From Siphonodentalium dalli (Eukaryota; Mollusca; Scaphopoda; Gadilida; Siphonodentaliidae): 64,000 nt of DNA. The translations under genes and the position numbers were made by a program. Positions 1-64,000 of this stretch are shown one piece after another. The DNA is taken from assembly GCA_032622095.1 (NCBI GenBank), contig CP136066.1, positions 9,445,784 to 9,509,783 on the forward strand. The letters are read 5' to 3'. How positions within the stretch are numbered: the first letter of the stretch is position 1; every line of letters begins with the position of its first letter. The notes under the pieces were generated by a model, which ran no database searches, had not been told where the DNA came from, and saw only the letters and a list, made by a program, of their open reading frames with translations.

Positions 1-356
1 CACATTGTATTACACATTGTATTACACATTGTATTACACATTGTATCACACATTGTATTACACATTGTATTACACATTGTATCACACATTGTATCACACA
101 TTGTATCACACATTGTATTACACATTGTATCACACATTGTATCACACATTGTATTACACATTGTATTACACATTGTATTACACATTGTATTACACATTGT
201 ATTACACATTGTATCACACATTGTATCACACATTGTATTACACATTGTATCACACATTGTATTACACATTGTATTACACATTGTATTACACATTGTATTA
301 CACATTGTATTACACATTGTATTACACATTATATTACACATTGTATTACACATTGT
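1..356. repeat. 12-bp minisatellite at the left edge
   Basis: About 29 tandem copies of the 12-bp unit CACATTGTATTA, with T/C variation in the tail (attac/atcac). The array runs off the left window edge, so its full size is unknown. The unit is four codons long, so it creates a spurious reading frame of YYTL/YHTL repeats. I treat that as repeat translation and not as a gene. Confidence 0.95.
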
Positions 357-845
357 CGATGGGCTTCTTAAACGTCGTACTTCAGGAAAATCAAATTCAA
401 CACGAGAGACAAAAAACTATTTATCTCGGGAACTAGATCATTGGTATTATGTCGATTACTTTGCACAATAATACATTAAATCACAGTTGTTATAATACAT
501 TTTCCACCATATTCAAGTAGCTCCTATTTGACGAGAAAACATGATTGTGTGGTGTGATACGACACGTTAGAAGGAGAAATAGAATTAAAAGGAAAAAGTA
601 GAAATTTCGCTTATATGTGACATCTTAGTATTGACGATTACCGCGGCTTCGTTCGACTCTGCCACACCCGATACGGAGGATACTCGGCCATTAATTTTCA
701 TAACAATCCAATAAGAATTATCCTACCAGGAACGGTTCCGAATATAACAATTACGATGTCTTAGAATTAAAGAAATATGTTCGCGTGGAACCCAGATCGA
801 GAACATGAATGTCCACTAAGAATGACATTGATACTTCTTTTACTT
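357..845. other. Unassigned AT-rich sequence
   Basis: I see no coding region, RNA gene or clear repeat here. Confidence 0.5.
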
Positions 846-950
846 ATTTCAGGTCCATGAAGGATAACTTGTTCGTCGTCAGGATTATATAACGTATTGC
901 AGGTCCACTGGGATAACGCTATCGTCGTTAGGCTTCTTTAGGTTACAAGC
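846..950. repeat. Two outlying copies of the 50-bp minisatellite
   Basis: Two degenerate copies of the unit found in bulk at 2164-2612. They share 'aggtccac', 'gataac', 'tcgtcgttaggcttct' and 'gtattgcaggtcca'. They are separated from the main array by 1.2 kb, which suggests that an originally longer array was split by the dispersed repeat at 953-1348. Confidence 0.7.
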
Positions 951-952
951 AA

Positions 953-1348
953 CTAATGATATAGAGTTACGCCTCTTGAATTTGTGTCTCGAGTCAGCAT
1001 TAAAAAAATCTGGCTGCTGATTGGTTGATTATCATTGATGGAAATATCCATAAGCGGGAACATAAAATCATAGCCTACGTAAATGTGGCGATCATGCATG
1101 TTTGGATGTCCAGGAATAGTCTGGTGGGGTCCCGATGTTATGGAAGGGGTCTGGGTATTTTTATGCTGCCAATTTTTGTGCAGTAAATGGGATAGTTGTG
1201 GAAATGCCAGATTATCGTTTGAAAACAATACCGAAAAGGGCGCGTTTGGCGTCACAGACTGGTGCAGCGGATGGCGTTCTAAGGGAAAATTGACCACTTG
1301 AAGTTCAAATAGGCTTAACCCATGGCCGGTGGGACTTCTATTTAACAA
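953..1348 (-). repeat. Dispersed repeat, copy 1 (open on minus strand)
   Basis: On the minus strand this is an open 131-codon frame, and it aligns with the + strand of 58885-59640. Shared stretches include 'catgggttaagcctatttga', 'gtggtcaattttccctta' and 'cccatttactgcacaaaaat'. The second copy carries about 340 bp of extra sequence in the middle. I do not recognise the predicted peptide. It is best read as part of an unclassified mobile element and not as a host gene. The alignment was made by eye. Confidence 0.7.
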
Positions 1349-2163
1349 TGTCGCGTATGGGAAATAATTAGGTGTTTGTAACCTATAGGCAGAAAATTAA
1401 AAAAATTTCAAATATCGTTCAGGGCAGCGAATTTAGAAGCACTATTAAACAAAATATGTCTTGTTTTGTTGAGCTATTGTATTTTTACGCCCTACCGACC
1501 CATTTTCAGATTATGTGAGACAATTATTAACCCTCTGTCGCCGGAAATTCAACTTTTTCCGGAGGCGTAATTTTCTGAAAATCATCAATTTTGTGCATAT
1601 TGGTGGACCTTTAATGTTCAAAATAGCACGATCGAGGTGCTGGAATTTCTATAATAAGAATTCGACTCAAACTCCTAAAAAAGTACTGAAATTTAACGGT
1701 CCATCCGCCTATCATTGACCAAATCATCGTCGGATGGTGAAATTTTGAGGGGGGGGGGGTTGTATTTCAAATCAAATTAAACATTGTACTGTTAAAAATG
1801 AGATAAATTCCTCAAGGCGTGTGGTAGATTTTTGGGTGTGGTCACATTTGTGGTCATTAGTGAGTGGACGGACATGAGACATGTGACACTATGCAGTATA
1901 TATGTCTATGACAAGTATGACACGAAATATTAGTATCTTTTCTGCTAAACTGTGATTCCTGCGTTATCAGGATGCGATTATAGGTGTTATTTCTTACCCC
2001 CAAAAATTGGTTCATTTTAAAATGGGGTATGTGCGTTAAAGGACCGCTGAGAGATAATAGGATGTCCAATGACTCCTATATTTCTATTGTATCACAGTAA
2101 AGCTTTTTTGTAAATTTGGCGCGGTTTACACGATCAAAGTTCTATTTTATTTACAATTATAAT
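1349..2163. other. Unassigned sequence
   Basis: Apart from a G-run near 1749-1759, I see no supported gene or repeat. Confidence 0.5.
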
Positions 2164-2612
2164 GTATTGCTGGTCCACGAAAGATAACTCTATCGTCGTT
2201 AGGCTTCTGCAATGTATTGCATGTCCACGAACGATAACTCTATCGTCGTTCGGCTTCTATACCGTATTACAGGTCCACGAACGATAACTCTATCGTCGGT
2301 AGGCTTCTATACCGTATTACAGGTCCACGAAGGATAACTCTATCGTCGGTAGGCTTTTGTAACGTGTTACAGGTCCACGAAAGATAACTCTATCGTTTGT
2401 AGGCTTATATACAGTAGTACAGGTCCACGAACGATAACTGTAACGTCGTTAGTCTTCTATAGAGTATTACAGGTCCACGAAAGCTAACTCTATCGTCTGT
2501 AGGCTTCTATAACGTGTTACAGGTTCACGAAAGATAACTCTATCGTCGTAGGCTTCTGCAACGTATTGCATGTCCACGAAGAATAACTCTGCCGCCAGTA
2601 GGCTTCCTTCGT
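2164..2612. repeat. 50-bp minisatellite, about 9 copies
   Basis: Tandem units of about 50 bp built on 'aggtccacgaacgataactc' followed by 'tatcgtcgttaggcttct' and 'ataccgtattac'. Copies differ by scattered substitutions and small indels, so the array is moderately old. Its last unit abuts the VWA-like reading frame at 2617. Confidence 0.9.
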
Positions 2613-2616
2613 TAGG

Positions 2617-2859
2617 ATGCCTTCAGTAGTATATAGATCAAAGACTTCGACACACAACGCAGGTTTGTCGCAGAAGGTTGTGCATAACTTCGACATCGGA
2701 AATTATAAAACTCGAGTGGGCGTGATCGTCTTCAGCGACGACTACTATGTGACAGTCGGATTGTCAGAACATAACCAGAAGGGCAAACTTATCAGGGATA
2801 TTCTTAAGATGGGGTTAACTCAAGGTGAAGATTCAGATAAATTCATCCCACAATTTTAG
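2617..2859 (+). CDS. von Willebrand factor A domain fragment (single exon or pseudogene)
   Basis: The translation contains VVHNFDIG, then NYKTRVGVIVFSDD, then GLSEHNQKGKLIRDIL. This is the order seen in the middle of VWA domains: an amphipathic helix ending in FDIG, the strand TRVGVxxFSDD, and the helix that begins after a short loop. Only about 45 residues match. The N-terminal DxSxS metal site and the C-terminal half are missing. A possible 3' splice site (tgtcgcag, before 2675) and a possible donor (CAAG|gtgaag, near 2824) would make this one internal exon of a VWA protein such as a collagen or matrix protein. No partner exon was found, so an isolated or decayed exon is equally possible. 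Confidence 0.5.
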   Translation: MPSVVYRSKTSTHNAGLSQKVVHNFDIGNYKTRVGVIVFSDDYYVTVGLSEHNQKGKLIRDILKMGLTQGEDSDKFIPQF

Positions 2860-5654
2860 ACATTTAAAGTTGTACCCCAGTCAAAGAAATTGGATATCAT
2901 TTATACCAAAGGTGTTATAGACGAAACGCTGCCATGCTGATTTTACTACTGATTGACGCAATTGTTTGCTTTACAAAAATTATATTTAAAAAATAACAAA
3001 CAAAAAAACAAATACGCTCACTATAGACCTATTTCAGCACCAGATGTACGGTCTGTATATATGTGTTTTCATTGTTGCCCGCGCCATCCAACATAATAAC
3101 TGGTATAGGTTCAGAACCTACTAAAACCAATGTCAATGTTTATGCCCAATATGAACCTATTTGCACGATGATCTATTGCAGTAGCATAATAATATTTTAA
3201 ATATATATAAAGAGTAGGATATTTATGCCATGTGAGCGAAGCGTACCCATGGGCCACAGGCTCCTAACACACAGGGACCGTGAGCCCATCTGTTCAAGGC
3301 CGCAGCTTCCCCCACCCCGACGCTGAATAAAGGCTCCCGAAGGTTGTTTCAGCTAGCATTACATATCATATCACTGTGAGCTGTAAGTGAGCCCAATGTT
3401 CTACCTGCGAGGTATCGATTAATCATGGCCGCCAAATGAAGAAAACAATAGCTAGCCAAGTTAATATATCAGCCAGTTGTATTCATCTAGAACAAACGAT
3501 GTGACGTTGTCTCGTGTTATGGTGTTTGTTATCGGAATATAAAACACACGCATTCCCAAATTGCCAGTTGACCAATCATTTTGTAACACACAGTCATGGG
3601 GTCATATAAATATTCATGCTTAAAACGCTTGCATGGTTCGGCACATTCGCAAACCTCACCTGACAAGTATGGTATCGTTGTAGTTGGTCTCCGTCCGCGC
3701 CAGGGGTGGTGGACTTGTGTTGTTTTCGGGGGACGCCATGTCTTTTCGTTTATACGGCTGATAAAATCATCCCCTCACTGCGCTTGTGTGCATTATCCGT
3801 TTGCATACGGGAATCCGTTTTGTTCTGAAAAGATAACGAATCGACAACATTTATGTAACTCTAGTTAAATATCAACGGAAACTCATGACATGCTTTTAAC
3901 ACTGTTGATATAATATATGCTGCCTATGAATATAATGCAAAATAAAATTTACTAATAGTAAGATATGCATATGCAGGCATGCCATGGGTTCCGAACCCTT
4001 TGAACTGGACTCAAATTCGTACTTGTTCCATCGGGTTAGATCCCAGTCCAACTAATATTACACCAGGCTTTACTGTAACTAATTCCGGCCAGTTGGGAGC
4101 ATCTCGTCGGAATATATGTACCAAATGAACGAATTTGAGCCATGGATTAGTGCAACGGATACATACAACATGCTAATTATAATGAAAAGTATTGGATGAC
4201 TCTAGTCATAATTCAGTATCACTATAATTACCATGTTGCTTTTGCTTGAATCATTCGTAGAGAACATGAGTGTATTTTGCATAAATCCATGGTTCAAATC
4301 AATTAACGTTTTACACATATTCTGATAACTATAAAAGGGGATGGTCCCATAAATGGCCGGATTTAGTGTACAGTATCCCTTTAGCAGTGCCTTGGAATTC
4401 CAATTTAAATTTGCATCAATTTGAAATGCAAGTCTGGATCACGGGGAAGAGTTATTTAGGTCGGGTCCATGGGGAAAAGTTCATTAGCTCAGGACCACGG
4501 ATAGCAGTTATTTTGTTATAGACCATGGGGAGCAGTCCTTAGGAAATTTGAAACCCAGTCACGATGACCCTGTAGCCATGTCGCTGTCCAGTGAGTACGT
4601 CCCTGACTCCTTGTACACCACAATATGCACAAACAATTTCCATGTTGGGTTGTATTGCGTTTACAATTATAAGTGTCCCGCATAAATCTACATGAAATCA
4701 CACACAAACTACTCCGTGTGTTATTTGAACCTCAGTTTAGTGCCGATCGCACATTTTTGAGGGGCCAAATTATTGCGCTTTTAAATAGATCGTAATTATT
4801 TCTTAGCATGCGATAAAAAAAACAAGTTTGGAAGAATTGTTCGACACACCAGAACATGTAAATCCCAATAAACACATTTTCCGTAGCGCAAAATCAGCTA
4901 CGACGAAAGCGATGCCGTAGACGAAGCAGTAGTACCTACTAGTACGGGATAAGCCACTATATAACTACATGTCATTCTAAAGCAATGTCGTATAAGACAA
5001 ACGTCCATTTCAGCACCATTTGGATGTGCACCGGGGTGCGAAGTCACAACGTTTCATCAATAACAGGGAAAATAACAGGGACAATAACAGGGGCGTAGTT
5101 TATTTGGTATGTCCGATAGTAGATAAGGTGATATAGTTATTGTTATATGTGTTCCCGGATAAACTTCCTTTCCCCATTGATTGTAATGATATGGTTAATT
5201 GTATAGATAATCACAATACGCCGGATCTAGGACAAACTTCCTTTCCCCAAATGGTTGTAGTGATATGGTAACAATCATTGTATAAGTGAGGGAGGATCAA
5301 ACCAGTATCATCCCATAGTAAACAATAGTATGGGACACGTCATATATAAGGGTATCATGATATATCAGACCTTAGTTGGACGCATGATACACCAAACGTT
5401 GGAATAACTACTCGTGTCGAGAAAGACACTCCCGCTTAGACCACCGAACAACCAACTCATCTGCTCGGCTACATATTGTGCTTGTCGGCAGAGACTTAGT
5501 TAAAATGTTAAAATATAAAACTTTCTGGATTCTTCATTGCTCCCGTTCACGGCCAACTCTACATTCACCACCAGACTACGGGACAGGTACTCTAAAATTA
5601 AACTACAATGGTCAGGCCTAAATTTAACTACAATAGTTTAATTCAGGATACAGT
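2860..5654. other. Unassigned intergenic or intronic sequence
   Basis: No supported gene. Short direct repeats exist: two copies of 'aaacttcctttcccca' with a similar downstream tail at about 5160 and 5230, and phrases like 'ccatggggaaaagtt' and 'ccatggggagcagt' at 4430-4530. The short open frame near 3596-3868 resembles nothing I know. Confidence 0.5.
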
Positions 5655-5930
5655 ATGTCTGGCCTGAGAGTGTGGCAAGACGTCACTATTGATATTGTGA
5701 GTGGCCTATATGGCGAAAAGTTGGTGCACGGAAATCGGCCGCCGGGGGAGTAAACATTTCAAATGTTGCCATCTAAGGCGAAAAGTTGGGCGAAAAAATC
5801 GGCCGCTGGGGGAGTAACAATTTAACATTTCGGCCTTTAAAGGCGAAAAGCCGGGCACCGATATGCCTGGCCTGAAAGTGTGGCAATACGTCACAATTGA
5901 TATTGTGAGTGCCACAGATGTTTTGCACAT
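5655..5930. repeat. Direct repeats around 'gtgtggcaagacgtcac'
   Basis: Two 45-bp direct copies (near 5665 and 5875) containing 'attgatattgtgagtg' flank three copies of 'ggcgaaaagttgg' and 'tcggccgc.gggggagtaa'. The family is unclassified. Confidence 0.6.
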
Positions 5931-6055
5931 GCTCTCTTCAAACCCAACATCTCAGGTGGCAGGAAGACTATTTGACATGGTGATTTGAACATGACATTGT
6001 ACATATAGTCAGTCAGATGAACAATTGTTCAAATAGGATGTTATGGTTCTGCGAA

Positions 6056-6510
6056 TGTTTAACCCCTTACCCAACAGAATGAATAATCCAATATCACCCC
6101 ACATATTATATACCGATATATTATATATATATACCCAATTCAGCATTATATGTACATATTTAAACATATTATATGAACCCCAAATCCATGTGTGTTACCG
6201 TACCATTATGATTACAAATAGCATGTTGGTGATCGGAATATAAGGAAGATAAGAGTCCTCATACGGCAAGCTATTAATCCAACCTTGCTGCATCGATCAC
6301 AGCGGTCAAATAATGACCGGAACTAATTAACATAACATATGCGGAGCATGTGTTCGACAATATGTTAAATCCATTATCTGAGTCATACCACCAAGCTATC
6401 TTTAGCATTAACCCTTTACCCAACAAAACGGCCAAAACCGGCCAAATAAAGCTTCAACAGCCTAAAATATATTCAGTCTGTCTCAATAGAACCATATATA
6501 TCTCGATATT
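6056..6510. mobile_element. Fragments of the TTAA-ended 'ccctttacccaaca' MITE
   Basis: At about 6060 ('ttaaccccttacccaacaga') and again at 6405-6500 ('ttaaccctttacccaacaaa', then 'aaaccggccaaataaagctt') I see the left end of the element found complete at 32866-33265. Both are truncated or diverged, and no matching right end was seen. Confidence 0.6.
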
Positions 6511-6839
6511 TCCGGTCACCAAAACGCACATCTCTTCATTTGATATGACAATGCAATGTTATTTCCAACAAGACTGTGCCGACTTCATAAACCCACAGGC
6601 GCAGCTCCCGTTATGAAAGGATCAATGATGATATACCAAACGTTAGAGGTAGCGAGTGTGAATATGACACTGGAATTTTCTAAAAATATATATTCCCCAC
6701 TCATAGCAACCGGATTCATTTTGACTCAAGATGCACAGAATCGGAGCCCATTGATAGAGAACCGGAACATTCTCCTGATTTGCATTTTACATTTGATTTA
6801 CATGGAGCAGTATGGAGATTTATAAGTCGAATAAAACAA

Positions 6840-7215
6840 TTGAACGGAATATGCGAAAATTGTCTAAGTCAAAAAAGGTGAATAACTCCACAAAAGAAAG
6901 TAATTGTCGAGGTGCACATGTTCCCTTTATATTAAATATTTTTGCCAAGTTTAAAAACATTGACGAAAAATGTAGAAATATAAGCTGAGATCAAACTATG
7001 CACTTCGAGGACATTGTCATCCACACAAAACAAGTCGGCCAGACCTCATAATCGCAGACGCTCAGGTTCTCATGGCACTAACTATATGTGCCAAGTTAAA
7101 AAAAAAATACCAAAACATGTAGGAATAACAGCTCAGACAAAATTGTATTACGGCGAGACGGCGAGACGGACGGACGGACGGACAAGCTGATTCCGGTACA
7201 CCTCCCCAACCACTC
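6840..7215. repeat. Bivalve-type degenerate repeat with 'gacggacggacggac'
   Basis: Poor-complexity tail 'ggcgagacggcgagacggac' next to phrases typical of widespread molluscan intergenic repeats ('caagttaaaaa', 'gtaggaataacagctcagac'). No coding capacity. Confidence 0.5.
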
Positions 7216-8350
7216 GTTGCGAGGATATACTAATGCACCACTGTGAGCCTTCATTGTGCTATCCCGGGCTTTGGACCGACTAAACTCAATAACATGGATA
7301 CTAAAATATCACACCCAGTGGAGACCCACCAGCCACGTCCCTGCTAGAGATAGCCATACAATCTGCCAAAATATCCCTGTGATTAACAAATACTCACCGA
7401 AAACAGGTTGCCAATGTTCGGTGAGTGATTTGTTCTCTTCGTAGGTCGAATCAAAATAATATATCCACAAAATCCCCCATGTTTATCGATATACTTCGTA
7501 CAGCCTGTTAACTAACTAAACCACTGCAGTATGTGGTAAATTCGTCAGGGTACTTATTACGTCGTTCACTTCATCCAGTGTATTGTGAAGTGATCCGTGA
7601 GCGGCTGGCGATACCAGATTACGATGACGCCTGGCGAGTTTTCGATGTGTACTATAATCTGCTAAACCTACCGTGACATGCCATTTATACATAACGCGAT
7701 ATTTAATTTAAAAGCATAAATTATCATCACAATACAGGCGCATGTTAACACTCTTATCGAGTCTGTTCATAGCACTGACACATTACAATATTAACCTATA
7801 ATTGTATTATGACATTTGTATATGTTCGCAATATAATGGAGTTGCAGTGGTCGATGGGAAAGCCTGTGGTGACATTAATGACATGATAAATATTTTCAAG
7901 AGACAAACGCGATGGAACAAAATGGAATAACGCATGCAATCCAGATATACGTTGTGGGCGGTAGGCTGTACATTCCAGCAGTTGGAAACCTGAGGTATAC
8001 CACTTGGGAAAATTCCAAATCTCCTGGACTTGGGGAGGGGATAGCGGTCTGTTTTAAAGGGATCAACTCCAAGTTGGACACACCAACAACGACCCCGGAG
8101 CCACATTCATGTGTGTAACTGGTGCGTCGGCACAATGAATAGCCAGGTTCAGTTAAAAGTGAGTGTAGCATAAGAACACGTGTGCAAATGGCGGGAAAAC
8201 TCCCATAATTTAGCGGTGACAAACCATGCGTCTGTAGGATAGGCATATCTTGTAGCCCGATGTGTGGACGCGGAAATGCCACATCAGTATCAGTATTCAT
8301 ATACTGCTATATGAATAAACTAAAACAAAATATTCACAAAAGAACGAAAT
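7216..8350. other. Unassigned sequence
   Basis: Overlapping short open frames on both strands near 7807-8300 show no family resemblance and no splice context. I see no supported gene. Confidence 0.4.
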
Positions 8351-8354
8351 AGTA

Positions 8355-8828
8355 ATAAAGGTACTCAATCAGATCAAACGCTCCTAAACTACAATTTCTT
8401 TGGCTTCGGGAGTAAAAACTATTGTATTCGAGTCGAGGAACCCATCCATCAAAGCTCAGAGTGATCAGGTATCGATTTTTGAAGTTTGTTATTTCTCGAG
8501 ATGTGTAATAACATGTGGCCCAGATACACGTGATCAAACTTAAGGTCACGGACAACATTGCGGAGGAAAATGGATAACTCTAAAATCGAGTGGTAATACG
8601 GACAAATCTCGTGATACTTTAGTGATGATACGGCCATGTTTTGGTTGAACAAAATGTTGATAAATAACAAGTTTTGGGAAATTAGATACCATATAGTTGA
8701 CAGTGATTAGCATTATTTTGTCGCAATAAATCGATTCTGATAACTAAAGCGTATTTTGAAGAAATGTTGTTGTCATTCTTGTTGTTGTATATAATTGATG
8801 GTATGAGGACAGTCTGGTCGGATTGAGT
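8355..8828. mobile_element. 475-bp MITE, 'ggtactcaatccgat' family, copy 1
   Basis: Begins 'ggtactcaatcagatc' and ends 'gatcggattgagtac'-like, giving about 15-bp inverted termini. It is homologous, in the opposite orientation, to 22755-23220. Shared internal phrases are 'aaaaatcgatatc'/'gtatcgatttttgaag', 'tttctttggcttcggg' and 'aacaagttttgggaaat'. No transposase is encoded. Confidence 0.8.
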
Positions 8829-8940
8829 ACATTTAAATATATAATATAGAATAGTACGCTGGTTGATTTAGGCGATAAAAAACATTTATTTGTATCTCAA
8901 GTCCATTCATGGAAGGTATAAGGGGAACAAACATGTATGC

Positions 8941-9301
8941 AAGGGGGTGAACGCGACGCATGCAGATGGTATGGGTGCAAGGGGGTGAACGCGACGTAGA
9001 TGGTATGCGTGTTTAAGGGGGTGAACGCGACGCATATGGTATGCGTGCAAGGGGGTGAACGCGACGTAGATGGTATGCGTGTTTAAAGGGGATGAACGCG
9101 AAGCAGATGGTATGCATGTAAGGGATGAACGCGACGCAGATGGTATGCGTGTTTAATGGGGGTGAACGCGACACAGATGGTATGAAACTATGTAAGGGGT
9201 GAACGCGACGCAGATGGTATGCGTGTTTAATGGGGTGAACGCGACGCAGATGGTATGCATGTAAGGGGGTGAACACGTCGCAGACGGTATGCGTGTTTGA
9301 T
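8941..9301. repeat. About 36-bp minisatellite, 10 copies
   Basis: Ten tandem units of 33-38 bp with core 'gggggtgaacgcgacg', then 'cagatggtatgcgtgtttaa'. The tail of each unit alternates between '...gtgcaa/atgtaa' and '...gtgtttaa', so much of the array is a dimer-type repeat. Confidence 0.93.
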
Positions 9302-9424
9302 GATAGTACAATCTGTACTTGATGCTAAGCATATAATTGTTCGTATTTTGTTGAATTGTGGAACATCATTTCAGTTCACAGTGTACATGCCGTAAAAACT
9401 AAGATCACATAATTATAAGGATTA

Positions 9425-9572
9425 ACTGTCATGTGGACTGTTTCTAATGGAGATGTAACCGTGAGGTAAGTGGTCATAACTTGTGTAAAACCCGAAGGGT
9501 TTTACGTATACAAGTTATGACCACTTACCTCACGGTTACAACTCCATAAAAACAGTCCACATGACAGTTAAT
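9425..9572. mobile_element. Foldback element (long hairpin)
   Basis: The left arm starts 'aactgtcatgtggactgttt', the right arm ends 'aacagtccacatgacagtta', and the loop is near 'aaacccgaagggtttt'. The arms are about 65-70 bp and nearly perfect. Typical of a small palindromic MITE. Confidence 0.85.
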
Positions 9573-10035
9573 TCTTATATTTATATACATTTAGCGAAAA
9601 AGCCACTTTTGTAAATGTATTTAAATCGAAAAGTGTATCGTGGCAAAACCAGCCCAAAATATCACACAGCACCCTTGGCAAAAGTTAACAGGAACAATTG
9701 GAACCCGATGAGTTATTATGTCAATCCTGCGCGAATCCAAATGCGCCCAAAACATTACGCGTTCGTCTTTCCAAACCCAAATGACGTATCGATGTTGTTA
9801 TGAGCTTGCAGTTATTAGCTGTTGCGCACTCACAGAGAAATAATTGCAACTAGCCACGTGGGCGCCGACCAATCAGAATGCTGGATTTAGTGATGACAAC
9901 ACTTAGTATGTAAATATACAGTATTATCACATTACAGGGAACTCCCTAGAGTATTAACACAGAGTTATACTGGTACGATGGAATCTTATAACACCCATGT
10001 AGTAGCCGGTCGATAACGAAATGTTCACTCATTAA
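9573..10035. other. Unassigned sequence
   Basis: A 62-codon open frame at 9615-9803 has no recognisable family. I see nothing else. Confidence 0.4.
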
Positions 10036-10215
10036 CCCTTGTACGACGAGAGCTGTGCTGGTGCAGCATTAACGATCGTGCGCCAGTGCATTTTCTAATA
10101 TATGTGAGTCTCCAATAGTGAGCCTCGCATATATTAGAGCATATACACTGGCTTGCAAGGTCATAATAAATAGTGTTAGGCCAATGTGTTATATTAATGT
10201 ATATATGCGAGGCTC
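10036..10215. repeat. Diverged relative of the 'gcatatata' palindrome
   Basis: The inverted phrases 'ctaatatatgtgagtctcc' and 'gcctcgcatatattag' form a stem related to the 65-bp palindrome found many times from 21.9 kb onward. It is interrupted and diverged. Confidence 0.55.
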
Positions 10216-10271
10216 CCTATGGGAGCAGGGTTCGCAGTCGGTACACCGCGGTAAATGCGATACCGGTTATG

Positions 10272-13200
10272 ACCGTCAGAACCGCCTGTAATCGGGATTG
10301 CGTGGCAACATTTATTACATGGTTAGCAGTCGTGTGTCTCTATATTTGAACCGGAATTCAAACGTATATTGGTGTAGAGTTCATCTAGTCCAGGAGCTAT
10401 TGGTCAACCTCTGCACCCCCCCCCCCCCCAGGACTTAACTTCACCCCACTAATTTTCTTCCTTAAGTTCTCCTCTAATTTTTTTCACTTGTTAACAAGAA
10501 AAAAAAGTGGCCGCAGAGACTCCAGACAAGATGGCGTCCATCATGGCGGCCATTTTTTTTAAATGTACCAGGTCTCTTTGATCGCTGTTATAGTAAAGAT
10601 GATGTCACATACCGTCTTGTTTTCCGCTCGATTCGTTATGCTAATATACAACCCTTACAAATTAGCCAAAAATCCGACACCAGAATCCAATATGGCGGCC
10701 AAGATGGCCGCCGAAATGTGCAAATATGCTATGTTTCTGTCATGTTACCACCTTTCGTTTGTCTCTGTGAGAAAATGATAGAATTTTTGCGTCATGTTAT
10801 ACATTTATCATATAGAGGAGTCATTGGCGAATATATGGGGACCATAATATGCATTTATTGCGGGATATTTTTGTCCGATATCACGTTTTCCCAAATGCCG
10901 GTATCATAGGTCAAAGCCGAAGCTCCGTTAATAACGCGATGTTATGTTTCGAATCAATTAATGTTATTGCTATTATAACAACACCCATGCATATATATTT
11001 GCAGGAGATGCTCGAGCTAGGATTCCTCTTATACCTGAGTTGAGGAATATTTACCCCAAATCCAAGATGGCGGCCAAAATGGCCACCAGAAATAAAAAAT
11101 CGCTGAAAATCGCTGATTTTAACATCAGTGAGCATTATTGTCATGCCAACTCCACACCTGCTTACTATTGTAAGTTGGGAACACTTAGGCGAAGAACATT
11201 CCTTGTACCATATCCAAATAAAAGTCCCCCAAATCCAAAATGGCGCCCACAATGGCGGACAGATTTTGAAAAATCATCGAAATTCCCTCATATTCACATC
11301 ATTGGGCATTATTGTCGAGACAACTCCATCCATGCGTACAGTTCAGTTGGAAATACTGAGGTGAAGTAATTACCTTACATCTCATGCAAGAAATGGTTTT
11401 TCAAATCGAAGATGGCGGCCAAAATGGCGACCGAAATTTGAAAACACGCCTACATTCCTTTACATTCTTAGGATGGGCGTTATTGTTTCGCGATTTCTAT
11501 CCACCATTACATGTTGATATGTATGAATTATTCATTAGGGTTTGGCAAGTGATACTCACAGTCAATATGGCGGCCAAACTGGCGGGCAGAAATTGAAAAG
11601 AAGCCGATATTATCACATACTAATTTCAACTTTTTGTGTAATCTGTTGCACCTTGGGTGGTTAGGATAGGATAGGATATTTTATTTCAATACACATACAT
11701 ATTACATAATAATGATAACAATTATAGATAATTCTGTCGTATATTGTGGGGGATGGCATAATCTGGCAAGACTGTCTTCCTGCCATCCCCAGTATGGTAA
11801 ATATAGAAAGTAATAACTAATAGTAAGATGGCCTTGGGTGAGCCGTGCACATATTGTGTATATGTAATTTATGAGTTTAGGGCTTAGTTTAAGAGTGTGT
11901 GAAAATGGATACTACCCGAGGGATGTTCAATACCATGTATATGGTTCAAATTCAGACGATCGGGTAGTATGTTTGGCGGATGAGGTTACAGGGACTACTA
12001 ATTCGTATATATTGACGTTGAACGTGTTATATGTATTGTATACTTAACGGGGTACGTTCTGGGGGCAGTCTGGGCATCCTCGATTCTTGCATTTGATATC
12101 GTTAGAATATGCGCTTATTATTTTCTCTGTGATGTGTTTTTTGAATACATGCCTACTTTGATTTTTAGTCATAGTGTTATCTAAGTTGTTCCATGAGGTT
12201 GGGAATGCATGAAATGGTAGCTGTTCAGAAAAGGAGGTTCTCGGGGTTTTGAGGAATAATGGGCGCTGGCTGTTGTCTAGTATCTGGTCCGGCAATACGT
12301 TTAGTGAACAATTGGGAAAAGGATTCAGGCAGGCGGTTGTAATACCAGTCATGCATGAATAGGGTAGTATGGACTTTGTGAAGGTCGTATACTTTCAAGA
12401 TATTCTCTTTTTTAAACAAAGGTTCGGTATGGCTCCTGTATTTTTTATTACACACAATTCGTATTGCTCTTTTTTGTAGTAAAAAAACTCGTTTTACCTC
12501 TGGAACATGGCCCCATATCTGGATTCCATATACCAAGTGACTTTGGATTAGGGCATAATATAACGTGTTAAGGGCGCTGCCTGGGAAAAAGTTTTTGACT
12601 TTGTTTGTATGATATATGGCGTGCGCTAATTTGGAGCAGACTGATGATATGTGTTTCTTAAATGATAGATTTTCATCTATGTGAATGCCTAAAAATTTCG
12701 TTGAGGTTTCGTGCTCACGATTTCCAATACGTTTCAATTCTGTGTTATTTAAGAGAATTTTCATAGTGCTCCATTTGGTGTCGTTATTTTCCGGGTGCAT
12801 GAGCATATAATTGCTCTTTTCTGAGTTTATAGAAAGCTTATTGCAGCAACACCAGGTGTATATATTACGTAGTTCATTGTTCACATAGCTTTCAATTTGA
12901 GAACCGTTATCCCCGCTAGTCATTAAGGTGGTATCATCTGCGTAAGACAATATATTCATGCTTGTCGCGTTTGGCATATCGTTAGCGTAGATTAAAAAAA
13001 TTATGGGGCCGAGTATTGAGCCTTGAGGGACCCCGCACGTTATGTCCATTAGTTTGGATTTATTTCCCTGTAGTTCAAAATATTGTCGTCTGTTGTCTAG
13101 ATAGCTATGGAACCAAGATAGGGCAGTACCCCTTATCCCGTAATGATATAATTTTGAAATTAATATATCATGATTTATAGTGTCAAATGCTTTAGAGAGG

Positions 13201-13942
13201 TCTAGGAATAGTGCTATTGTTGAATCCCTGGTTGTTTTATCATTGTTATTGGCTATTTGGTCGAGAAGATGTACGATTGGATGAAAAGTAGAGTGGTTTG
13301 GACGGAAGCCATATTGGTGCTTGTACAAAATATCGTGCTCAGTTAAAAAATATATTAGACGTTTTTGCATTATTCGTTCTAACAGCTTGGAAAAAGTAGG
13401 TAGGATGCTGATTGGTCTGTAGTTGGAAATTTTGTGTGCATTGTTATTTTTTGGTATTGGAACAACCTTTGCTATTTTCATCTTTTCTGGGACAATTCCT
13501 TGTTCAAATGGGAGGTTAAATATATGTTTCAATGCCGGAGCTATGGTTTCAATTGTTTCCTTCATGAGTTTAGTGGTTATCCCTTTAAAATCCATGCTAG
13601 ATTTACCTTTCATTGATAAGCAGGTTAAAATAATTTCTTGGATTGTGGTTGGGGTAACATCAAAGATGTCAAGGTCGTCTATTCTATTGCGGAGATAATC
13701 AGAAAAATCTGCGTTGTGTTCATTCGCAACAAGTTGACTGGTTTTACGCCCAATGCTCGAGAAGTACGTATTAAATTTATCAGCCATAAGGCTGGGACAA
13801 GTGATTTCAGTCCCGTTATCGAAAAGGACCTTAGGGTGATTAACAGTGCCCCCTTCCATCTTTAGTGCACCCTTCAATATTGTCCAAGTTTTCTTCAGAT
13901 CGTTCTTGTTTTCATCAAGAATTCGTGAGTAATATAATTGTT
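10272..13942. repeat. 3.67-kb direct duplication, copy 1
   Basis: Aligns with 14206-17877 at an offset of about 3934 bases with only scattered differences, for example in the poly-C tract near 10420 and single substitutions in the reverse transcriptase. The unit begins 'accgtcagaaccgcctgtaa' and ends 'gagtaatataattgtt'. It contains the AAGATGGCGGCC-rich block and the retrotransposon 3' part. The spacer between copies is about 263 bp. Confidence 0.95.
10500..11600. repeat. AAGATGGCGGCC-containing degenerate tandem block, copy 1
   Basis: About six diverged units of 150-200 bp, each with a core such as 'aagatggcggccaaaatgg' or 'aatatggcggccaagatgg' (near 10530, 10690, 11065, 11240, 11410 and 11565) and similar intervening text ('cattattgtc', 'caactccacacc'/'caactccatcc'). 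Short open frames across it are not conserved between units. The core resembles the vertebrate YY1 consensus, but function is not implied. Confidence 0.75.
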
Positions 13943-14003
13943 TGCTCTTTCTGAGAAGTTTATTATATAATTGACGATAATTATACTTCCATGGTGTAAC
14001 CAA
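11655..14003 (-). pseudogene. Non-LTR retrotransposon reverse transcriptase, copy 1 (frameshifted, 5' truncated)
   Basis: The minus-strand frame from 14003 to 12225 encodes an RNA-dependent DNA polymerase of the Jockey/CR1-like non-LTR group. Visible motifs: NYRPISILP near residues 194-202, FLDLSKAFD near 266-274 with the first catalytic Asp, GVPQGSILGP near 324-333, and YADD at 354-357. The frame ends early in ENLLF-stop. The true C-terminus continues in another frame (12352 to 12044, FSEQLPFHAFPTSWNNL...), so a frameshift has broken the ORF. The endonuclease domain is missing. The 3' end, read on the minus strand, is 'aataaaatatcctatccta', the short tandem tail usual for CR1-like elements. 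Confidence 0.92.
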
Positions 14004-14205
14004 GGAAGTATATTGTTTTTCTACTGAGGTCGTTTTCCGTTTATTTCGAAATACTCAGAAACTGATTGCAGTAGGAACGTGAAATCTCTAGCGAATGTAG
14101 GCATCGAAGGTTTACTAGATATAATGGTATCCGGATTTCCGCCCAATGTTTCTTGGCGGAGTTATGGCCCTTTTGCGATTATTTTTCATTATTATTATAC
14201 TTGAC
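14004..14205. other. Spacer between the two duplicated segments
   Basis: Unique relative to copy 2. It contains 'gccc..tgtttcttggcggagttatggccc', a phrase common in molluscan repeats. No gene is seen. Confidence 0.5.
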
Positions 14206-17200
14206 ACCGTCAGAACCGCCTGTAATCGGGATTGCGTGGCAACATTTATTACATGGTTAGCAGTCGTGTGTCTCTATATTTGAACCGGAATTCAAACGTA
14301 TATTGGTGTAGCGTTCATCTAGTCCAGGAGCTATTGGTCAACCTCTGCAACCCCCCCCCCCCAGGACTTAACTTCACCCCACTAATTTTCTTCCTTAAGT
14401 TCTCCTCTAATTTTTTTCACTTGTTAACAAGAAAAAAAAGTGGCCGCAGAGACTCCAGACAAGATGGCGTCCATCATGGCGGCCATTTTTTTTAAATGTA
14501 CCAGGTCTCTTTGATCGCCGTTATAGTAAAGATGATGTCACATACCGTCTTGTTTTCCGCTCGATTCGTTATGCTAATATACAACCCTTACAAATTAGCC
14601 AAAAATCCGACACCAGAATCCAATATGGCGGCCAAGATGGCCGCCGAAATGTGCAAATATGCTATGTTTCTGTCATGTTACCACCTTTCGTTTGTCTCTG
14701 TGAGAAAATGATAGAATTTTTGCGTCATGTTATACATTTATCATATAGAGGAGTCATTGGCGAATATATGGGGACCATAATATGCATTCATTGCGGGATA
14801 GTTTTGTCCGATATCACGTTTTCCCAAATGCCGGTATCATAGGTCAAAGCCGAAGCTCCGTTAATAACGCGATGTTATGTTTCGAATCAATTAATGTTAT
14901 TGCTATTATAACAACACCCATGCATATATATTTGCAGGAGATGCTCGAGCTAGGATTCCTCTTATACCTGAGTTGAGGAATATTTACCCAAATCCAAGAT
15001 GGCGGCCAAAATGGCCACCAGAAATAAAAAATCGCTGAAAATCGCTGATTTTAACATCAGTGAGCATTATTGTCATGCCAACTCCACACCTGCTTACTAT
15101 TGTAAGTTGGGAACACTTAGGCGAAGAACATTCCTTGTACCATATCCAAATAAAAGTCCCCCAAATCCAAAATGGCGCCCACAATGGCGGACAGATTTTG
15201 AAAAATCATCGAAATTCCCTCATATTCACATCATTGGGCATTATTGTCGCGACAACTCCATCCATGCGTACAGTTCAGTTGGAAATACTGAGGTGAAGTA
15301 ATTACCTTACATCTCATGCAAGAAATGGTTTTTCAAATCGAAGATGGCGGCCAAAATGGCGACCGAAATTTGAAAACACGCCTACATTCCTTTACATTCT
15401 TAGGATGGGCGTTATTGTTTCGCGATTTCTATCCACCATTACATGTTGATATGTATGAATTATTCATTAGGGTTTGGCAAGTGATACTCACAGTCAATAT
15501 GGCGGCCAAACTGGCGGGCAGAAATTGAAAAGAAGCCGATATTATCACATACTAATTTCAACTTTTTGTGTAATCTGTTGCACCTTGGGTGGTTAGGATA
15601 GGATAGGATATTTTATTTCAATACACATACATATTACATAATAATGATAACAATTATAGATAATTCTGTCGTATATTGTGGGGGATGGCATAATCTGGCA
15701 AGACTGTCTTCCTGCCATCCCCAGTATGGTAAATATAGAAAGTAATAACTAATAGTAAGATGGCCTTGGGTGAGCCGTGCACATATTGTGTATATGTAAT
15801 TTATGAGTTTAGGGCTTAGTTTAAGAGTGTGTGAAAATGGATACTACCCGAGGGATGTTCAATACCATGTATATGGTTCAAATTCAGACGATCGGGTAGT
15901 ATGTTTGGCGGATGAGGTTACAGGGACTACTGATTCGTATATATTGACGTTGAACGTGTTATATGTATTGTATACTTAACGGGGTACGTTCTGGGGGCAG
16001 TCTGGGCATCCTCGATTCTTGCATTTGATATCGTTAGAATATGCGCTTATTATTTTCTCTGTGATGTGTTTTTTGAATACATGCCTACTTTGATTTTTAG
16101 TCATAGTGTTATCTAAGTTGTTCCATGAGGTTGGGAATGCATGAAATGGTAGCTGTTCAGAAAAGGAGGTTCTCGGGGTTTTGAGGAATAATGGGCGCTG
16201 GCTGTTGTCTAGTATCTGGTCCGGCAATACGTTTAGTGAACAATTGGGAAAAGGATTCAGGCAGGCGGTTGTAATACCAGTCATGCATGAATAGGGTAGT
16301 ATGGACTTTGTGAAGGTCGTATACTTTCAAGATATTCTCTTTTTTAAACAAAGGTTTGGTATGGCTCCTGTATTTTTTATTACACACAATTCGTATTGCT
16401 CTTTTTTGTAGTAAAAAAACTCGTTTTACCTCTGGAACATGGCCCCATATCTGGATTCCATATACCAAGTGACTTTGGATTAGGGCATAATATAACGTTT
16501 TAAGGGCGCTGCCTGGGAAAAAGTTTTTGACTTTGTTTATATGATATATGGCGTGGGCTAATTTGGAGCAGACTGATGATATGTGTTTCTTAAATGATAG
16601 ATTTTCATCTATGTGAATGCCTAAAAATTTCGTTGAGGTTTCGTGCTCACGATTTCCAATACGTTTCAATTCTGTGTTATTTAAGAGAATTTTCATAGTG
16701 CTCCATTTGGTGTCGTTATTTTCCGGGTGCATGAGCATATAATTGCTCTTTTCTGAGTTTATAGAAAGCTTATTGCAGCAACACCAGGTGTATATATTAC
16801 GTAGTTCATTGTTCACATAGCTTTCAATTTGAGTACCGTTATCCCCGCTAGTCATTAAGGTGGTATCATCTGCGTAAGACAATATATTCATGCTTGTCGC
16901 GTTTGGCATATCGTTAGCGTAGATTAAAAAAATTATGGGGCCGAGTATTGAGCCTTGAGGGACCCCGCACGTTATGTCCATTAGTTTGGATTTATTTCCC
17001 TGTAGTTCAAAATATTGTCGTCTGTTGTCTAGATAGCTTTGGAACCAAGATAGGGCAGTACCCCTTATCCCGTAATGATATAATTTTGAAATTAATATAT
17101 CATGATTTATAGTGTCAAATGCTTTAGAGAGGTCTAGGAATAGTGCTATTGTTGAATCCCTGGTTGTTTTATCATTGTTATTGGCTATTTGGTCGAGAAG

Positions 17201-17877
17201 ATGTACGATTGGATGAAAAGTAGAGTGGTTTGGACGGAAGCCATATTGGTGCTTGTACAAAATATCGTGCTCAGTTAACAAATATATTAGACGTTTTTGC
17301 ATTATTCGTTCTAACAGCTTGGAAAAAGTAGGTAGGATGCTGATTGGTCTGTAGTTGGAAATTTCGTGTGCATTGTTATTTTTTGGTATTGGAACAACCT
17401 TTGCTATTTTCATCTTTTCTGGGACAATTCCTTGTTCAAATGAGAGGTTAAATATATGTTTCAATGCCGGAGCTATGGTTTCAATTGTTTCCTTCATGAG
17501 TTTAGTGGTTATCCCTTTAAAATCCATACTAGATTTACCTTTCATTGATAAGCAGGTTAAAATAATTTCTTGGAATGTGGTTGGGGTAACATCAAAGATG
17601 TCAAGGTCGTCTATTCTATTGCGGAGATAATCAGACAAATCTGCGTTGTGTTCATTCGCAAAAAGTTGACTGGTTTTACGCCCAATGCTCGAGAAGTACG
17701 TATTAAATTTATCAGCCATATTAAGGCTGGGACAAGTGATTTCAGTCTCGTTATCGAAAAGGACCTTAGGGTGATTAACAGTGCCCCCTTCCATCTTTAG
17801 TGCACCCTTCAATATTGTCCAAGTTTTCTTCAGATCGTTCTTGTTTTCATCAAGAATTCGTGAGTAATATAATTGTT
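14206..17877. repeat. 3.67-kb direct duplication, copy 2
   Basis: Second copy of the segment at 10272-13942, same orientation, about 99% identical by eye. It includes a second AAGATGGCGGCC block at about 14433-15535. The right boundary is sharp: after 'aattgtt' the sequences diverge completely. Confidence 0.95.
15587..17877 (-). pseudogene. Non-LTR retrotransposon reverse transcriptase, copy 2 (same frameshift)
   Basis: Same element as copy 1. The minus-strand frame runs from 18022 to 16157, but only residues after about 50 (QLYYSRILDENK onward) belong to the element. The upstream residues come from unrelated flanking DNA. NYRPISILP, LDLSKAFD, GVPQGSILGP and YADD are all present. The C-terminal frameshift is at the same place as in copy 1 (frame resumes 16284 to 15976). 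The shared break means the pair arose by duplication of an already inactive copy. Confidence 0.92.
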
Positions 17878-18341
17878 CTATGCCTATGGCCCATAACGAT
17901 TTTGTCCGCGCTTTCACCGAGGAGTTATTTCCCTTTATTTGAAAAAATGTCATTATATTATCTCGGAAATTATAAGAAGCAGAGCATCGAAAATTAGACC
18001 GTATGCACGTCTCGATATGCACTACTGCCCACGGGCATCAAAACTTGTGTCCGCGCTTTCCCTGAAGAGTTACTGCCCATAAATAGGCATACACCGAATG
18101 CATTGTACTCAGCTGTACTCTCCTATCATTCCATATAATCGAATTTGGTCTTCACAGTCGTCTTTGCCATTTACTGTTCAGTGGAAAAACGAAAACTGGA
18201 CAGGGTCGTTCTCATATTTTTACAATAGGATGGGGGTGCCAAATTAAAAAAAAAAATTCGTTAAGAATCTCGTGTATTTCTGTGTATGACTTGACTGTGT
18301 AAAGCTGGTCAAATACCGAGAAAGATTTTTGAAATCTGAGT
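17878..18341. other. Unassigned sequence before the gap
   Basis: Contains two short similar phrases ('gtccgcgctttcaccgagga' and 'gtccgcgctttccctgaaga', near 17906 and 18050). No gene is seen. Confidence 0.5.
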
Positions 18342-18441
18342 NNNNNNNNNNNNNNNNNNNNNNNNNNNNNNNNNNNNNNNNNNNNNNNNNNNNNNNNNNN
18401 NNNNNNNNNNNNNNNNNNNNNNNNNNNNNNNNNNNNNNNNN
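18342..18441. other. Assembly gap (100 N)
   Basis: Exactly 100 Ns, the usual placeholder for a gap of unknown size. Sequence just right of it is dominated by C and G homopolymers, a likely cause of the break. Confidence 0.99.
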
Positions 18442-18459
18442 TAATTTTTGTCATATATG

Positions 18460-18880
18460 TAGGTGCTGAGTGGGGGGGAAGATACTCAGGGCCTGGGTAT
18501 CTTCCCCCCCCCCCCCCCCCCCCCACCCCAAATTCTTACTCTATCAAATTGTTCTCATATAAAGTTAATTTCTCGCCATTTCATGACTATATAAAGCAAA
18601 TTAAACGATAGAATCATAAGGTAATATTTTGACATATTTATGCTATTATTGGGTTAAGTTAAACTTCAAAATAACCACAATTTTTTTTTTTTTAATAGTT
18701 TTCTCGGCATTTCTTACCATAATAATATAAAATAAGTGAGGGAAAAAAAATGTACGAGTGGGGGGGGGGAAGATACCCAGGGGTGGGGGGGAAGATACCC
18801 CGGGGTATGTTCCCCCCCCGGGGGGGGCAGATACCCCGGGGTATCTTCCCCGCGGGGGAAGATACCCAGGGGGGGAAGTT
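18460..18880. repeat. G/C-homopolymer-rich 'gggaagatacccaggg' repeats
   Basis: Poly-C runs near 18505-18523 and several forward and inverted copies of 'gggaagatacccaggg'/'ccccggggtatcttcccc' at 18463-18500 and 18760-18875. They can form strong hairpins. Open frames rich in glycine here are artefacts. Confidence 0.75.
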
Positions 18881-19454
18881 ATCGTGTTACACCGGTAGTA
18901 AGAATCTGATTTTAGTCTTAGAGGCCAGGGCGGCGTTCAGTGCAGAAATATTCATATTCGTTCAAATCACCATCAACGGAAGGAATATTTGAAAATCTAT
19001 AGTTTTATTTATATGCCAAACATAATCGGCACATTAATAGTATATTGTCGTCTGGACATACGATTTTACGCATTCGTGAAATAGTAAAGCAATTTACAAA
19101 CATTTGCACCTCAAGATTTCTTGTCGGTGGGGAATAAAATGTATAATTAAGAAAGCGTGGCACATGGCATGCAGCAAAGTTGTTATCATCGCAAATGTGC
19201 GCGACAAAAGACACGCAAAACACCAAACATTGAAAGACACAACGTTGTCAAATCAGTCTTTTTTTTGTTACATGAACATTCATTGAGCTCGTATGTGTGT
19301 CAGGCGGCATTGTTTGATGTGAAATTGTAACTTTTGGCGATGACGTGCACTTGTGGTTCTCGGTGGTTCGCAGTATAAATTATATTCACATATTCCTATC
19401 TAATCACGATTCGGAAGAAAACATGCATGGTGTTGGAAAGTGGGAAAGTTGACC
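18881..19454. other. Unassigned sequence
   Basis: Short open frames on both strands near 19005-19286 show no recognisable domain. Confidence 0.4.
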
Positions 19455-19803
19455 TACCGCTATTCTCAAAGTAATTGACCAGAAAAACGGGGTGATACCC
19501 CGGTCATGACCGCGGTGATACCGGTAATAAACGGTAGCGGTATCGAGACGGTCATGGCGTGGAGTTACGGTATTGGGCGATAATGATACCGTGGTCTTTT
19601 AGCGGGCACCGCATTAATTTTGTTGAATACCGCGGTGATTTTAATGGAACTCTTTTAGGGGAGGTATTTACTCACACATACTTGTTCGCGTTAACAAGCG
19701 GTATCAGTACCGCGGTATTGGAGGATACCATGGTATAGTACCGCCATATTAACGGGGTGACACCACGTTATTGGTGGTCAATTACTTTAAGTATAGCGGG
19801 TAT
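19455..19803. mobile_element. TIR element with 'taccgcggta' interior
   Basis: The left end 'ctaccgctattctcaaagta' then 'attgacca', and the right end 'tggtcaattactttaag' then 'tatagcggg', are inverted over about 25 bp. The interior is unusually rich in 'accgcggt' and 'ggtatcg' palindromes. Related interiors occur at 21410-21640, 22284-22470, 48180-48290 and 48770-48880. Confidence 0.75.
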
Positions 19804-20444
19804 ATATATGTTTGTTTGGTTATATACAGAGGTTAACATTGTAACATAATTATTTTAAGTGATCGAATTAGGTGGGTTTGGGTCATTGTTAGTTTATTCC
19901 CGATATGGTAGCAATAAAGAGCGTTTGTCTCATCTTTGTGCGACAAATATTATAACGTGCACAACATTTAAAGATCAAATGAGCCTTGTCTGCTTAAAGC
20001 CACGTGGCGGGTTTGCTCTCCAAAATACACATAATATTATTCGCAATACCAAAATAGATCAATAAATATCGGAACTACCTTTCTACGAGCATTATGTAAG
20101 CTAAACGGACACATTGAAGTAATGAAAATACAAGTGTCCAAAACACAAAACAGCCATTCGCGCGTCCCGTGTGTAGTTTTACTGATAGCACCATCAACAA
20201 AACACAAATATTATTTCACCCATTGAGGCCAGTTATAAAAAGACATGACGACATCTTGAGTGTCCCGTGTCCTAAATTAACAGAGTCTATCAGCTGGAGT
20301 ATGACGTAATCAGTGACACATGCTTTTGCACAGATTGTATTTGTTTTCCCTGGATATACGGTAGTTCCACTTTGTGTCTTTTATTGCTATTAAAGACAAT
20401 AATTCCCTTTATACGGGCAAATGGTTTGAAGTTAATGAATGTCA
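19804..20444. other. Unassigned sequence
   Basis: The 68-codon open frame at 19859-20065 is not recognised. I see nothing else. Confidence 0.4.
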
Positions 20445-20445
20445 C

Positions 20446-20975
20446 AGGGTTCATACACTGGTCTGGAATCCTGGAAAAGTTATGGAATTCGAAAATTTGA
20501 TTTCCATACCCTGGAAAATGGGACCTTTTCTCACCCAGTTATGGAAAAGGTCTTGAAAATTGGTGGGCGACTGGAAGAATGTCTTGAAAAGTCATGGAAT
20601 AATATAAAATATCAGTGCTGATTACTTACATGATGTCTAAATGACTGGCAACTGTTTGTTCAGGGATAATATATCACTGCAGCAAACATGGGGGAGGCCA
20701 CGGTGATCAACCTTGAAAACATATAAAAGCGTAGACTTTATGGAGGGTAAACACAATAACTACTCATCTTCCTATAATTCGAACACTAATTCCAGTGACC
20801 TTTTCAAAATAAGGAAATTGTAAAATCTTTCCAATTTTTTTTTCAAATTCCCTGATGTGACGTATGGGAAAGTTATTGAATTTGTTCATTGAAAAGTCTT
20901 GAAAAAATGATCAGGAAGTCTGGAAAAGGTATGGAAAAGTTATGGAATATTGTTCAAAGGTAGATGTATGAACCA
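20446..20975. mobile_element. 'tggaaaagttatggaa' repeat element
   Basis: Begins 'cagggttcatacactggtct' and ends 'tgtatgaacc', so its termini are inverted over about 11 bp. Inside, phrases such as 'ctggaaaagttatggaa' and 'cttgaaaagtcatggaa' recur at both ends. This suggests a non-autonomous hAT-like element, with weak support for the superfamily. Confidence 0.6.
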
Positions 20976-21409
20976 TGTGTCAATAAAATTAACAACAATA
21001 TTTATGTTGGGAACTGTTTAAATATTATCGTTATCATTCAATTTGGGGATCACATACATCTGAACATTGATATAAACTATAGACTATAGATACGGGATTT
21101 ACCGAGCTGTCTAAAATGGCGAAATCATTTGTTCCCTTCCCGATAACCCACACTGCTTACAAATAGTGTCATTTATGGGAATTTTGGGCAATAAAACAAC
21201 GAGACTGGAACTGTGATTATAATATTTAAATATTCACATTTAATTGAAAAATTACTTTATCAAAGTAACTTATACTTACCTTTACTTAATCTCGAAGCCC
21301 GGTATATTTCCCGTTACTCGGCTTTCATCTATTTCTATATTTTAATAATAAACTTCACGGTACACAATCATGGACGGAGATCGTGAGAACGGCCGTCCTA
21401 TTTTGAAAG
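20976..21409. other. Unassigned sequence
   Basis: No supported feature seen. Confidence 0.4.
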
Positions 21410-21640
21410 ATTGACGGTCAGACATCGAATCCCGTCATTAACCTTGTTACAAAAACGCTACCGCGTAGCGGTAATGTCACCGCGTTTGTGCGGTACATTA
21501 CCGAGTGTCACTGCGGTAGCAACATCCGTTACCGCTTGCAGTGCGGTGGTACCGCGAACGTCGCGGTGGTACCACGCTACCCGCATGGTATTACAACCGC
21601 GAATCGGCGGTATGTCGCGGTATTGCACTGCGGTATTAAC
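21410..21640. repeat. 'accgcggt' palindrome-rich block
   Basis: Many copies of 'taccgc', 'gcggta' and 'accgcg' in both orientations, as in the element at 19455-19803. Probably the remnant of a related element. Confidence 0.55.
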
Positions 21641-21885
21641 GCATGTATTAACGCATGTGCTGTATATGCAGGGTTTCCGCTAATGGTTAGGGGAATGTTA
21701 CCCCTCTATACATACATGTATATGCAGGGTTTCCGGGTTTCCGAATGGAATGTTTACCAGATAAAGTCATTGTATTATAGTTAAATCTCGGATTAGGTGC
21801 ACATAAAAACAGCATTTTTCTACCCCCGGCTCATGCAGTCAAGCATGTTATTACTATAAGAAAATCGCAATCATGAAATTTGTTA

Positions 21886-22283
21886 GCCCTTTACCCAACA
21901 GAACGGCCCTGTGCCAATGCATTCTCTTATATATGCGAGTCGACCATAGGTCGCCTCGCATATATAAGAGAATGCATTGGCTTAACACATTAAAAATTAT
22001 AAAATTGTTAAAGAATGTAAGAAAAAATGGTAAAAAGTGTTAAAAAAAGATTTTTTTTAGGCCAATGCATTCTCTTATATATGCGAGGCGACCTATGGTC
22101 GACTCGCATATATAAGAGAATGCATTGGCACAGGGCATAACTGTAACTATCACAATGTGGTCAAGGAGCCGGTTCCAATGATATCCATATTTGTATGGTT
22201 CTATTGAGACAGACCGAAGATATTTTAGGCTGTTGAAGCTTTATTTGGCCGGTTTTGGCCGGTTTGTTGGGTAAAGGGTTAAC
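21886..22283. mobile_element. TTAA-ended composite MITE carrying two 65-bp palindromes
   Basis: Outer ends 'ccctttacccaaca' and 'tgttgggtaaagggttaa' are inverted. The TTAA at the right end, and the CCCTTT terminus, fit a piggyBac-type non-autonomous element. Inside are two nearly perfect palindromes (about 21913-21981 and 22063-22131) built on 'aatgcattctcttatatatg' and its complement. They lie in mutually inverted orientation around a 75-bp AT-rich spacer. Confidence 0.8.
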
Positions 22284-22470
22284 ATGTAAGACAACTGCAG
22301 GTCACCGCGGTCATGAAATACGTTACCGCATACCACCGCAGTAATTACCGCACCTCACCGCGGTACCCAACTGCAACAGGCGGTAGTCTGTGGTACTTTT
22401 CAGATCCAATACAGCGGTTAACCGCCTGACCGCGGTATTGCACCACACGGGTAATACCACATGTCAACCT
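22284..22470. repeat. 'accgcggt' palindrome-rich block
   Basis: Dense 'caccgcggt', 'ttaccgca' and 'accgcggtattg' phrases, continuing the family at 19455-19803. It probably lost its second half to the TTAA element inserted at 21886-22283. Confidence 0.5.
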
Positions 22471-22754
22471 CATTAAGGAGGGTCGATAATTAAAGCATAG
22501 CTGTATATACATGTATATTTGCAACACTAATGTTTTGAAAATACCGTACACACCCGCTGGTTAGCCCATGTACACAAGGAAAATTATAGTTCAAAAAGTC
22601 CTGAATGGGCTTAGCCATGGGGATCACCCTCGGGAAAATTGTCGTAGAGAGAGATTTTAGTCGTGAGACTATGAGTAAGTATGGTAAGTATGGTCGAACA
22701 GGGAGATAGCCGAGGACGTAGAATTACAAAAAAAACATGTTTTGTTTCAATTGC

Positions 22755-23220
22755 TTTAAAGGTACTCAATCCGATCAGAGGGTCCCCATATCATCAAGAT
22801 ACAACAATAACAACAACAACATTTCTTCAAAATACACTTTAGTTATCAGAATCGATTAATTGCAACAAAATAGTGCCAACCACTGTCAACTATGGTATCA
22901 AATTTCCCAAAACATGTTATTTATCAACATTTTCTTCAACGAAATATCGCCGTATTATCACTTGAATATCCACGTAATTTGGCCGTATTTACCACTTGTT
23001 TTTAGAGTTGACCATCTTCATCCGCAATTTTGACCGAGATCATCCTTTTGACGGCGTGTTTCTGGGCCACAAACAATAGAAATAACAAACTTCAAAAATC
23101 GATATCTGACCACTCTTGAGCGTTGATGGGTTGGTTCATAGACTCGAATCAAATATTTGTTACCCCCGAAGCCAAAGAAATAGTAAGTTAGGGGTGTTTA
23201 ATCGGATTGAGTACCTTTAA
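22755..23220. mobile_element. 465-bp MITE, 'ggtactcaatccgat' family, copy 2
   Basis: Starts 'aaaggtactcaatccgatca' and ends 'atcggattgagtacctt', so the inverted termini are about 18 bp. Homologous in inverse orientation to 8355-8828. No protein is encoded. Confidence 0.85.
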
Positions 23221-23304
23221 TTATAACATACACATATATAATTACAAACAAAAATAAATTTGAATAACAATAATAACATGAATATACAAAGTGTCATTTT
23301 GGTC

Positions 23305-24290
23305 TCATTCCAGTATCTTTTCGCCGTCATCGTCGAATCCGGCGAACTCTAATTCCCCGTCATCATCATCGTCGTCAAAGAATATTCCCTTTATTTCTTC
23401 CGTTTCTTCCTTGAGTATGGCGACTTCGCACTTCTTTATCCTTTCTCCAATTAAATCATCCTCACTCCCATCTAGCGCATTGCTGATTCTAGAGCTCAGA
23501 AAGGCGTTGAATATTGAATATTATCTTTTCGTCGATATAGTCCCATGATGCGCTGACCCAGTCGATCACATTTTGTCGATCTGGCTGAATATAGTTTCCC
23601 ACGCTTGTTCTTCTTTGTGGTCCTAAACCAATCCATCCACAGCTCCCGGAGCTTCCCTTTAAACACCCTATTAACATGGGTGTCCATTGATTGGACAAGT
23701 GGGGTACAGCCTGAAAGAAAAGAAACAAAAATTTAAATTTATTTCAATACGAAATTACAAAATGATTATATTAGAGAGAGTTTTCTCTCATGGACCGCGT
23801 GGCAAACATAACGAAACGGGAAGTAAAATTTATCGCAATTGCTATATATAGTTTTCTCCCATTGACCAATGAGTTCACAGTGTTTTGCGTTGTGAAGACG
23901 TCACAATGTAAAGGTCAAAGGACACCAGAAATGACTTTCATTTCTTCCAAAAGCACGTTTTTTGTGACTTTAATTTTTGGGCTGATTTTAAAATAAAACA
24001 GAAGGAATTAATATATCTTACCTCCTGGAATTTGAACGATATCAGTTTCTAATTCATCGAACGCCTCTGTCATTTCTTTCATGATATGTGGCCGATATGA
24101 ATCCAGAACTAGCATTCTTCTCACATCATCGTCGTTGGGGCCCCAAACTTTATTAATCCAGGTCATAACTTCTGCACCGATCATCCATTTTTTTAACTGA
24201 AAATTCTCACATTTGAAGGAACGGTTAACTTGTTGCATATCCGTGGTGTCAATACAAACAATTCTGCAACTATTTGAGATTGAGAATTGA
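23305..24290 (-). pseudogene. pogo/Tigger-like DDE transposase remnant, with intron and frameshifts
   Basis: On the minus strand, IDTTDMQQVN then MTWINKVWGPN, RRMLVLDSYRPHI and ETDIVQIPGG match the second half of a pogo-family DDE domain (LVLDS.R.H, then TD...IPGG). A canonical intron follows: GGAG|gtaag at 24022/24021, and ttctttcag ending at 23711. Across it the frame continues CTPLVQSMDTHVNRVFKGKLRELW. After about 23600 the frame breaks twice (NYIQPDRQNVIDWVSASWDYI, then SSRISNALDGSEDDLIGE in a third frame). It ends in an acidic tail typical of this family, at TGA 23305-23307. The N-terminal DNA-binding part and the first catalytic region are missing. A dead element is the simplest reading. 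Confidence 0.82.
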
Positions 24291-24344
24291 GATTGAGTTT
24301 TTAAATCTTTTAATATTCTAATTGAATTTGCAAATTAACAGGAC

Positions 24345-24480
24345 TCAAAATAAGGTGCCAGACATTTACAGAATGAGGTCCTGAGAGGGTGAATTTAGTG
24401 ACTCGTCCCAGCACAGCGGGCTAGCATCACCAAATTCACCCTCTGGGGACCTCATTCTGCTTAGGCCTCATATTTTCTGG
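24345..24480. mobile_element. Foldback MITE, 'gaatgaggtc...gacctcattctg' family
   Basis: Inverted arms 'agaatgaggtcctgagaggg' and 'ccctctggggacctcattct' enclose 'cgtcccagcacagcgggcta'. Same family as 26360-26460, 26706-26800, 27080-27150, 61594-61847 and 62482-62672. Confidence 0.8.
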
Positions 24481-24554
24481 AAAGTATATATATTGTCAAA
24501 TAAATTAACAATTCTTTAGAAACTTCTTTAGAAAGTTTCTTTATCTTTTTATAC

Positions 24555-25160
24555 CCCCCGCAACGAAGTTAGGGGGGGGGGGGTATACTGGAGTCAGCTG
24601 CAACGGTCCGTCGTCTGTCGTCCCTCGTCCGTCTGTGGACACAAATTTGTCCGGAGTTTTTGTCAGTTGTTTTTTTTTATCAATTTCCGTGACACTTGGC
24701 ACAGACATCAACCACCATGGGAACCTGTGCACCTGCGATTATGACGTCTGTCAGACTTTTTTTGGTGGAGTTATCCCCCCTTTTTCGACTTACAAACATT
24801 TTGCAACATGTATACTTTTGTCCGAGCTTTTATTCCTACATTTTTATGTCAATTTTTTTTAAAACGTGGCACAGATATTTAATACCATGGGAACATATGC
24901 ACCTGCGATTATGATGTCTGTCCAACATTATTTGGTGAAGTTATCCCCCTTTTTCGACTTAGAAATTTTTTTGCAACATGCATAATTTTGTCCGAGCTTT
25001 TATTCCTACATTTTTTGGTCAATGTTTTTTAATCTTGGCACTGATATTTAGTGCCATGGGAACCTGTGCACCTGCGATTATGATGTCCTTCCGACTTTTT
25101 TGTGTGGAGTTATTCCCATTTTTCGCAACATGCATAATTTTGTCCAAGCTTTTATTAGCT
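24555..25160. repeat. Bivalve-type tandem repeat, about 170-bp units
   Basis: Three diverged units share 'catgggaacctgtgcacctg', 'cgattatga.gtctgtc', 'gagttatccccctttttcga' and 'ttgtccgagcttttattcct'. Preceded by 'cccccgcaacgaagttaggg' and 'cgtcctcgtccgtctg', features of a widespread molluscan repeat class. No coding function. Confidence 0.75.
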
Positions 25161-26010
25161 CACCTGAGACAAAGTCTCCGGTGGAGCTATAGTCATCACT
25201 CCTCGTCCGTCTGTCCGTCCGTCCGTCTGTCCGTCAACTTTTTTTAAAAACATCTTCTCCTCTGAAACCATCATACCAAATTGGTTCATATTTGGTGTGG
25301 ATGTTCCCTAGGTGACTCTCATTCAGATTTGTTCAAATGAGGTCACTGGGTCAAATAGTTGCGAAACCAGGGCCATAATTCTATTCCTCCACAGTAATTC
25401 TTACAACAACTTCTTGTCCATAACCATTGTGCCGATTTAGCTAATATTTGGTATGGAGGGTCCTTTGGTGACTGGTGTTCAGATTTGTTCAAATGAGGTC
25501 ACCCGGTCAATTAGTTGAGAAACCAGGGCCATAACTCATAGTAATTCTTACAATGACTTCTTCTACAAAAATGTTGGGCCGAATTAGCTTATATTTGGTA
25601 CTGAGGGACCTTGGGTGACTGGGAATCAGATTTGTTCAAATTGGGTCACTGGGTCAATTAGGGGCAGAGCCAGGGACATAACTCTAAAAACCAAAAAATT
25701 ACATTTTTGCATTTTGATCATATTTGGGGTGGATGTTCCCTAGGTGACTGTCATTAATATTTGTTCAAATGAGGTCACTGTGTCAAACAGTTGCGAAACC
25801 AGGGCCATAACTATATTCCTCCTTGGTAATTCTTATAACGACTTCTTGTCAATAACCATTAAGCCGATTTAGTTTATATTTGGTATGTGGGGTCATTGAA
25901 TGACTGGGGTTCAGATTTGTTCAAATGGGGTCACTGGGTCAAATAGTGGTGGAGCCAGGGCCATAATTCCCCAAAAAATAATAAAAAATTCAGGAACTCC
26001 TTGATCAATT
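25155..26010. repeat. Bivalve-type tandem repeat, about 180-bp units
   Basis: Starts with 'agctcacctgagacaaagtc' and 'gtccgtctgtccgtccgtcc'. Four diverged units follow with 'atatttggt', 'tcagatttgttcaaatgagg', 'tcactgggtcaaatagttg' and 'aaaccagggccataa'. It ends at a poly-C tract (26033-26046). A second, more decayed stretch is at 27480-28000. Confidence 0.75.
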
Positions 26011-26349
26011 TAACATACAAAAAAAATATATCACCCCCCCCCCCCCACATGACCCAGAACCCCACCCCCAACCAACAGCATTCCACCCTATCTAATATCC
26101 TAACTCACAGGTAAATAAAGTATATTTATTTAAATTCCCATTACAAGGCAACTCTCCTATGAACTGATAGACATGGCAAGGCAGATAGAGAGATAAAGAT
26201 TCTGCAGCCTTAGACAGAGTCCCCAGGGAGTGTATTCATGTCATCCATAATTTAAATGAGATTAATGGTGTTATCAATGAAGCACCCTTGTTGTTTATAT
26301 TATCACTCAGTGGTCATTAAAATCAGATTAATTTCATTTTCTCAAAGAG

Positions 26350-27480
26350 TGCCTGGCAGAGCCAGAATGAGGTTCCCAGAGGGTGAATTTAGTGACGCTA
26401 TCCTACACAGCAGGCTAGCATAACCAAATACACCCTCTGAGAACCTTATTCCGCTTAGGCCTCATCTTCTGGGAAGTATCTAGAGTCTCAAGATCTCATT
26501 CTGCTTAGGCCTCATCTTCTGGGAAGTATCTATAGTATCAAATTTACATTTTGTTGTTAGTTAAATTTCCCGTCTAGGAAGTTTCTGTATCCCTTAATTT
26601 GCAGAAGATAAAATTCATGATTGAGGTGCCCAATGGGTGAACATCACCAATTTCAACTGGGGAACTTCAATCTTATTCTAGGTCTTCCATAGCAGTTGAG
26701 GGCCTTATCAGAATGAGGTCCCCAGAGGGTGAATTTAGTGATACTAGCCCGCTGTACAGGATAGCCTCACTAAATTCACCCTCTGGGTACCTCATTCTGC
26801 AAATAACAGACAGACTATTTCAAAGCTTGATTCAAGGCTAGCATCACCAAATTCACCATTTGGGGACCTCATTCTGCTTAGGCCTCATCTTCTGGGAAGT
26901 ATCTATAGTATCAAATTTACATCGTTGTTAGTTAAATTTCCCTTCTAGGAAGTTTCTATATCCCCTAATTTGCAGAAGATAAAATTCATAATTGAGGGGC
27001 CCAATGGGTGAACATCACCAACTTCAACTGGGGAAATTCAATTTTATTCTAGGTCTTCCATAGCAGTTGAGGACTTTATCAGAATGAGGTCCCCAGAGGG
27101 TGAATTTAGCGTCACTAAATTCACCCTCTGGGGACCTCACTCTGCAAATGACAGACACACTATCACACTATTTCAAGGCTTGTTGTATAATACATTGTGT
27201 TGCTTGAGGCCAGGCATACACAATGTAGGAACAGACACGCTTTTTGTGATGCTATCCGGCACAGCAGGCTAGCATCACCAAATTCACCCTCTGACGACCT
27301 CATTCTGCTTAGGCCTCATCTTCTGGGAAGTATCTATAGTATCAAATTTACATTGTTGTTAGTTAAATTTCCCTTCTAGGAAGTTTCTATATCCCCTAAT
27401 TTGCAGAAGATAAAATTCATAAATGAGGTGCCCAATGGGTGAATATCACCAACTTCAACTGGGGAACTTAATTTTTATCC
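26350..27480. mobile_element. Tandemly repeated foldback MITEs with flanks
   Basis: Three tandem copies of about 440 bp: MITE half ('aatgaggtccccagagggtg'), 'cttaggcctcatcttctggg', 'aagtatctatagtatcaaat', 'gtctaggaagtttct', 'cccaatgggtgaacatcacc' and 'ctaggtcttccatagcagtt'. Each carries palindromic 'gaggtccccagagggtgaat' arms, so the whole block is rich in hairpins. Confidence 0.75.
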
Positions 27481-28844
27481 TTATCAGATTTGTGAAAATG
27501 GGATCACAAAGTCAAATAAGGGCAGAGCAAGAGACTTAACTATTTCACTACATAGTAATTCTTAAAATATGTTTGCAAGAACTAGCTAGTTGGCTTATAT
27601 AGAATGGAATGTTCTTCCTTGACTGCAATTCAGATTTTTTTAATGGGGTTACCTGGTCAAATAGGGGCCAAGCGAAGGACAGTTTCCCTCTTAATATGCT
27701 TCCTTCACAAGGACCATCAGGTCTATTTGACTGATATTTATGATATGTATGAAGGGTTCTTTGGTGTCTGGGATTCAAATTTATTCAGATGGGGTCACCA
27801 GGTTAAAAGGGTGGGACCAGGGACATAACTATATGTCTCTATAGTAATTCTTAAAATGTCTTCTCAAGGGATTTTGGACAATTTAGCTTACATATAGTAT
27901 GGAGGAATCAGGAAGATCCTTTAGTGACTGAGATACAGATTTGTTAAAATGAGCTCAACCTGTCAAGAAATGGCAGTCTATGGGGAGTTAACACTTTTGT
28001 GTCCAATAAAATCATAGAAATACCAAATTCATTAAAACATCTACCTTGGAACCACCTGACTGATTGGTCTGACATACATGTATTGTGTTTTGGGTCCATG
28101 GATAATTGGGCTTCAAACATGTTTAAATGGTTTTAGAAAAAGGCGCTTGTGAGATTGGAAATTTCCAACAATTGAGAAAGTTTGAGGTGTCGGTTGTGAA
28201 ATTCCAACCTAAGACTTGGGAGTCTGGATCCCGGTCGGGAGGGGACTTGTTGAGCTGGAGGAGGGGGGTGATCAGTAGTGTACAGTTGGCAATTTCAAGG
28301 TGGTTTTTTACCAAGCTACATACTTGAAGTCTCTCTAGCCACATATCCTGTTTAAATCTACTTCTTTTAAAGTGATTATGAAAAGTGCTCACTGTTTTGG
28401 TCTCCAGAGTCCCAGTCTTATCAGTCTTTGCAGTCTGGTGAGCGACCCCACAGTCATTGACTGTCTTGTTCCTACATTTTTCGGTCAATAGGTTTAAGAT
28501 TCGGGTTATGGTTGTGCACCTGCAATGGGAACTGTTATTTTATTATTTTAAATAAATGTTTACTGACATGTGAAACATCTTAGTATTTTAAAAACAGTGG
28601 GACAGTCACACCTCCAGTTTAGTTTAGTTTCTCTATTTCCCTGAATAGGCAGATGATATAATGCATAATGTTATGTAAAGCAACACATAGATAGGTATAT
28701 GAGTTTAATCAGTCTGATAATACACATGTAATGCATACAATGTATAGAACGATAGGAGATTTTGACATTTTCTGCTGATCGTTATTCGGAATAATTGTCA
28801 AATTTCTATGAATGACCAGGACTGTCGGCAGAACATATATACTT
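27481..28844. repeat. Decayed bivalve repeat, then unassigned sequence
   Basis: 27480-28000 holds degenerate 'cagatttgttaaaatgag', 'gggaccagggacataact' and 'gtaattcttaaaatgtct' units. From about 28000 I see no feature. The opposite-strand open frames at 28123-28488 are not recognised. Confidence 0.5.
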
Positions 28845-28957
28845 TATTGTGGTGGATATTGATGGTAACATGGTGTGACATTGACAGCTTGGAGCCTATG
28901 TTCAACTCCAAGCCATCAATGTCACACAATGTTACCGTCAATTCACCACAATAACTA
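28845..28957. mobile_element. Foldback element
   Basis: Arms 'ttattgtggtg' with 'ggtaacatggtgtgacattg' and their complement 'caatgtcacacaatgttacc' with 'caccacaataa' surround 'cttggagcctatgttcaact'. The stem is about 50 bp with a few mismatches. Confidence 0.8.
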
Positions 28958-28992
28958 ATGCTGTATGCTTTATATAGAGTTTATATATCGGC

Positions 28993-29262
28993 AATAATTA
29001 GGTCGGACACCATAACACCACCCTCTGTATGCCTGATGCTGAGGTCAATTTCAGATGATGTACAAGGTGCCTGAGAACACAATAATTAGGTCGGACACCA
29101 TAACACCACCCTCTGTATGCCTGATGCTGAGGTCAATTTCAGATGGTGTACAATGTGCCTGAGAACACAATAATTAGGTCGGACACCATAACACCACCCT
29201 CTGTATGCCTGATGCTGAGGTCAATTTCAGATGATGTACAAGGTGCCTGAGAACACAGTATT
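28993..29262. repeat. 88-bp tandem repeat, three copies, upstream of PACS exon 1
   Basis: Copies start at 28993, 29081 and 29169 ('aataattaggtcggacacca'), nearly identical, with a partial fourth ending in 'gagaacacagta' just before the exon's polypyrimidine tract. Each contains 'caatttcag', a possible decoy 3' splice site. Confidence 0.95.
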
Positions 29263-29285
29263 TCTAATTATTTATTCTGTTTCAG

Positions 29286-29440
29286 CTGCAATACAAATTC
29301 TCAAAGTCCCCTTCTAATCAAAATCGGAGTAGCTGGCAGCGACGGTTACATTAACTCAGTATTACGACCCTATGTCAATCAACTGTCAACCAAGAGTCCT
29401 GACTGGCAAACATACATCCGATTCCTCGTCATAACATTCG
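29286..29440 (+). CDS. PACS: PACS exon 1 of this window
   Basis: Acceptor 'attctgtttcag' ends at 29285 and donor CATTCG|gtaagt starts at 29441. The reading is CNTNSQSPLL, then KIGVAGSDGYINSVLRPYVN and KSPDWQTYIRFLVITF. This is the start of the conserved C-terminal block, containing the invariant-looking GxxGYINSVLRPYV and PDWxxYIRFLV segments. The exon begins with the last base of a split codon, so at least one upstream exon must exist. It ends in phase 1. Confidence 0.95.
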
Positions 29441-29760
29441 GTAAGTTATCCTAAAATCTATAATTAGTATCCGATTCCTCATCATAACATACAATAAGTT
29501 ATCCTAAAATTAACGTCTGATTTCTCGTTATAATATGCTGTAAGTTATCGAAAAATCTATAATTAGCATCCGATTCCTCGTCATGAAGTTTATGAAATTA
29601 TCCTAAAATTAACATCCGCTTCCTCGTTATAACATTCTGTAAGTTTTATGACAATTCTGATTCCTCGTTATAATATTCGGCAAGTTATTCTTATTTAAAG
29701 CAAATTTACATCTGATTCATCGTCAAAGTATTCATCATGTTTTATGACGATTCCTAAAAC
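29412..29760. repeat. Decayed tandem copies of the exon-1 5' splice boundary
   Basis: The exon end plus intron start ('atccgattcctcgtcataac' + 'attcg|gtaagttatcc') is followed by about six diverged copies at roughly 29468, 29515, 29568, 29614, 29653 and 29710. Some keep the GT (tgtaagtt, ctgtaagtt). Others have lost it (aataagtt, cggcaagtt). Unit length varies from about 40 to 57 bp. Confidence 0.82.
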
Positions 29761-29774
29761 ATAATTAAAGCAAA

Positions 29775-30176
29775 TCATATACCTTGTCATACAAAAAATC
29801 ATATTCTGTGTCATACATATAAATCATATTTCTGTGTCATACATATAAATCATATTCCGTGTCATACATATAAATCATATTCTGTGTCATACATATAAAT
29901 CATATTCTGTGTCATACATATAAATCATATTCCGTGTCATACATATAAATCATATTCTGTGTCATACATATAAATCATATTCCGTGTCATACATATAAAT
30001 CATATTCCGTGTCATACATATAAATCATATTCTGTGTCATACATATAAATCATATTCCGTGTCATACATATAAATCATATTCCGTGTCATACATATAAAT
30101 CATATTCTGTGTCATACATATAAATCATATTCTGTGTCATACATATAAATCATATTCCGTGTCATTAGTGTTCAAA
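29775..30176. repeat. 25-bp satellite, segment 1
   Basis: About 15 copies of the unit 'tcatacatataaatcatatt' plus 'c/t cgtg'. The same satellite resumes at 31259 and at 31790. The three segments are one array opened by two insertions. Confidence 0.95.
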
Positions 30177-31258
30177 CGACTCTGGGATTCTGGAGTCGAC
30201 TAGTCGAACACCAAAAGTCGAGTCGACGTCGACTAGTCGGCCAAATACATCACCAACCTTATACTAATGAAGCACATGTGAAAGAAAAATACAATTTCCG
30301 TGCCATCATCACACTATTTACACTCTACTGTGATCGGAGAATTGAATCACGTGACACGTCACGTGGTTTTGTTGCAAATGAACCGGTGCTCTAGAAACCC
30401 ACCGATCGCAAATAAGTTCCCTACGAATCTACGATGATAATGAGAATAAATAATTGAGGAAATAATTGAGGGATTTTCTGTTAATCATGAAATCAAATAA
30501 ATACTTCCCTGCCAGTGTATAGAAAATAAACGATACTCAGTCTCAGAGTCAGCTCAAAATAAAAAACAAAACAAAAGAAAACGTGCACACACACTGTACA
30601 TACTGTGTGACACACATTATAATTATTAATGATTATATATACGATGTGTACATAGGCCTACTTTGTAAGTTGCCATAACTTCCGTAAGGCGTACGTAGCA
30701 AGCAGAGAGTTAGACTCAGTTAGTGTCGACGAACACTTTTGTGGAAGCCCCTCCCTCTTTACCTGTGTTGGTTAGAAATGTGCACTACGAATTTTTGCGT
30801 CCGCGGTATAGGGAGTATGAAATGTGCGCGAGCGTAGAAACTAAATGACGCAATGCAAAGACCACGTGGCATTAACCTGGAACATGCGTGAGACGTCGGT
30901 CAAGTACGCCGCGACCTAATATTTACTGTTTATGGACCACGTACTTTTTAGAAGTCAAATATAGAGTTACTGCTCTTCTAATGATAATGGTTAACTTGAA
31001 TTATCGCATTGGCGAATTTCGGCGTAGTTCTATGTCAAGCTCGACATTAGGACATATGTTTGGACTTTGGAAAGCTTCTTGAACATAGACTAGCTATCTT
31101 TGCTGCTTTTCTGACCCACATTTAGTGAAACCATGCATTGTCAAGGCCAGCTGATGAGATTAGATACTGTATTTCGACTAGTCGACTGTGGAAGTTAGAG
31201 TCGATTACCTGAAAAACCAGCGTCGACGATTATTTGTCGACTAATCGTTTGAACACTA
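30177..31258. mobile_element. Non-autonomous hAT-like element inside the 25-bp satellite
   Basis: Terminal inverted repeats 'tagtgttcaaacga' and 'tcgtttgaacacta' are perfect over 14 bp. The satellite on both sides overlaps by 8 bp ('cgtgtcat'), which fits the 8-bp target duplication of hAT transposons. The subterminal DNA is full of 'gtcgactagtcg' motifs in both orientations. About 1.08 kb with no transposase ORF. The TSD reading is slightly weakened because the target itself is repetitive. Confidence 0.85.
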
Positions 31259-31476
31259 CGTGTCATACATATAAATCATATTCCGTGTCATACATATAAA
31301 TCATATTCCGTGTCATACATATAAATCATATTCTGTGTCATACATATAAATCATATTCTGTGTCATACATATAAATCATATTCCGTGTCATACATATAAA
31401 TCATATTCCGTGTCATACATATAAATCATATTCCGTGTCATACATATAAATCATATTCCGTGTCATACATATAAAT
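31259..31476. repeat. 25-bp satellite, segment 2
   Basis: Nine copies of the same 25-bp unit as at 29775-30176. They begin at exactly the phase expected if the element at 30177-31258 was inserted. Confidence 0.95.
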
Positions 31477-31789
31477 AGAGGATCTCAAACGAGTTACTAT
31501 TTTATACAGAATTTATCAACCGAGTTCACTAAATTCGATTTGAGCCGAGGTTTACCGAGGCTCAAATAGAATTTAGTGGACGAGGTTGATAAATTACGTA
31601 TAAAATAGAACGAGTTTGAGATACTTTTTATCACATGATCATATAATCGCTAAAATTTTATCGAAAAGAACAATAATTAACAGCCAGCGAACTTCGTCCC
31701 AAAGAGAAGCGTGACGTCATTGCACGCGATGATATTACACGTGTCTATTACGCTCGAATATTACATAGGAAAACAGTGCTAATCATGTG
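31477..31789. mobile_element. Second insertion in the satellite, foldback type
   Basis: Inverted phrases 'atctcaaacgagttactatt' and 'aatagaacgagtttgagat', with 'gaatttatcaaccgagttc' and 'gaggttgataaatt', form a long hairpin followed by about 160 bp of unique tail. The satellite stops at 'ataaat' and resumes at 'ataaatcat', so a short target duplication is possible. Confidence 0.75.
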
Positions 31790-31922
31790 ATAAATCATAT
31801 TCCGTGTCATACATATAAATCATAGTCTGTGTCATACATATAAATCATATTCTGTGTCATACATATAAATCGTATTCTGTGTCATACATATAAATCATAT
31901 TCCGTGTCATACATATAAATCA
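31790..31922. repeat. 25-bp satellite, segment 3
   Basis: Five copies completing the array that starts at 29775. Confidence 0.93.
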
Positions 31923-32262
31923 ATCCAATGTAATAAACAAATAAATTGAGTTGCTATGATGTTTATCTACTTAATTTCTTAACTATTTTATATTTAATGA
32001 CTATGGTGCTTCTCTCCGACTATGGATTGAGCTTAATTAGCTTTATCACTCTATAAGACATGTCTTTGTTGGAGTGACCTAATAGGTTGAAATCAATGCC
32101 ACATCCACGTTAACATTGTGTTTATGTGAGCAAGGTGCCCAATAAGTGTAATTCCTCTTGTGAACTTAATAGTAAGGTGTGAATTGTTGAAAGTTTTGCA
32201 CGCATGAAAAGGATAGTGTAAGGATTTATGAAAATAGCTCATCACTGTCGCCAAGGTATGGG
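31923..32262. other. Intronic sequence, unassigned
   Basis: Nothing recognised. Confidence 0.5.
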
Positions 32263-32708
32263 TTAACCCTTTCAGTGCCAGGGGCCGATCTCATCGGCCC
32301 TAATTTACGGTCTATAAATTCGGTCGTAAAAAAATTAAATTTTTTATAGATTTTTGTGGTTTAATTTATTTGGGGTATGCTTAAGCATGCTATGGCGAAT
32401 TTAAAAACAAACTGGATAAAACCTTAGGGGCATGTTATAACTCAAAACTATCACCAAGTATTCATAATAATAAGTTTGATCCCTTGCACTAAACCTACAA
32501 AATAAGTCTGGCACTGAAAGAGAGTAGAATATAAGAAAAAAAATATTAAAATTGTAAAAAATTGTAAAAAATAATGAAAAATTGTTAGGCCAATGCATTC
32601 TCTTATATATGCGAGGCGACCTATGGTCGACTCGCATATATAAGAGAATGCATTGGCACAGGGTATATGGGTTGATACAAATATCGGCCCTGGCACTCAA
32701 AGGGTTAA
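32263..32708. mobile_element. TTAA-ended element with one 65-bp palindrome
   Basis: Ends 'ttaaccctttcagtgccag' and 'ctggcactcaaagggttaa' are inverted with one mismatch, and TTAA is at both ends (piggyBac-type). The interior begins 'gggccgatctcatcggccct'. A palindrome at about 32588-32657 is the same sequence found in the different TTAA family at 32866-33265, so it moved independently. Confidence 0.8.
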
Positions 32709-32865
32709 ACATCCGCCAATCGTGATTGGCCTCTTGTTTTATTTTAAAGTGGCATATGTCTAACTCAAGATGTATCTCTTGTAATGCATGTCTCTTCAAA
32801 ATAAGTTTGAAATAAATTAATATATCAAGAAATTATCCTTAATGTAACTCTCATATTTTTTGCTT

Positions 32866-33265
32866 TTAACCCTTTACCCAACAAACCGCCCAAAACCGGC
32901 CAAGTAAAGCTTCAACAGCCTAAAATATCTTCGGTCTGTCTCAATAGAACCATACAAATATGGATATCATTGGAACCGGCTCCTTGACCACATTGTGATA
33001 GTTACAGTTATGCCCTGTGCCAATGCATTCTCTTATATATGCGAGTCGACCATAGGTCGCCTCGCATATATAAGAGAATGCATTGGCCTAAAAAAAATCT
33101 TTTTTAACACTTTTTACCATTTTTTTCTTACATTCTTTAACAATTTTATAATTTTTAATGTGTTAAGCCAATGCATTCTCTTATATATGCGAGGCGACCT
33201 ATGGTCGACTCGCATATATAAGAAAATGCATTGGCACAGGGCCCCTCTGTTGGGTAAAGGGTTAA
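32866..33265. mobile_element. TTAA-ended composite MITE with two palindromes (best copy)
   Basis: Starts 'ttaaccctttacccaacaaa' and ends 'tgttgggtaaagggttaa'. After about 140 bp of 'aaccggcc', 'aataaagcttcaaca'-like sequence it carries two palindromes of about 70 bp (33015-33087 and 33170-33239) in inverted orientation, separated by 'aacactttttaccatttttt' and similar AT-rich text. Flanking 'ccctgtg' and 'cacaggg' extend the inverted repeat. Confidence 0.85.
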
Positions 33266-33576
33266 TAAGGTGCATATAATAAAAAGAATACCTACAGTTT
33301 TATGTTTGAATTCCTGAAACATCTCATTTGATATTTCCTGTCCAGACACTCATGAGATATTTTGATATTCAAACAAAAAACTGCAGGTATTTTCTATGTA
33401 CGATATCTTCATAAGAGTTCTTATTTGTGAATTTATTCACTGGTTCATTGGCAAAATTCCAATAACATTCTATTCTTATTACGAATGCCGCATGTGGCTG
33501 ATTATCCTGCAACTCAAGTACAATTGCAAATTATTATGTGTCATAACTTGTGGAAATCACATCAAGTAAAACACAA
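33266..33576. other. Intronic sequence, unassigned
   Basis: No feature beyond AT-rich text. Confidence 0.5.
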
Positions 33577-36098
33577 ATTTCTGTCTCCACCATGGGTCTT
33601 ATATCTGTCTCCACCATGGGTCTTATTTCTGTCTCCACCATGGGGTCTTATTTCTGTCTCCACCATGGGTCTAATATCTGTCTCCACCATGGGGGTCTTA
33701 TATCTGTCTCCACCATGGGTCTTATATCTGTCTCCACCATGGGGTCTTATATCTGTCTCCACCATGGGTCTTATATCTGTCTCCACCATGGGGTCTTATA
33801 TCTGTCTCCACCATGGGGTCTTATATCTGTCTCCACCATGGGTCTTATATCTGTCTCCACCATGGGGTCTTATATCTGTCTCCACCATGGGGTCTTATAT
33901 CTGTCTCCACCATGGGTCTTATATCTGTCTCCACCATGGGGTCTTATATCTGTCTCCACCATGGGTCTTATATCTGTCTCCACCATGGGTCTTATATCTG
34001 TCTCCACCATGGGGTCTTATATCTGTCTCCACCATGGGGTCTTATATCTGTCTCCACCATGGGGTCTTATATCTGTCTCCACCATGGGTCTTATATCTGT
34101 CTCCACCATGGGGTCTTATATCTGTCTCCATCATGGGTCTTATATCTGTCTCCACCATGGGGTCTTATATCTGTCTCCACCATGGGTCTTATTTCTGTCT
34201 CCACCATGGGGTCTTATATCTGTCTCCACCATGGGTCTTATATCTGTCTCCACCATGGGTCTTATATCTGTCTCCACCATGGGTCTTATATCTGTCTCCA
34301 CCATGGGTCTTATATCTGTCTCCACCATGGGTCTTATATCTGTCTCCACCATGGGTCTTATATCTGTCTCCACCATGGTGTCTTATATCTGTCTCCACCA
34401 TGGGGTCTTATATCTGGTTCCACCATGGGTCTTATATCTGTCTCCACCATGGGTCTTATATCTGGTTCCACCATGGGTCTTATATCTGTCTCCACCATGG
34501 GTCTTATATCTGTCTCCACCATGGGTCTTATATCTGGTTCCACCATGGGGTCTTATATCAGTCTCCACCATAGGTCTTATATCTGTCTCCACCATGGGGT
34601 CTTATATCTGTCTCCACCATGGGTCTTATCAGTCTCCACCATGGGTCTTATATCTGTCTCCACCATGGGTCTAATATCTGTCTCCACCATGGGGTCTTAT
34701 ATCTGTCTCAACCATGGGGTCTTATATCTGTCTCCACCATGGGGTCTTATATCTGTCTCCACCATAGGTCTTATATCTGTCTCCACCATGGGTCTTATAT
34801 CTGTCTCCACCATGGGTCTAATATCTGTCTCCACCATGGGGTCTTATATCTGTCTCCACCATAGGGTCTTATATCTGTCTCCACCATAGGTGTTATATCT
34901 GTTTCCACCATGGGTCTTATATCTGTCTCCACCATGGGTCTTATATCTGTCTCCACCATGGGTCTTATATCTGTCTCCACCATGGGTCTTATATCTGTCT
35001 CCACCATGGGTCTTATATCTGTCTCCACCATGGTGTCTTATATCTGTCTCCACCATGGGTCTTATATCTGTCTCCACCATGGGTCTTATATCAGTCTCCA
35101 CCATGGGTCTTATATCTGTCTCCACCATGGGTCTTATATCAGTCTCCACCATGGTGTCTTATATCTGTCTCCACCATGGGTCTTATATCTGTCTCCACCA
35201 TGGGTCTTATATCAGTCTCCACCATGGGTCTTATATCTGTCTCCACCATGGGTCTTATATCTGTCTCCACCATGGTGTCTTATATCTGTCTCCACCATGG
35301 GTCTTATATCTGTCTCCACCATGGGTCTTATATCAGTCTCCACCATGGGTCTTATATCTGTCTCCACCATGGGTCTTATATCAGTCTCCACCATGGGTCT
35401 TATATCTGTCTCCACCATGGGTCTTATATCTGTCTCCACCATGGGTCTTATATCTGTCTCCACCATGGTGTCTAATATCTGTCTCCACCATGGTGTCTAA
35501 TATCTGTCTCCACCATGGTGTCTAATATCTGTCTCCACCATGGGGTCTTATATCTGTCTCCACCATGGTGTCTAATATCTGTCTCCACCATGGGGTCTTA
35601 TATCTGTCTCCACCATGGGGTCTTATATCTGTCTCCACCATGGTGTCTAATATCTGTCTCCACCATGGTGTCTAATATCTGTCTCCACCATGGTGTCTAA
35701 TATCTGTCTCCACCATGGGGTCTTATATCTGTCTCCACCATGGGGTCTTATATCTGTCTCCACCATGGTGTCTAATATCTGTCTCCACCATGGGGTCTTA
35801 TATCTGTCTCCACCATGGGGTCTTATATCTGTCTCCACCATGGTGTCTAATATCTGTCTCCACCATGGTGTCTAATATCTGTCTCCACCATGGTGTCTAA
35901 TATCTGTCTCCACCATGGGGTCTTATATCTGTCTCCACCATGGGGTCTTATATCTGTCTCCACCATGGTGTCTAATATCTGTCTCCACCATGGGGTCTTA
36001 TATCTGTCTCCACCATGGGGTCTTATATCTGTCTCCACCATGGGGTCTTATATCTGTCTCCACCATGGGGTCTTATATCTGTCTCCACCATGGGTCTT
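33577..36098. repeat. 24/25-bp satellite, about 103 copies
   Basis: Tandem units 'gtcttatatctgtctccacc' + 'atgg(g)'. The 24-bp form keeps frame and the 25-bp form (extra G, or GTG) shifts it, so long open frames appear on both strands in all phases. Variants such as 'tatcagtctcc', 'tatctggttcc' and 'taatatctg' form clusters; the right third (35450-36000) repeats a pattern of 'tgtctaat' and 'ggtcttat' units with a period of about 200 bp. It ends 40 bp before exon 2. Confidence 0.97.
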
Positions 36099-36139
36099 AT
36101 TTTTCCTGTGAATTAATATTTGTCGTCTTATATATTCAG

Positions 36140-36250
36140 GTTGTAGTTCGATTGGTAAACAATTAGCCAGCCTCGACTCAACATACTCATCTCTGTTCTA
36201 CGATAACCAGTGGAAGGAAATGTTTGAAAAATCAGACTCACCAAAGCTAG
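36140..36250 (+). CDS. PACS: PACS exon 2 of this window
   Basis: Acceptor 'tcttatatattcag' ends at 36139 and donor AAGCTAG|gtaag starts at 36251. Translation: CSSIGKQLASLDSTYSSLF, then YDNQWKEMFEKSDSPKL. It matches the PACS segment that follows the YIRFLV motif, including LxSxDxxYSSLF and a WxxxF helix. It enters in phase 1 and leaves in phase 1. Confidence 0.95.
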
Positions 36251-36370
36251 GTAAGAAATAGTTGCCGGTAACATACTCAATTAATAAAATAATTAATATA
36301 ATAATTCATAAAATTCAGAAATAGTTAACATACTCAATTAATAAAATAATTAAAATTAAGAAATAGTTAA
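36251..36370. repeat. Duplicated intron start after exon 2
   Basis: From the donor onward, 'aagaaatagtt' and 'aacatactcaattaataaaa' are repeated twice more (near 36316 and 36355) with an 'aattcagaaatagtt' junction. Only intronic bases are included, so this is a weaker case of boundary duplication than the other exons. Confidence 0.7.
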
Positions 36371-36918
36371 AGACATATTATGGACTTGTTTGAGTGCATG
36401 AAACGTTAGTACTCAGGCACTGTGCCAACTGGAGGTATGTAGAATTCTACTACCATTGTCGTAAATCTCAGCGAAATCGACCACACCACTCCATAGAAAA
36501 CATCGCCGGAACAACGCGCCATTATAAATATTTACTTCTCGATTCGGGATGCGATAAACCAATGATTTCGCCATCATTGAATTTAATTGATACATAAGAA
36601 TGATGGTGTGTGTTGTAAATTTTGATTTATATTTGTAAAAATAACAACTTTGAGCAAGAGTATTCTACATTTCTATTTGATCACCCTACCGGAGTGTTTC
36701 ACATTACTTTAACATATTCAAATTCGATAAAATTCAGAAATTATTTACTCATTTATATTGTTGAAATTTCAAGATCTGCTTAAATTAATTAATTAAATTC
36801 TTCCATTCAGTTATAACAGCATACATTTGAACAGTCTATTATGGTCGTTTGTTGAATTTATAATCTGAACATATCCTAAGGGATAACTACTCGTCAATGA
36901 GTAGTAGAAAGGGTTATA

Positions 36919-38385
36919 AGGCCAAACAAAAAAGAGTTTTGGTTCTCGGGCAATTTTTTTTCAAATCAATGAGGGAGGGAGGGTTTTATTTTTATTTTTT
37001 ACTGCACATATGTAAGCATGGATGAAGATACCTTCCTCTGTCTAGTAATAACCAGAAATTTAGAGGGAAACTCATTTAATCTTATATAAAAATGACATTG
37101 TACTACCAATGTATGACTGGGATTACCTGACATTATATAATGCCCCTGACATTAACTACTGTTATTGTTGTCTAAAAAGCCTGCAATTCACTTTTAACAC
37201 ATTACGTGTCAGACTTTCATTTTTGAGGCGCGCAATTGCTCTTGCGCACCATCGCGCGCCTAAAATTGAAAACCAGCGAGCTATCGATTGCGCACCTGGG
37301 CCAAATACAGCGAGCGAAGTTGGCCGACGGAACCTGATAACGCTATTTTCAGTGTCTACCCAGACGAGATTGGTTAATAATGTGTCCCATTTTCCGTTTT
37401 ATCACTGCGTTGTGAGAATGCCTGTATGATGTGTCGCACTTTTGCGAGATCAAAGGTGCCGCGACCTCGTTACCAATTCCACAACTTTCACAGTGCGGTG
37501 TCAATCAACCCGCCCGACGTTTGATCACTGATCCCTGCATGAATTTTTTGTGGTGTGCCCGGTTGAGTCATGTACTCATGATGCACTGACGCTGAACAGG
37601 TCACTCTCACCGGTTTTCTGTGATAAAGTTACCCAGGTTCTCGAAATTGTGATAAAGTTACCCAGGTTGGAGAGGATTGTGATAAAGTTACCCAGGTTAA
37701 TAACATTTATCACAAATTTAGGAACCAACCTGGGTAATTTTAACACTGAAAACCTGTCTGAGATTCGAAGCTAAAAATACATTTCTATGTATGGCTTATG
37801 ACGTCGCATAAATTCCTGGAAAATCAAAGCGAGACCACGTGGCCGGGAGATGTTGATATTATTGAATATTCTGTCAGCATGGAATCGGAATATTAAATTG
37901 ATTCTTTATTAATAATTATGAATTACAATTAATATAGGAGCATGTACAATATAAAACATAGTGTGTATATAACATTCACTTGTGCTTATGGATAGTGGAT
38001 TAAGCAGTGTTAAACCACCAAAGAGATTCACTGGACATCGATCGTGAGTTAACTAATTCAATTTACGCGGCATTTATGAATGTATTTCCGGCAATCCGCT
38101 GTTTATTTTATCTTGATAGAAACTGCGCGCCTGGGCCCAAAACCCAGCGAGCTTGACTTTGCGCGCCTACATTTTCTAAAAATGAAAGTCTGACGTGTTA
38201 TAGCTCAATATCTACTTTGGACATGTTTATAAAATAAAATAAAATAAATGATTTTTTTTTAAATTTATTTTTGTTGTAAGTTTTTTTGTCATGACATCAG
38301 GCATTGCAATAAAAAGGCCTAATGCGGCCCTTTTTATTCAATGCGGCGGGGCCTGAGAACCAAAATCTTTTTTTTTTTGGCCTAA
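36919..38385. mobile_element. Nested TIR elements in intron 2
   Basis: Outer termini 'aggccaaacaaaaaagagtt' + 'ttggttctcggg' and 'cctgagaaccaaaat' + '...ttggcct' are inverted. Inside is a second pair, 'acgtgtcagactttcatttt' (37186) and 'aaaatgaaagtctgacgtgt' (38178), with subterminal 'gcgcgcct' and 'cagcgagct' in inverted order. The inner element of about 1.02 kb holds three tandem copies of 'gtgataaagttacccaggtt' at 37620-37698. No transposase was seen. Confidence 0.75.
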
Positions 38386-38595
38386 TATGTTTGCTTTATT
38401 TCACAGAACTACTCCTACAAACCGATTCTCAAAACGAGTCTCATAAAATAAAATTATTTGGTCTTTAGGTCATGTGATACAGTCTGTTTTCTGGTATTGA
38501 CCATTTAGCAATAAATTAATCAGCGAACGTCTTTTTGTGTGTTGTAAAGCACTTGTGCTATGTAAATAGTTTTTATTTAAACAATTTACTTTCAG

Positions 38596-38698
38596 ATTCT
38601 CAAGAAATCATGACCAGAGTGTCGAAATACTTAATTAGTGCTAATCACATCGTTAATATCCCCATCGCTGAGGCTATGGTCATGCATAAAGGAAAGAG
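38596..38698 (+). CDS. PACS: PACS exon 3 of this window (first unit of the giant array)
   Basis: Acceptor 'caatttactttcag' ends at 38595 and donor AAAGAG|gttagt starts at 38699. Translation: DSQEIMTRVSKYLISANHI, then VNIPIAEAMVMHKGKR. It matches the PACS stretch containing IPIAEAM. It enters in phase 1 and leaves with two bases (AG) that pair with G of exon 4. The last 70 bases are also the first part of the 89-bp repeat unit that continues for 9.2 kb. Only this copy has the proper upstream 33 bases and polypyrimidine tract. Confidence 0.95.
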
Positions 38699-41600
38699 GT
38701 TAGTATCTGTTCATCATACTTAATTAGTGCTAATCACATCGTTAATATCCCCATCGCTGAGGCTATGGTCATGCATAAAGGAAAGAGGTTAGTATCTGTT
38801 CATCATACTTAATTAGTGCTAATCACATCGTTAATATCCCCATCGCTGAGGCTATGGTCATGCATAAAGGAAAGAGGTTAGTATCTGTTCATCAGTCTTA
38901 ATTAGTGCTAATCACATCGTTAATATCCCCATCGCTGAGGCTATGGTCATGCATAAAGGAAAGAGGTTAGTATCTGTTCATCATACTTAATTAGTGCTAA
39001 TCACATCGTTAATATCCCCATCGCTGAGGCTATGGTCATGCATAAAGGAAAGAGGTTAATAGTATCTGTTCATGATACTTAATTAGTGCTAATCACATCG
39101 TTAATATCCCCATCGCTGAGGCTATGGTCATGCATAAAGGAAAGAGGTTAGTATCTGTTCATCATACTTAATTAGTGCTAATCACATCGTTAATATCCCC
39201 ATCGCTGAGGCTATGGTCATGCATAAAGGAAAGAGGTTAGTATCTGTTCATGATACTTAATTAGTGCTAATCACATCGTTAATATCCCCATCGCTGAGGC
39301 TATGGTCATGCATAAAGGAAAGAGGTTAGTATCTGTTCATCATACTTAATTAGTGCTAATCACATCGTTAATATCCCCATCGCTGAGGCTATGGTCATGC
39401 ATAAAGGAAAGAGGTTAGTATCTGTTCATCATACTTAATTAGTGCTAATCACATCGTTAATATCCCCATAGCTGAGGCTATGGTCATGCATAAAGGAAAG
39501 AGGTTAGTATCTGTTCATCATACTTAGTTAGTGCTAATCACATCGTTAATATCCCCATAGCTGAGGCTATGGTCATGCATAAAGGAAAGAGGTTAGTATC
39601 TGTTCATTATACTTAATTAGTGCTAATCACCTCGTTAATATCCCCATAGCTGAGGCTATGGTCATGCATAAAGGAAAGAGGTTAGTATCTGTTCATCATA
39701 CTTAATTAGTGCTAATCACATCGTTAATATCCCAATCGCTGAGGCTATGGTCATGCATAAAGGAAAGAGGTTAGTATCTGTTCATTATACTTAATTAGTG
39801 CTAATTACATCGTTAATATCCCCATCGCTGAGGCTATGGTCATGCATAAAGGAAAGAGGTTAGTATCTGTTCATTATACTTAATTAGTGCTAATCACATC
39901 GTTAATATCCCCATAGATGAGGCTATGGTCATGTATAAAGGAAAGAGGTTAGTATCTGTTCATAATACTTAATTAGTGCTAATCACATCGTTAATATCCC
40001 CATCACTGAGGCTATGGTCATGCAGAAAGGAAAGAGGTTAGTATCTGTTCATTATACTTAATTAGTGCTAATCACATCGTTAATATCCCCATAGATGAGG
40101 CTATGGTCATGCATAAAGGAAAGAGGTTAGTATCTGTTCATTATACTTAATTAGTGCTAATCACATCGTTAATATCCCCATAGATGAGGCTATGGTCATG
40201 CATAAAGGAAAGAGGTTAGTATCTGTTCATAATACTTAATTAGTGCTAATCACATCGTTAATATCCCCATCGCTGAGGCTATGGTCATGCATAAAGGAAA
40301 GAGGTTAGTATCTGTTCATCATACTTAATTAGTGCTAATTACATCGTTAATATCCCCATCGCTGAGGCTATGGTCATGCATAAAGGAAAGAGGTTAGTAT
40401 CTGTTCATCATACTTAATTAGTGCTAATCACATCGTTAATATCCCCATCGCTGAGGCTATGGTCATGCAGAAAGGAAAGAGGTTAGTATCTGTTCATCAT
40501 ACTTAGTTAGTGCTAATCACATCGTTAATATCCCCATAGCTGAGGCTATGGTCATGCATAAAGGAAAGAGGTTAGTATCTGTTCATCATACTTAATTAGT
40601 GCTAATCACATCGTTAATATCCCCATCGCTGAGGCTATGGTCATGCATAAAGGAAAGAGGTTAGTATCTGTTCATCATACTTAATTAGTGCTAATCACAT
40701 CGTTAATATCCCCATAGCTGAGGCTATGGTCATGCATAAAGGAAAGAGGTTAGTATCTGTTCATCATATTAATTAGTGCTAATCACATCGTTAATATCCC
40801 CATCGCTGAGGCTATGGTCATGCATAAAGGAAAGAGGTTAGTATCTGTTCATCATACTAGTGCTAATCACATCGTTAATATCCCCATCGCTGAGGCTATG
40901 GTCATGCATAAAGGAAAGAGGTTAGTATCTGTTCATACTTAATTAGTGCTAATCACATCGTTAATATCCCCATAGCTGAGGCTATGGTCATGCATAAAGG
41001 AAAGAGGTTAGTATCTGTTCATCATACTAGTGCTAATCACATCGTTAATATCCCCATCGCTGAGGCTATGGTCATGCATAAAGGAAAGAGGTTAGTATCT
41101 GTTCATCATACTTAATTAGTGCTAATCACATCGTTAATATCCCCATCGCTGAGGCTATGGTCATGCATAAAGGAAAGAGGTTAGTATCTGTTCATCATAC
41201 TTAATTAGTGCTAATCACATCGTTAATATCCCCATAGCTGAGGCTATGGTCATGCATAAAGGAAAGAGGTTAGTATCTGTTCATCATACTAGTGCTAATC
41301 ACATCGTTAATATCCCCATCGCTGAGGCTATGGTCATGCATAAAGGAAAGAGGTTAGTATCTGTTCATCATACTTAATTAGTGCTAATCACATCGTTAAT
41401 ATCCCCATCGCTGAGGCTATGGTCATGCATAAAGGAAAGAGGTTAGTATCTGTTCATCATACTTAATTAGTGCTAATCACATCGTTAATATCCCCATAGA
41501 TGAGGCTATGGTCATGCATAAAGGAAAGAGGTTAGTATCTGTTCATCAGTCTTAATTAGTGCTAATCACATCGTTAATATCCCCATCGCTGAAGCTATGG

Positions 41601-44600
41601 TCATGCATAAAGGAAAGAGGTTAGTATCTGTTCATCATACTTAATTAGTGCTAATCACATCGTTAATATCCCCATCGCTGAGGCTATGGTCATGCATAAA
41701 GGAAAGAGGTTAGTATCTGTACATCATACTTAATTAGTGCTAATCACATCGTTAATATCCCCATCGCTGAGGCTATGGTCATGTATAAAGGAAAGAGGTT
41801 AGTATCTGTTCATCATACTTAATTAGTGCTAATCACATCGTTAATATCCCCATCGCTGAGGCTATGGTCATGCATAAAGGAAAGAGGTTAGTATCTGTTC
41901 ATCATACTTAATTAGTGCTAATCACATCGTTAATATCCCCATCGCTGAGGCTATGGTCATGTATAAAGGAAAGAGGTTAGTATCTGTTCATCATACTTAA
42001 TTAGTGCTAATCACATCGTTAATATCCCCCTCGCGAGGCTATGGTCATGCATAAAGGAAAGAGGTTAGTATCTGTTCATAATACTTAATTAGTGCTAATC
42101 ACATCGTTAATATCCCCATCGCTGAGGCTATGGTCATGCAGAAAGGAAAGAGGTTAGTATCTGTTCATCATACTTAATTAGTGCTAATCACATCGTTAAT
42201 ATCCCCATAGATGAGGCTATGGTCATGCATAAAGGAAAGAGGTTAGTATCTGTTCATCATATTAATTAGTGCTAATCACATCGTTAATATCCGCATAGCT
42301 GAGGCTATGGTCATGCATAAAGGAAAGAGGTTAGTATCTGTTCATCATACTTAGTTAGTGCTAATCACATCGTTAATATCCCCATAGCTGAGGCTATGGT
42401 CATGCATAAAGGAAAGAGGTTAGTATCTGTTCATCATACTTAATTAGTGCTAATCACATCGTTAATATCCCCATAGATGAGGCTATGGTCATGCATAAAG
42501 GAAAGAGGTTAGTATCTGTTCATCATACTTAATTAGTGCTAATCACATCATTAATATCCCCATCGCTGAGGCTATGGTCATGCATAAAGGAAAGAGGTTA
42601 GTGTCTGTTCATCATACTTAATTAGTGCTAATCACATCGTTAATATTCCCATCGCTGAGGCTATGGTCATGCATAAAGGAAAGAGGTTAGTATCTGTTCA
42701 TTATACTTAATTAGTGCTAATCACATCGTTAATATCCCCATCGCTGAGGCTATGGTCATGCATAAAGGAAAGAGGTTAGTATCTGTTCATCATACTTAAT
42801 TAGTGCTAATCACATCGTTAATATCCCCATCGCTGAGGCTATGGTCATGCATAAAGGAAAGAGGTTAGTATCTGTTCATTATACTTAATTAGTGCTAATT
42901 ACATCGTTAATATCCGCATAGCTGAGGCTATGGTCATGCATAAAGGAAAGAGGTTAGTGTCTGTTCATCATACTTAATTAGTGCTAATCACATCGTTAAT
43001 ATCCCCATCGCGAGGCTATGGTCATGCATAAAGGAAAGAGGTTAGTATCTGTTCATCATACTTAATTAGTGCTAATCACATCGTTAATATCCCCATCGCT
43101 GAGGCTATGGTCATGCATAAAGGAAAGAGGTTAGTGTCTGTTCATCATACTTAATTAGTGCTAATCACATCGTTAATATCCCCATCGCGAGGCTATGGTC
43201 ATGCATAAAGGAAAGAGGTTAGTATCTGTTCATCATACTTAATTAGTGCTAATCACATCGTTAATATCCCCATCGCTGAGGCTATGGTCATGCATAAAGG
43301 AAAGAGGTTAGTGTCTGTTCATCATACTTAATTAGTGCTAATCACATCGTTAATATCCCCATCGCTGAGGCTATGGTCATGCATAAAGGAAAGAGGTTAG
43401 TATCTGTTCATCATACTTAATTAGTGCTAATCACATCGTTAATATCCCCATCGCTGAGGCTATGGTCATGCATAAAGGAAAGAGGTTAGTATCTGTTCAT
43501 CATACTTAATTAGTGCTAATCACATCGTTAATATCCCCATCGCTGAGGCTATGGTCATGCATAAAGGAAAGAGGTTAGTATCTGTTCATCATACTTAATT
43601 AGTGCTAATCACATCGTTAATATCCCCATAGCTGAGGCTATGGTCATGCATAAAGGAAAGAGGTTAGTATCTGTTCATGATACTTAATTAGTGCTAATCA
43701 CATCGTTAATATCCCCATCGCTGAGGCTATGGTCATGCATAAAGGAAAGAGGTTAGTATCTGTTCATCATACTTAATTAGTGCTAATCACATCGTTAATA
43801 TCCCCATCGCTGAGGCTATGGTCATGCATAAAGGAAAGAGGTTAGTATCTGTTCATCATATTAATTAGTGCTAATCACATCGTTAATATCCCCATCGCTG
43901 AGGCTATGGTCATGCATAAAGGAAAGAGGTTAGTATCTGTTCATCATATTAATTAGTGCTAATCACATCGTTAATATCCCCATCGCTGAGGCTATGGTCA
44001 TGCATAAAGGAAAGAGGTTAGTATCTGTTCATCATACTTAATTAGTGCTAATCACATCGTTAATATCCCCATCGCTGAGGCTATGGTCATGCATAAAGGA
44101 AAGAGGTTAGTATCTGTTCATCATATTAATTAGTGCTAATCACATCGTTAATATCCCCATCGCTGAGGCTATGGTCATGCATAAAGGAAAGAGGTTAGTA
44201 TCTGTTCATCATACTTAATTAGTGCTAATCACATCGTTAATATCCCCATCGCTGAGGCTATGGTCATGCATAAAGGAAAGAGGTTAGTATCTGTTTATCA
44301 TACTTAATTAGTGCTAATCACATCGTTAATATCCCCATCGCTGAGGCTATGGTCATGCATAAAGGAAAGAGGTTAGTATCTGTTTATCATACTTAATTAG
44401 TGCTAATCACATCGTTAATATCCCCATCGCTGAGGCTATGGTCATGCATAAAGGAAAGAGGTCGGTATCTGTTTATCATACTTAATTAGTGCTAATCACA
44501 TCGTTAATATCCCCATCGCTGAGGCTATGGTCATGCATAAAGGAAAGAGGTTAGTATCTGTTTATCATACTTAATTAGTGCTAATCACATCGTTAATATT

Positions 44601-47600
44601 CCCATCGCTGAGGCTATGGTCATGCATAAAGGAAAGAGGTTAGTATCTGTTCATCATACTTAATTAGTGCTAATCACATCGTTAATATCCCCATCGCTGA
44701 GGCTATGGTCATGCATAAAGGAAAGAGGTTAGTATCTGTTCATAATACTTAATTAGTGCTAATCACATCGTTAATATCCCCATCGCTGAGGCTATGGTCA
44801 TGCATAAAGGAAAGAGGTTAGTATCTGTTCATCATACTTAATTAGTGCTAATCACATCGTTAATATCCCCATCGCTGAGGCTATGGTCATGCATAAAGGA
44901 AAGAGGTTAGTATCTGTTCATCATACTTAATTAGTGCTAATCACATCGTTAATATCCCCATCGCTGAGGCTATGGTCATGCATAAAGGAAAGAGGTTAGT
45001 ATCTGTTCATAATACTTAATTAGTGCTAATTATATCGTTAATATCCCCATCGCTGAGGCTATGGTCATGTATAAAGGAAAGAGGTTAGTATCTGTTCATC
45101 ATACTTAATTAGTGCTAATCACATCGTTAATATCCCCATAGCTGAGGCTATGGTCATGTATAAAGGAAAGAGGTTAGTATCTGTTCATAATACTTAATTA
45201 GTGCTAATCACATCGTTAATATCCCCATCGCTGAGGCTATGGTCATGCATAAAGGAAAGAGGTTAGTATCTGTACATCATACTTAATTAGTGCTAATCAC
45301 ATCGTTAATATCCCCATCGCTGAGGCTATGGTCATGCATAAAGGAAAGAGGTTAGTATCTGTTCATCATACTTAATTAGTGCTAATCACATCGTTAATAT
45401 CCCCATCGCTGAGGCTATGGTCATGCATAAAGGAAAGAGGTTAGTATCTGTTCATCATACTTAATTAGTGCTAATCACATCGTTAATATCCCCATAGCTG
45501 AGGCTATGGTCATGCATAAAGGAAAGAGGTTAGTATCTGTTCATCATACTTAATTAGTGCTAATCACATCGTTAATATCCCCATAGCTGAGGCTATGGTC
45601 ATGCATAAAGGAAAGAGGTTAGTATCTGTTCATCATATTTAATTAGTGCTAATCACATCGTTAATATCCCCATCACTGAGGCTATGGTCATGCATAAAGG
45701 AAAGAGGTTAGTATCTGTTCATGATACTTAATTAGTGCTAATCACATCGTTAATATCCCCATAGATGTGGCTATGGTCATGCATAAAGGAAAGAGGTTAG
45801 TATCTGTTCATGATACTTAATTAGTGCTAATCACATCGTTAATATCCCCATCGCTGAGGCTATGGTCATGCATAAAGGAAAGAGGTTAGTATCTGTACAT
45901 CATACTTAATTAGTGCTAATCACATCGTTAATATCCCCATCGCTGAGGCTATGGTCATGCATAAAGGAAAGAGGTTAGTATCTGTTCATCATACTCAATT
46001 AGTGCTAATCACATCGTTAATATCCCCATCGCTGAGGCTATGGTCATGCATAAAGGAAAGAGGTTAGTATATGTTCATCATACTTAATTAGTGCTAATCA
46101 CATCGTTAATATCCCCATCGCTGAGGCTATGGTCATGCATAAAGGAAAGAGGTTAGTATCTGTTCATCATACTTAATTAGTGCTAATCACATCGTTAATA
46201 TCCCCATCGCTGAGGCTATGGTCATGCATAAAGGAAAGAGGTTAGTATCTGTTCATCATACTTAATTAGTGCTAATCACATCGTTAATATCCCCATCGCT
46301 GAGGCTATGGTCATGTATAAAGGAAAGAGGTTAGTATCTGTACATCATACTTAATTAGTGCTAATCACATCGTTAATATCCCCATAGCTGAGGCTATGGT
46401 CATGCATAAAGGAAAGAGGTTAGTATCTGTTCATCATATTAATTAGTGCTAATCACATCGTTAATATCCCCATCGCTGAGGCTATGGTCATGCATAAAGG
46501 AAAGAGGTTAGTATCTGTTCATCATACTTAATTAGTGCTAATCACATCGTTAATATCCCCATTGCTGAGGCTATGGTCATGTATAAAGGAAAGAGGTTAG
46601 TATCTGTTCATCATACTTAATTAGTGCTAATCACATCGTTAATATCCCCATAGCTGAGGCTATGGTCATGCATAAAGGAAAGAGGTTAGTATCTGTTCAT
46701 CATACTTAATTAGTGCTAATCACATCGTTAATATCCCCATCGCTGAGGCTATGGTCATGCATAAAGGAAAGAGGTTAGTATCTGTTCATAATACTTAATT
46801 AGTGCTAATCACATCGTTAATATCCCCATCGCTGAGGCTATGGTCATGCATAAAGGAAAGAGGTTAGTATATGTTCATCATACTTAATTAGTGCTAATCA
46901 CATCGTTAATATCCCCATAGCTGAGGCTATGGTCATGCATAAAGGAAAGAGGTTAGTATCTGTTCATCATACTTAATTAGTGCTAATCACATCGTTAATA
47001 TCCCCATCGCTGAGGCTATGGTCATGTATAAAGGAAAGAGGTTAGTATCTGTTCATCATACTTAATTAGTGCTAATCACATCGTTAATATCCCCATCGCT
47101 GAGGCTATGGTCATGTATAAAGGAAAGAGGTTAGTATCTGTACATCATACTTAATTAGTGCTAATCACATCGTTAATATCCCCATCGCTGAGGCTATGGT
47201 CATGCATAAAGGAAAGAGGTTAGTATCTGTACATCATACTTAATTAGTGCTAATCACATCGTTAATATCCCCATCGCTGAGGCTATGGTCATGCATAAAG
47301 GAAAGAGGTTAGTATCTGTTCATCATACTTAATTAGTGCTAATCACATCGTTAATATCCCCATCGCTGAGGCTATGGTCATGCATAAAGGAAAGAGGTTA
47401 GTATCTGTTCATCATACTTAATTAGTGCTAATCACATCGTTAATATCCCCATCGCTGAGGCTATGGTCATGCATAAAGGAAAGAGGTTAGTATATGTTCA
47501 TCATACTTAATTAGTGCTAATCACATCGTTAATATCCCCATCGCTGAGGCTATGGTCATGTATAAAGGAAAGAGGTTAGTATCTGTTCATCATATTAATT

Positions 47601-47860
47601 AGTGCTAATCACATCGTTAATATCCCCATCGCTGAGGCTATGGTCATGCATAAAGGAAAGAGGTTAGTATCTGTTCATCATACTTAATTAGTGCTAATCA
47701 CATCGTTAATATCCCCATAGCTGAGGCTATGGTCATGTATAAAGGAAAGAGGTTAGTATCTGTTCATCATATTAATTAGTGCTAATCACATCGTTAATAT
47801 CCCCATCGCTGAGGCTATGGTCATGCATAAAGGAAAGAGGTTAGTATCTGTTCATCATAC
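38629..47860. repeat. 89-bp exon-derived satellite, about 104 copies
   Basis: Each unit equals the last 70 bases of PACS exon 3 ('acttaattagtgctaatcac' through 'ataaaggaaagag') plus 19 intron bases ('gttagtatctgttcatcat'). Every unit therefore repeats a complete 5' splice site. Units are very similar. Common variants are cgctgagg/agctgagg/agatgagg, tgcataaa/tgtataaa, tca|tca versus tta, and short deletions (catactagtg, catattaatt, atcgcgagg). The left end is the genuine exon. The right end abuts a hAT-like MITE end ('caaaccttgaaatag') at 47862. Confidence 0.98.
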
Positions 47861-47861
47861 T

Positions 47862-48120
47862 CAAACCTTGAAATAGTGTGACTGTCATTTGCAGAATGAC
47901 GTTCCCATAGGGTGAATTTAGTGATGCTTTCCCGCACAGCAGGCTAGTGTCACAAAATTCAAACTCTTGGAATTTTATTCTGCTGAGGCCTCAACTGCTA
48001 TGGTAGACCTAGGATCAGACTGAAGTTTCCGAGTTGAAGTTGGTGATGTTCACCCATTAGTCACCTCAATTACGCATTTTATCACATCCAAAATTGAAGA
48101 AAAATAATATATCCATGAGG
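47862..48120. mobile_element. Truncated 'caagccttgaaatag' MITE at the array end
   Basis: Begins 'caaaccttgaaatagtgtga' immediately after the last 89-bp unit, continues 'ctgtcatttgcagaatga' and the 'ccatagggtgaatttagtg' arm. It then degenerates into 'gaggcctcaactgctatggt' and 'cacccattagtcacctcaat', as in the block at 26350-27480. Confidence 0.75.
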
Positions 48121-49200
48121 ACAGATATAAGGAGAATTACTGCAATTTATTTTCATGCCTGTGAATCATGACTGCATGTATCGTGGTGTAACCGCGGTAT
48201 GCGCGGTGTTGAAGCGGTAACCTGACCACGGTGTTGGAGGTTACCGCAGTATAATACCACAGTATTACCAGTGTGACATCACGTTAACCCTTTACCCAAC
48301 AGTTATGCCCTGTGCCAATGCATTCTCTTATATATGCGAGTCGACCATAGGTCGCCTCGCATATATAAGAGAATGCATTGGCTTAACACATTAAAAATTA
48401 TAAAATTGTTAAAGAATGTAAGAAAAAATGGTAAAAAGTGTTTAAAAAAAGGTTTTTTTTTAGGCCAATGCATTCTCTTATATATGCGAGGCGACCTATG
48501 GTCGACTCGCATATATAAGAGAATGCATTGGCACAGAGCTAACTGTAACTAACACAATGTGGTCAAGAAGCCGGTTCTAATGATATCCATATTTGTATGG
48601 TTTTATTGAGACAGACCGAAGATATTTTAGGCTGTTGAAGCTTTATTTGGCCGGTTTTGGCCGTTTTGTTGGGTAAAGGGTTAAGAGGTGGTCAATTACT
48701 TTAAGTTCCACAGATATAAGGAGAATTACTGCATTTTATTTTCATGCCTGTGAATCATGACTGCATGTATCGTGGTGTAACCGCGGTATGCGCGGTGTTG
48801 AAGCGGTAACCTGACCACGGTGTTGGAGGTTACCGCAGTATAATACCACAGTATTACCAGTGTGACATCACGTTAACCCTTTACCCAACAAACCGGCCAG
48901 AACCGGACAAATAAAGCTTCAACAGTCTAAAATATCTTGGGTCTGTCTCAATAGAACCATACAAATATGGATATCATTGGAACCGGCTCCTTGACCACAT
49001 TGTGATAGTTACAGTTAGCCCTGTGCCAATGCATTCTCTTATATATGCGAGTCGACCATAGGTCGCCTCGCATATATAAGAGAATGCATTGGCCTAAAAA
49101 AAATCTTTTTTTCTTACATTCTTTAACAATTTTATAATTTTTAATGTGTTAAGCCAATGTATAGTTCTGTTGGGTAAAGGGTTAAGAGGTGGTCAATTAC
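48121..49200. mobile_element. Two tandem units each carrying a TTAA composite MITE
   Basis: The 165-bp phrase starting 'cagatataaggagaattact' at 48123 is repeated at 48713. Both contain 'catgactgcatgtatcgtgg', 'accgcggtatgcgcggtgtt' and 'gtgtgacatcacgttaaccc'. Each is followed by a TTAA MITE: 48284-48684 in one orientation with two palindromes (48313-48381, 48463-48532), and 48873-49185 in the other orientation with only one palindrome (49023-49093). Confidence 0.8.
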
Positions 49201-49379
49201 TTTACGTATAGCTGTTGTTTATGGTGTTGGGACAGATTTTTCACATTTGATCGAAGTTGAAAGACCTCTCAATATGTCCGATTGACACATGGCAGTGCCA
49301 CATTCCTTTAAATACTATATATGTGTATTTAAACTGCATATTTTATACCATTACCATTAAGAAGATCTGAAATTTATAT

Positions 49380-50182
49380 GAATAGAAAAATGTTAAAACC
49401 AACCAATTCAATGTTTCATGGAAAAATGTTAAAACCAACCAATTCAATGTTTCATGGAAAAATCTTAAAACCAACCAATTCAATGTTTCATGGAAAAATG
49501 TTAAAACCAACCAATTCAATGTTTCATGGAAAAATCTTAAAACCAACCAATTCAATGTTTCATGGAAAAATCTTAAAACCAAACAATTCAATGTTTCATG
49601 GGAAAATCTTAAAACCAACCAATTCAATGTTTCATGGAAAAATCTTAAAACCAACCAATTCAATGTTTCATGGAAAAATGTTAAAACCAACCAATTCAAT
49701 GTTTCATGGAAAAATCTTAAAACCAACCAATTCAATGTTTCATGGAAAAATCTTAAAACCAACCAATTCAATGTTTCATGGAAAAATCTTAAAACCAAAC
49801 AATTCAATGTTTCATGGAAAAATCTTAAAACCAACCAATTCAATGTTTCATGGAAAAATCTTAAAACCAACCAATTCAATGTTTCATGGAAAAATCTTAA
49901 AACCAAACAATTCAATGTTTCATGGAAAAATGTTAAAACCAACCAATTCAATGTTTCATGGAAAAATCTTAAAACCAACCAATTCAATGTTTCATGGAAA
50001 AATGTTAAAACCAACCAATTCAATGTTTCATGGAAAAATGTTAAAACCAACCAATTCAATGTTTCATGGAAAAATGTTAAAACCAACCAATTCAATGTTT
50101 CATGGAAAAATGTTAAAACCAAACAATTTAATGTTTCATGGAAAAATCTTAAAACCAAACAATTCAATGTTTCATGGAAATG
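49380..50182. repeat. 36-bp satellite, about 22 copies
   Basis: Units 'aaaatcttaaaaccaaccaa' + 'ttcaatgtttcatgga' with C/G (atctt/atgtt) and ccaacc/ccaaac variants. Since 36 is a multiple of 3 and the unit lacks stops in one frame on each strand, long reading frames of 12-residue repeats appear in both directions. They are not genes: they overlap perfectly as antisense pairs and lie within PACS intron 3, ending 38 bp before exon 4. Confidence 0.97.
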
Positions 50183-50220
50183 AATTTACATGCTTGAGTT
50201 GTTTTTGACTGTATTTATAG

Positions 50221-50263
50221 GACTGATGAAGAGTCTACACAAGTGTTCGTCCCATTCATTAGC
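50221..50263 (+). CDS. PACS: PACS exon 4 of this window (43-bp mini-exon)
   Basis: Acceptor 'tgactgtatttatag' ends at 50220 and donor ATTAGC|gtgagt starts at 50264. It completes AGG (Arg) and reads TDEESTQVFVPFIS, matching the PACS DEES...F(I/V)PF motif. It enters after two bases and ends in phase 0. Confidence 0.93.
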
Positions 50264-50600
50264 GTGAGTATGATAATTTATCAGCAGGCTTCATGTTCCA
50301 AAAAGCATGGTACAGAGCATTGTGTGACCCACAGATGTGAGTAGAGGGGGGGATGCCCTATAGCAGAAGAGTCCACAAATAGAGGTACCATGTCTTACCC
50401 ACCGGAAGCTGACATAAGCTAATGATAAGTAGAGCACTCTGCTGTATAGGCAGTTTCTGATATAGTCAAAAAGAATAGGAAAATAAAAGATAGCAGAAAC
50501 CCAAAGAACACATACAGATTTTGTGTTATGATTTATGTTTCATATTAAGAATTAATTTAAGCTTTGTATGATCCACGTTATGTGAAAAGAAATAATCAAT
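50264..50600. other. Intronic sequence, unassigned
   Basis: Nothing recognised. Confidence 0.5.
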
Positions 50601-51100
50601 AAATCGAGGTCCCTTGGTCATTTCTGTAAATTTAGTACCCACGAGGTCCCCATGTCGTTACTGTACATTTATTAACCACGAGGTCCCCAGGTCATTACTA
50701 TACATTCACTACCCACGAGGTCCCTATGTCATAACTATACATGTACTCACCACAAGGTCTCCGGGTCATTACTGCACATCCACCACCCACGAGGTCCCAA
50801 GGTTTATTGTACATTTACTATACACGAGGTCCCCGGGTCATTACTGTACATTTACCACCACAAGGTCCCCAGGTCACCACTGCACACTCACCAACCACGA
50901 GGTCCCCAGTTCATTACTTATACATTTACCACCCACGAGGTGCCCAGCTCATCACCATGCACCTACTCACCATGCGGTCCCCGGGCCGCCACTGTACATC
51001 CACCACCCACGAGGTTCCCCGCCCACCACCGCACATCCATCAACCACGAGTTGCCAGGCCACTACTATAAATTAATTACAATCCATGAGGTCCCCGGGTC
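50601..51100. repeat. About 39-bp degenerate minisatellite, 12-13 copies
   Basis: Units 'cacgaggtccccgggtcatt' + 'actgtacatttaccacc' with many substitutions. Overlapping proline-, histidine- and threonine-rich reading frames are by-products of the repeat. Confidence 0.9.
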
Positions 51101-51580
51101 GTTGTTTTGCGCGACCCACATTATGTTGAGTTCATTAGTTACAATGTATGTGCTTCTGCTATCCAAATAAGAGATTCACCATGCCAGGCCCCCAAACACC
51201 GTAACAAAGAGGTTTTATTGTTTGTGCGAGATTCAGACGTGTCCCATAACAGCTATTGAATTCCACACACTATCACAAAAAGGTTTTATTGTTTGTGCGA
51301 TTTCAGACGTTCCGTTGTTAAAGCGACACTGATTCGTGGGACAATATAAATATCTAATGTATAATAGTACTGACTACTGGAAAATTTAGTACAATGCTTA
51401 TTAAGCGGCCAAAATCGGCCATTTTGTTAATGCATACCTACAAAATGCGTTTTTGACTTATCGTATGATCTTGATAACACAGAAGGAATCAAATGTTTGG
51501 AAAAGATTTACTACGTCCGGTTCCGAAAATGTGTCTTTAATTAGATTGTTGTCCTATGAAAAAATTGGTTTGGCCTCAGT
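51101..51580. repeat. Short direct duplication, then unassigned intron
   Basis: 'aaagaggttttattgtttgt' + 'gcgag' occurs at 51205 and a near copy ('aaaaaggttttattgtttgt') at 51276. I see nothing else. Confidence 0.6.
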
Positions 51581-51584
51581 TCCT

Positions 51585-52745
51585 CAGGTTGCGCTATTCA
51601 AAAATGAAAATTGCGCAAAAAAAAAACAGGTCGTGCCAAAGTTTTATGTAGATCTCGCGATAACTGATTCTCATCTTGATTTATACTGTATACTGTTTAT
51701 TCTATGTTATATTGTGTTATTTTCTAGAACATGCTATTATGTGACTTATTTCCTCTAAAACAAGATAAAATTGTCGTATTTTGGATAAATTCTAGCACAT
51801 TGTAAACTATAGTTAATCTATAGTTTTAAAATATAAAAGACTACCATTGACAAAAGAGTGTGGGGTTTTCATGGTTACTCATGATAGTTAAAGTGCAAGT
51901 TAAGATAACCCACAAGGGGAAATCTCAAACATTGGACATTCAAGGACTATTTGTAGGATGATCTAATGCAGCTCATATCTTGATTGTGACATTTGACCCT
52001 TTTAATAAAACATTTTGTTAGCACAAGTAGCAATATTGGCTGTGGAAAAATCAAAATGTACATTTGTGGCATGTGAAAATCAAGTTAGAAACGTGCGATA
52101 TTATGCTAACCGGCTGTAAAAGGGTGTAATCGAAATGTTACTGTGCGTTCAATACAAATAATTTAAAAAATACCGTGCGTTCAATGTTTTTTTGTCAGAT
52201 CTTACCGTGCGTTCAATTCTGTTGGAGCACCACGCTTTGAAATCGGGCTCGTATGTCGAGAAAACACAGGAAACAAGGGACAATCGCTAAGCGTGGCTTT
52301 CAATGGGATATTAAGGCATCCAAACATGTCTTTGTTATACAATAAGACATCATATAGTTTGAAAAATGTGCTTTTGATCGCAAACCTGACATGTTTTTAG
52401 CACGAAAATAGGAGGTTTAACCTTGATTTACAAGTGAACTAGACACGACACTGAAACGAAAATGTAGCGGAACATACCCCTCATCAAGGCAGATTGGCAC
52501 CCGGGCTGGGATTTTTACACAATTGGAGGGAAGACGAGCGACTTTTATTTATGTCCGATTACCATGATACAGCGTTCACTTCCGTTCATACACAGTGGTT
52601 ACACACACTGTTATAATCACTTTTTTAACTGCAGATGGGTTATCGCGAGATCTACATAAAACTTTGGCACGACCTGTTTTTTGTTTGCGCCATTTTCATT
52701 TTTGATAACCTCCAGGCATACTGAATGGTTGTTCGCCTCAAATTT
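51585..52745. mobile_element. TIR element, 1.1 kb
   Basis: The phrases 'acaggtcgtgccaaagtttt' + 'atgtagatctcgcgataac' (51625-51664) and 'gttatcgcgagatctacata' + 'aaactttggcacgacctgt' (52637-52676) are inverted. The match extends outward through 'aaaaatgaaaat.gcgcaa'. The interior has three copies of 'accgtgcgttcaat' at 52140-52220. No transposase was seen. Confidence 0.75.
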
Positions 52746-52838
52746 GCAGGCTTGTAGACAGTGAAATATGTGTTAGTTACAGATGGGTAGTTTTTGCAAA
52801 TCCACTTTGACCATCATTTGCCCAATTTTGTTTTTCAG

Positions 52839-52878
52839 GAAGTCAAGATTGGTATGCCAGAATCATTAAACTCATCAG
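52839..52878 (+). CDS. PACS: PACS exon 5 of this window (40-bp mini-exon)
   Basis: Acceptor 'aattttgtttttcag' ends at 52838 and donor TCATCAG|gtaag starts at 52879. It reads EVKIGMPESLNSS plus one base, matching the PACS 'VKVGIVE' segment that follows the FVPF motif. Two consecutive mini-exons in this position agree with one another by phase. Confidence 0.92.
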
Positions 52879-52920
52879 GTAAGATCAGTACTAAACAAAT
52901 CATTTAATTCTTCAGGTATT
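52861..52920. repeat. One diverged duplicate of the exon-5 5' splice boundary
   Basis: The exon end 'aatcattaaactcatcag|gt' (52861-52880) is followed 37 bp later by 'aatcatttaattcttcag|gt' (52898-52917), which still has a usable GT. Reading through from the first donor meets a TAA before the second. Confidence 0.7.
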
Positions 52921-53099
52921 AAGTTTATTGCCCCCCCCCCCCCCCCCCCAAAAAAAGTAGTGGACTATAGAAATAAGCTGTCTGTCACTTAATCAGTCCA
53001 AAAGATATGTTGTCCTGATAATAATCATGATAATAATTTGAATAATATTTGACAGACTTCTATGAAATTTGGGATACGGTTTATGAGAAAGTCCTGGCC

Positions 53100-53345
53100 A
53101 ATTTCAAATTTGGATCGACTCCGACCATTTCTAATTTGGATCGACTCAGACCATTTCTAATTTGGATCGACTCAGACCATTTCTAATTTGGATCGACTCC
53201 GACCATTTCTAATTTGGATTGACTTCGACCATTTCTAATTTGTATCGACTCCGACCATTTCTAATTTGGATCGACTCCGACCATTTCTAATTTGTATCGA
53301 CTCCGACCATTTCTAATTTGTACCGACTCCGACCATTTATAATTT
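53100..53345. repeat. 26-bp minisatellite, about 9 copies
   Basis: Units 'atttctaatttggatcgact' + 'ccgacc' with a few substitutions (tca gacc, tgtatcg). Flanked by bivalve-type repeat text ('gttatccctcttttcgactt'). Confidence 0.93.
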
Positions 53346-53609
53346 AGTTATCCCTCTTTTCGACTTAGAAGTTCAATTATTATGTTCAGATGAAAAATTA
53401 AGTTAAAGATAAATAAAATTTGGTATGTGGATTACTCAGATTAAGTCATGTCCAAATCTGGGTCCAGTTTGATCAATTTTTTATGGAATTATGCCCTTTT
53501 AAACTTAGAATTCACTGATTATTTTGATGTCTTGGTGGATTATTCAAACGAATGTTTACTTCATCAAGCCAAAATTCAATTGAACTTTTTTTTTTTTTAA
53601 AGCACTAAA

Positions 53610-53818
53610 AACGCCACCGTTTTTGGGGATGTGGCAGTAATGTCCTAAATAATCGAACCTTAACCACAGCAGAATTTTGGGGTAACTTTTCAGGATTTAG
53701 TCACTGAGAGCATTCCGATGAATGGCAACAATCCATATTTCCGACTAAATCATGAAAAGTTACCCATAACACTGTTGTGGTTAAGGAATCGATTATTTAA
53801 GGCATTACTGTATGCCAA
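53610..53818. mobile_element. Palindromic MITE, 'aaccacagcagaatt' family, copy 1
   Basis: Termini 'cagtaatgtcctaaataatc' and 'gattatttaaggcattactg' are inverted. The arms contain 'taaccacagcagaattttgg' and 'aacttttcaggatttagtc' and their complements, with 'ccgatgaatggcaacaa' in the centre. A better copy is at 58333-58548. Confidence 0.85.
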
Positions 53819-54109
53819 GTGGCACTTTATAATTCATTATATCATTATTTTCAAGAAGAAATGAATTAATTATCAGAAGTTTTTCAATTCTGTTCTTTTG
53901 ACATTGTGCCCCTATCAAAACACAATTATCCCATAACTTTCACACCATGAGAACCATTCAAAAATGGTCCTAGACTACAGCATTCGTTTGAAGAGTTACA
54001 TATTGCTCTTAATAATAATTAGATTTTCTGAGATCTGTGACAACAAAGGACTGCATTAATTTTTCAACCTAGTGGTAATAGTTTATTTATTTTTAGGTAT
54101 AACAGAATA

Positions 54110-54846
54110 ATTGAATAATTATCCCGATAGTTTTCTAACCTTCTTCTGATTGCTGCTTAATTGGAAAAATTGCCATTTTCCAAAATCGCACTTTCAACAT
54201 TGACCCTCAACTGAATCGTGTATTGATGGGTAAACTTATGGGCATACTTTTGAACCACCCCCGTATCTGGTCCACTTCATTCACTCGAAGAGTCCCTGCC
54301 CCTTATGGTGGACCAAGCAAGGGTTATTGTCACAGATTTATTGGTTACAAACACCTATGTAACTCATCGTTTGTAGAATGTTTTATTTTCACCGAATTGA
54401 TAAGAAATCTCATTTCAAGAAACTGACTATGTGAAGACTGTTCAATTTTTAAGCAGTCTTTCCCACAGCTGTTACTTGAAATGTTTTCTTGTCGCAATCG
54501 GTGAGAAACCTATCCTTCGGCTGACCTGCTTTTCGGGTTGTGTCTATGGTGATAACACTTTCTTGGTCTACCATATGGGACATAGGTCCTTTCGAGTGAA
54601 TGTAGTGCATCAGATATGGTTTAAAACATGCCCCTAAATTCCCATGGAGTACCAACTGATCATGTTCAAGAAAATCCCATGCAGTAATAAGGTTGGTGAC
54701 ACTTAACAAACACAGATCACCCAGTTTACCCATCAATACACGATTCTGTTGAGGGTCAAATTTGAAAGCATGATTTTTGAAAATTGCAAACTTTCCAATC
54801 ATGCTACAATCAGAAGAAAGTTAGAAGACTATCGAGATAATTAACT
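54110..54846. mobile_element. 735-bp element with about 140-bp inverted termini
   Basis: The left terminus 'cccgatagttttctaacctt' ... 'gtgtattgatgggtaaact' is inverted at the right ('agtttacccatcaatacacg' ... 'gttagaagactatcgagata'). Reading frames in the middle (54223-54637, both strands) are short and not recognised. Non-autonomous. Confidence 0.8.
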
Positions 54847-54984
54847 ACCGCAATGTACTGAATTTATCATTTTCTCAATTCATTCAAAATTTCAATACAA
54901 TCAGATGAATAACACAGGAAATTTTGGTTATTATATGAGGGATGCAGGGATGACTTACTTTTTATACGCCCGTTTGAAAAAACG

Positions 54985-55440
54985 GTTGTATTCCGTAAAT
55001 CGGTTGTCTGTCCGTTCGTTGTACCTTCCATCCATCCGTCCACTTTTGGTTTCCGGATGATAACTATAGATTGAATCGAGTGAACTGAACCAAATTTGGT
55101 ATGTTAGTTTACCACACCATAATACAGATCAAGTTCGAATATGGGTTAAGTCCGCATGATTTTGACAGAGTTATGCCCCTATTTCAACTTAGATTTTACC
55201 TGATTTGCGGTTTCCGGATGATAACTTTAGATTGAATCAAGTGAACTGAACCAAATATGGCATATTAGTTTACCACCCCAAAATACAGATCAAGTTCGAA
55301 TATGGGTTTCGTCCGCATGATTTTGACTGAGTAATGCCCCTTTTTCGACTTAGATTTTACCTGATATGCGGTTTCCAGATGATAACTTTAGATTGAATCG
55401 AGTGAACTGTACCAAATTTGGTATACAGATCAAGTTCAAA
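54985..55440. repeat. Bivalve-type repeat, three about 170-bp units
   Basis: Units share 'ggtttccggatgataact', 'agattgaatcgagtgaactg', 'accaaatttggtat', 'aatacagatcaagttcgaat' and 'cgcatgattttgac'. Preceded by 'ctgtccgttcgttgtacctt'. Confidence 0.8.
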
Positions 55441-55579
55441 CATGGATTCTTTCTACATGCCCCACTCTACTCCAGAAACGGGCATATTATGCCACGCCCC
55501 GACGACGTGCTCTTGTATTATATATATTATCTATGTTATTAGTTTATTTCATCTATATGTTATCATTGGTATATTACAG

Positions 55580-55739
55580 TTGATATGGAAGAGAATGTGT
55601 CGTCACCAACCTTGTCTAGTTCCCCCCCATCGTCATCAAACCTTGCAGAAAAACTCAACGAGAAACTCATCGAGAAACCAAAGGAACACAGCACACCTCC
55701 AAGTTCTCCACAAGTCTCTGGTGCTGCACCCATGTCAGG
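55580..55739 (+). CDS. PACS: PACS exon 6 of this window (Ser/Pro-rich linker)
   Basis: Acceptor 'attggtatattacag' ends at 55579 and donor TCAGG|gtatgt starts at 55740. It reads VDMEENVSSPTLSSSPPSSS, then KLNEKLIEKPKEHSTPPSS and PQVSGAAPMS. It is a low-complexity serine/proline/lysine linker in the place where PACS proteins have a Ser/Pro-rich variable region. Six Ser-Pro or Thr-Pro type sites are potential phosphorylation sites, by inference only. Confidence 0.93.
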
Positions 55740-55865
55740 GTATGTACTATAGCCTAGATACTCGGGTATTTCTCCTAGATAACCGGGTATATACTATAGC
55801 CTAGATACTCAGGTATGTCTCCTAGATACCCGTGTATGTACTATACCCGAGATACCCAGGTATTA
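55736..55865. repeat. Decayed tandem copies of the exon-6 5' splice boundary
   Basis: The donor text 'cagggtatgtactatagcct' + 'agatactcgg' recurs as 'gggtatttctcctagataac', 'cgggtatatactatagccta', 'caggtatgtctcctagatac' and 'cgtgtatgtactatacc'. The same minisatellite continues at 56757-56880, split by a TIR element. Several copies keep GTATGT. Confidence 0.8.
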
Positions 55866-56754
55866 GTGCTTGGCGGTATTTCGGTATACCCATTATAATC
55901 AGTAAAATTTTCAATAATCGATAAACATTGAAGATGGTATTATCGTGGTTACATGTCATACCGGCCCGTTACCAGGTACATTGTGGTTTACATTTATCGG
56001 AATACAAAGAAACTACTTGGTTTCAAACTTTCTTTACTCCATGGTTATCTTTCAGTTGAAAGAAACTGTTCATTCTTCACATATGTCACTTCTTTCCTGA
56101 TGTCATTTGCCAAAATATCACTTATTCGCTGCCGGTGACAAAATCCATCCCAATATTATATTGCAAGTTATGATTGCATCATTCTGTGCTATTTTTAAAC
56201 CACAAAATGGGTGGGACAGCACATTATTTCCAGGGGTGTTATTGAGTGGGAAAGATGGATCACGTTGATATACGTGGATTTATATGTATGATTTATAATA
56301 ATTCAACAGGGAAGTGAATAATAGTTCTATAAGTTAAATACTTTGAAAGTATTTAAGGACATTTAATAAAAGCCTTATGCTTATTCACACCAGGCGGAAC
56401 ATTCCAATATCCAACTTAACAGCACGTGCTCTGTGCATATCCGCTGAATAATGCTTCCATAACTCGCAATTATTACCTGTATTTGAGATCCGCATACATT
56501 GTCATCAATTCATGCATGATACATGCAGACAAATGATACATTGCCACTGTTTGTTAATCAATAATTGTATAAAAAACGAAGTGTTGGGTGTGTGTGTGTT
56601 TCCTTATTTATTGTATGCCGTGTAGCTATACGATTTCCTCCAAAAACAGTTGACTTGTGTACCAAACGATCATTACTCAATGGGTAATACGGTATACCGG
56701 GGTATGGTTTTAGGATTACCACAGTATTTTTTATGCTTGAATACCGCCCAGCAC
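55866..56754. mobile_element. 889-bp TIR element splitting the exon-6 donor repeats
   Basis: Termini 'gtgcttggcggtatt' and 'aataccgcccagcac' are inverted with one mismatch, followed inward by 'tcggtatacc' and 'ggtataccgg'. TA lies at both junctions, fitting a Tc1/mariner-like TA target duplication. No transposase. The minus-strand open frame at 56558-56857 crosses the element boundary and is not meaningful. Confidence 0.75.
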
Positions 56755-56756
56755 TA

Positions 56757-56882
56757 GCGGGTATGTCTTCTTTGATACCCAGGTATGTTTTCCTACTTAC
56801 CAGAGTATGTCTTCTAAATCGCTGGGTATGTCTCACAGTTACACGGTATGTCTCCACAATACCCGAGTATTTATTCTAGATG
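56757..56882. repeat. Continuation of the exon-6 donor minisatellite
   Basis: Five or six units such as 'cgggtatgtcttctttgata', 'cccaggtatgttttcctact' and 'gctgggtatgtctcacagtt'. They match the copies left of the TIR element. Confidence 0.8.
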
Positions 56883-57454
56883 GTGCACGTGCGATGGTAT
56901 GAGGATACTTCAAATTGCCATGCTTGTGTGTGTATCACACGTCTGATTGACATCTCATATCTGGGCCAATTTTGACACCGACGGCACAAAGCATGAGATC
57001 TGAAGGCACAGATCTAGAGTTCCTCAGTAGAGCAGCCATATATATTATATCTATTTATTACATGATCCTACCCTTATTCCATTCAATAAACCCATTCTAT
57101 AAATTGTGATATTAAACGTTCGTTTAATAACAGGAAATAGTCCCAGGTGACCTTTGACTTCCGGTTTGTCGACCTGTTAACATTCCGTACGCTACGTCTC
57201 AAAATACTATGGCTTCCAATATTTTTCCAACAAACTATTACGAATGAAGAGTTTGAAAAGTTATGTCATTAAATATACGCCATTAAATGCGCTAAAAAGT
57301 CTGTATTTATCTGGGACTATTTCGTTACGCGGGAAAATGACGAATAGTTACGTGAAACGTCATCGCATGCCTTATAGAAGCCGACGTTAATTTCGCGTCA
57401 CATTTGTCGATTTAAGTATGTTTTGTCGGTGTTTTGGGTCATGTAATAAATAGA
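56883..57454. other. Intronic sequence, unassigned
   Basis: No supported feature. Confidence 0.4.
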
Positions 57455-57598
57455 ATCTACAACTCGTCCCCAGTTTATAGCGGAAATTACAAAACTCGTC
57501 CAGTAAATTAGGTCTGGACCTCGCCAAAGGCTCGGTCTAGACCTAATTTACTGGACTCGTCCAGTAAATTCCGCTATAAACTGGGGACTCTATTTGTC
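57455..57598. mobile_element. Foldback element
   Basis: Arms 'ccccagtttatagcggaaat' and 'attccgctataaactgggga', then inner 'cagtaaattaggtctggacc' and 'ggtctagacctaatttactg'. The loop is near 'tcgccaaaggctcgg'. Nearly perfect hairpin. Confidence 0.88.
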
Positions 57599-57989
57599 TA
57601 ATTTATCTCTGCCTTTGTAGTTGACAGACTGCAGGCATTTGATGGTATAAAGACTCGAGTGTTTATAATAAACACAACAGTCAACTGTTCTGAGTAACAT
57701 ACATGTTTTCTCCTCTTGCAAGATGCGAGGATTATCTTCACTCGCCTAGTGCCGTGTAAAAATAAACCTCCGCATCTCACTCAAGGAGTTCTAGACTATT
57801 GTCTATTTATATCTCTTGGAGCATAGAGACTGCAGTTAGTTTGATGGTACAGAGCCCGTCGTCTGAGTAATAATAACTGATTCTATTTATATCTCGTTGT
57901 GGGTATACAGACTGCAGTGAGTTTGATGGTACAGAGCCCTCGTTGGAGTTATAGTAATTATAATTAATTCTATTTATATCTCTTTGTAG
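57599..57989. repeat. Three diverged copies of the exon-7 3' splice boundary
   Basis: Copies at about 57599-57660, 57803-57880 and 57881-57968 precede the true exon-7 boundary. Each shows 'tatttatatctc', the acceptor region, 'agactgca' and 'gtttgatggtacagagccc'. In copy 1 the acceptor is still 'ctttgtag' but leads directly into TGA. In copy 2 it is 'cttggag' (poor -3 base). In copy 3 the AG has become GG ('gttgtgg'). Confidence 0.82.
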
Positions 57990-58234
57990 CGTACAGACTG
58001 CAGGCAGTTTGATGGTACAGAGCCCGTCGTCGGAGTACATGGATTTACAGGTGGAGTATTGGATCGGCCCTGGCAGGCTCCAGGGTATCGATAAAGAGAG
58101 AAGCGGCAAGAAAGACTCTAATAAAAACTCTATGAAAACGACGTTTCGTTCTCTCTTTGTTGGTCGTTCACTCAATAGTTCGGAACCGCATTTATTCTCA
58201 ATGGTTGTTGTTACGCGGGAGAAGAAACAGAAAA
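57990..58234 (+). CDS. PACS: PACS exon 7 of this window
   Basis: Acceptor 'tatatctctttgtag' ends at 57989 and donor CAGAAAA|gtaagt starts at 58235. Translation: VQTAGSLMVQSPSSEYMDLQ, then VEYWIGPGRLQG, KKDSNKNSMKTTFRSLFVG and FSMVVVTREKKQK. It matches PACS at LQVxYW, the KKD basic stretch, TFRSL and MxVVTxEKxxK. This acceptor was chosen over the nearer 'actgcag' at 58003 because only 57990 keeps the codon split with exon 6 (GG + C). Confidence 0.95.
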
Positions 58235-58332
58235 GTAAGTTTAAACACCGCACTGAATATTCAAATGGTTATCTAGCCAACCAATATCGTGATTTGGTGT
58301 ATTGATTAACATTCTGTTTTTATAAATGGCTT

Positions 58333-58548
58333 ACAGTAATGCTCTAAGTTATCGACCTCTTAACCACAGCAGAATTATGGGTAACTTTTCAGGATTTAGT
58401 CGGAAATATAACTTGTTGCCATTCATCGGAAAGCTCTCGGGGAGAGCTTTCCGATGAATGGCAACAAGCCATATTTCCGACTAAATCCTGAAAAGTTACC
58501 CATAATTCTGCTGTGGTTAAGAGGTCGATTACTTAGAGCATTACTGTA
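58333..58548. mobile_element. 210-bp near-perfect palindromic MITE, copy 2
   Basis: Starts 'acagtaatgctctaagttat' and ends 'attacttagagcattactgt'. The two halves match over about 100 bp, with the centre at 'gctctcggggagagc'. Same family as 53610-53818 and the partial copy at 63904-64000. Confidence 0.92.
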
Positions 58549-58884
58549 TATTCAGTTTTTGTGCTTACCATTTTATTGATGACTTATGAAAACAATGGTA
58601 GCAAAGCTCACCTTACAAACGGGCCCAGAGTATTTTACTGTCCATTATTATTTTGTTCCCGTTCATTTATTTCTTCCCCGCACAAACATTCAAACCGACT
58701 GACGTATCTGCTTCACCTCTGCACTCCCGGTATTTACATATTGCTGTCCAAGAGCAATAACTATATCTCTCTCCATCACAAAGTCTCTCCAATAACCAAT
58801 TGCTATCCAAGAGCAGTAACTCTATCTCTCTAATTACAGACAGTAGGTTACAAACACCTAATTATTTTCCATAGGCGACAGTGT

Positions 58885-59640
58885 TAACTAGAAGTCCCGC
58901 CGGTCATGGGTTAAGCCTATTTGAACTTCAAGTGGTCAATTTTCCCTTAGAACGTCATCTGCTGCACCAGTCAGTATTACAATGTAGAAAATGCAGTTGA
59001 CAGGTTGACAGTCACAGTGTTCAGAATCTGATTCAACAAGTGATTGTTTCAAAGCACATCATCCCACACCCATGTACATTTACAAGAGAGGATATACATG
59101 TACTGTGTGCACCAGTGTAATTCACAAGAGATTCATGGCAAACATGGCATGATGATGATCCATGGTCTCACTTCATTCAGACGTCAGTGCTGTGTTGACT
59201 ATTGTGACTTAGTATCAAAACACTGGCACATTTACTGACACTGGGAATACAGGTACAATTAACACGGGCTTCGCTGTCAACCAATAGTGACAATAATAGC
59301 AACAACAACAACAGACAACACCCTTTTCGTTATTTTTTTTATGCGATAATCTTGAATTTCCACAACTACCCCATTTACTGCACAAAAATCAGCAGCATAA
59401 AAATACCCAGATTCCTTACATAACTTTGGGACCCCACCAGACTCTTTCTGGACATCTAAACATGCATGATCGCCATATTTATTATGATTTTCTGTTCCCG
59501 CTTAGGGTTATTTCCCTCAATGATAATCAACCAATCAGCAGGCAGATTTTTTTTTATCTGACTCGAGTTTCCCTACACAATTTCAAGAAGCGTAACTCTA
59601 TATAATTAGTTGCTTGTAACCCATAATCAACATGTAGTTA
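58885..59640. repeat. Dispersed repeat, copy 2, with internal insertion
   Basis: The + strand matches the minus strand of 953-1348. Homology runs 58895-58972 ('gccggtcatgggttaagcct'...'ctgctgcaccagtc') and about 59320-59640 ('ccacaactaccccatttact', 'accagactctttctggacat', 'gataatcaaccaatcagcag'). Between them are about 340 bp absent from copy 1, so this copy has an insertion or copy 1 a deletion. Confidence 0.72.
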
Positions 59641-59837
59641 GCAACATTATTTTGTTTTAAATCTGAACTCTTGGGCTGAGTATCTGATATTTTTGTGACA
59701 TTGTGATGCGTAGCACGAGGCAGAACTGTGAATTAAGGCCACTTTTTCTATTTCTACGCACAGCTCTAAGAAGCCCCAAAGCAGTCTCACTAAATAAATT
59801 AAACATAAGATGATAAAACAAAATTTAATTTGTTTGC

Positions 59838-60110
59838 CAGTAATGTGACTATTTTTTGTAGTAATGTGACTATTTTTTGTAGTAATGTGACTATTTTTTG
59901 TAGTAATGAGACTATTTTTTGTAGTAATGTGACTATTTTATGTGGTAATGTGACTATTTTTTGTAGTAATGTGACTATTTTTTGTAGTAATGAGACTATT
60001 TTTTATAGTAATGTGACTATTTTTTGTAGTAATGAGACTATTTTATGTAGTAATGAGACTATTTTATGAAGTAATGAGACTATTTTATGTAGTAATGAGA
60101 CTATTTTTTG
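59838..60110. repeat. 21-bp minisatellite of 3' splice sites, 13 copies
   Basis: Thirteen exact-period units ('tagtaatgtgactatttttt' + 'g') begin at 59838 and run directly into exon 8, whose own boundary is the fourteenth occurrence. Each unit supplies a T-rich tract, (t/a)AG and the first exon bases TAATG. Units differ mainly in gtgac/gagac: the former puts TGA in the exon-8 frame, the latter leaves it open. Units 10-13 (from 60027) are all open. Unit 6 has tGG, so it lacks the acceptor AG. Confidence 0.96.
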
Positions 60111-60113
60111 TAG

Positions 60114-60221
60114 TAATGAGACTAGGAAAGAAAGCCAAAGAGTCTGAATCAAAAAGTCAGATCATAGACGGGATCAGTCGGCTCATCTGTACGTCAAGAA
60201 GTCAGAATTTTCCCCTCAAAG
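60114..60221 (+). CDS. PACS: PACS exon 8 of this window
   Basis: Acceptor 'gactattttttgtag' ends at 60113 and donor CTCAAAG|gtatgt starts at 60222. It completes ATA and reads MRLGKKAKESESKSQIIDGI, then SRLICTSRSQNFPLK, matching PACS KKAK..ESKSQ.I.GISRLICT. The last of the tandem acceptors is chosen because it gives the length seen in the family. Upstream acceptors at 60029, 60050, 60071 and 60092 are 21 bases apart and also in frame. Confidence 0.94.
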
Positions 60222-60955
60222 GTATGTCAAAAAGTTATATCGAGAGTGAACATTGATTACCGTCGTAAACGGTACAAGAGACACTCGCGTATACAATTGT
60301 ATAACACATCAGATTATAGTGATTTAGTCTTTAGTTACAGTGTTGACTTTGTTGCCCATTGGTGCGCGAATTTAAAACTGAGCGAAAAGTACGACTCCCA
60401 AGTTTAATCTAAACCACAGTCCATATGAAATAAAAGAGTGCTCTGTTGCACAGTTTATTATGAACGGTTGAATAGACAATTACGCCTATACATAGATGCA
60501 TATATTTACATTCGGCTAACCGCTATTAAGACCATTGCTCACAATTCAAGTGACAAATCATGGTAACATGTACATTGTTGAAATGCTTGTATAAGAAAAA
60601 TGCTAATACTCCAGGTCGCCACAAAATTATCATGTATGTAGTGACTGTTACGATGTAAATCTGCCGCGATGGTGTTTAATATACACATATATTATCTACA
60701 ACAATGACTAAGAGCCGAAACTGTCCTCAATTCCAAGATATACGAAAATATCACAGAAATAATACGAAAATAGTTTTCTCAGTTTTGAATTCGCGCAGCT
60801 AGGTGGGCGAATTTAAAGTGCGCGAAATCAAAACTGAGCAAAAAATAGTACTGCGAGGATTTAAATACAATTAAGGTAGTTGTAATGGATTGTACACAAA
60901 GTTAATGATGTCATCCACATCAGAATCCCCATGTCGTTTCTGAAGGCCTTTATAA
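60222..60955. other. Intron 8, unassigned
   Basis: No recognised gene or repeat. 'gcgcgaatttaaaactgagc' (60363) and 'gggcgaatttaaagtgcgcg' (60807) are weakly similar. Confidence 0.5.
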
Positions 60956-60957
60956 AT

Positions 60958-61140
60958 TGCAGTGTGTCTGGACGGTGTAGAATGATTTTCTCATGTTATT
61001 TTGATCTCGTTTCGGTGTAGAATGATTTTCTCATGTTATTTCGGTCTCGTTTCGGTGTAGAATGATTTGCTCATGTTATTTTGATCTCATTTTGGTGTAG
61101 AATGATTTTCTCATGTTATTTTGATCTCTTCTCATTTCAG
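60958..61140. repeat. 40-bp tandem copies of the exon-9 3' boundary
   Basis: Starting with 'tgcagtgtgtctggacggtg' (a near copy of the true acceptor and exon start), four 40-bp units carry 'ggtgtagaatgattttctca' + 'tgttattttgatctcgtttc'. The true exon repeats 'gtgtggacggtgtagaatgg' at 61143. Later units have 'tttcgg' or 'ttttgg' where the acceptor AG would be, so they lack it. Confidence 0.88.
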
Positions 61141-61259
61141 TATGTGTGGACGGTGTAGAATGGTCTGGTGTTAAGTTCTTCCAACTGTCATCTCAATGGC
61201 AGACACATCTGAAGCATTTCCCTGTGGCATCATTCTGTGTGGCGGAGTCGTTGTGCTGA
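61141..61259 (+). CDS. PACS: PACS exon 9 of this window, with stop codon
   Basis: Acceptor 'atctcttctcatttcag' ends at 61140. Translation: [20 protein letters not shown], then [18 protein letters not shown] and TGA at 61257-61259. The first part matches the PACS terminus (DGVEW..VKFFQL..QW..H.KHFP). After KHFPVASF the last nine residues do not match the usual family end and lie inside a tandem repeat (61228-61400), so the C-terminus appears rewritten. Confidence 0.93.
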
Positions 61260-61405
61260 GATACGCATGCGATCATTTCTGGCGGAGTTGCATGTGATCA
61301 TTTCTATGTGGCCGAGTCGCATGCGATCATTTCTGTGTGGTGGAGTCGCACGCGATCATTTCTGTGTCGCTGTGCCGAGATACGCATCCGATCATTCTAT
61401 GTACT
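61228..61405. repeat. Degenerate 29-45-bp repeats spanning the stop codon
   Basis: Five units of 'catttctgtgtggcggagtc' + 'gcatgcgat', two with 'tgtgctgagatacgc' or 'tgtgccgagatacgc' inserted. The first unit encodes the final residues and stop of PACS, and the rest form the start of the 3' UTR. Confidence 0.85.
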
Positions 61406-61585
61406 GTTATCCTGTTCGAAATTCAGGCTCTCTGCTTGAACTGCCTGTGATGAAGGTTCAAGCGTTTCTGTATTTGTTGCCATCTATAGCCTCATGTGCT
61501 AACACCTATAAAGTGTTCTGCCATAGCATTATTTGTTCAATTCAATTTGAAGGACTTATTTATGGTTTTACCCGGAAGTAATTGC
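61406..61585. other. Probable 3' UTR or downstream flank
   Basis: No clear AATAAA with a nearby GT-rich element could be singled out, so the transcript end is not placed. Confidence 0.3.
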
Positions 61586-61855
61586 AATAGAACCAAGCCT
61601 TGAAATAGGGCGTCTGTCATTTGCAGAATGAGGTCCCCAGAGGGTGAATTTAGTGATGCTACCCCGCATAGCGGGCTAGCATCACCAAATTCACCCTCTG
61701 GGGACCTCATTCTGCTTACACCTCAGCAGATTGAGGTTCCCAGAGGGTGAATTTGGTGATGCTAGCCCACTATACGGGGTAGCATCACTAAATTCACCCT
61801 CTGGGGACCTCATTCTGCAAATGACAGACACACTATTTCAAGGCTTGAATAGAAC
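61586..61855. mobile_element. hAT-like MITE with 8-bp target duplication
   Basis: Element 61594-61847 has termini 'caagccttgaaatag' and 'ctatttcaaggcttg'. The flanking 8 bp 'aatagaac' is perfectly duplicated (61586-61593 and 61848-61855). The interior is two large nested palindromes, each 'gaggt(c/t)ccagagggtgaa'-like arms around 'ctagc' and 'gggtagcatc' motifs. Confidence 0.92.
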
Positions 61856-62473
61856 TTTTCTCTGCAAGAATAAGTACATAAATCCTTTATAAACAATGTA
61901 CTAAAATATACTAAAATTTAACAAAATTTGGTAAAATAAATTAGAAAACATTTTGTAAAATCTAGGGTGCCACGATTAATCCTATAATTGATGAACTGTT
62001 GATATAACCGATTACCATTTCCGTCATCGATTAATCTGTGTTATTTCGGATGTCGGAAAATGCCGGGTATTATTGAATACCGTGTTTGTTTTACACAGTT
62101 TAATATACAACCGAGGGGTTAACAACCTTTGATTGTGTATCAAAGAGATTCTGACAATATGAGCAATACTAATATGTTGCAAACAGTTGGGCAGTTCATG
62201 TGATGATGTGACATGGTTACTCTTTGGGTTGTTGTATATTCTACAAATTGGCGGCACTGCAGCTTTGAACTTATGGCGAAGTCGTATATTTTAATCAGCC
62301 ATGTTGTCCGCAATGTCATTTGCGAGTATACTTTGTTTGCAAGTATACTTAGATGTTGCTAGTACAGGCTATCGCTTATCAAGTGGTGACTGATGAATGA
62401 AACTCACTATTATCAAATACTTAGCTTGTTCTGAGTCCTGAAATTTGCTGGTGGGGGCCCACCTTTGTGATTA
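61856..62473. other. Flanking sequence with cgattaat-type repeat edge
   Basis: 'agggtgccacgattaatc' (61969) and 'aatcaataatcgtggcacct' (63055) are inverted, which may be the ends of a larger element of about 1.1 kb containing the next MITE. Open frames here are not recognised. Confidence 0.5.
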
Positions 62474-62680
62474 TCCATGCTCAAGCCTTGAAATAGCATG
62501 TCTGTCATTTGCAGAATGAGGTCCCCAGAGGGTGAATTTAGTGATGCTACCCCGCATAGCAGGCTAGCATCACCAAATTCACCCTCTGGGAACCTCATTC
62601 TGCTGAGGTGTAAGCAGAATGAGGTCCCCAGAGGGTGAATTTGGTGATGCTAGCACACTATTTCAAGGCTTGTCCATGCT
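62474..62680. mobile_element. hAT-like MITE, second copy with 8-bp target duplication
   Basis: Begins 'caagccttgaaatag' at 62482 and ends 'ctatttcaaggcttg' near 62672, flanked by 'tccatgct' on both sides. Compared with 61594-61847, the second palindrome is cut short (only 'gaggtccccagagggtgaat' then 'ggtgatgctagcacactatt'). Confidence 0.9.
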
Positions 62681-63095
62681 CTGGAAGTTTGCTGAAACTT
62701 ATAGTTTTTGTAACATTAGATTCCTTTTTTCAGGAACCGCCGGCGGTCCATCGTGCATTCCTACTTTTATATTGTTTGTATGTTTGGCTATTCATAACAC
62801 TGAAATTAATCACTACATTCGTTCTAATGAACTCACAAATATTATAACTGGACATCACCGAGAACTGTGCTGGTACTGAATACATTGTGCTCATTACCAG
62901 TGGTTTATCATGCACTTTATTAACGTAAAATTACATGCCTCAATCAACCAGCGACAGTGCAGTTAACCAGCACCCAGCCATATTACGGAATACTTATACT
63001 GATGTTAGTAATATTAGGTACGATTATAGTCGATTATTGACAACCAATTATCAAAATCAATAATCGTGGCACCTGTAGTAAAATCATCATTTTTT
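62681..63095. other. Unassigned sequence
   Basis: No supported gene. The right half belongs to the possible 'cgtggcacc' ended element. Confidence 0.4.
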
Positions 63096-63485
63096 TACCC
63101 TGTGCCAATGCATTCTCTTATATATGCGAGCGAGTCGACCATAGGTCGCCTCGCATATATAAGAGAATGCATTGGCCTAACAATTTTTTATCATTTTTTT
63201 TTAAATAAATGTTTCTTACAATTTTTAGGACATAAAATAAAAAACATCCATTACCCTGCAGGGAGCCCCATACATATATAGAAGCATATAGAAGAGTGTC
63301 GTCTGCTCATGCTTGTCTGGGGCTCTGTATGGGTGAAATTATAAAATTGTTAAAGAATACAAGAACAAATTATTAAAATTGTAAAAAATTGTTAGGCCAA
63401 TGCATTCTCTTATATATGCGAGGCGACCTATGGTCGACTCGCATATATAAGAGAATGCATTGGCACAGGGTAAAAAAATCCCGAC
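63090..63485. mobile_element. Double-palindrome element without TTAA outer ends
   Basis: Palindromes at about 63103-63177 and 63393-63466 in inverted orientation. Flanks 'tttttttaccctgtgcc' and 'ggcacagggtaaaaaaa' extend the inverted repeat, so this copy stands outside the 'ccctttaccc' MITE. The spacer holds an extra insertion containing 'ggagccccatacatatatag' and 'ctggggctctgtatggg'. Confidence 0.8.
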
Positions 63486-63903
63486 TTATGACTGGATTTG
63501 ATATGGCGGTTCACATATGTTTTAGGCCCACTTAATTTCACGGTTATATATATACAAAATTTATATTCACAAATCCTTCCGATTTCATGTCCATTTTCTA
63601 GGTTTTACTTTCCTGATTACCGAACAGAAAACCATTCCCAGATTCATTAAATATTTTTTAAGTTACCTGCTTTCAAATAAACAAGTTTATCTGATTTCAG
63701 AACCTCAATTTCTCGAAATGAGCAAAATTCCACTCATATTTCGGGGAAACTGACTCCAAATTTGAATAGTGGAATAATGGGGTATGTGAAAGCATATCGA
63801 CAAAAACTTGGAAAACGTGCATCTTGAAGCCCGAAGCTTTACTCTCAACAACTCGCAACTACTGCATACATTGTTATTTCCTTTTGAGTTATTGGCCTAA
63901 TGT
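63486..63903. other. Unassigned sequence
   Basis: Nothing recognised. Confidence 0.4.
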
Positions 63904-64000
63904 ACAGTAATGCTCTAATTAATCGACTCCTTAAACACAGCAGAATTATGGGTAACTTTTCAGGATTTAGTCCCCGAGAGCTTTCCGAAGAATGGCAACA
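63904..64000. mobile_element. Palindromic MITE, 'aaccacagcagaatt' family, copy 3 (cut by window end)
   Basis: Starts 'cagtaatgctctaattaatc', then 'aaacacagcagaattatggg' and 'taacttttcaggatttagtc', as in 58333-58548, and reaches the central 'gagagctttccg' before the window ends. Confidence 0.88.

Follow-up and report, generated by a model that had tools for sequence, protein, structure and literature searches.

Tandem arrays carrying exon-edge sequence in a molluscan PACS gene, and absence of a measurable splice-junction excess in three other gene families

The window analysed here, a stretch of 64,000 nucleotides from the scaphopod Siphonodentalium dalli (GCA_032622095.1, contig CP136066.1, positions 9,445,784 to 9,509,783), contains the final nine exons of a molluscan PACS gene (29286-61259), and at four of their 17 splice boundaries tandem arrays carry exon sequence in their units. 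The PACS arrays are probably mirage-type minisatellites that reflect a general local repeat-proneness, sometimes covering an exon edge. Duplications of this kind were also found in three unrelated gene families of the same genome, with no measurable excess at splice junctions there.

The nine PACS exons (Table 1), when joined, gave a C-terminal reading frame with a terminal stop that matched PF10254 (E = 7.7e-112), and a PACS tree placed the window sequence inside the molluscs with a support of 95/98. Placement by the organism's reverse transcriptase was rejected; the 120 relatives listed among 7,994 had identities of 42-52%. A relative of PACS with a solved structure was not found by sequence search (best E = 0.52).

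Table 1. PACS exons and tandem arrays located in the window (positions refer to the window)
Feature	Position	Strand	Basis
Exon 1 of the window	29286-29440	+	spliced frame; tblastn
Array across exon 1 donor; units of exon end and intron start	29414-29645	+	TRF; shuffles; score 53
25-bp intron 1 array, with additional blocks at 31259-31476 and 31790-31922	29772-30165	+	TRF; shuffles
24-bp array of 103 copies; its end lies 39 nt 5' of exon 2	33580-36100	+	TRF; shuffles
Exon 2	36140-36250	+	spliced frame
Exon 3	38596-38698	+	spliced frame
89-bp array at exon 3 donor	38627-47861	+	TRF; shuffles; genome search
36-bp array, ending 40 nt 5' of exon 4	49385-50180	+	TRF; shuffles
Exon 4	50221-50263	+	spliced frame
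Exon 5; weak single diverged copy 3' of donor	52839-52878	+	spliced frame; alignment
Exon 6	55580-55739	+	spliced frame
Array at exon 6 donor	55738-55864	+	TRF; shuffles; 40-mer score
82-bp array across exon 7 acceptor	57802-58036	+	TRF; shuffles; 40-mer score
Exon 7	58004-58234	+	spliced frame
21-bp array adjoining exon 8 acceptor	59839-60124	+	TRF; shuffles
Exon 8; acceptor uncertain (low score)	60126-60221	+	spliced frame
40-bp array upstream of exon 9	60973-61135	+	TRF; shuffles; 40-mer score
Exon 9, including stop codon	61141-61259	+	spliced frame
29-bp array 3' of the stop, related to the terminal coding sequence of exon 9	61264-61367	+	TRF; shuffles

Boundary duplications in PACS were scored with a 40-mer (30 bases of exon, 10 of intron), for which a match within 200 nt of intron was accepted at a cut-off score of ≥28; in a second test, array units were aligned to the exons and compared with 300 shuffles. 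Exon-derived duplications above the cut-off were obtained at the donors of exons 1 and 3 and at the acceptors of exons 7 and 9 (donors 2/8, acceptors 2/9), indicating that both 5' and 3' exon edges are affected. The exon 1 donor array has a unit of approximately 52/99 bp (score 53; 0/300 shuffles). At the exon 3 donor, TRF reported 104.1 copies of a unit composed of the final 72 nt of exon 3 and the initial 17 nt of intron 3, donor included (score 80; 0/300 shuffles). The unit at the exon 7 acceptor (2.8 copies; score 64; 0/300 shuffles) contains the acceptor and approximately 33 nt of the exon. The array before exon 9 (3.9 copies; score 43) was weaker in the shuffle test (12/300), and its consensus unit shares 12 nt or more with the start of the exon but lacks the tttcag acceptor. 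An exon edge together with its adjoining splice site is therefore present in the units at the donors of exons 1 and 3 and at the acceptor of exon 7.

The original prediction had placed boundary-derived or boundary-abutting duplications at eight of the nine PACS exons, of which exons 1, 3, 7, and 9 were borne out as exon-derived. The arrays at exons 6 and 8 only abut the boundary: the former has a unit of two exon bases plus intron start (score 20; 1/300 shuffles), and the latter an intronic 21-bp unit in 13.6 copies that stops one base before the exon (score 18). The signals at exons 5 and 2 were weak, with a copy of 21 nt with four mismatches at the exon 5 donor (score 27) and a short AT-rich 12-bp repeat beginning 29 nt inside the intron at the exon 2 donor (score 18). 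Four arrays near exon edges were absent from the original prediction. The 29-bp array that begins just past the stop codon showed kinship to the end of exon 9 at 0/300 shuffles, and at exons 1, 2, and 4 an array stops 28-40 nt upstream of the acceptor. An exon origin of the 25-, 24-, 36-, 26-, 37-, 29-bp (intron 2), 161-, and 88-bp arrays was considered and was not significant versus shuffles; for the 25-bp array of intron 1, derivation from the exon 1 end was matched in 51/300 shuffles.

A near-identical PACS copy is located 2.57 Mb away, with exons 99.4-100% identical to those of the window. Most units are common to both loci at matching places, and the 40-bp, 82-bp, and 29-bp arrays are of equal length. 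Other arrays differ in copy number between the window and the second copy, with values of 104 versus approximately 20 (89 bp), 13.6 versus 34.6 (21 bp), 9.4 versus 18.4 (26 bp), 103 versus 129 (24 bp), and 22.1 versus 19.1 (36 bp), and no 25-bp intron 1 array was reported by TRF at the second copy. Several PACS arrays are thus unstable in length between the two near-identical loci, which may be alleles or paralogues, while the exons are held fixed.

The 89-bp unit, searched against the genome, gave at least 125 matches, and among the matches listed all were at the two PACS loci except one 38-bp fragment, as expected from a local origin. In 96 of the 98 copies aligned without gaps the donor nine-mer was intact, and no in-frame stop interrupted the exonic portion of any of the 98. 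Distinct exonic variants among the copies at both loci comprised 17 replacement, 7 silent, and 1 stop change, a neutral-looking distribution (P = 0.48). Coding selection on the copies was rejected, as a raw excess at third positions was gone once each distinct variant was counted once. Over the unit, 18 variants were distributed over 17 intronic sites versus 25 over 72 exonic sites, the apparent intronic surplus lying partly at unit ends, where the ungapped register slips, and carrying no weight here.

Array edges in PACS overlapped boundaries in 4/17 cases versus 0.75-0.85 expected (P = 0.005-0.009). They were within 12 nt of a boundary in 6/17 cases versus 0.9-1.1 expected under a uniform model (P = 5e-5 to 5.5e-4) and within 45 nt in 10/17 versus 1.2-1.7 expected (0/20,000 draws), the distance cut-offs having been picked post hoc with the distances already known. 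At the base level, 49% of the PACS region is tandem repeat, and 683 of 1,346 intronic 40-mers (51%) have a local copy, which is above the boundary rate. When each array in the control was reduced to one unit, the intronic rate was 178/2,765 (6.4%), against which 4/17 boundaries gave P = 0.02. PACS is an unusually repeat-rich gene and was selected for its pattern.

The same boundary test was applied to 145 boundaries from three gene families (chaperonin, myosin, and adaptin), which sample the genome and do not cover it, with splice sites predicted by a simple in-house score and not taken from annotation. The matches taken were 50/53 for chaperonin, 20/85 for myosin, and 20/30 for adaptin; six chaperonin loci and one myosin locus (near-duplicates), two loci with long open frames (L014, L015), and 17/162 boundaries with weak predicted splice scores were excluded. 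Duplications were found at 11/145 boundaries (7.6%) versus 993/11,420 intronic positions (8.7%), a ratio of 0.87 (bootstrap interval 0.43-1.45), although one donor (L051) had been placed by hand with its duplication already known, favouring the boundary count by one. With arrays collapsed to one unit the ratio was 1.18 (0.57-1.97; P = 0.33). The individual families gave 7/72 versus 878/9,360 (chaperonin), 1/35 versus 57/1,200 (myosin), and 3/38 versus 58/860 (adaptin), the adaptin acceptors alone 3/20 versus 26/430. By side, 5/73 donors and 6/72 acceptors were affected. An earlier version of the test with a 600-nt reach was in agreement (donors 3/37, acceptors 3/35; controls 171/1,492 and 148/1,320). 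Along the exon-intron axis, donors of this sample showed no peak at the junction, and acceptors had their maximum just inside the exon (6/72 versus 1 to 5/72 elsewhere). Array edges were no nearer to boundaries than expected (6 observed versus 5.5-7.5).

Exon-edge duplication is therefore not restricted to PACS, as had been suggested, and affects donor and acceptor sides in a sample of three unrelated families. The enrichment of splice sites over intronic positions that had been proposed as the test of a common junction-acting process did not appear in this sample. With boundaries duplicated no more often than intronic positions, a process specific to junctions has no support, and the intervals are still compatible with a modest excess (up to 1.45 raw and 1.97 collapsed).

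For the preferred reading, ordinary local tandem duplication, frequent wherever this genome was sampled, would occasionally take in an exon edge, with slippage or unequal exchange as the putative engine. The added copies would land on the intron side; splicing would pick the first site at donors and the last at acceptors, and selection would retain the copy joined to the remaining exon, while the others may grow, contract, and degenerate like those of an ordinary minisatellite. Several edges of PACS would be affected because its introns are unusually repeat-rich. Counting against general repeat-proneness are the clustering at PACS edges (6/17 versus approximately 1; 10/17 within 45 nt) and the 4/17 boundaries at P = 0.02, as well as the adaptin acceptors and the slight acceptor peak inside the exon. 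Repeat-prone genes like PACS could alternatively be a hot class whose arrays are anchored at exon edges above the genomic background, e.g. by transcription-linked instability, which we regard as unlikely; if the sample holds, exon-edge sequence would be duplicated at approximately 1 in 13 splice boundaries of this mollusc genome, a standing source of new exons and decoy splice sites with an origin independent of that in amphioxus.

A process directed at junctions (R-loop-linked, slippage at the junction, or template switching from incompletely spliced RNA) would explain why array edges in PACS cluster at boundaries and why unit sizes vary among these. It is nevertheless improbable in view of the 145 other boundaries, with neither enrichment nor a donor peak and with array edges where expected, and of the exon 3 unit, which holds an unspliced exon-intron junction. 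Retention of the copies for regulation of PACS splicing by repeated splice sites or intron length would agree with the conserved donor nine-mer and the open exonic part of the 89-bp copies, but a young homogenised array would likewise show low divergence; the distinct exonic variants match the expectation without selection and include a stop, and copy number differs five-fold between the loci, which makes such a role very improbable. The assembly itself has 100 consecutive N at 18342-18441 of the window, and PACS and some other genes are present twice, suggesting unpurged second haplotypes. That the arrays were inflated or misjoined during assembly is still highly improbable, as most units are identical in kind and place at both PACS loci and the short two-copy cases in other genes need no long-array assembly. 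Hardly any probability is assigned to arrays carried as cargo by mobile elements with a minisatellite core: several lack a significant exon relation and interspersed repeats are, by eye, abundant in the region, but units with an exon origin correspond to the exon next to them in their own gene, and the 89-bp unit keeps to the two PACS loci among the matches listed, bar the one fragment.

Ordinary intronic minisatellites are known for length instability and homogenised units. The PACS arrays resemble them in both respects and differ in the coding sequence inside units at four boundaries. Minisatellite-like tandem duplications of exon-intron boundaries, termed mirages, have been described in amphioxus for Adh3, the globins BflGb6 and BflGb9, troponin C, and PGBD5 (PMC3087553, PMC3902484). 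Mirages share with the present arrays units that span a donor or acceptor, a unit length that varies by gene, and the occurrence in several genes; their copy number varies between haplotypes, that of the PACS arrays between two near-identical loci. The host differs, being a mollusc and not a cephalochordate, which is not a mechanistic requirement. Further differences are the several affected boundaries in one gene, approximately 104 copies at PACS exon 3 versus the 3 and 6 given for BflGb6, and the measurement against an intronic control, in which a junction excess was absent. Literature searches listed no mirages in molluscs. Intron gain by tandem genomic duplication, described for potato RdRp (PMC4974935) and Drosophila (PMC2891723), is similar in that a tandem duplication in or at an exon is linked to splice sites; unlike there, the PACS arrays enlarge existing introns with no sign of a new one. 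The kind of array is thus already known from amphioxus, and new here are its presence in another phylum and its extreme copy number.

Boundary minisatellites are hereby extended from amphioxus to a mollusc and, being set against a background rate, become countable. The exon 3 array offers a natural test of splice-site choice, with approximately 100 near-identical donors of equal upstream context in one intron that exists in two lengths. The findings suggest that frequent duplication of exon edges can be harmless as long as the copies stay on the intron side.

The nine PACS exons named in the original prediction proved to be real: joined in order, they gave one reading frame extending to a stop codon, and the product was assigned to the PACS-1 family (Pfam PF10254, 7.7e-112). 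In a tree of 27 PACS proteins it grouped with the molluscan sequences (clade support 95/98), with Solemya as weak sister (87/77). TRF analysis identified 36 merged arrays in the window, and tandem arrays covered 49% of positions 28,900-61,400 versus 7.8% upstream. With a score of 28 as cut-off for exon sequence recurring in the adjoining intron, such repetition was found at 4 of the 17 PACS boundaries, the donors of exons 1 and 3 and the acceptors of exons 7 and 9. The 89-bp unit of the exon 3 array is composed of the last 72 nt of this exon and 17 nt of intron including the donor. Unit-to-exon alignments were better than all 300 shuffles for exons 1, 3, and 7 and weaker for exon 9 (12/300 shuffles); the array 3' of the stop codon was related to the exon 9 end. 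At the exon 6 donor and the exon 8 acceptor, arrays with essentially intronic units abut the boundary, and three further arrays in the window stop 28-40 nt short of acceptors. The copies claimed at the donors of exons 2 and 5 were weak by score and alignment. As four boundaries with exon-derived units and two abutting ones are supportable, the claim of duplications at eight of nine exons was too generous; the observation itself is real and striking, and partly over-counted.

The searched genome (2.23 Gb in 9 contigs, with the window at C6:9445784-9509783) also contains, at a distance of 2.57 Mb from the PACS copy in the window, a near-identical second locus in which all nine exons recur with 99.4-100% identity, within larger matches of 93-99%. 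Copy numbers in the window versus the second locus were 104 versus 20 for the 89-bp unit, 13.6 versus 34.6 for the 21-bp, 9.4 versus 18.4 for the 26-bp, 103 versus 129 for the 24-bp, and about 22 versus 19 for the 36-bp array, whereas the 40-bp, 82-bp, and 29-bp arrays were of equal length at both. The 25-bp arrays of intron 1 were absent from the TRF listing of the second copy, for which alone a 37-bp array (36 copies) was listed. Genome-wide, the 89-bp unit gave at least 125 matches (counts are lower bounds), namely the 104 and 20 copies at the two loci and one 38-bp fragment on contig C2. Thus, local, unstable arrays sit beside exons that have remained fixed. The donor nine-mer was unchanged in 96 of 98 gap-free aligned copies (of about 104). 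Distinct variants of the exonic part at both loci comprised 17 replacements, 7 silent changes, and 1 stop (P = 0.48), which matches the expectation for no selection.

The window contains a run of 100 N at 18342-18441; such runs are the usual sign of a scaffold join. An upstream PACS exon was found only at 6.86 Mb and 2.49 Mb of contig C6 and not upstream of the window's copy, and other genes also occur in close pairs. The distribution of the upstream exon points to an unpurged haplotype or a misjoin, and the three observations together favor unpurged haplotypes; the second locus may be either the other haplotype or a true duplicate.

The test proposed in the original prediction was applied to boundaries of other genes, in three unrelated families of the same genome, taking 50 of 53 chaperonin, 20 of 85 myosin, and 20 of 30 adaptin matches. 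Once near-duplicates had been removed, together with two long open frames, the remaining 81 loci yielded 145 usable boundaries; 17 boundaries were dropped because of weak splice scores. For the 40-mer at each boundary, made up of 30 exon bases plus 10 from the intron, 5 of the 73 donors and 6 of the 72 acceptors had a same-strand copy within a 200-nt stretch of intron. Five of these duplications were clear by eye (L038, L034, L046, L070, and L020), including a 39-bp unit in at least three copies in L038; a 72-bp array crosses the acceptor in L097, and those in L087 and L088 rest on score and TRF rather than inspection.

At intronic positions, local copies were found in 993 of 11,420 cases (raw) and in 701 of 10,883 with arrays collapsed, giving boundary/intron ratios of 0.87 (0.43-1.45) and 1.18 (0.57-1.97, P = 0.33), respectively. 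By family, boundaries versus intronic positions were 7/72 versus 878/9,360 (chaperonin), 1/35 versus 57/1,200 (myosin), and 3/38 versus 58/860 (adaptin). Donors showed no peak at the junction (5/73 at -20, 4/73 at 0, up to 9/73 deeper in the intron), and for acceptors the highest value, by a small margin, lay immediately inside the exon (6/72 versus 1-5/72 elsewhere on the exon-intron axis). Array edges did not crowd near boundaries of the three families (6 observed versus 5.5-7.5 expected). Boundary duplications are therefore widespread in the sampled genes and not particular to boundaries. The predicted occurrence beyond PACS is supported, but neither enrichment at splice sites nor a common junction-directed origin was supported by this comparison.

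PACS itself partly points the other way. Its array edges overlapped a boundary in 4 of 17 cases (0.75-0.85 expected), lay within 12 nt in 6 (0.9-1.1 expected), and within 45 nt in 10 (1.2-1.7 expected; reached in 0 of 20,000 draws), with cut-offs picked after the distances had been seen and in a gene picked for its pattern. Where introns are half repeat, arrays may also be truncated by the exons themselves. The 4/17 PACS boundaries with copies fell below the raw intronic rate (683/1,346) and above the collapsed-array rate (178/2,765; P = 0.02 at 6.4%). PACS may thus weakly hint at something more than general repeat-proneness.

Elsewhere in the window, two direct-orientation blocks (10200-18040), near-identical by eye, each carry a LINE-like reverse-transcriptase frame; relatives of the first were 42-52% identical among the matches listed. 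A roughly 80-bp palindromic unit (CCAATGCATTCTCTTATATATGCGAG...) that often occurs in pairs resembles a small inverted-repeat transposon.

Features in the window and related loci in the same genome (G000)
Feature	Location	Strand or basis
LINE-like reverse-transcriptase frame, first block	12225-14054	minus
LINE-like reverse-transcriptase frame, second block	16157-18037	minus
Palindromic unit, ~80 bp	about 21915, 22062, 32590, 33020, 33170, 48310, 48480, 49020, 63095, 63395	by eye
Second PACS locus (6.863-6.913 Mb)	C6:6863000-6912999 (L009-L013)	
Upstream PACS exon, 2.49 Mb	C6:2486367	
Isolated 38-bp match to exon 3 end, donor, and intron start	C2:114897154-114897191	perfect match
Boundary-spanning duplications, chaperonin, myosin, and adaptin genes	L038, L034, L046, L051, L070, L020, L035, L049, L087, L088, L097	

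The term mirages was introduced for tandem repeats that cross exon-intron boundaries of amphioxus Adh3, and later examples came from globin genes, troponin C, and PGBD5; the excerpts of these reports describe variable unit lengths, both boundary types affected, length differences between haplotypes, and apparently undisturbed splicing (PMC3087553, PMC3902484). The titles and abstract openings listed, covering few subscription journals, revealed no molluscan, lophotrochozoan, or bivalve mirage, nor did those from a general search. The PACS arrays are the same kind of structure as the amphioxus mirages, differing in their occurrence in a new phylum, the molluscs, and in their extreme copy number.

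Follow-up and report, generated by a model that had tools for sequence, protein, structure and literature searches.

The 3' end of a PACS exon and the start of the intron behind it, 5' splice site included, are repeated in tandem 104 times in the window, i.e. the whole stretch of 64,000 nucleotides that was analysed. It is very likely that this array is a mirage: a minisatellite on an exon-intron junction that would have been seeded at the five bases ATACT and reshuffled afterwards, that is tolerated by a gene which would use only the first of the repeated donors, and that is one of several of its kind. The array and the two exons next to it are situated as follows (a slash marks a splice boundary).

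38596 to 38698, + strand: authentic PACS exon 3 of the window, 103 nt (acceptor TTACTTTCAG/ATTC, donor AAAGAG/GTTAGT; in frame; Pacs-1 match)
38627 to 47861, + strand: mirage-type array of 104 units of 89 bp, ending in an ATACT stub (TRF, unit split)
50221 to 50263, + strand: PACS exon 4, the acceptor partner of the exon 3 donor (joined nine-exon translation)

Judged from its sequence, the gene that hosts the 89-bp array is PACS. Exons 3 and 4 taken together match the Pfam family Pacs-1 (PF10254) with an E value of 2.3e-10, a search with the Pacs-1 profile revealed exons along the region of the window, and the nine exons of the window make up one open frame up to the stop, with GT-AG at the internal edges. 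Comparison of the exon 3-4 peptide with the PDB gave no match. The PACS exons are numbered here within the window, which makes exon 3 the third of these; for the gene as a whole this number, which was given in an earlier sequence-only reading, does not hold, as earlier exons are located elsewhere in the assembly. Intron 3 of the window extends from 38699 to 50220 (11,522 bp).

TRF described the array (38627-47861) with a period of 89, 104.1 copies and 97% matches (score 17463). Splitting against the consensus yielded 104 complete units followed by the five-base stub, and at least 87 of the 104 units were exactly 89 bp long. In the TRF phase, which is arbitrary within the five-base ATACT homology, a unit consists of the last 72 nucleotides of exon 3 and the first 17 of the intron. 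The border between the two reads AGAG/GT in every one of the 104 units and the exact donor 11-mer AGAGGTTAGTA is present in 98 of them. These counts bear out the approximately 104 tandem copies of an exon end with its GT donor that the sequence-only reading had reported. It had placed the array at 38629-47860 and divided the unit into 70 exon and 19 intron bases; the array and its junction-spanning unit stand, whereas the start proved to lie two bases earlier, the end at 47861 and the split at 72 + 17. It had also described a conserved coding segment in the unit and a real acceptor at the first copy only. Both descriptions agree with our results: the unit encodes the peptide ...NIPIAEAMVMHKGKR, the acceptor TTACTTTCAG/ is located outside the unit, and the acceptor edge of exon 3 is free of repeats. 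Likewise supported is the view that the array, seeded on the exon-intron junction of a conserved gene, adds many potential 5' splice sites ahead of the intron's 3' end.

In a genome search in which the best candidates were scored, the 89-bp unit was located at two PACS copies and in one 65-bp piece on contig C2, which is a lower bound; arrays at many unrelated places, as expected for a stand-alone satellite, were not found among these candidates. The 65-bp piece crosses a unit junction and is 97% identical (L002 1528-1592), so that a fragment of the array has been copied to another place.

The term mirage was coined for tandem repeats that cross the exon-intron boundaries of amphioxus Adh3, and the accessible parts of the two reports describe such repeats also in the globins BflGb6 and BflGb9, in troponin C and in PGBD5 (PMC3087553, PMC3902484). 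Their units measure 10 to 160 bp, the boundary can be on either side and many units carry splice signals (PMC3087553, PMC3902484). The PACS array resembles these mirages in that its unit spans the splice boundary of a real gene (72 + 17 bases in an intact gene model) and in that the splice signals are kept (GT in 104 of 104 units and, in the second PACS copy, in 20 of 20). It differs from them, as far as those parts go, because several boundaries of one gene are affected and because it has 104 and 20 units against 6, 3 and (PGBD5) 3. The 6 and 3 units of BflGb6 belong to two haplotypes (PMC3087553), and the 104 and 20 units of PACS to two near-identical copies that would be alleles. No report of an array of about 100 junction units was found among the open-licence PMC papers listed by the literature searches. 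Measured against these partly accessible sources, the PACS array is a very large mirage, of a kind already known from amphioxus, with a copy number far above the reported cases.

Mirages have been proposed as a source of introns (PMC3087553), and the excerpted account for Cryptococcus describes introns created by repeat expansion (PMC2395259). With intron gain by internal tandem duplication, as outlined there, the PACS array shares the tandem copies of a splice-signal segment within a gene; unlike it, no new intron is evident, the existing intron having grown with exon order and frame unchanged. The polyubiquitin gene UBC has tandem dual-specific splice sites with AGGT-bearing repeats (PMC10809524), and AG/GT is present in the PACS unit as well. 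However, the UBC repeat, according to the excerpt of that report, encodes one monomer, and varying numbers of such repeats are spliced, whereas the PACS unit of 89 bp is not a multiple of 3 and brings a stop into the extended frame.

The exact number of 104 did not hold for both copies of the gene. The copy in the window (copy B) is located on C6 at 9.446-9.510 Mb and the other (copy A) on C6 at 6.86-6.91 Mb, where the junction array (6889776-6891552) has 20 units.

18342 to 18441, no strand: assembly gap of 100 N; the contig with the window copy of PACS starts at 18442

Copies A and B align in blocks that are 89-99% identical, most of them 94-99%, with unaligned insertions between the blocks (blocks of at least 300 bp, those inside the array left out), and they are colinear from window base 18891 to 20 kb past the window end, as judged from same-strand blocks of more than 500 bp. 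A third piece, at 2.476-2.491 Mb on C6, contains earlier PACS exons and aligns to A up to 6867263; it stops at another 100-N gap (L010 5685-5784) about 0.5 kb past the end of the homology. The alignment of B to A begins at A 6867254, again about 0.5 kb from a 100-N gap. Since the homology of both pieces ends near such gaps, B and the third piece are most simply read as the two halves of a second haplotype that scaffolding has misplaced. From the gap positions the two PACS copies are most likely alleles placed apart by the assembly, so that both haplotypes are probably kept as separate places on one chromosome and the array length is probably polymorphic. Alternatively, the two copies could be a real segmental duplication.

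It is decidedly unlikely that the array or its length was produced by the assembly, be it through a collapsed or expanded repeat or through a false duplicate of the whole locus. It is true that this PACS locus is very likely a haplotig that was retained and joined at the 100-N gap and that the unit count differs fivefold between the copies. However, the presence of the same array in a second PACS copy makes a local assembly error unlikely, the array has the same flanks and different unit variants in the two copies, and five other PACS arrays are equal in A and B (53-bp, 3.3 copies; 47-bp, 2.7; 82-bp, 2.8; 40-bp, 3.9; 29-bp, 3.7). The counts that differ between A and B include those of a 21-bp array (34.6 vs 13.6), a 24-bp array (129 vs 103) and the 89-bp array (20 vs 104); the arrays of copy A were taken from the TRF rows of at least two copies in 44 kb of that copy. 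A 37-bp array of 36 copies in copy A (C6:6900695-6902031) has no matching row in the TRF list of the window. The 24-bp array of the window (103 copies, 33580-36100) ends 40 bp before the acceptor of exon 2. Other close pairs in the assembly are L041/L042 and L054/L055, whose longest blocks reach identities of 98.3% and 97.6%.

The borders of the 89-bp array give an indication of how it arose.

38627 to 38631, + strand: ATACT in exon 3, present again in the intron just behind the last unit (ATACTCAAACC); probable microhomology of the seed, identical in the second copy (sequence)

The five bases are found in exon 3 (...CGAAATACTTAATT) and after the last unit (...TTCATCATACTCAAACC), and both ATACT borders are identical in the second PACS copy. 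In the ancestral intron the latter ATACT occupies bases 18-22, at a distance of 89 bp from the exonic one, and a duplication between the two matches yields exactly the observed 89-bp unit. The match common to exon and ancestral intron at this distance suggests that the array was likely seeded by a microhomology-mediated duplication. The exonic and the intronic ATACT would have mispaired during replication or repair, giving one tandem copy of exon end and donor, presumably by slippage or end joining. A homology of five bases is short, and an initiating event other than ATACT mispairing may have to be considered.

After such a seed, slippage or unequal exchange would have enlarged and reshuffled the array to 104 vs 20 units; that its length and order have changed is evident from the unit variants. 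Compared in pairs, units differ on average by 2.8% within B and equally by 2.8% within A, and by 2.9% when units of A are set against units of B; this divergence is of the same order as the A-B difference outside the array. A composite unit type with four changes is common to unit 19 of A and unit 81 of B, which points to a single ancestral array that was already diverse, and a block of three units occurs twice in A (units 4-6 and 7-9), which indicates local copying. To go by these variants, both PACS copies probably inherited one already diverse array, the length of which changed afterwards.

As regards splicing, donor 1 alone preserves the protein and gives, with the real acceptor, the 103-nt exon. 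With any of the donors 2-104 the extended exon reads ...KGKRLVSVHHT*, a stop being reached in 103 of 103 cases after seven more codons. We infer that exon 3 is spliced from donor 1. Units 2-104 would then leave with the 11.5-kb intron, and transcripts from later donors would reach the stop and probably be degraded, which suggests that the repeat is tolerated rather than functional. The Adh3 data and the globin RT-PCR in the accessible part of the amphioxus work suggest that mirage genes are spliced regularly (PMC3087553), which offers a parallel for the presumed use of donor 1 in PACS.

The downstream donors have not decayed: GT is lost in 0 of the 122 downstream units of both copies, so there is no sign of selection against donors in the array. 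Selection that would keep them was found to be unsupported. Across the 124 units 33 of the 89 columns are variable; among donor columns -3 to +6 these are 2 of 9, against 31 of 80 elsewhere, an excess of conservation that is not significant (Fisher P 0.48), and the longest run of invariant columns is 12 (P 0.08). The same test bears on the idea that the array works, its 104 donors binding U1 snRNP, protecting the long transcript from premature polyadenylation or tuning the expression of PACS. GT in all 104 and 20 units and the full 11-mer in 98 of 104 would be in keeping with such a role, which we nevertheless hold to be highly improbable: the donor columns are not significantly better conserved, the other copy has only 20 units, and similar arrays are present on acceptor sides and beyond the stop codon.

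It is also hardly credible that the units serve as optional exons. AG is found in the unit at columns 10, 44, 63, 68 and 70, giving candidate pseudo-exons of 60, 26, 7, 2 and 0 nt. The 60-nt one is the only one of length above zero that keeps the frame; from TTAG/T at column 10 to the donor it would form a phase-matched segment, divisible by 3, that adds 20 residues. However, its acceptor context (TCTGTTCATCATACTTAATTAG) is weak by eye, neighbouring units leave an intron of 29 nt so that units would need to be skipped, and an AG at column 44, 63 or 68 would put the segment out of frame. At 23 places in B and 5 in A a change of C to A in column 39 produces CCATAG, a further possible acceptor. 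A tolerated mirage that is spliced from its first donor is the preferred reading.

Repeats were also present at other exon edges of PACS.

29286 to 29440, + strand: PACS exon 1 of the window, donor boundary also repeated (sequence; edge z 11.5)
29414 to 29645, + strand: older repeats of 53/99 bp, now decayed, from the donor boundary of exon 1 (TRF; alignment score 34)
29772 to 30165, + strand: 25-bp array of 15.8 copies; its unit resembles the end of exon 1, from which it would derive (TRF; 13 vs shuffle mean 6.4, P 0.0015, shuffled units)
55738 to 55864, + strand: 47-bp repeat of 2.7 copies from the exon 6 donor; donor repeated with at most 2 exon bases (TRF; z 8.1; alignment)
57802 to 58036, + strand: 82-bp repeat of 2.8 copies across the acceptor of exon 7 (exon from 57990), with more than 30 exon bases (TRF; z 17.5; alignment)
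59839 to 60124, + strand: 21-bp array of 13.6 copies abutting the acceptor of exon 8 (exon from 60126), intronic bases only (TRF; z 7.4; 34.6 copies in the other PACS copy)
60973 to 61128, + strand: 40-bp array of 3.9 copies before exon 9 (from 61141), unit with the exon 12-mer CGGTGTAGAATG (TRF unit vs exon; z 11.6)
61264 to 61367, + strand: 29-bp array of 3.7 copies repeating the 3' end of the coding sequence past the stop (61257-61259) (TRF; z 10.4; alignment)

The z values stem from an edge test in which 30 exon and 20 intron bases were compared with the adjoining 600 intron bases, an edge with z>6 being positive. Six of the 17 PACS splice edges (the donors of exons 1, 3 and 6 and the acceptors of exons 7, 8 and 9) exceeded this value, and so did the end of the coding sequence. 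By alignment, copies that clearly span the boundary were seen at exons 1, 3 and 7. At exon 9 the boundary is spanned by the 12-mer alone, the best edge alignment falling on the intron part and not on CGGTGTAGAATG; the exon 6 repeat takes in no more than 2 exon bases, and the array at exon 8 abuts the exon without including any. The donors of exons 2 and 5 were rejected as boundary repeats (z 1.7 and 2.3, under the threshold). Further 25-bp blocks are situated at 31259-31476 and 31790-31922. The similarity of the units suggests that the exon 1 boundary repeat may have given rise to the 25-bp arrays, which are absent from the TRF list of copy A, a copy without most of that stretch.

Within the PACS introns many control points were positive in the same test: 288 of 663 on the right side and 292 of 663 on the left (43-44%) over all introns, 137 and 140 of 510 (27%) once the 89-bp array was set aside, and 83 and 86 of 454 (18-19%) with the 24- and 36-bp arrays removed as well. 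A junction hot spot inside PACS was not accepted, because 6 of 17 edges against 27% of the controls outside the array amounts to no clear enrichment. The exon edges of PACS are thus not spared by repeats and not clearly enriched in them. The share of sequence covered by TRF repeats is 37.7% for the B contig in the window, 21.0% for A and 36.8% for the region of the third piece. It is 7.3% in the contig that precedes the gap, and the myosin and ubiquitin-protease loci have 5.6% and 8.3%.

The latter two groups comprise 45 exon loci, 25 of myosin (the best of 80 listed matches) and 20 of ubiquitin protease (the best of 41 listed matches). Boundary-spanning repeats were identified by TRF and reading in 4 of the 45, which form two apparent pairs; this is no unbiased rate, since the loci were the best-scoring ones, many of the myosins are related and some have internal stops. 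L054 (C5:249.31 Mb) and L055 (C5:249.07 Mb) contain an acceptor-side junction array of a ubiquitin-protease gene, in reverse complement at 34-1510 and 1369-1510. What is repeated is the acceptor together with the opening codons of the exon that encodes the FGNTCYCNS box, the USP catalytic box. TTTCAG/TTTGGTAACACGTG is present in at least 28 copies in L054, where the array comes near the edge of the locus (1.5 kb examined), and in 3 in L055, the authentic ones included. In L022 and L024 (C4:288.89 and 291.68 Mb) the end of a muscle-myosin exon and its GTAGGT donor are in tandem (67 bp, 2.1 copies) at about 1600-1760, in the direction of the exon. Junction repeats are present in no fewer than three genes, at the donor as well as the acceptor end of introns. 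The sequence-only reading had treated the PACS array as a single odd event; in view of the boundary repeats at further edges of PACS and in two other genes of the genome this was not supported.

The z-test showed no edge enrichment in the 45 best-scoring myosin and ubiquitin-protease loci: 0 of 50 myosin match ends were positive vs 7 of 275 intron control points, and 3 of 40 ubiquitin-protease match ends vs 30 of 220. Two of these three positives are the pair L054/L055. The third, L059, has beside its exon an array similar to a MITE-like element of L002; it was not counted as a junction repeat. As match ends are taken for exon ends in this test, the repeats of L022 and L024, found by TRF, were missed by it. 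The region C4:274.2-275.5 Mb contains many close myosin-head matches and is apparently a cluster of muscle-myosin genes or the retained haplotypes of one gene.

It is conceivable, with chances that we would call about even, that junction minisatellites are common throughout the genome of an animal that is not a lancelet, the boundaries of many genes being present at tens to a hundred copies that vary between alleles and lengthen introns while splicing is undisturbed. If so, identical splice sites in competition would be available as a natural series in living animals. How the spliceosome chooses among numerous identical 5' splice sites is usually examined on constructed minigenes. PACS has donors that are nearly identical, 104 of them in copy B and 20 in copy A, and the ubiquitin-protease gene at least 28 acceptors vs 3; if these pairs are alleles, the RNA of one animal would directly test first-come and exon-definition rules and the cost of long arrays for expression. 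If the host is not a lancelet, mirages would also be of wider occurrence than the accessible parts of PMC3087553 and PMC3902484 state. As to lineage, searches for the GFP family (PF01353), the mollusc haemocyanin domain and cuticle families yielded no match, although such negatives do not prove absence. The pattern is one of introns that become longer as their own borders are copied, a way in which new introns have been proposed to arise.

Several other elements were noted in and near the window. A fold-back MITE-like element (GCAGAATGAGGT...GGGTGAATTTAGTGATGCT) is located at 47885-47990, directly after the 89-bp array, and again at 61623-61818, downstream of the gene. A repeat of about 400 bp occurs at 21883-22282, 32866-33265 and 48284-48684 and also in copy A, in both orientations and with 91-98% identity. 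The contig before the gap contains two reverse-transcriptase frames (PF00078), at 12225-14003 and 16157-18022, both on the - strand.
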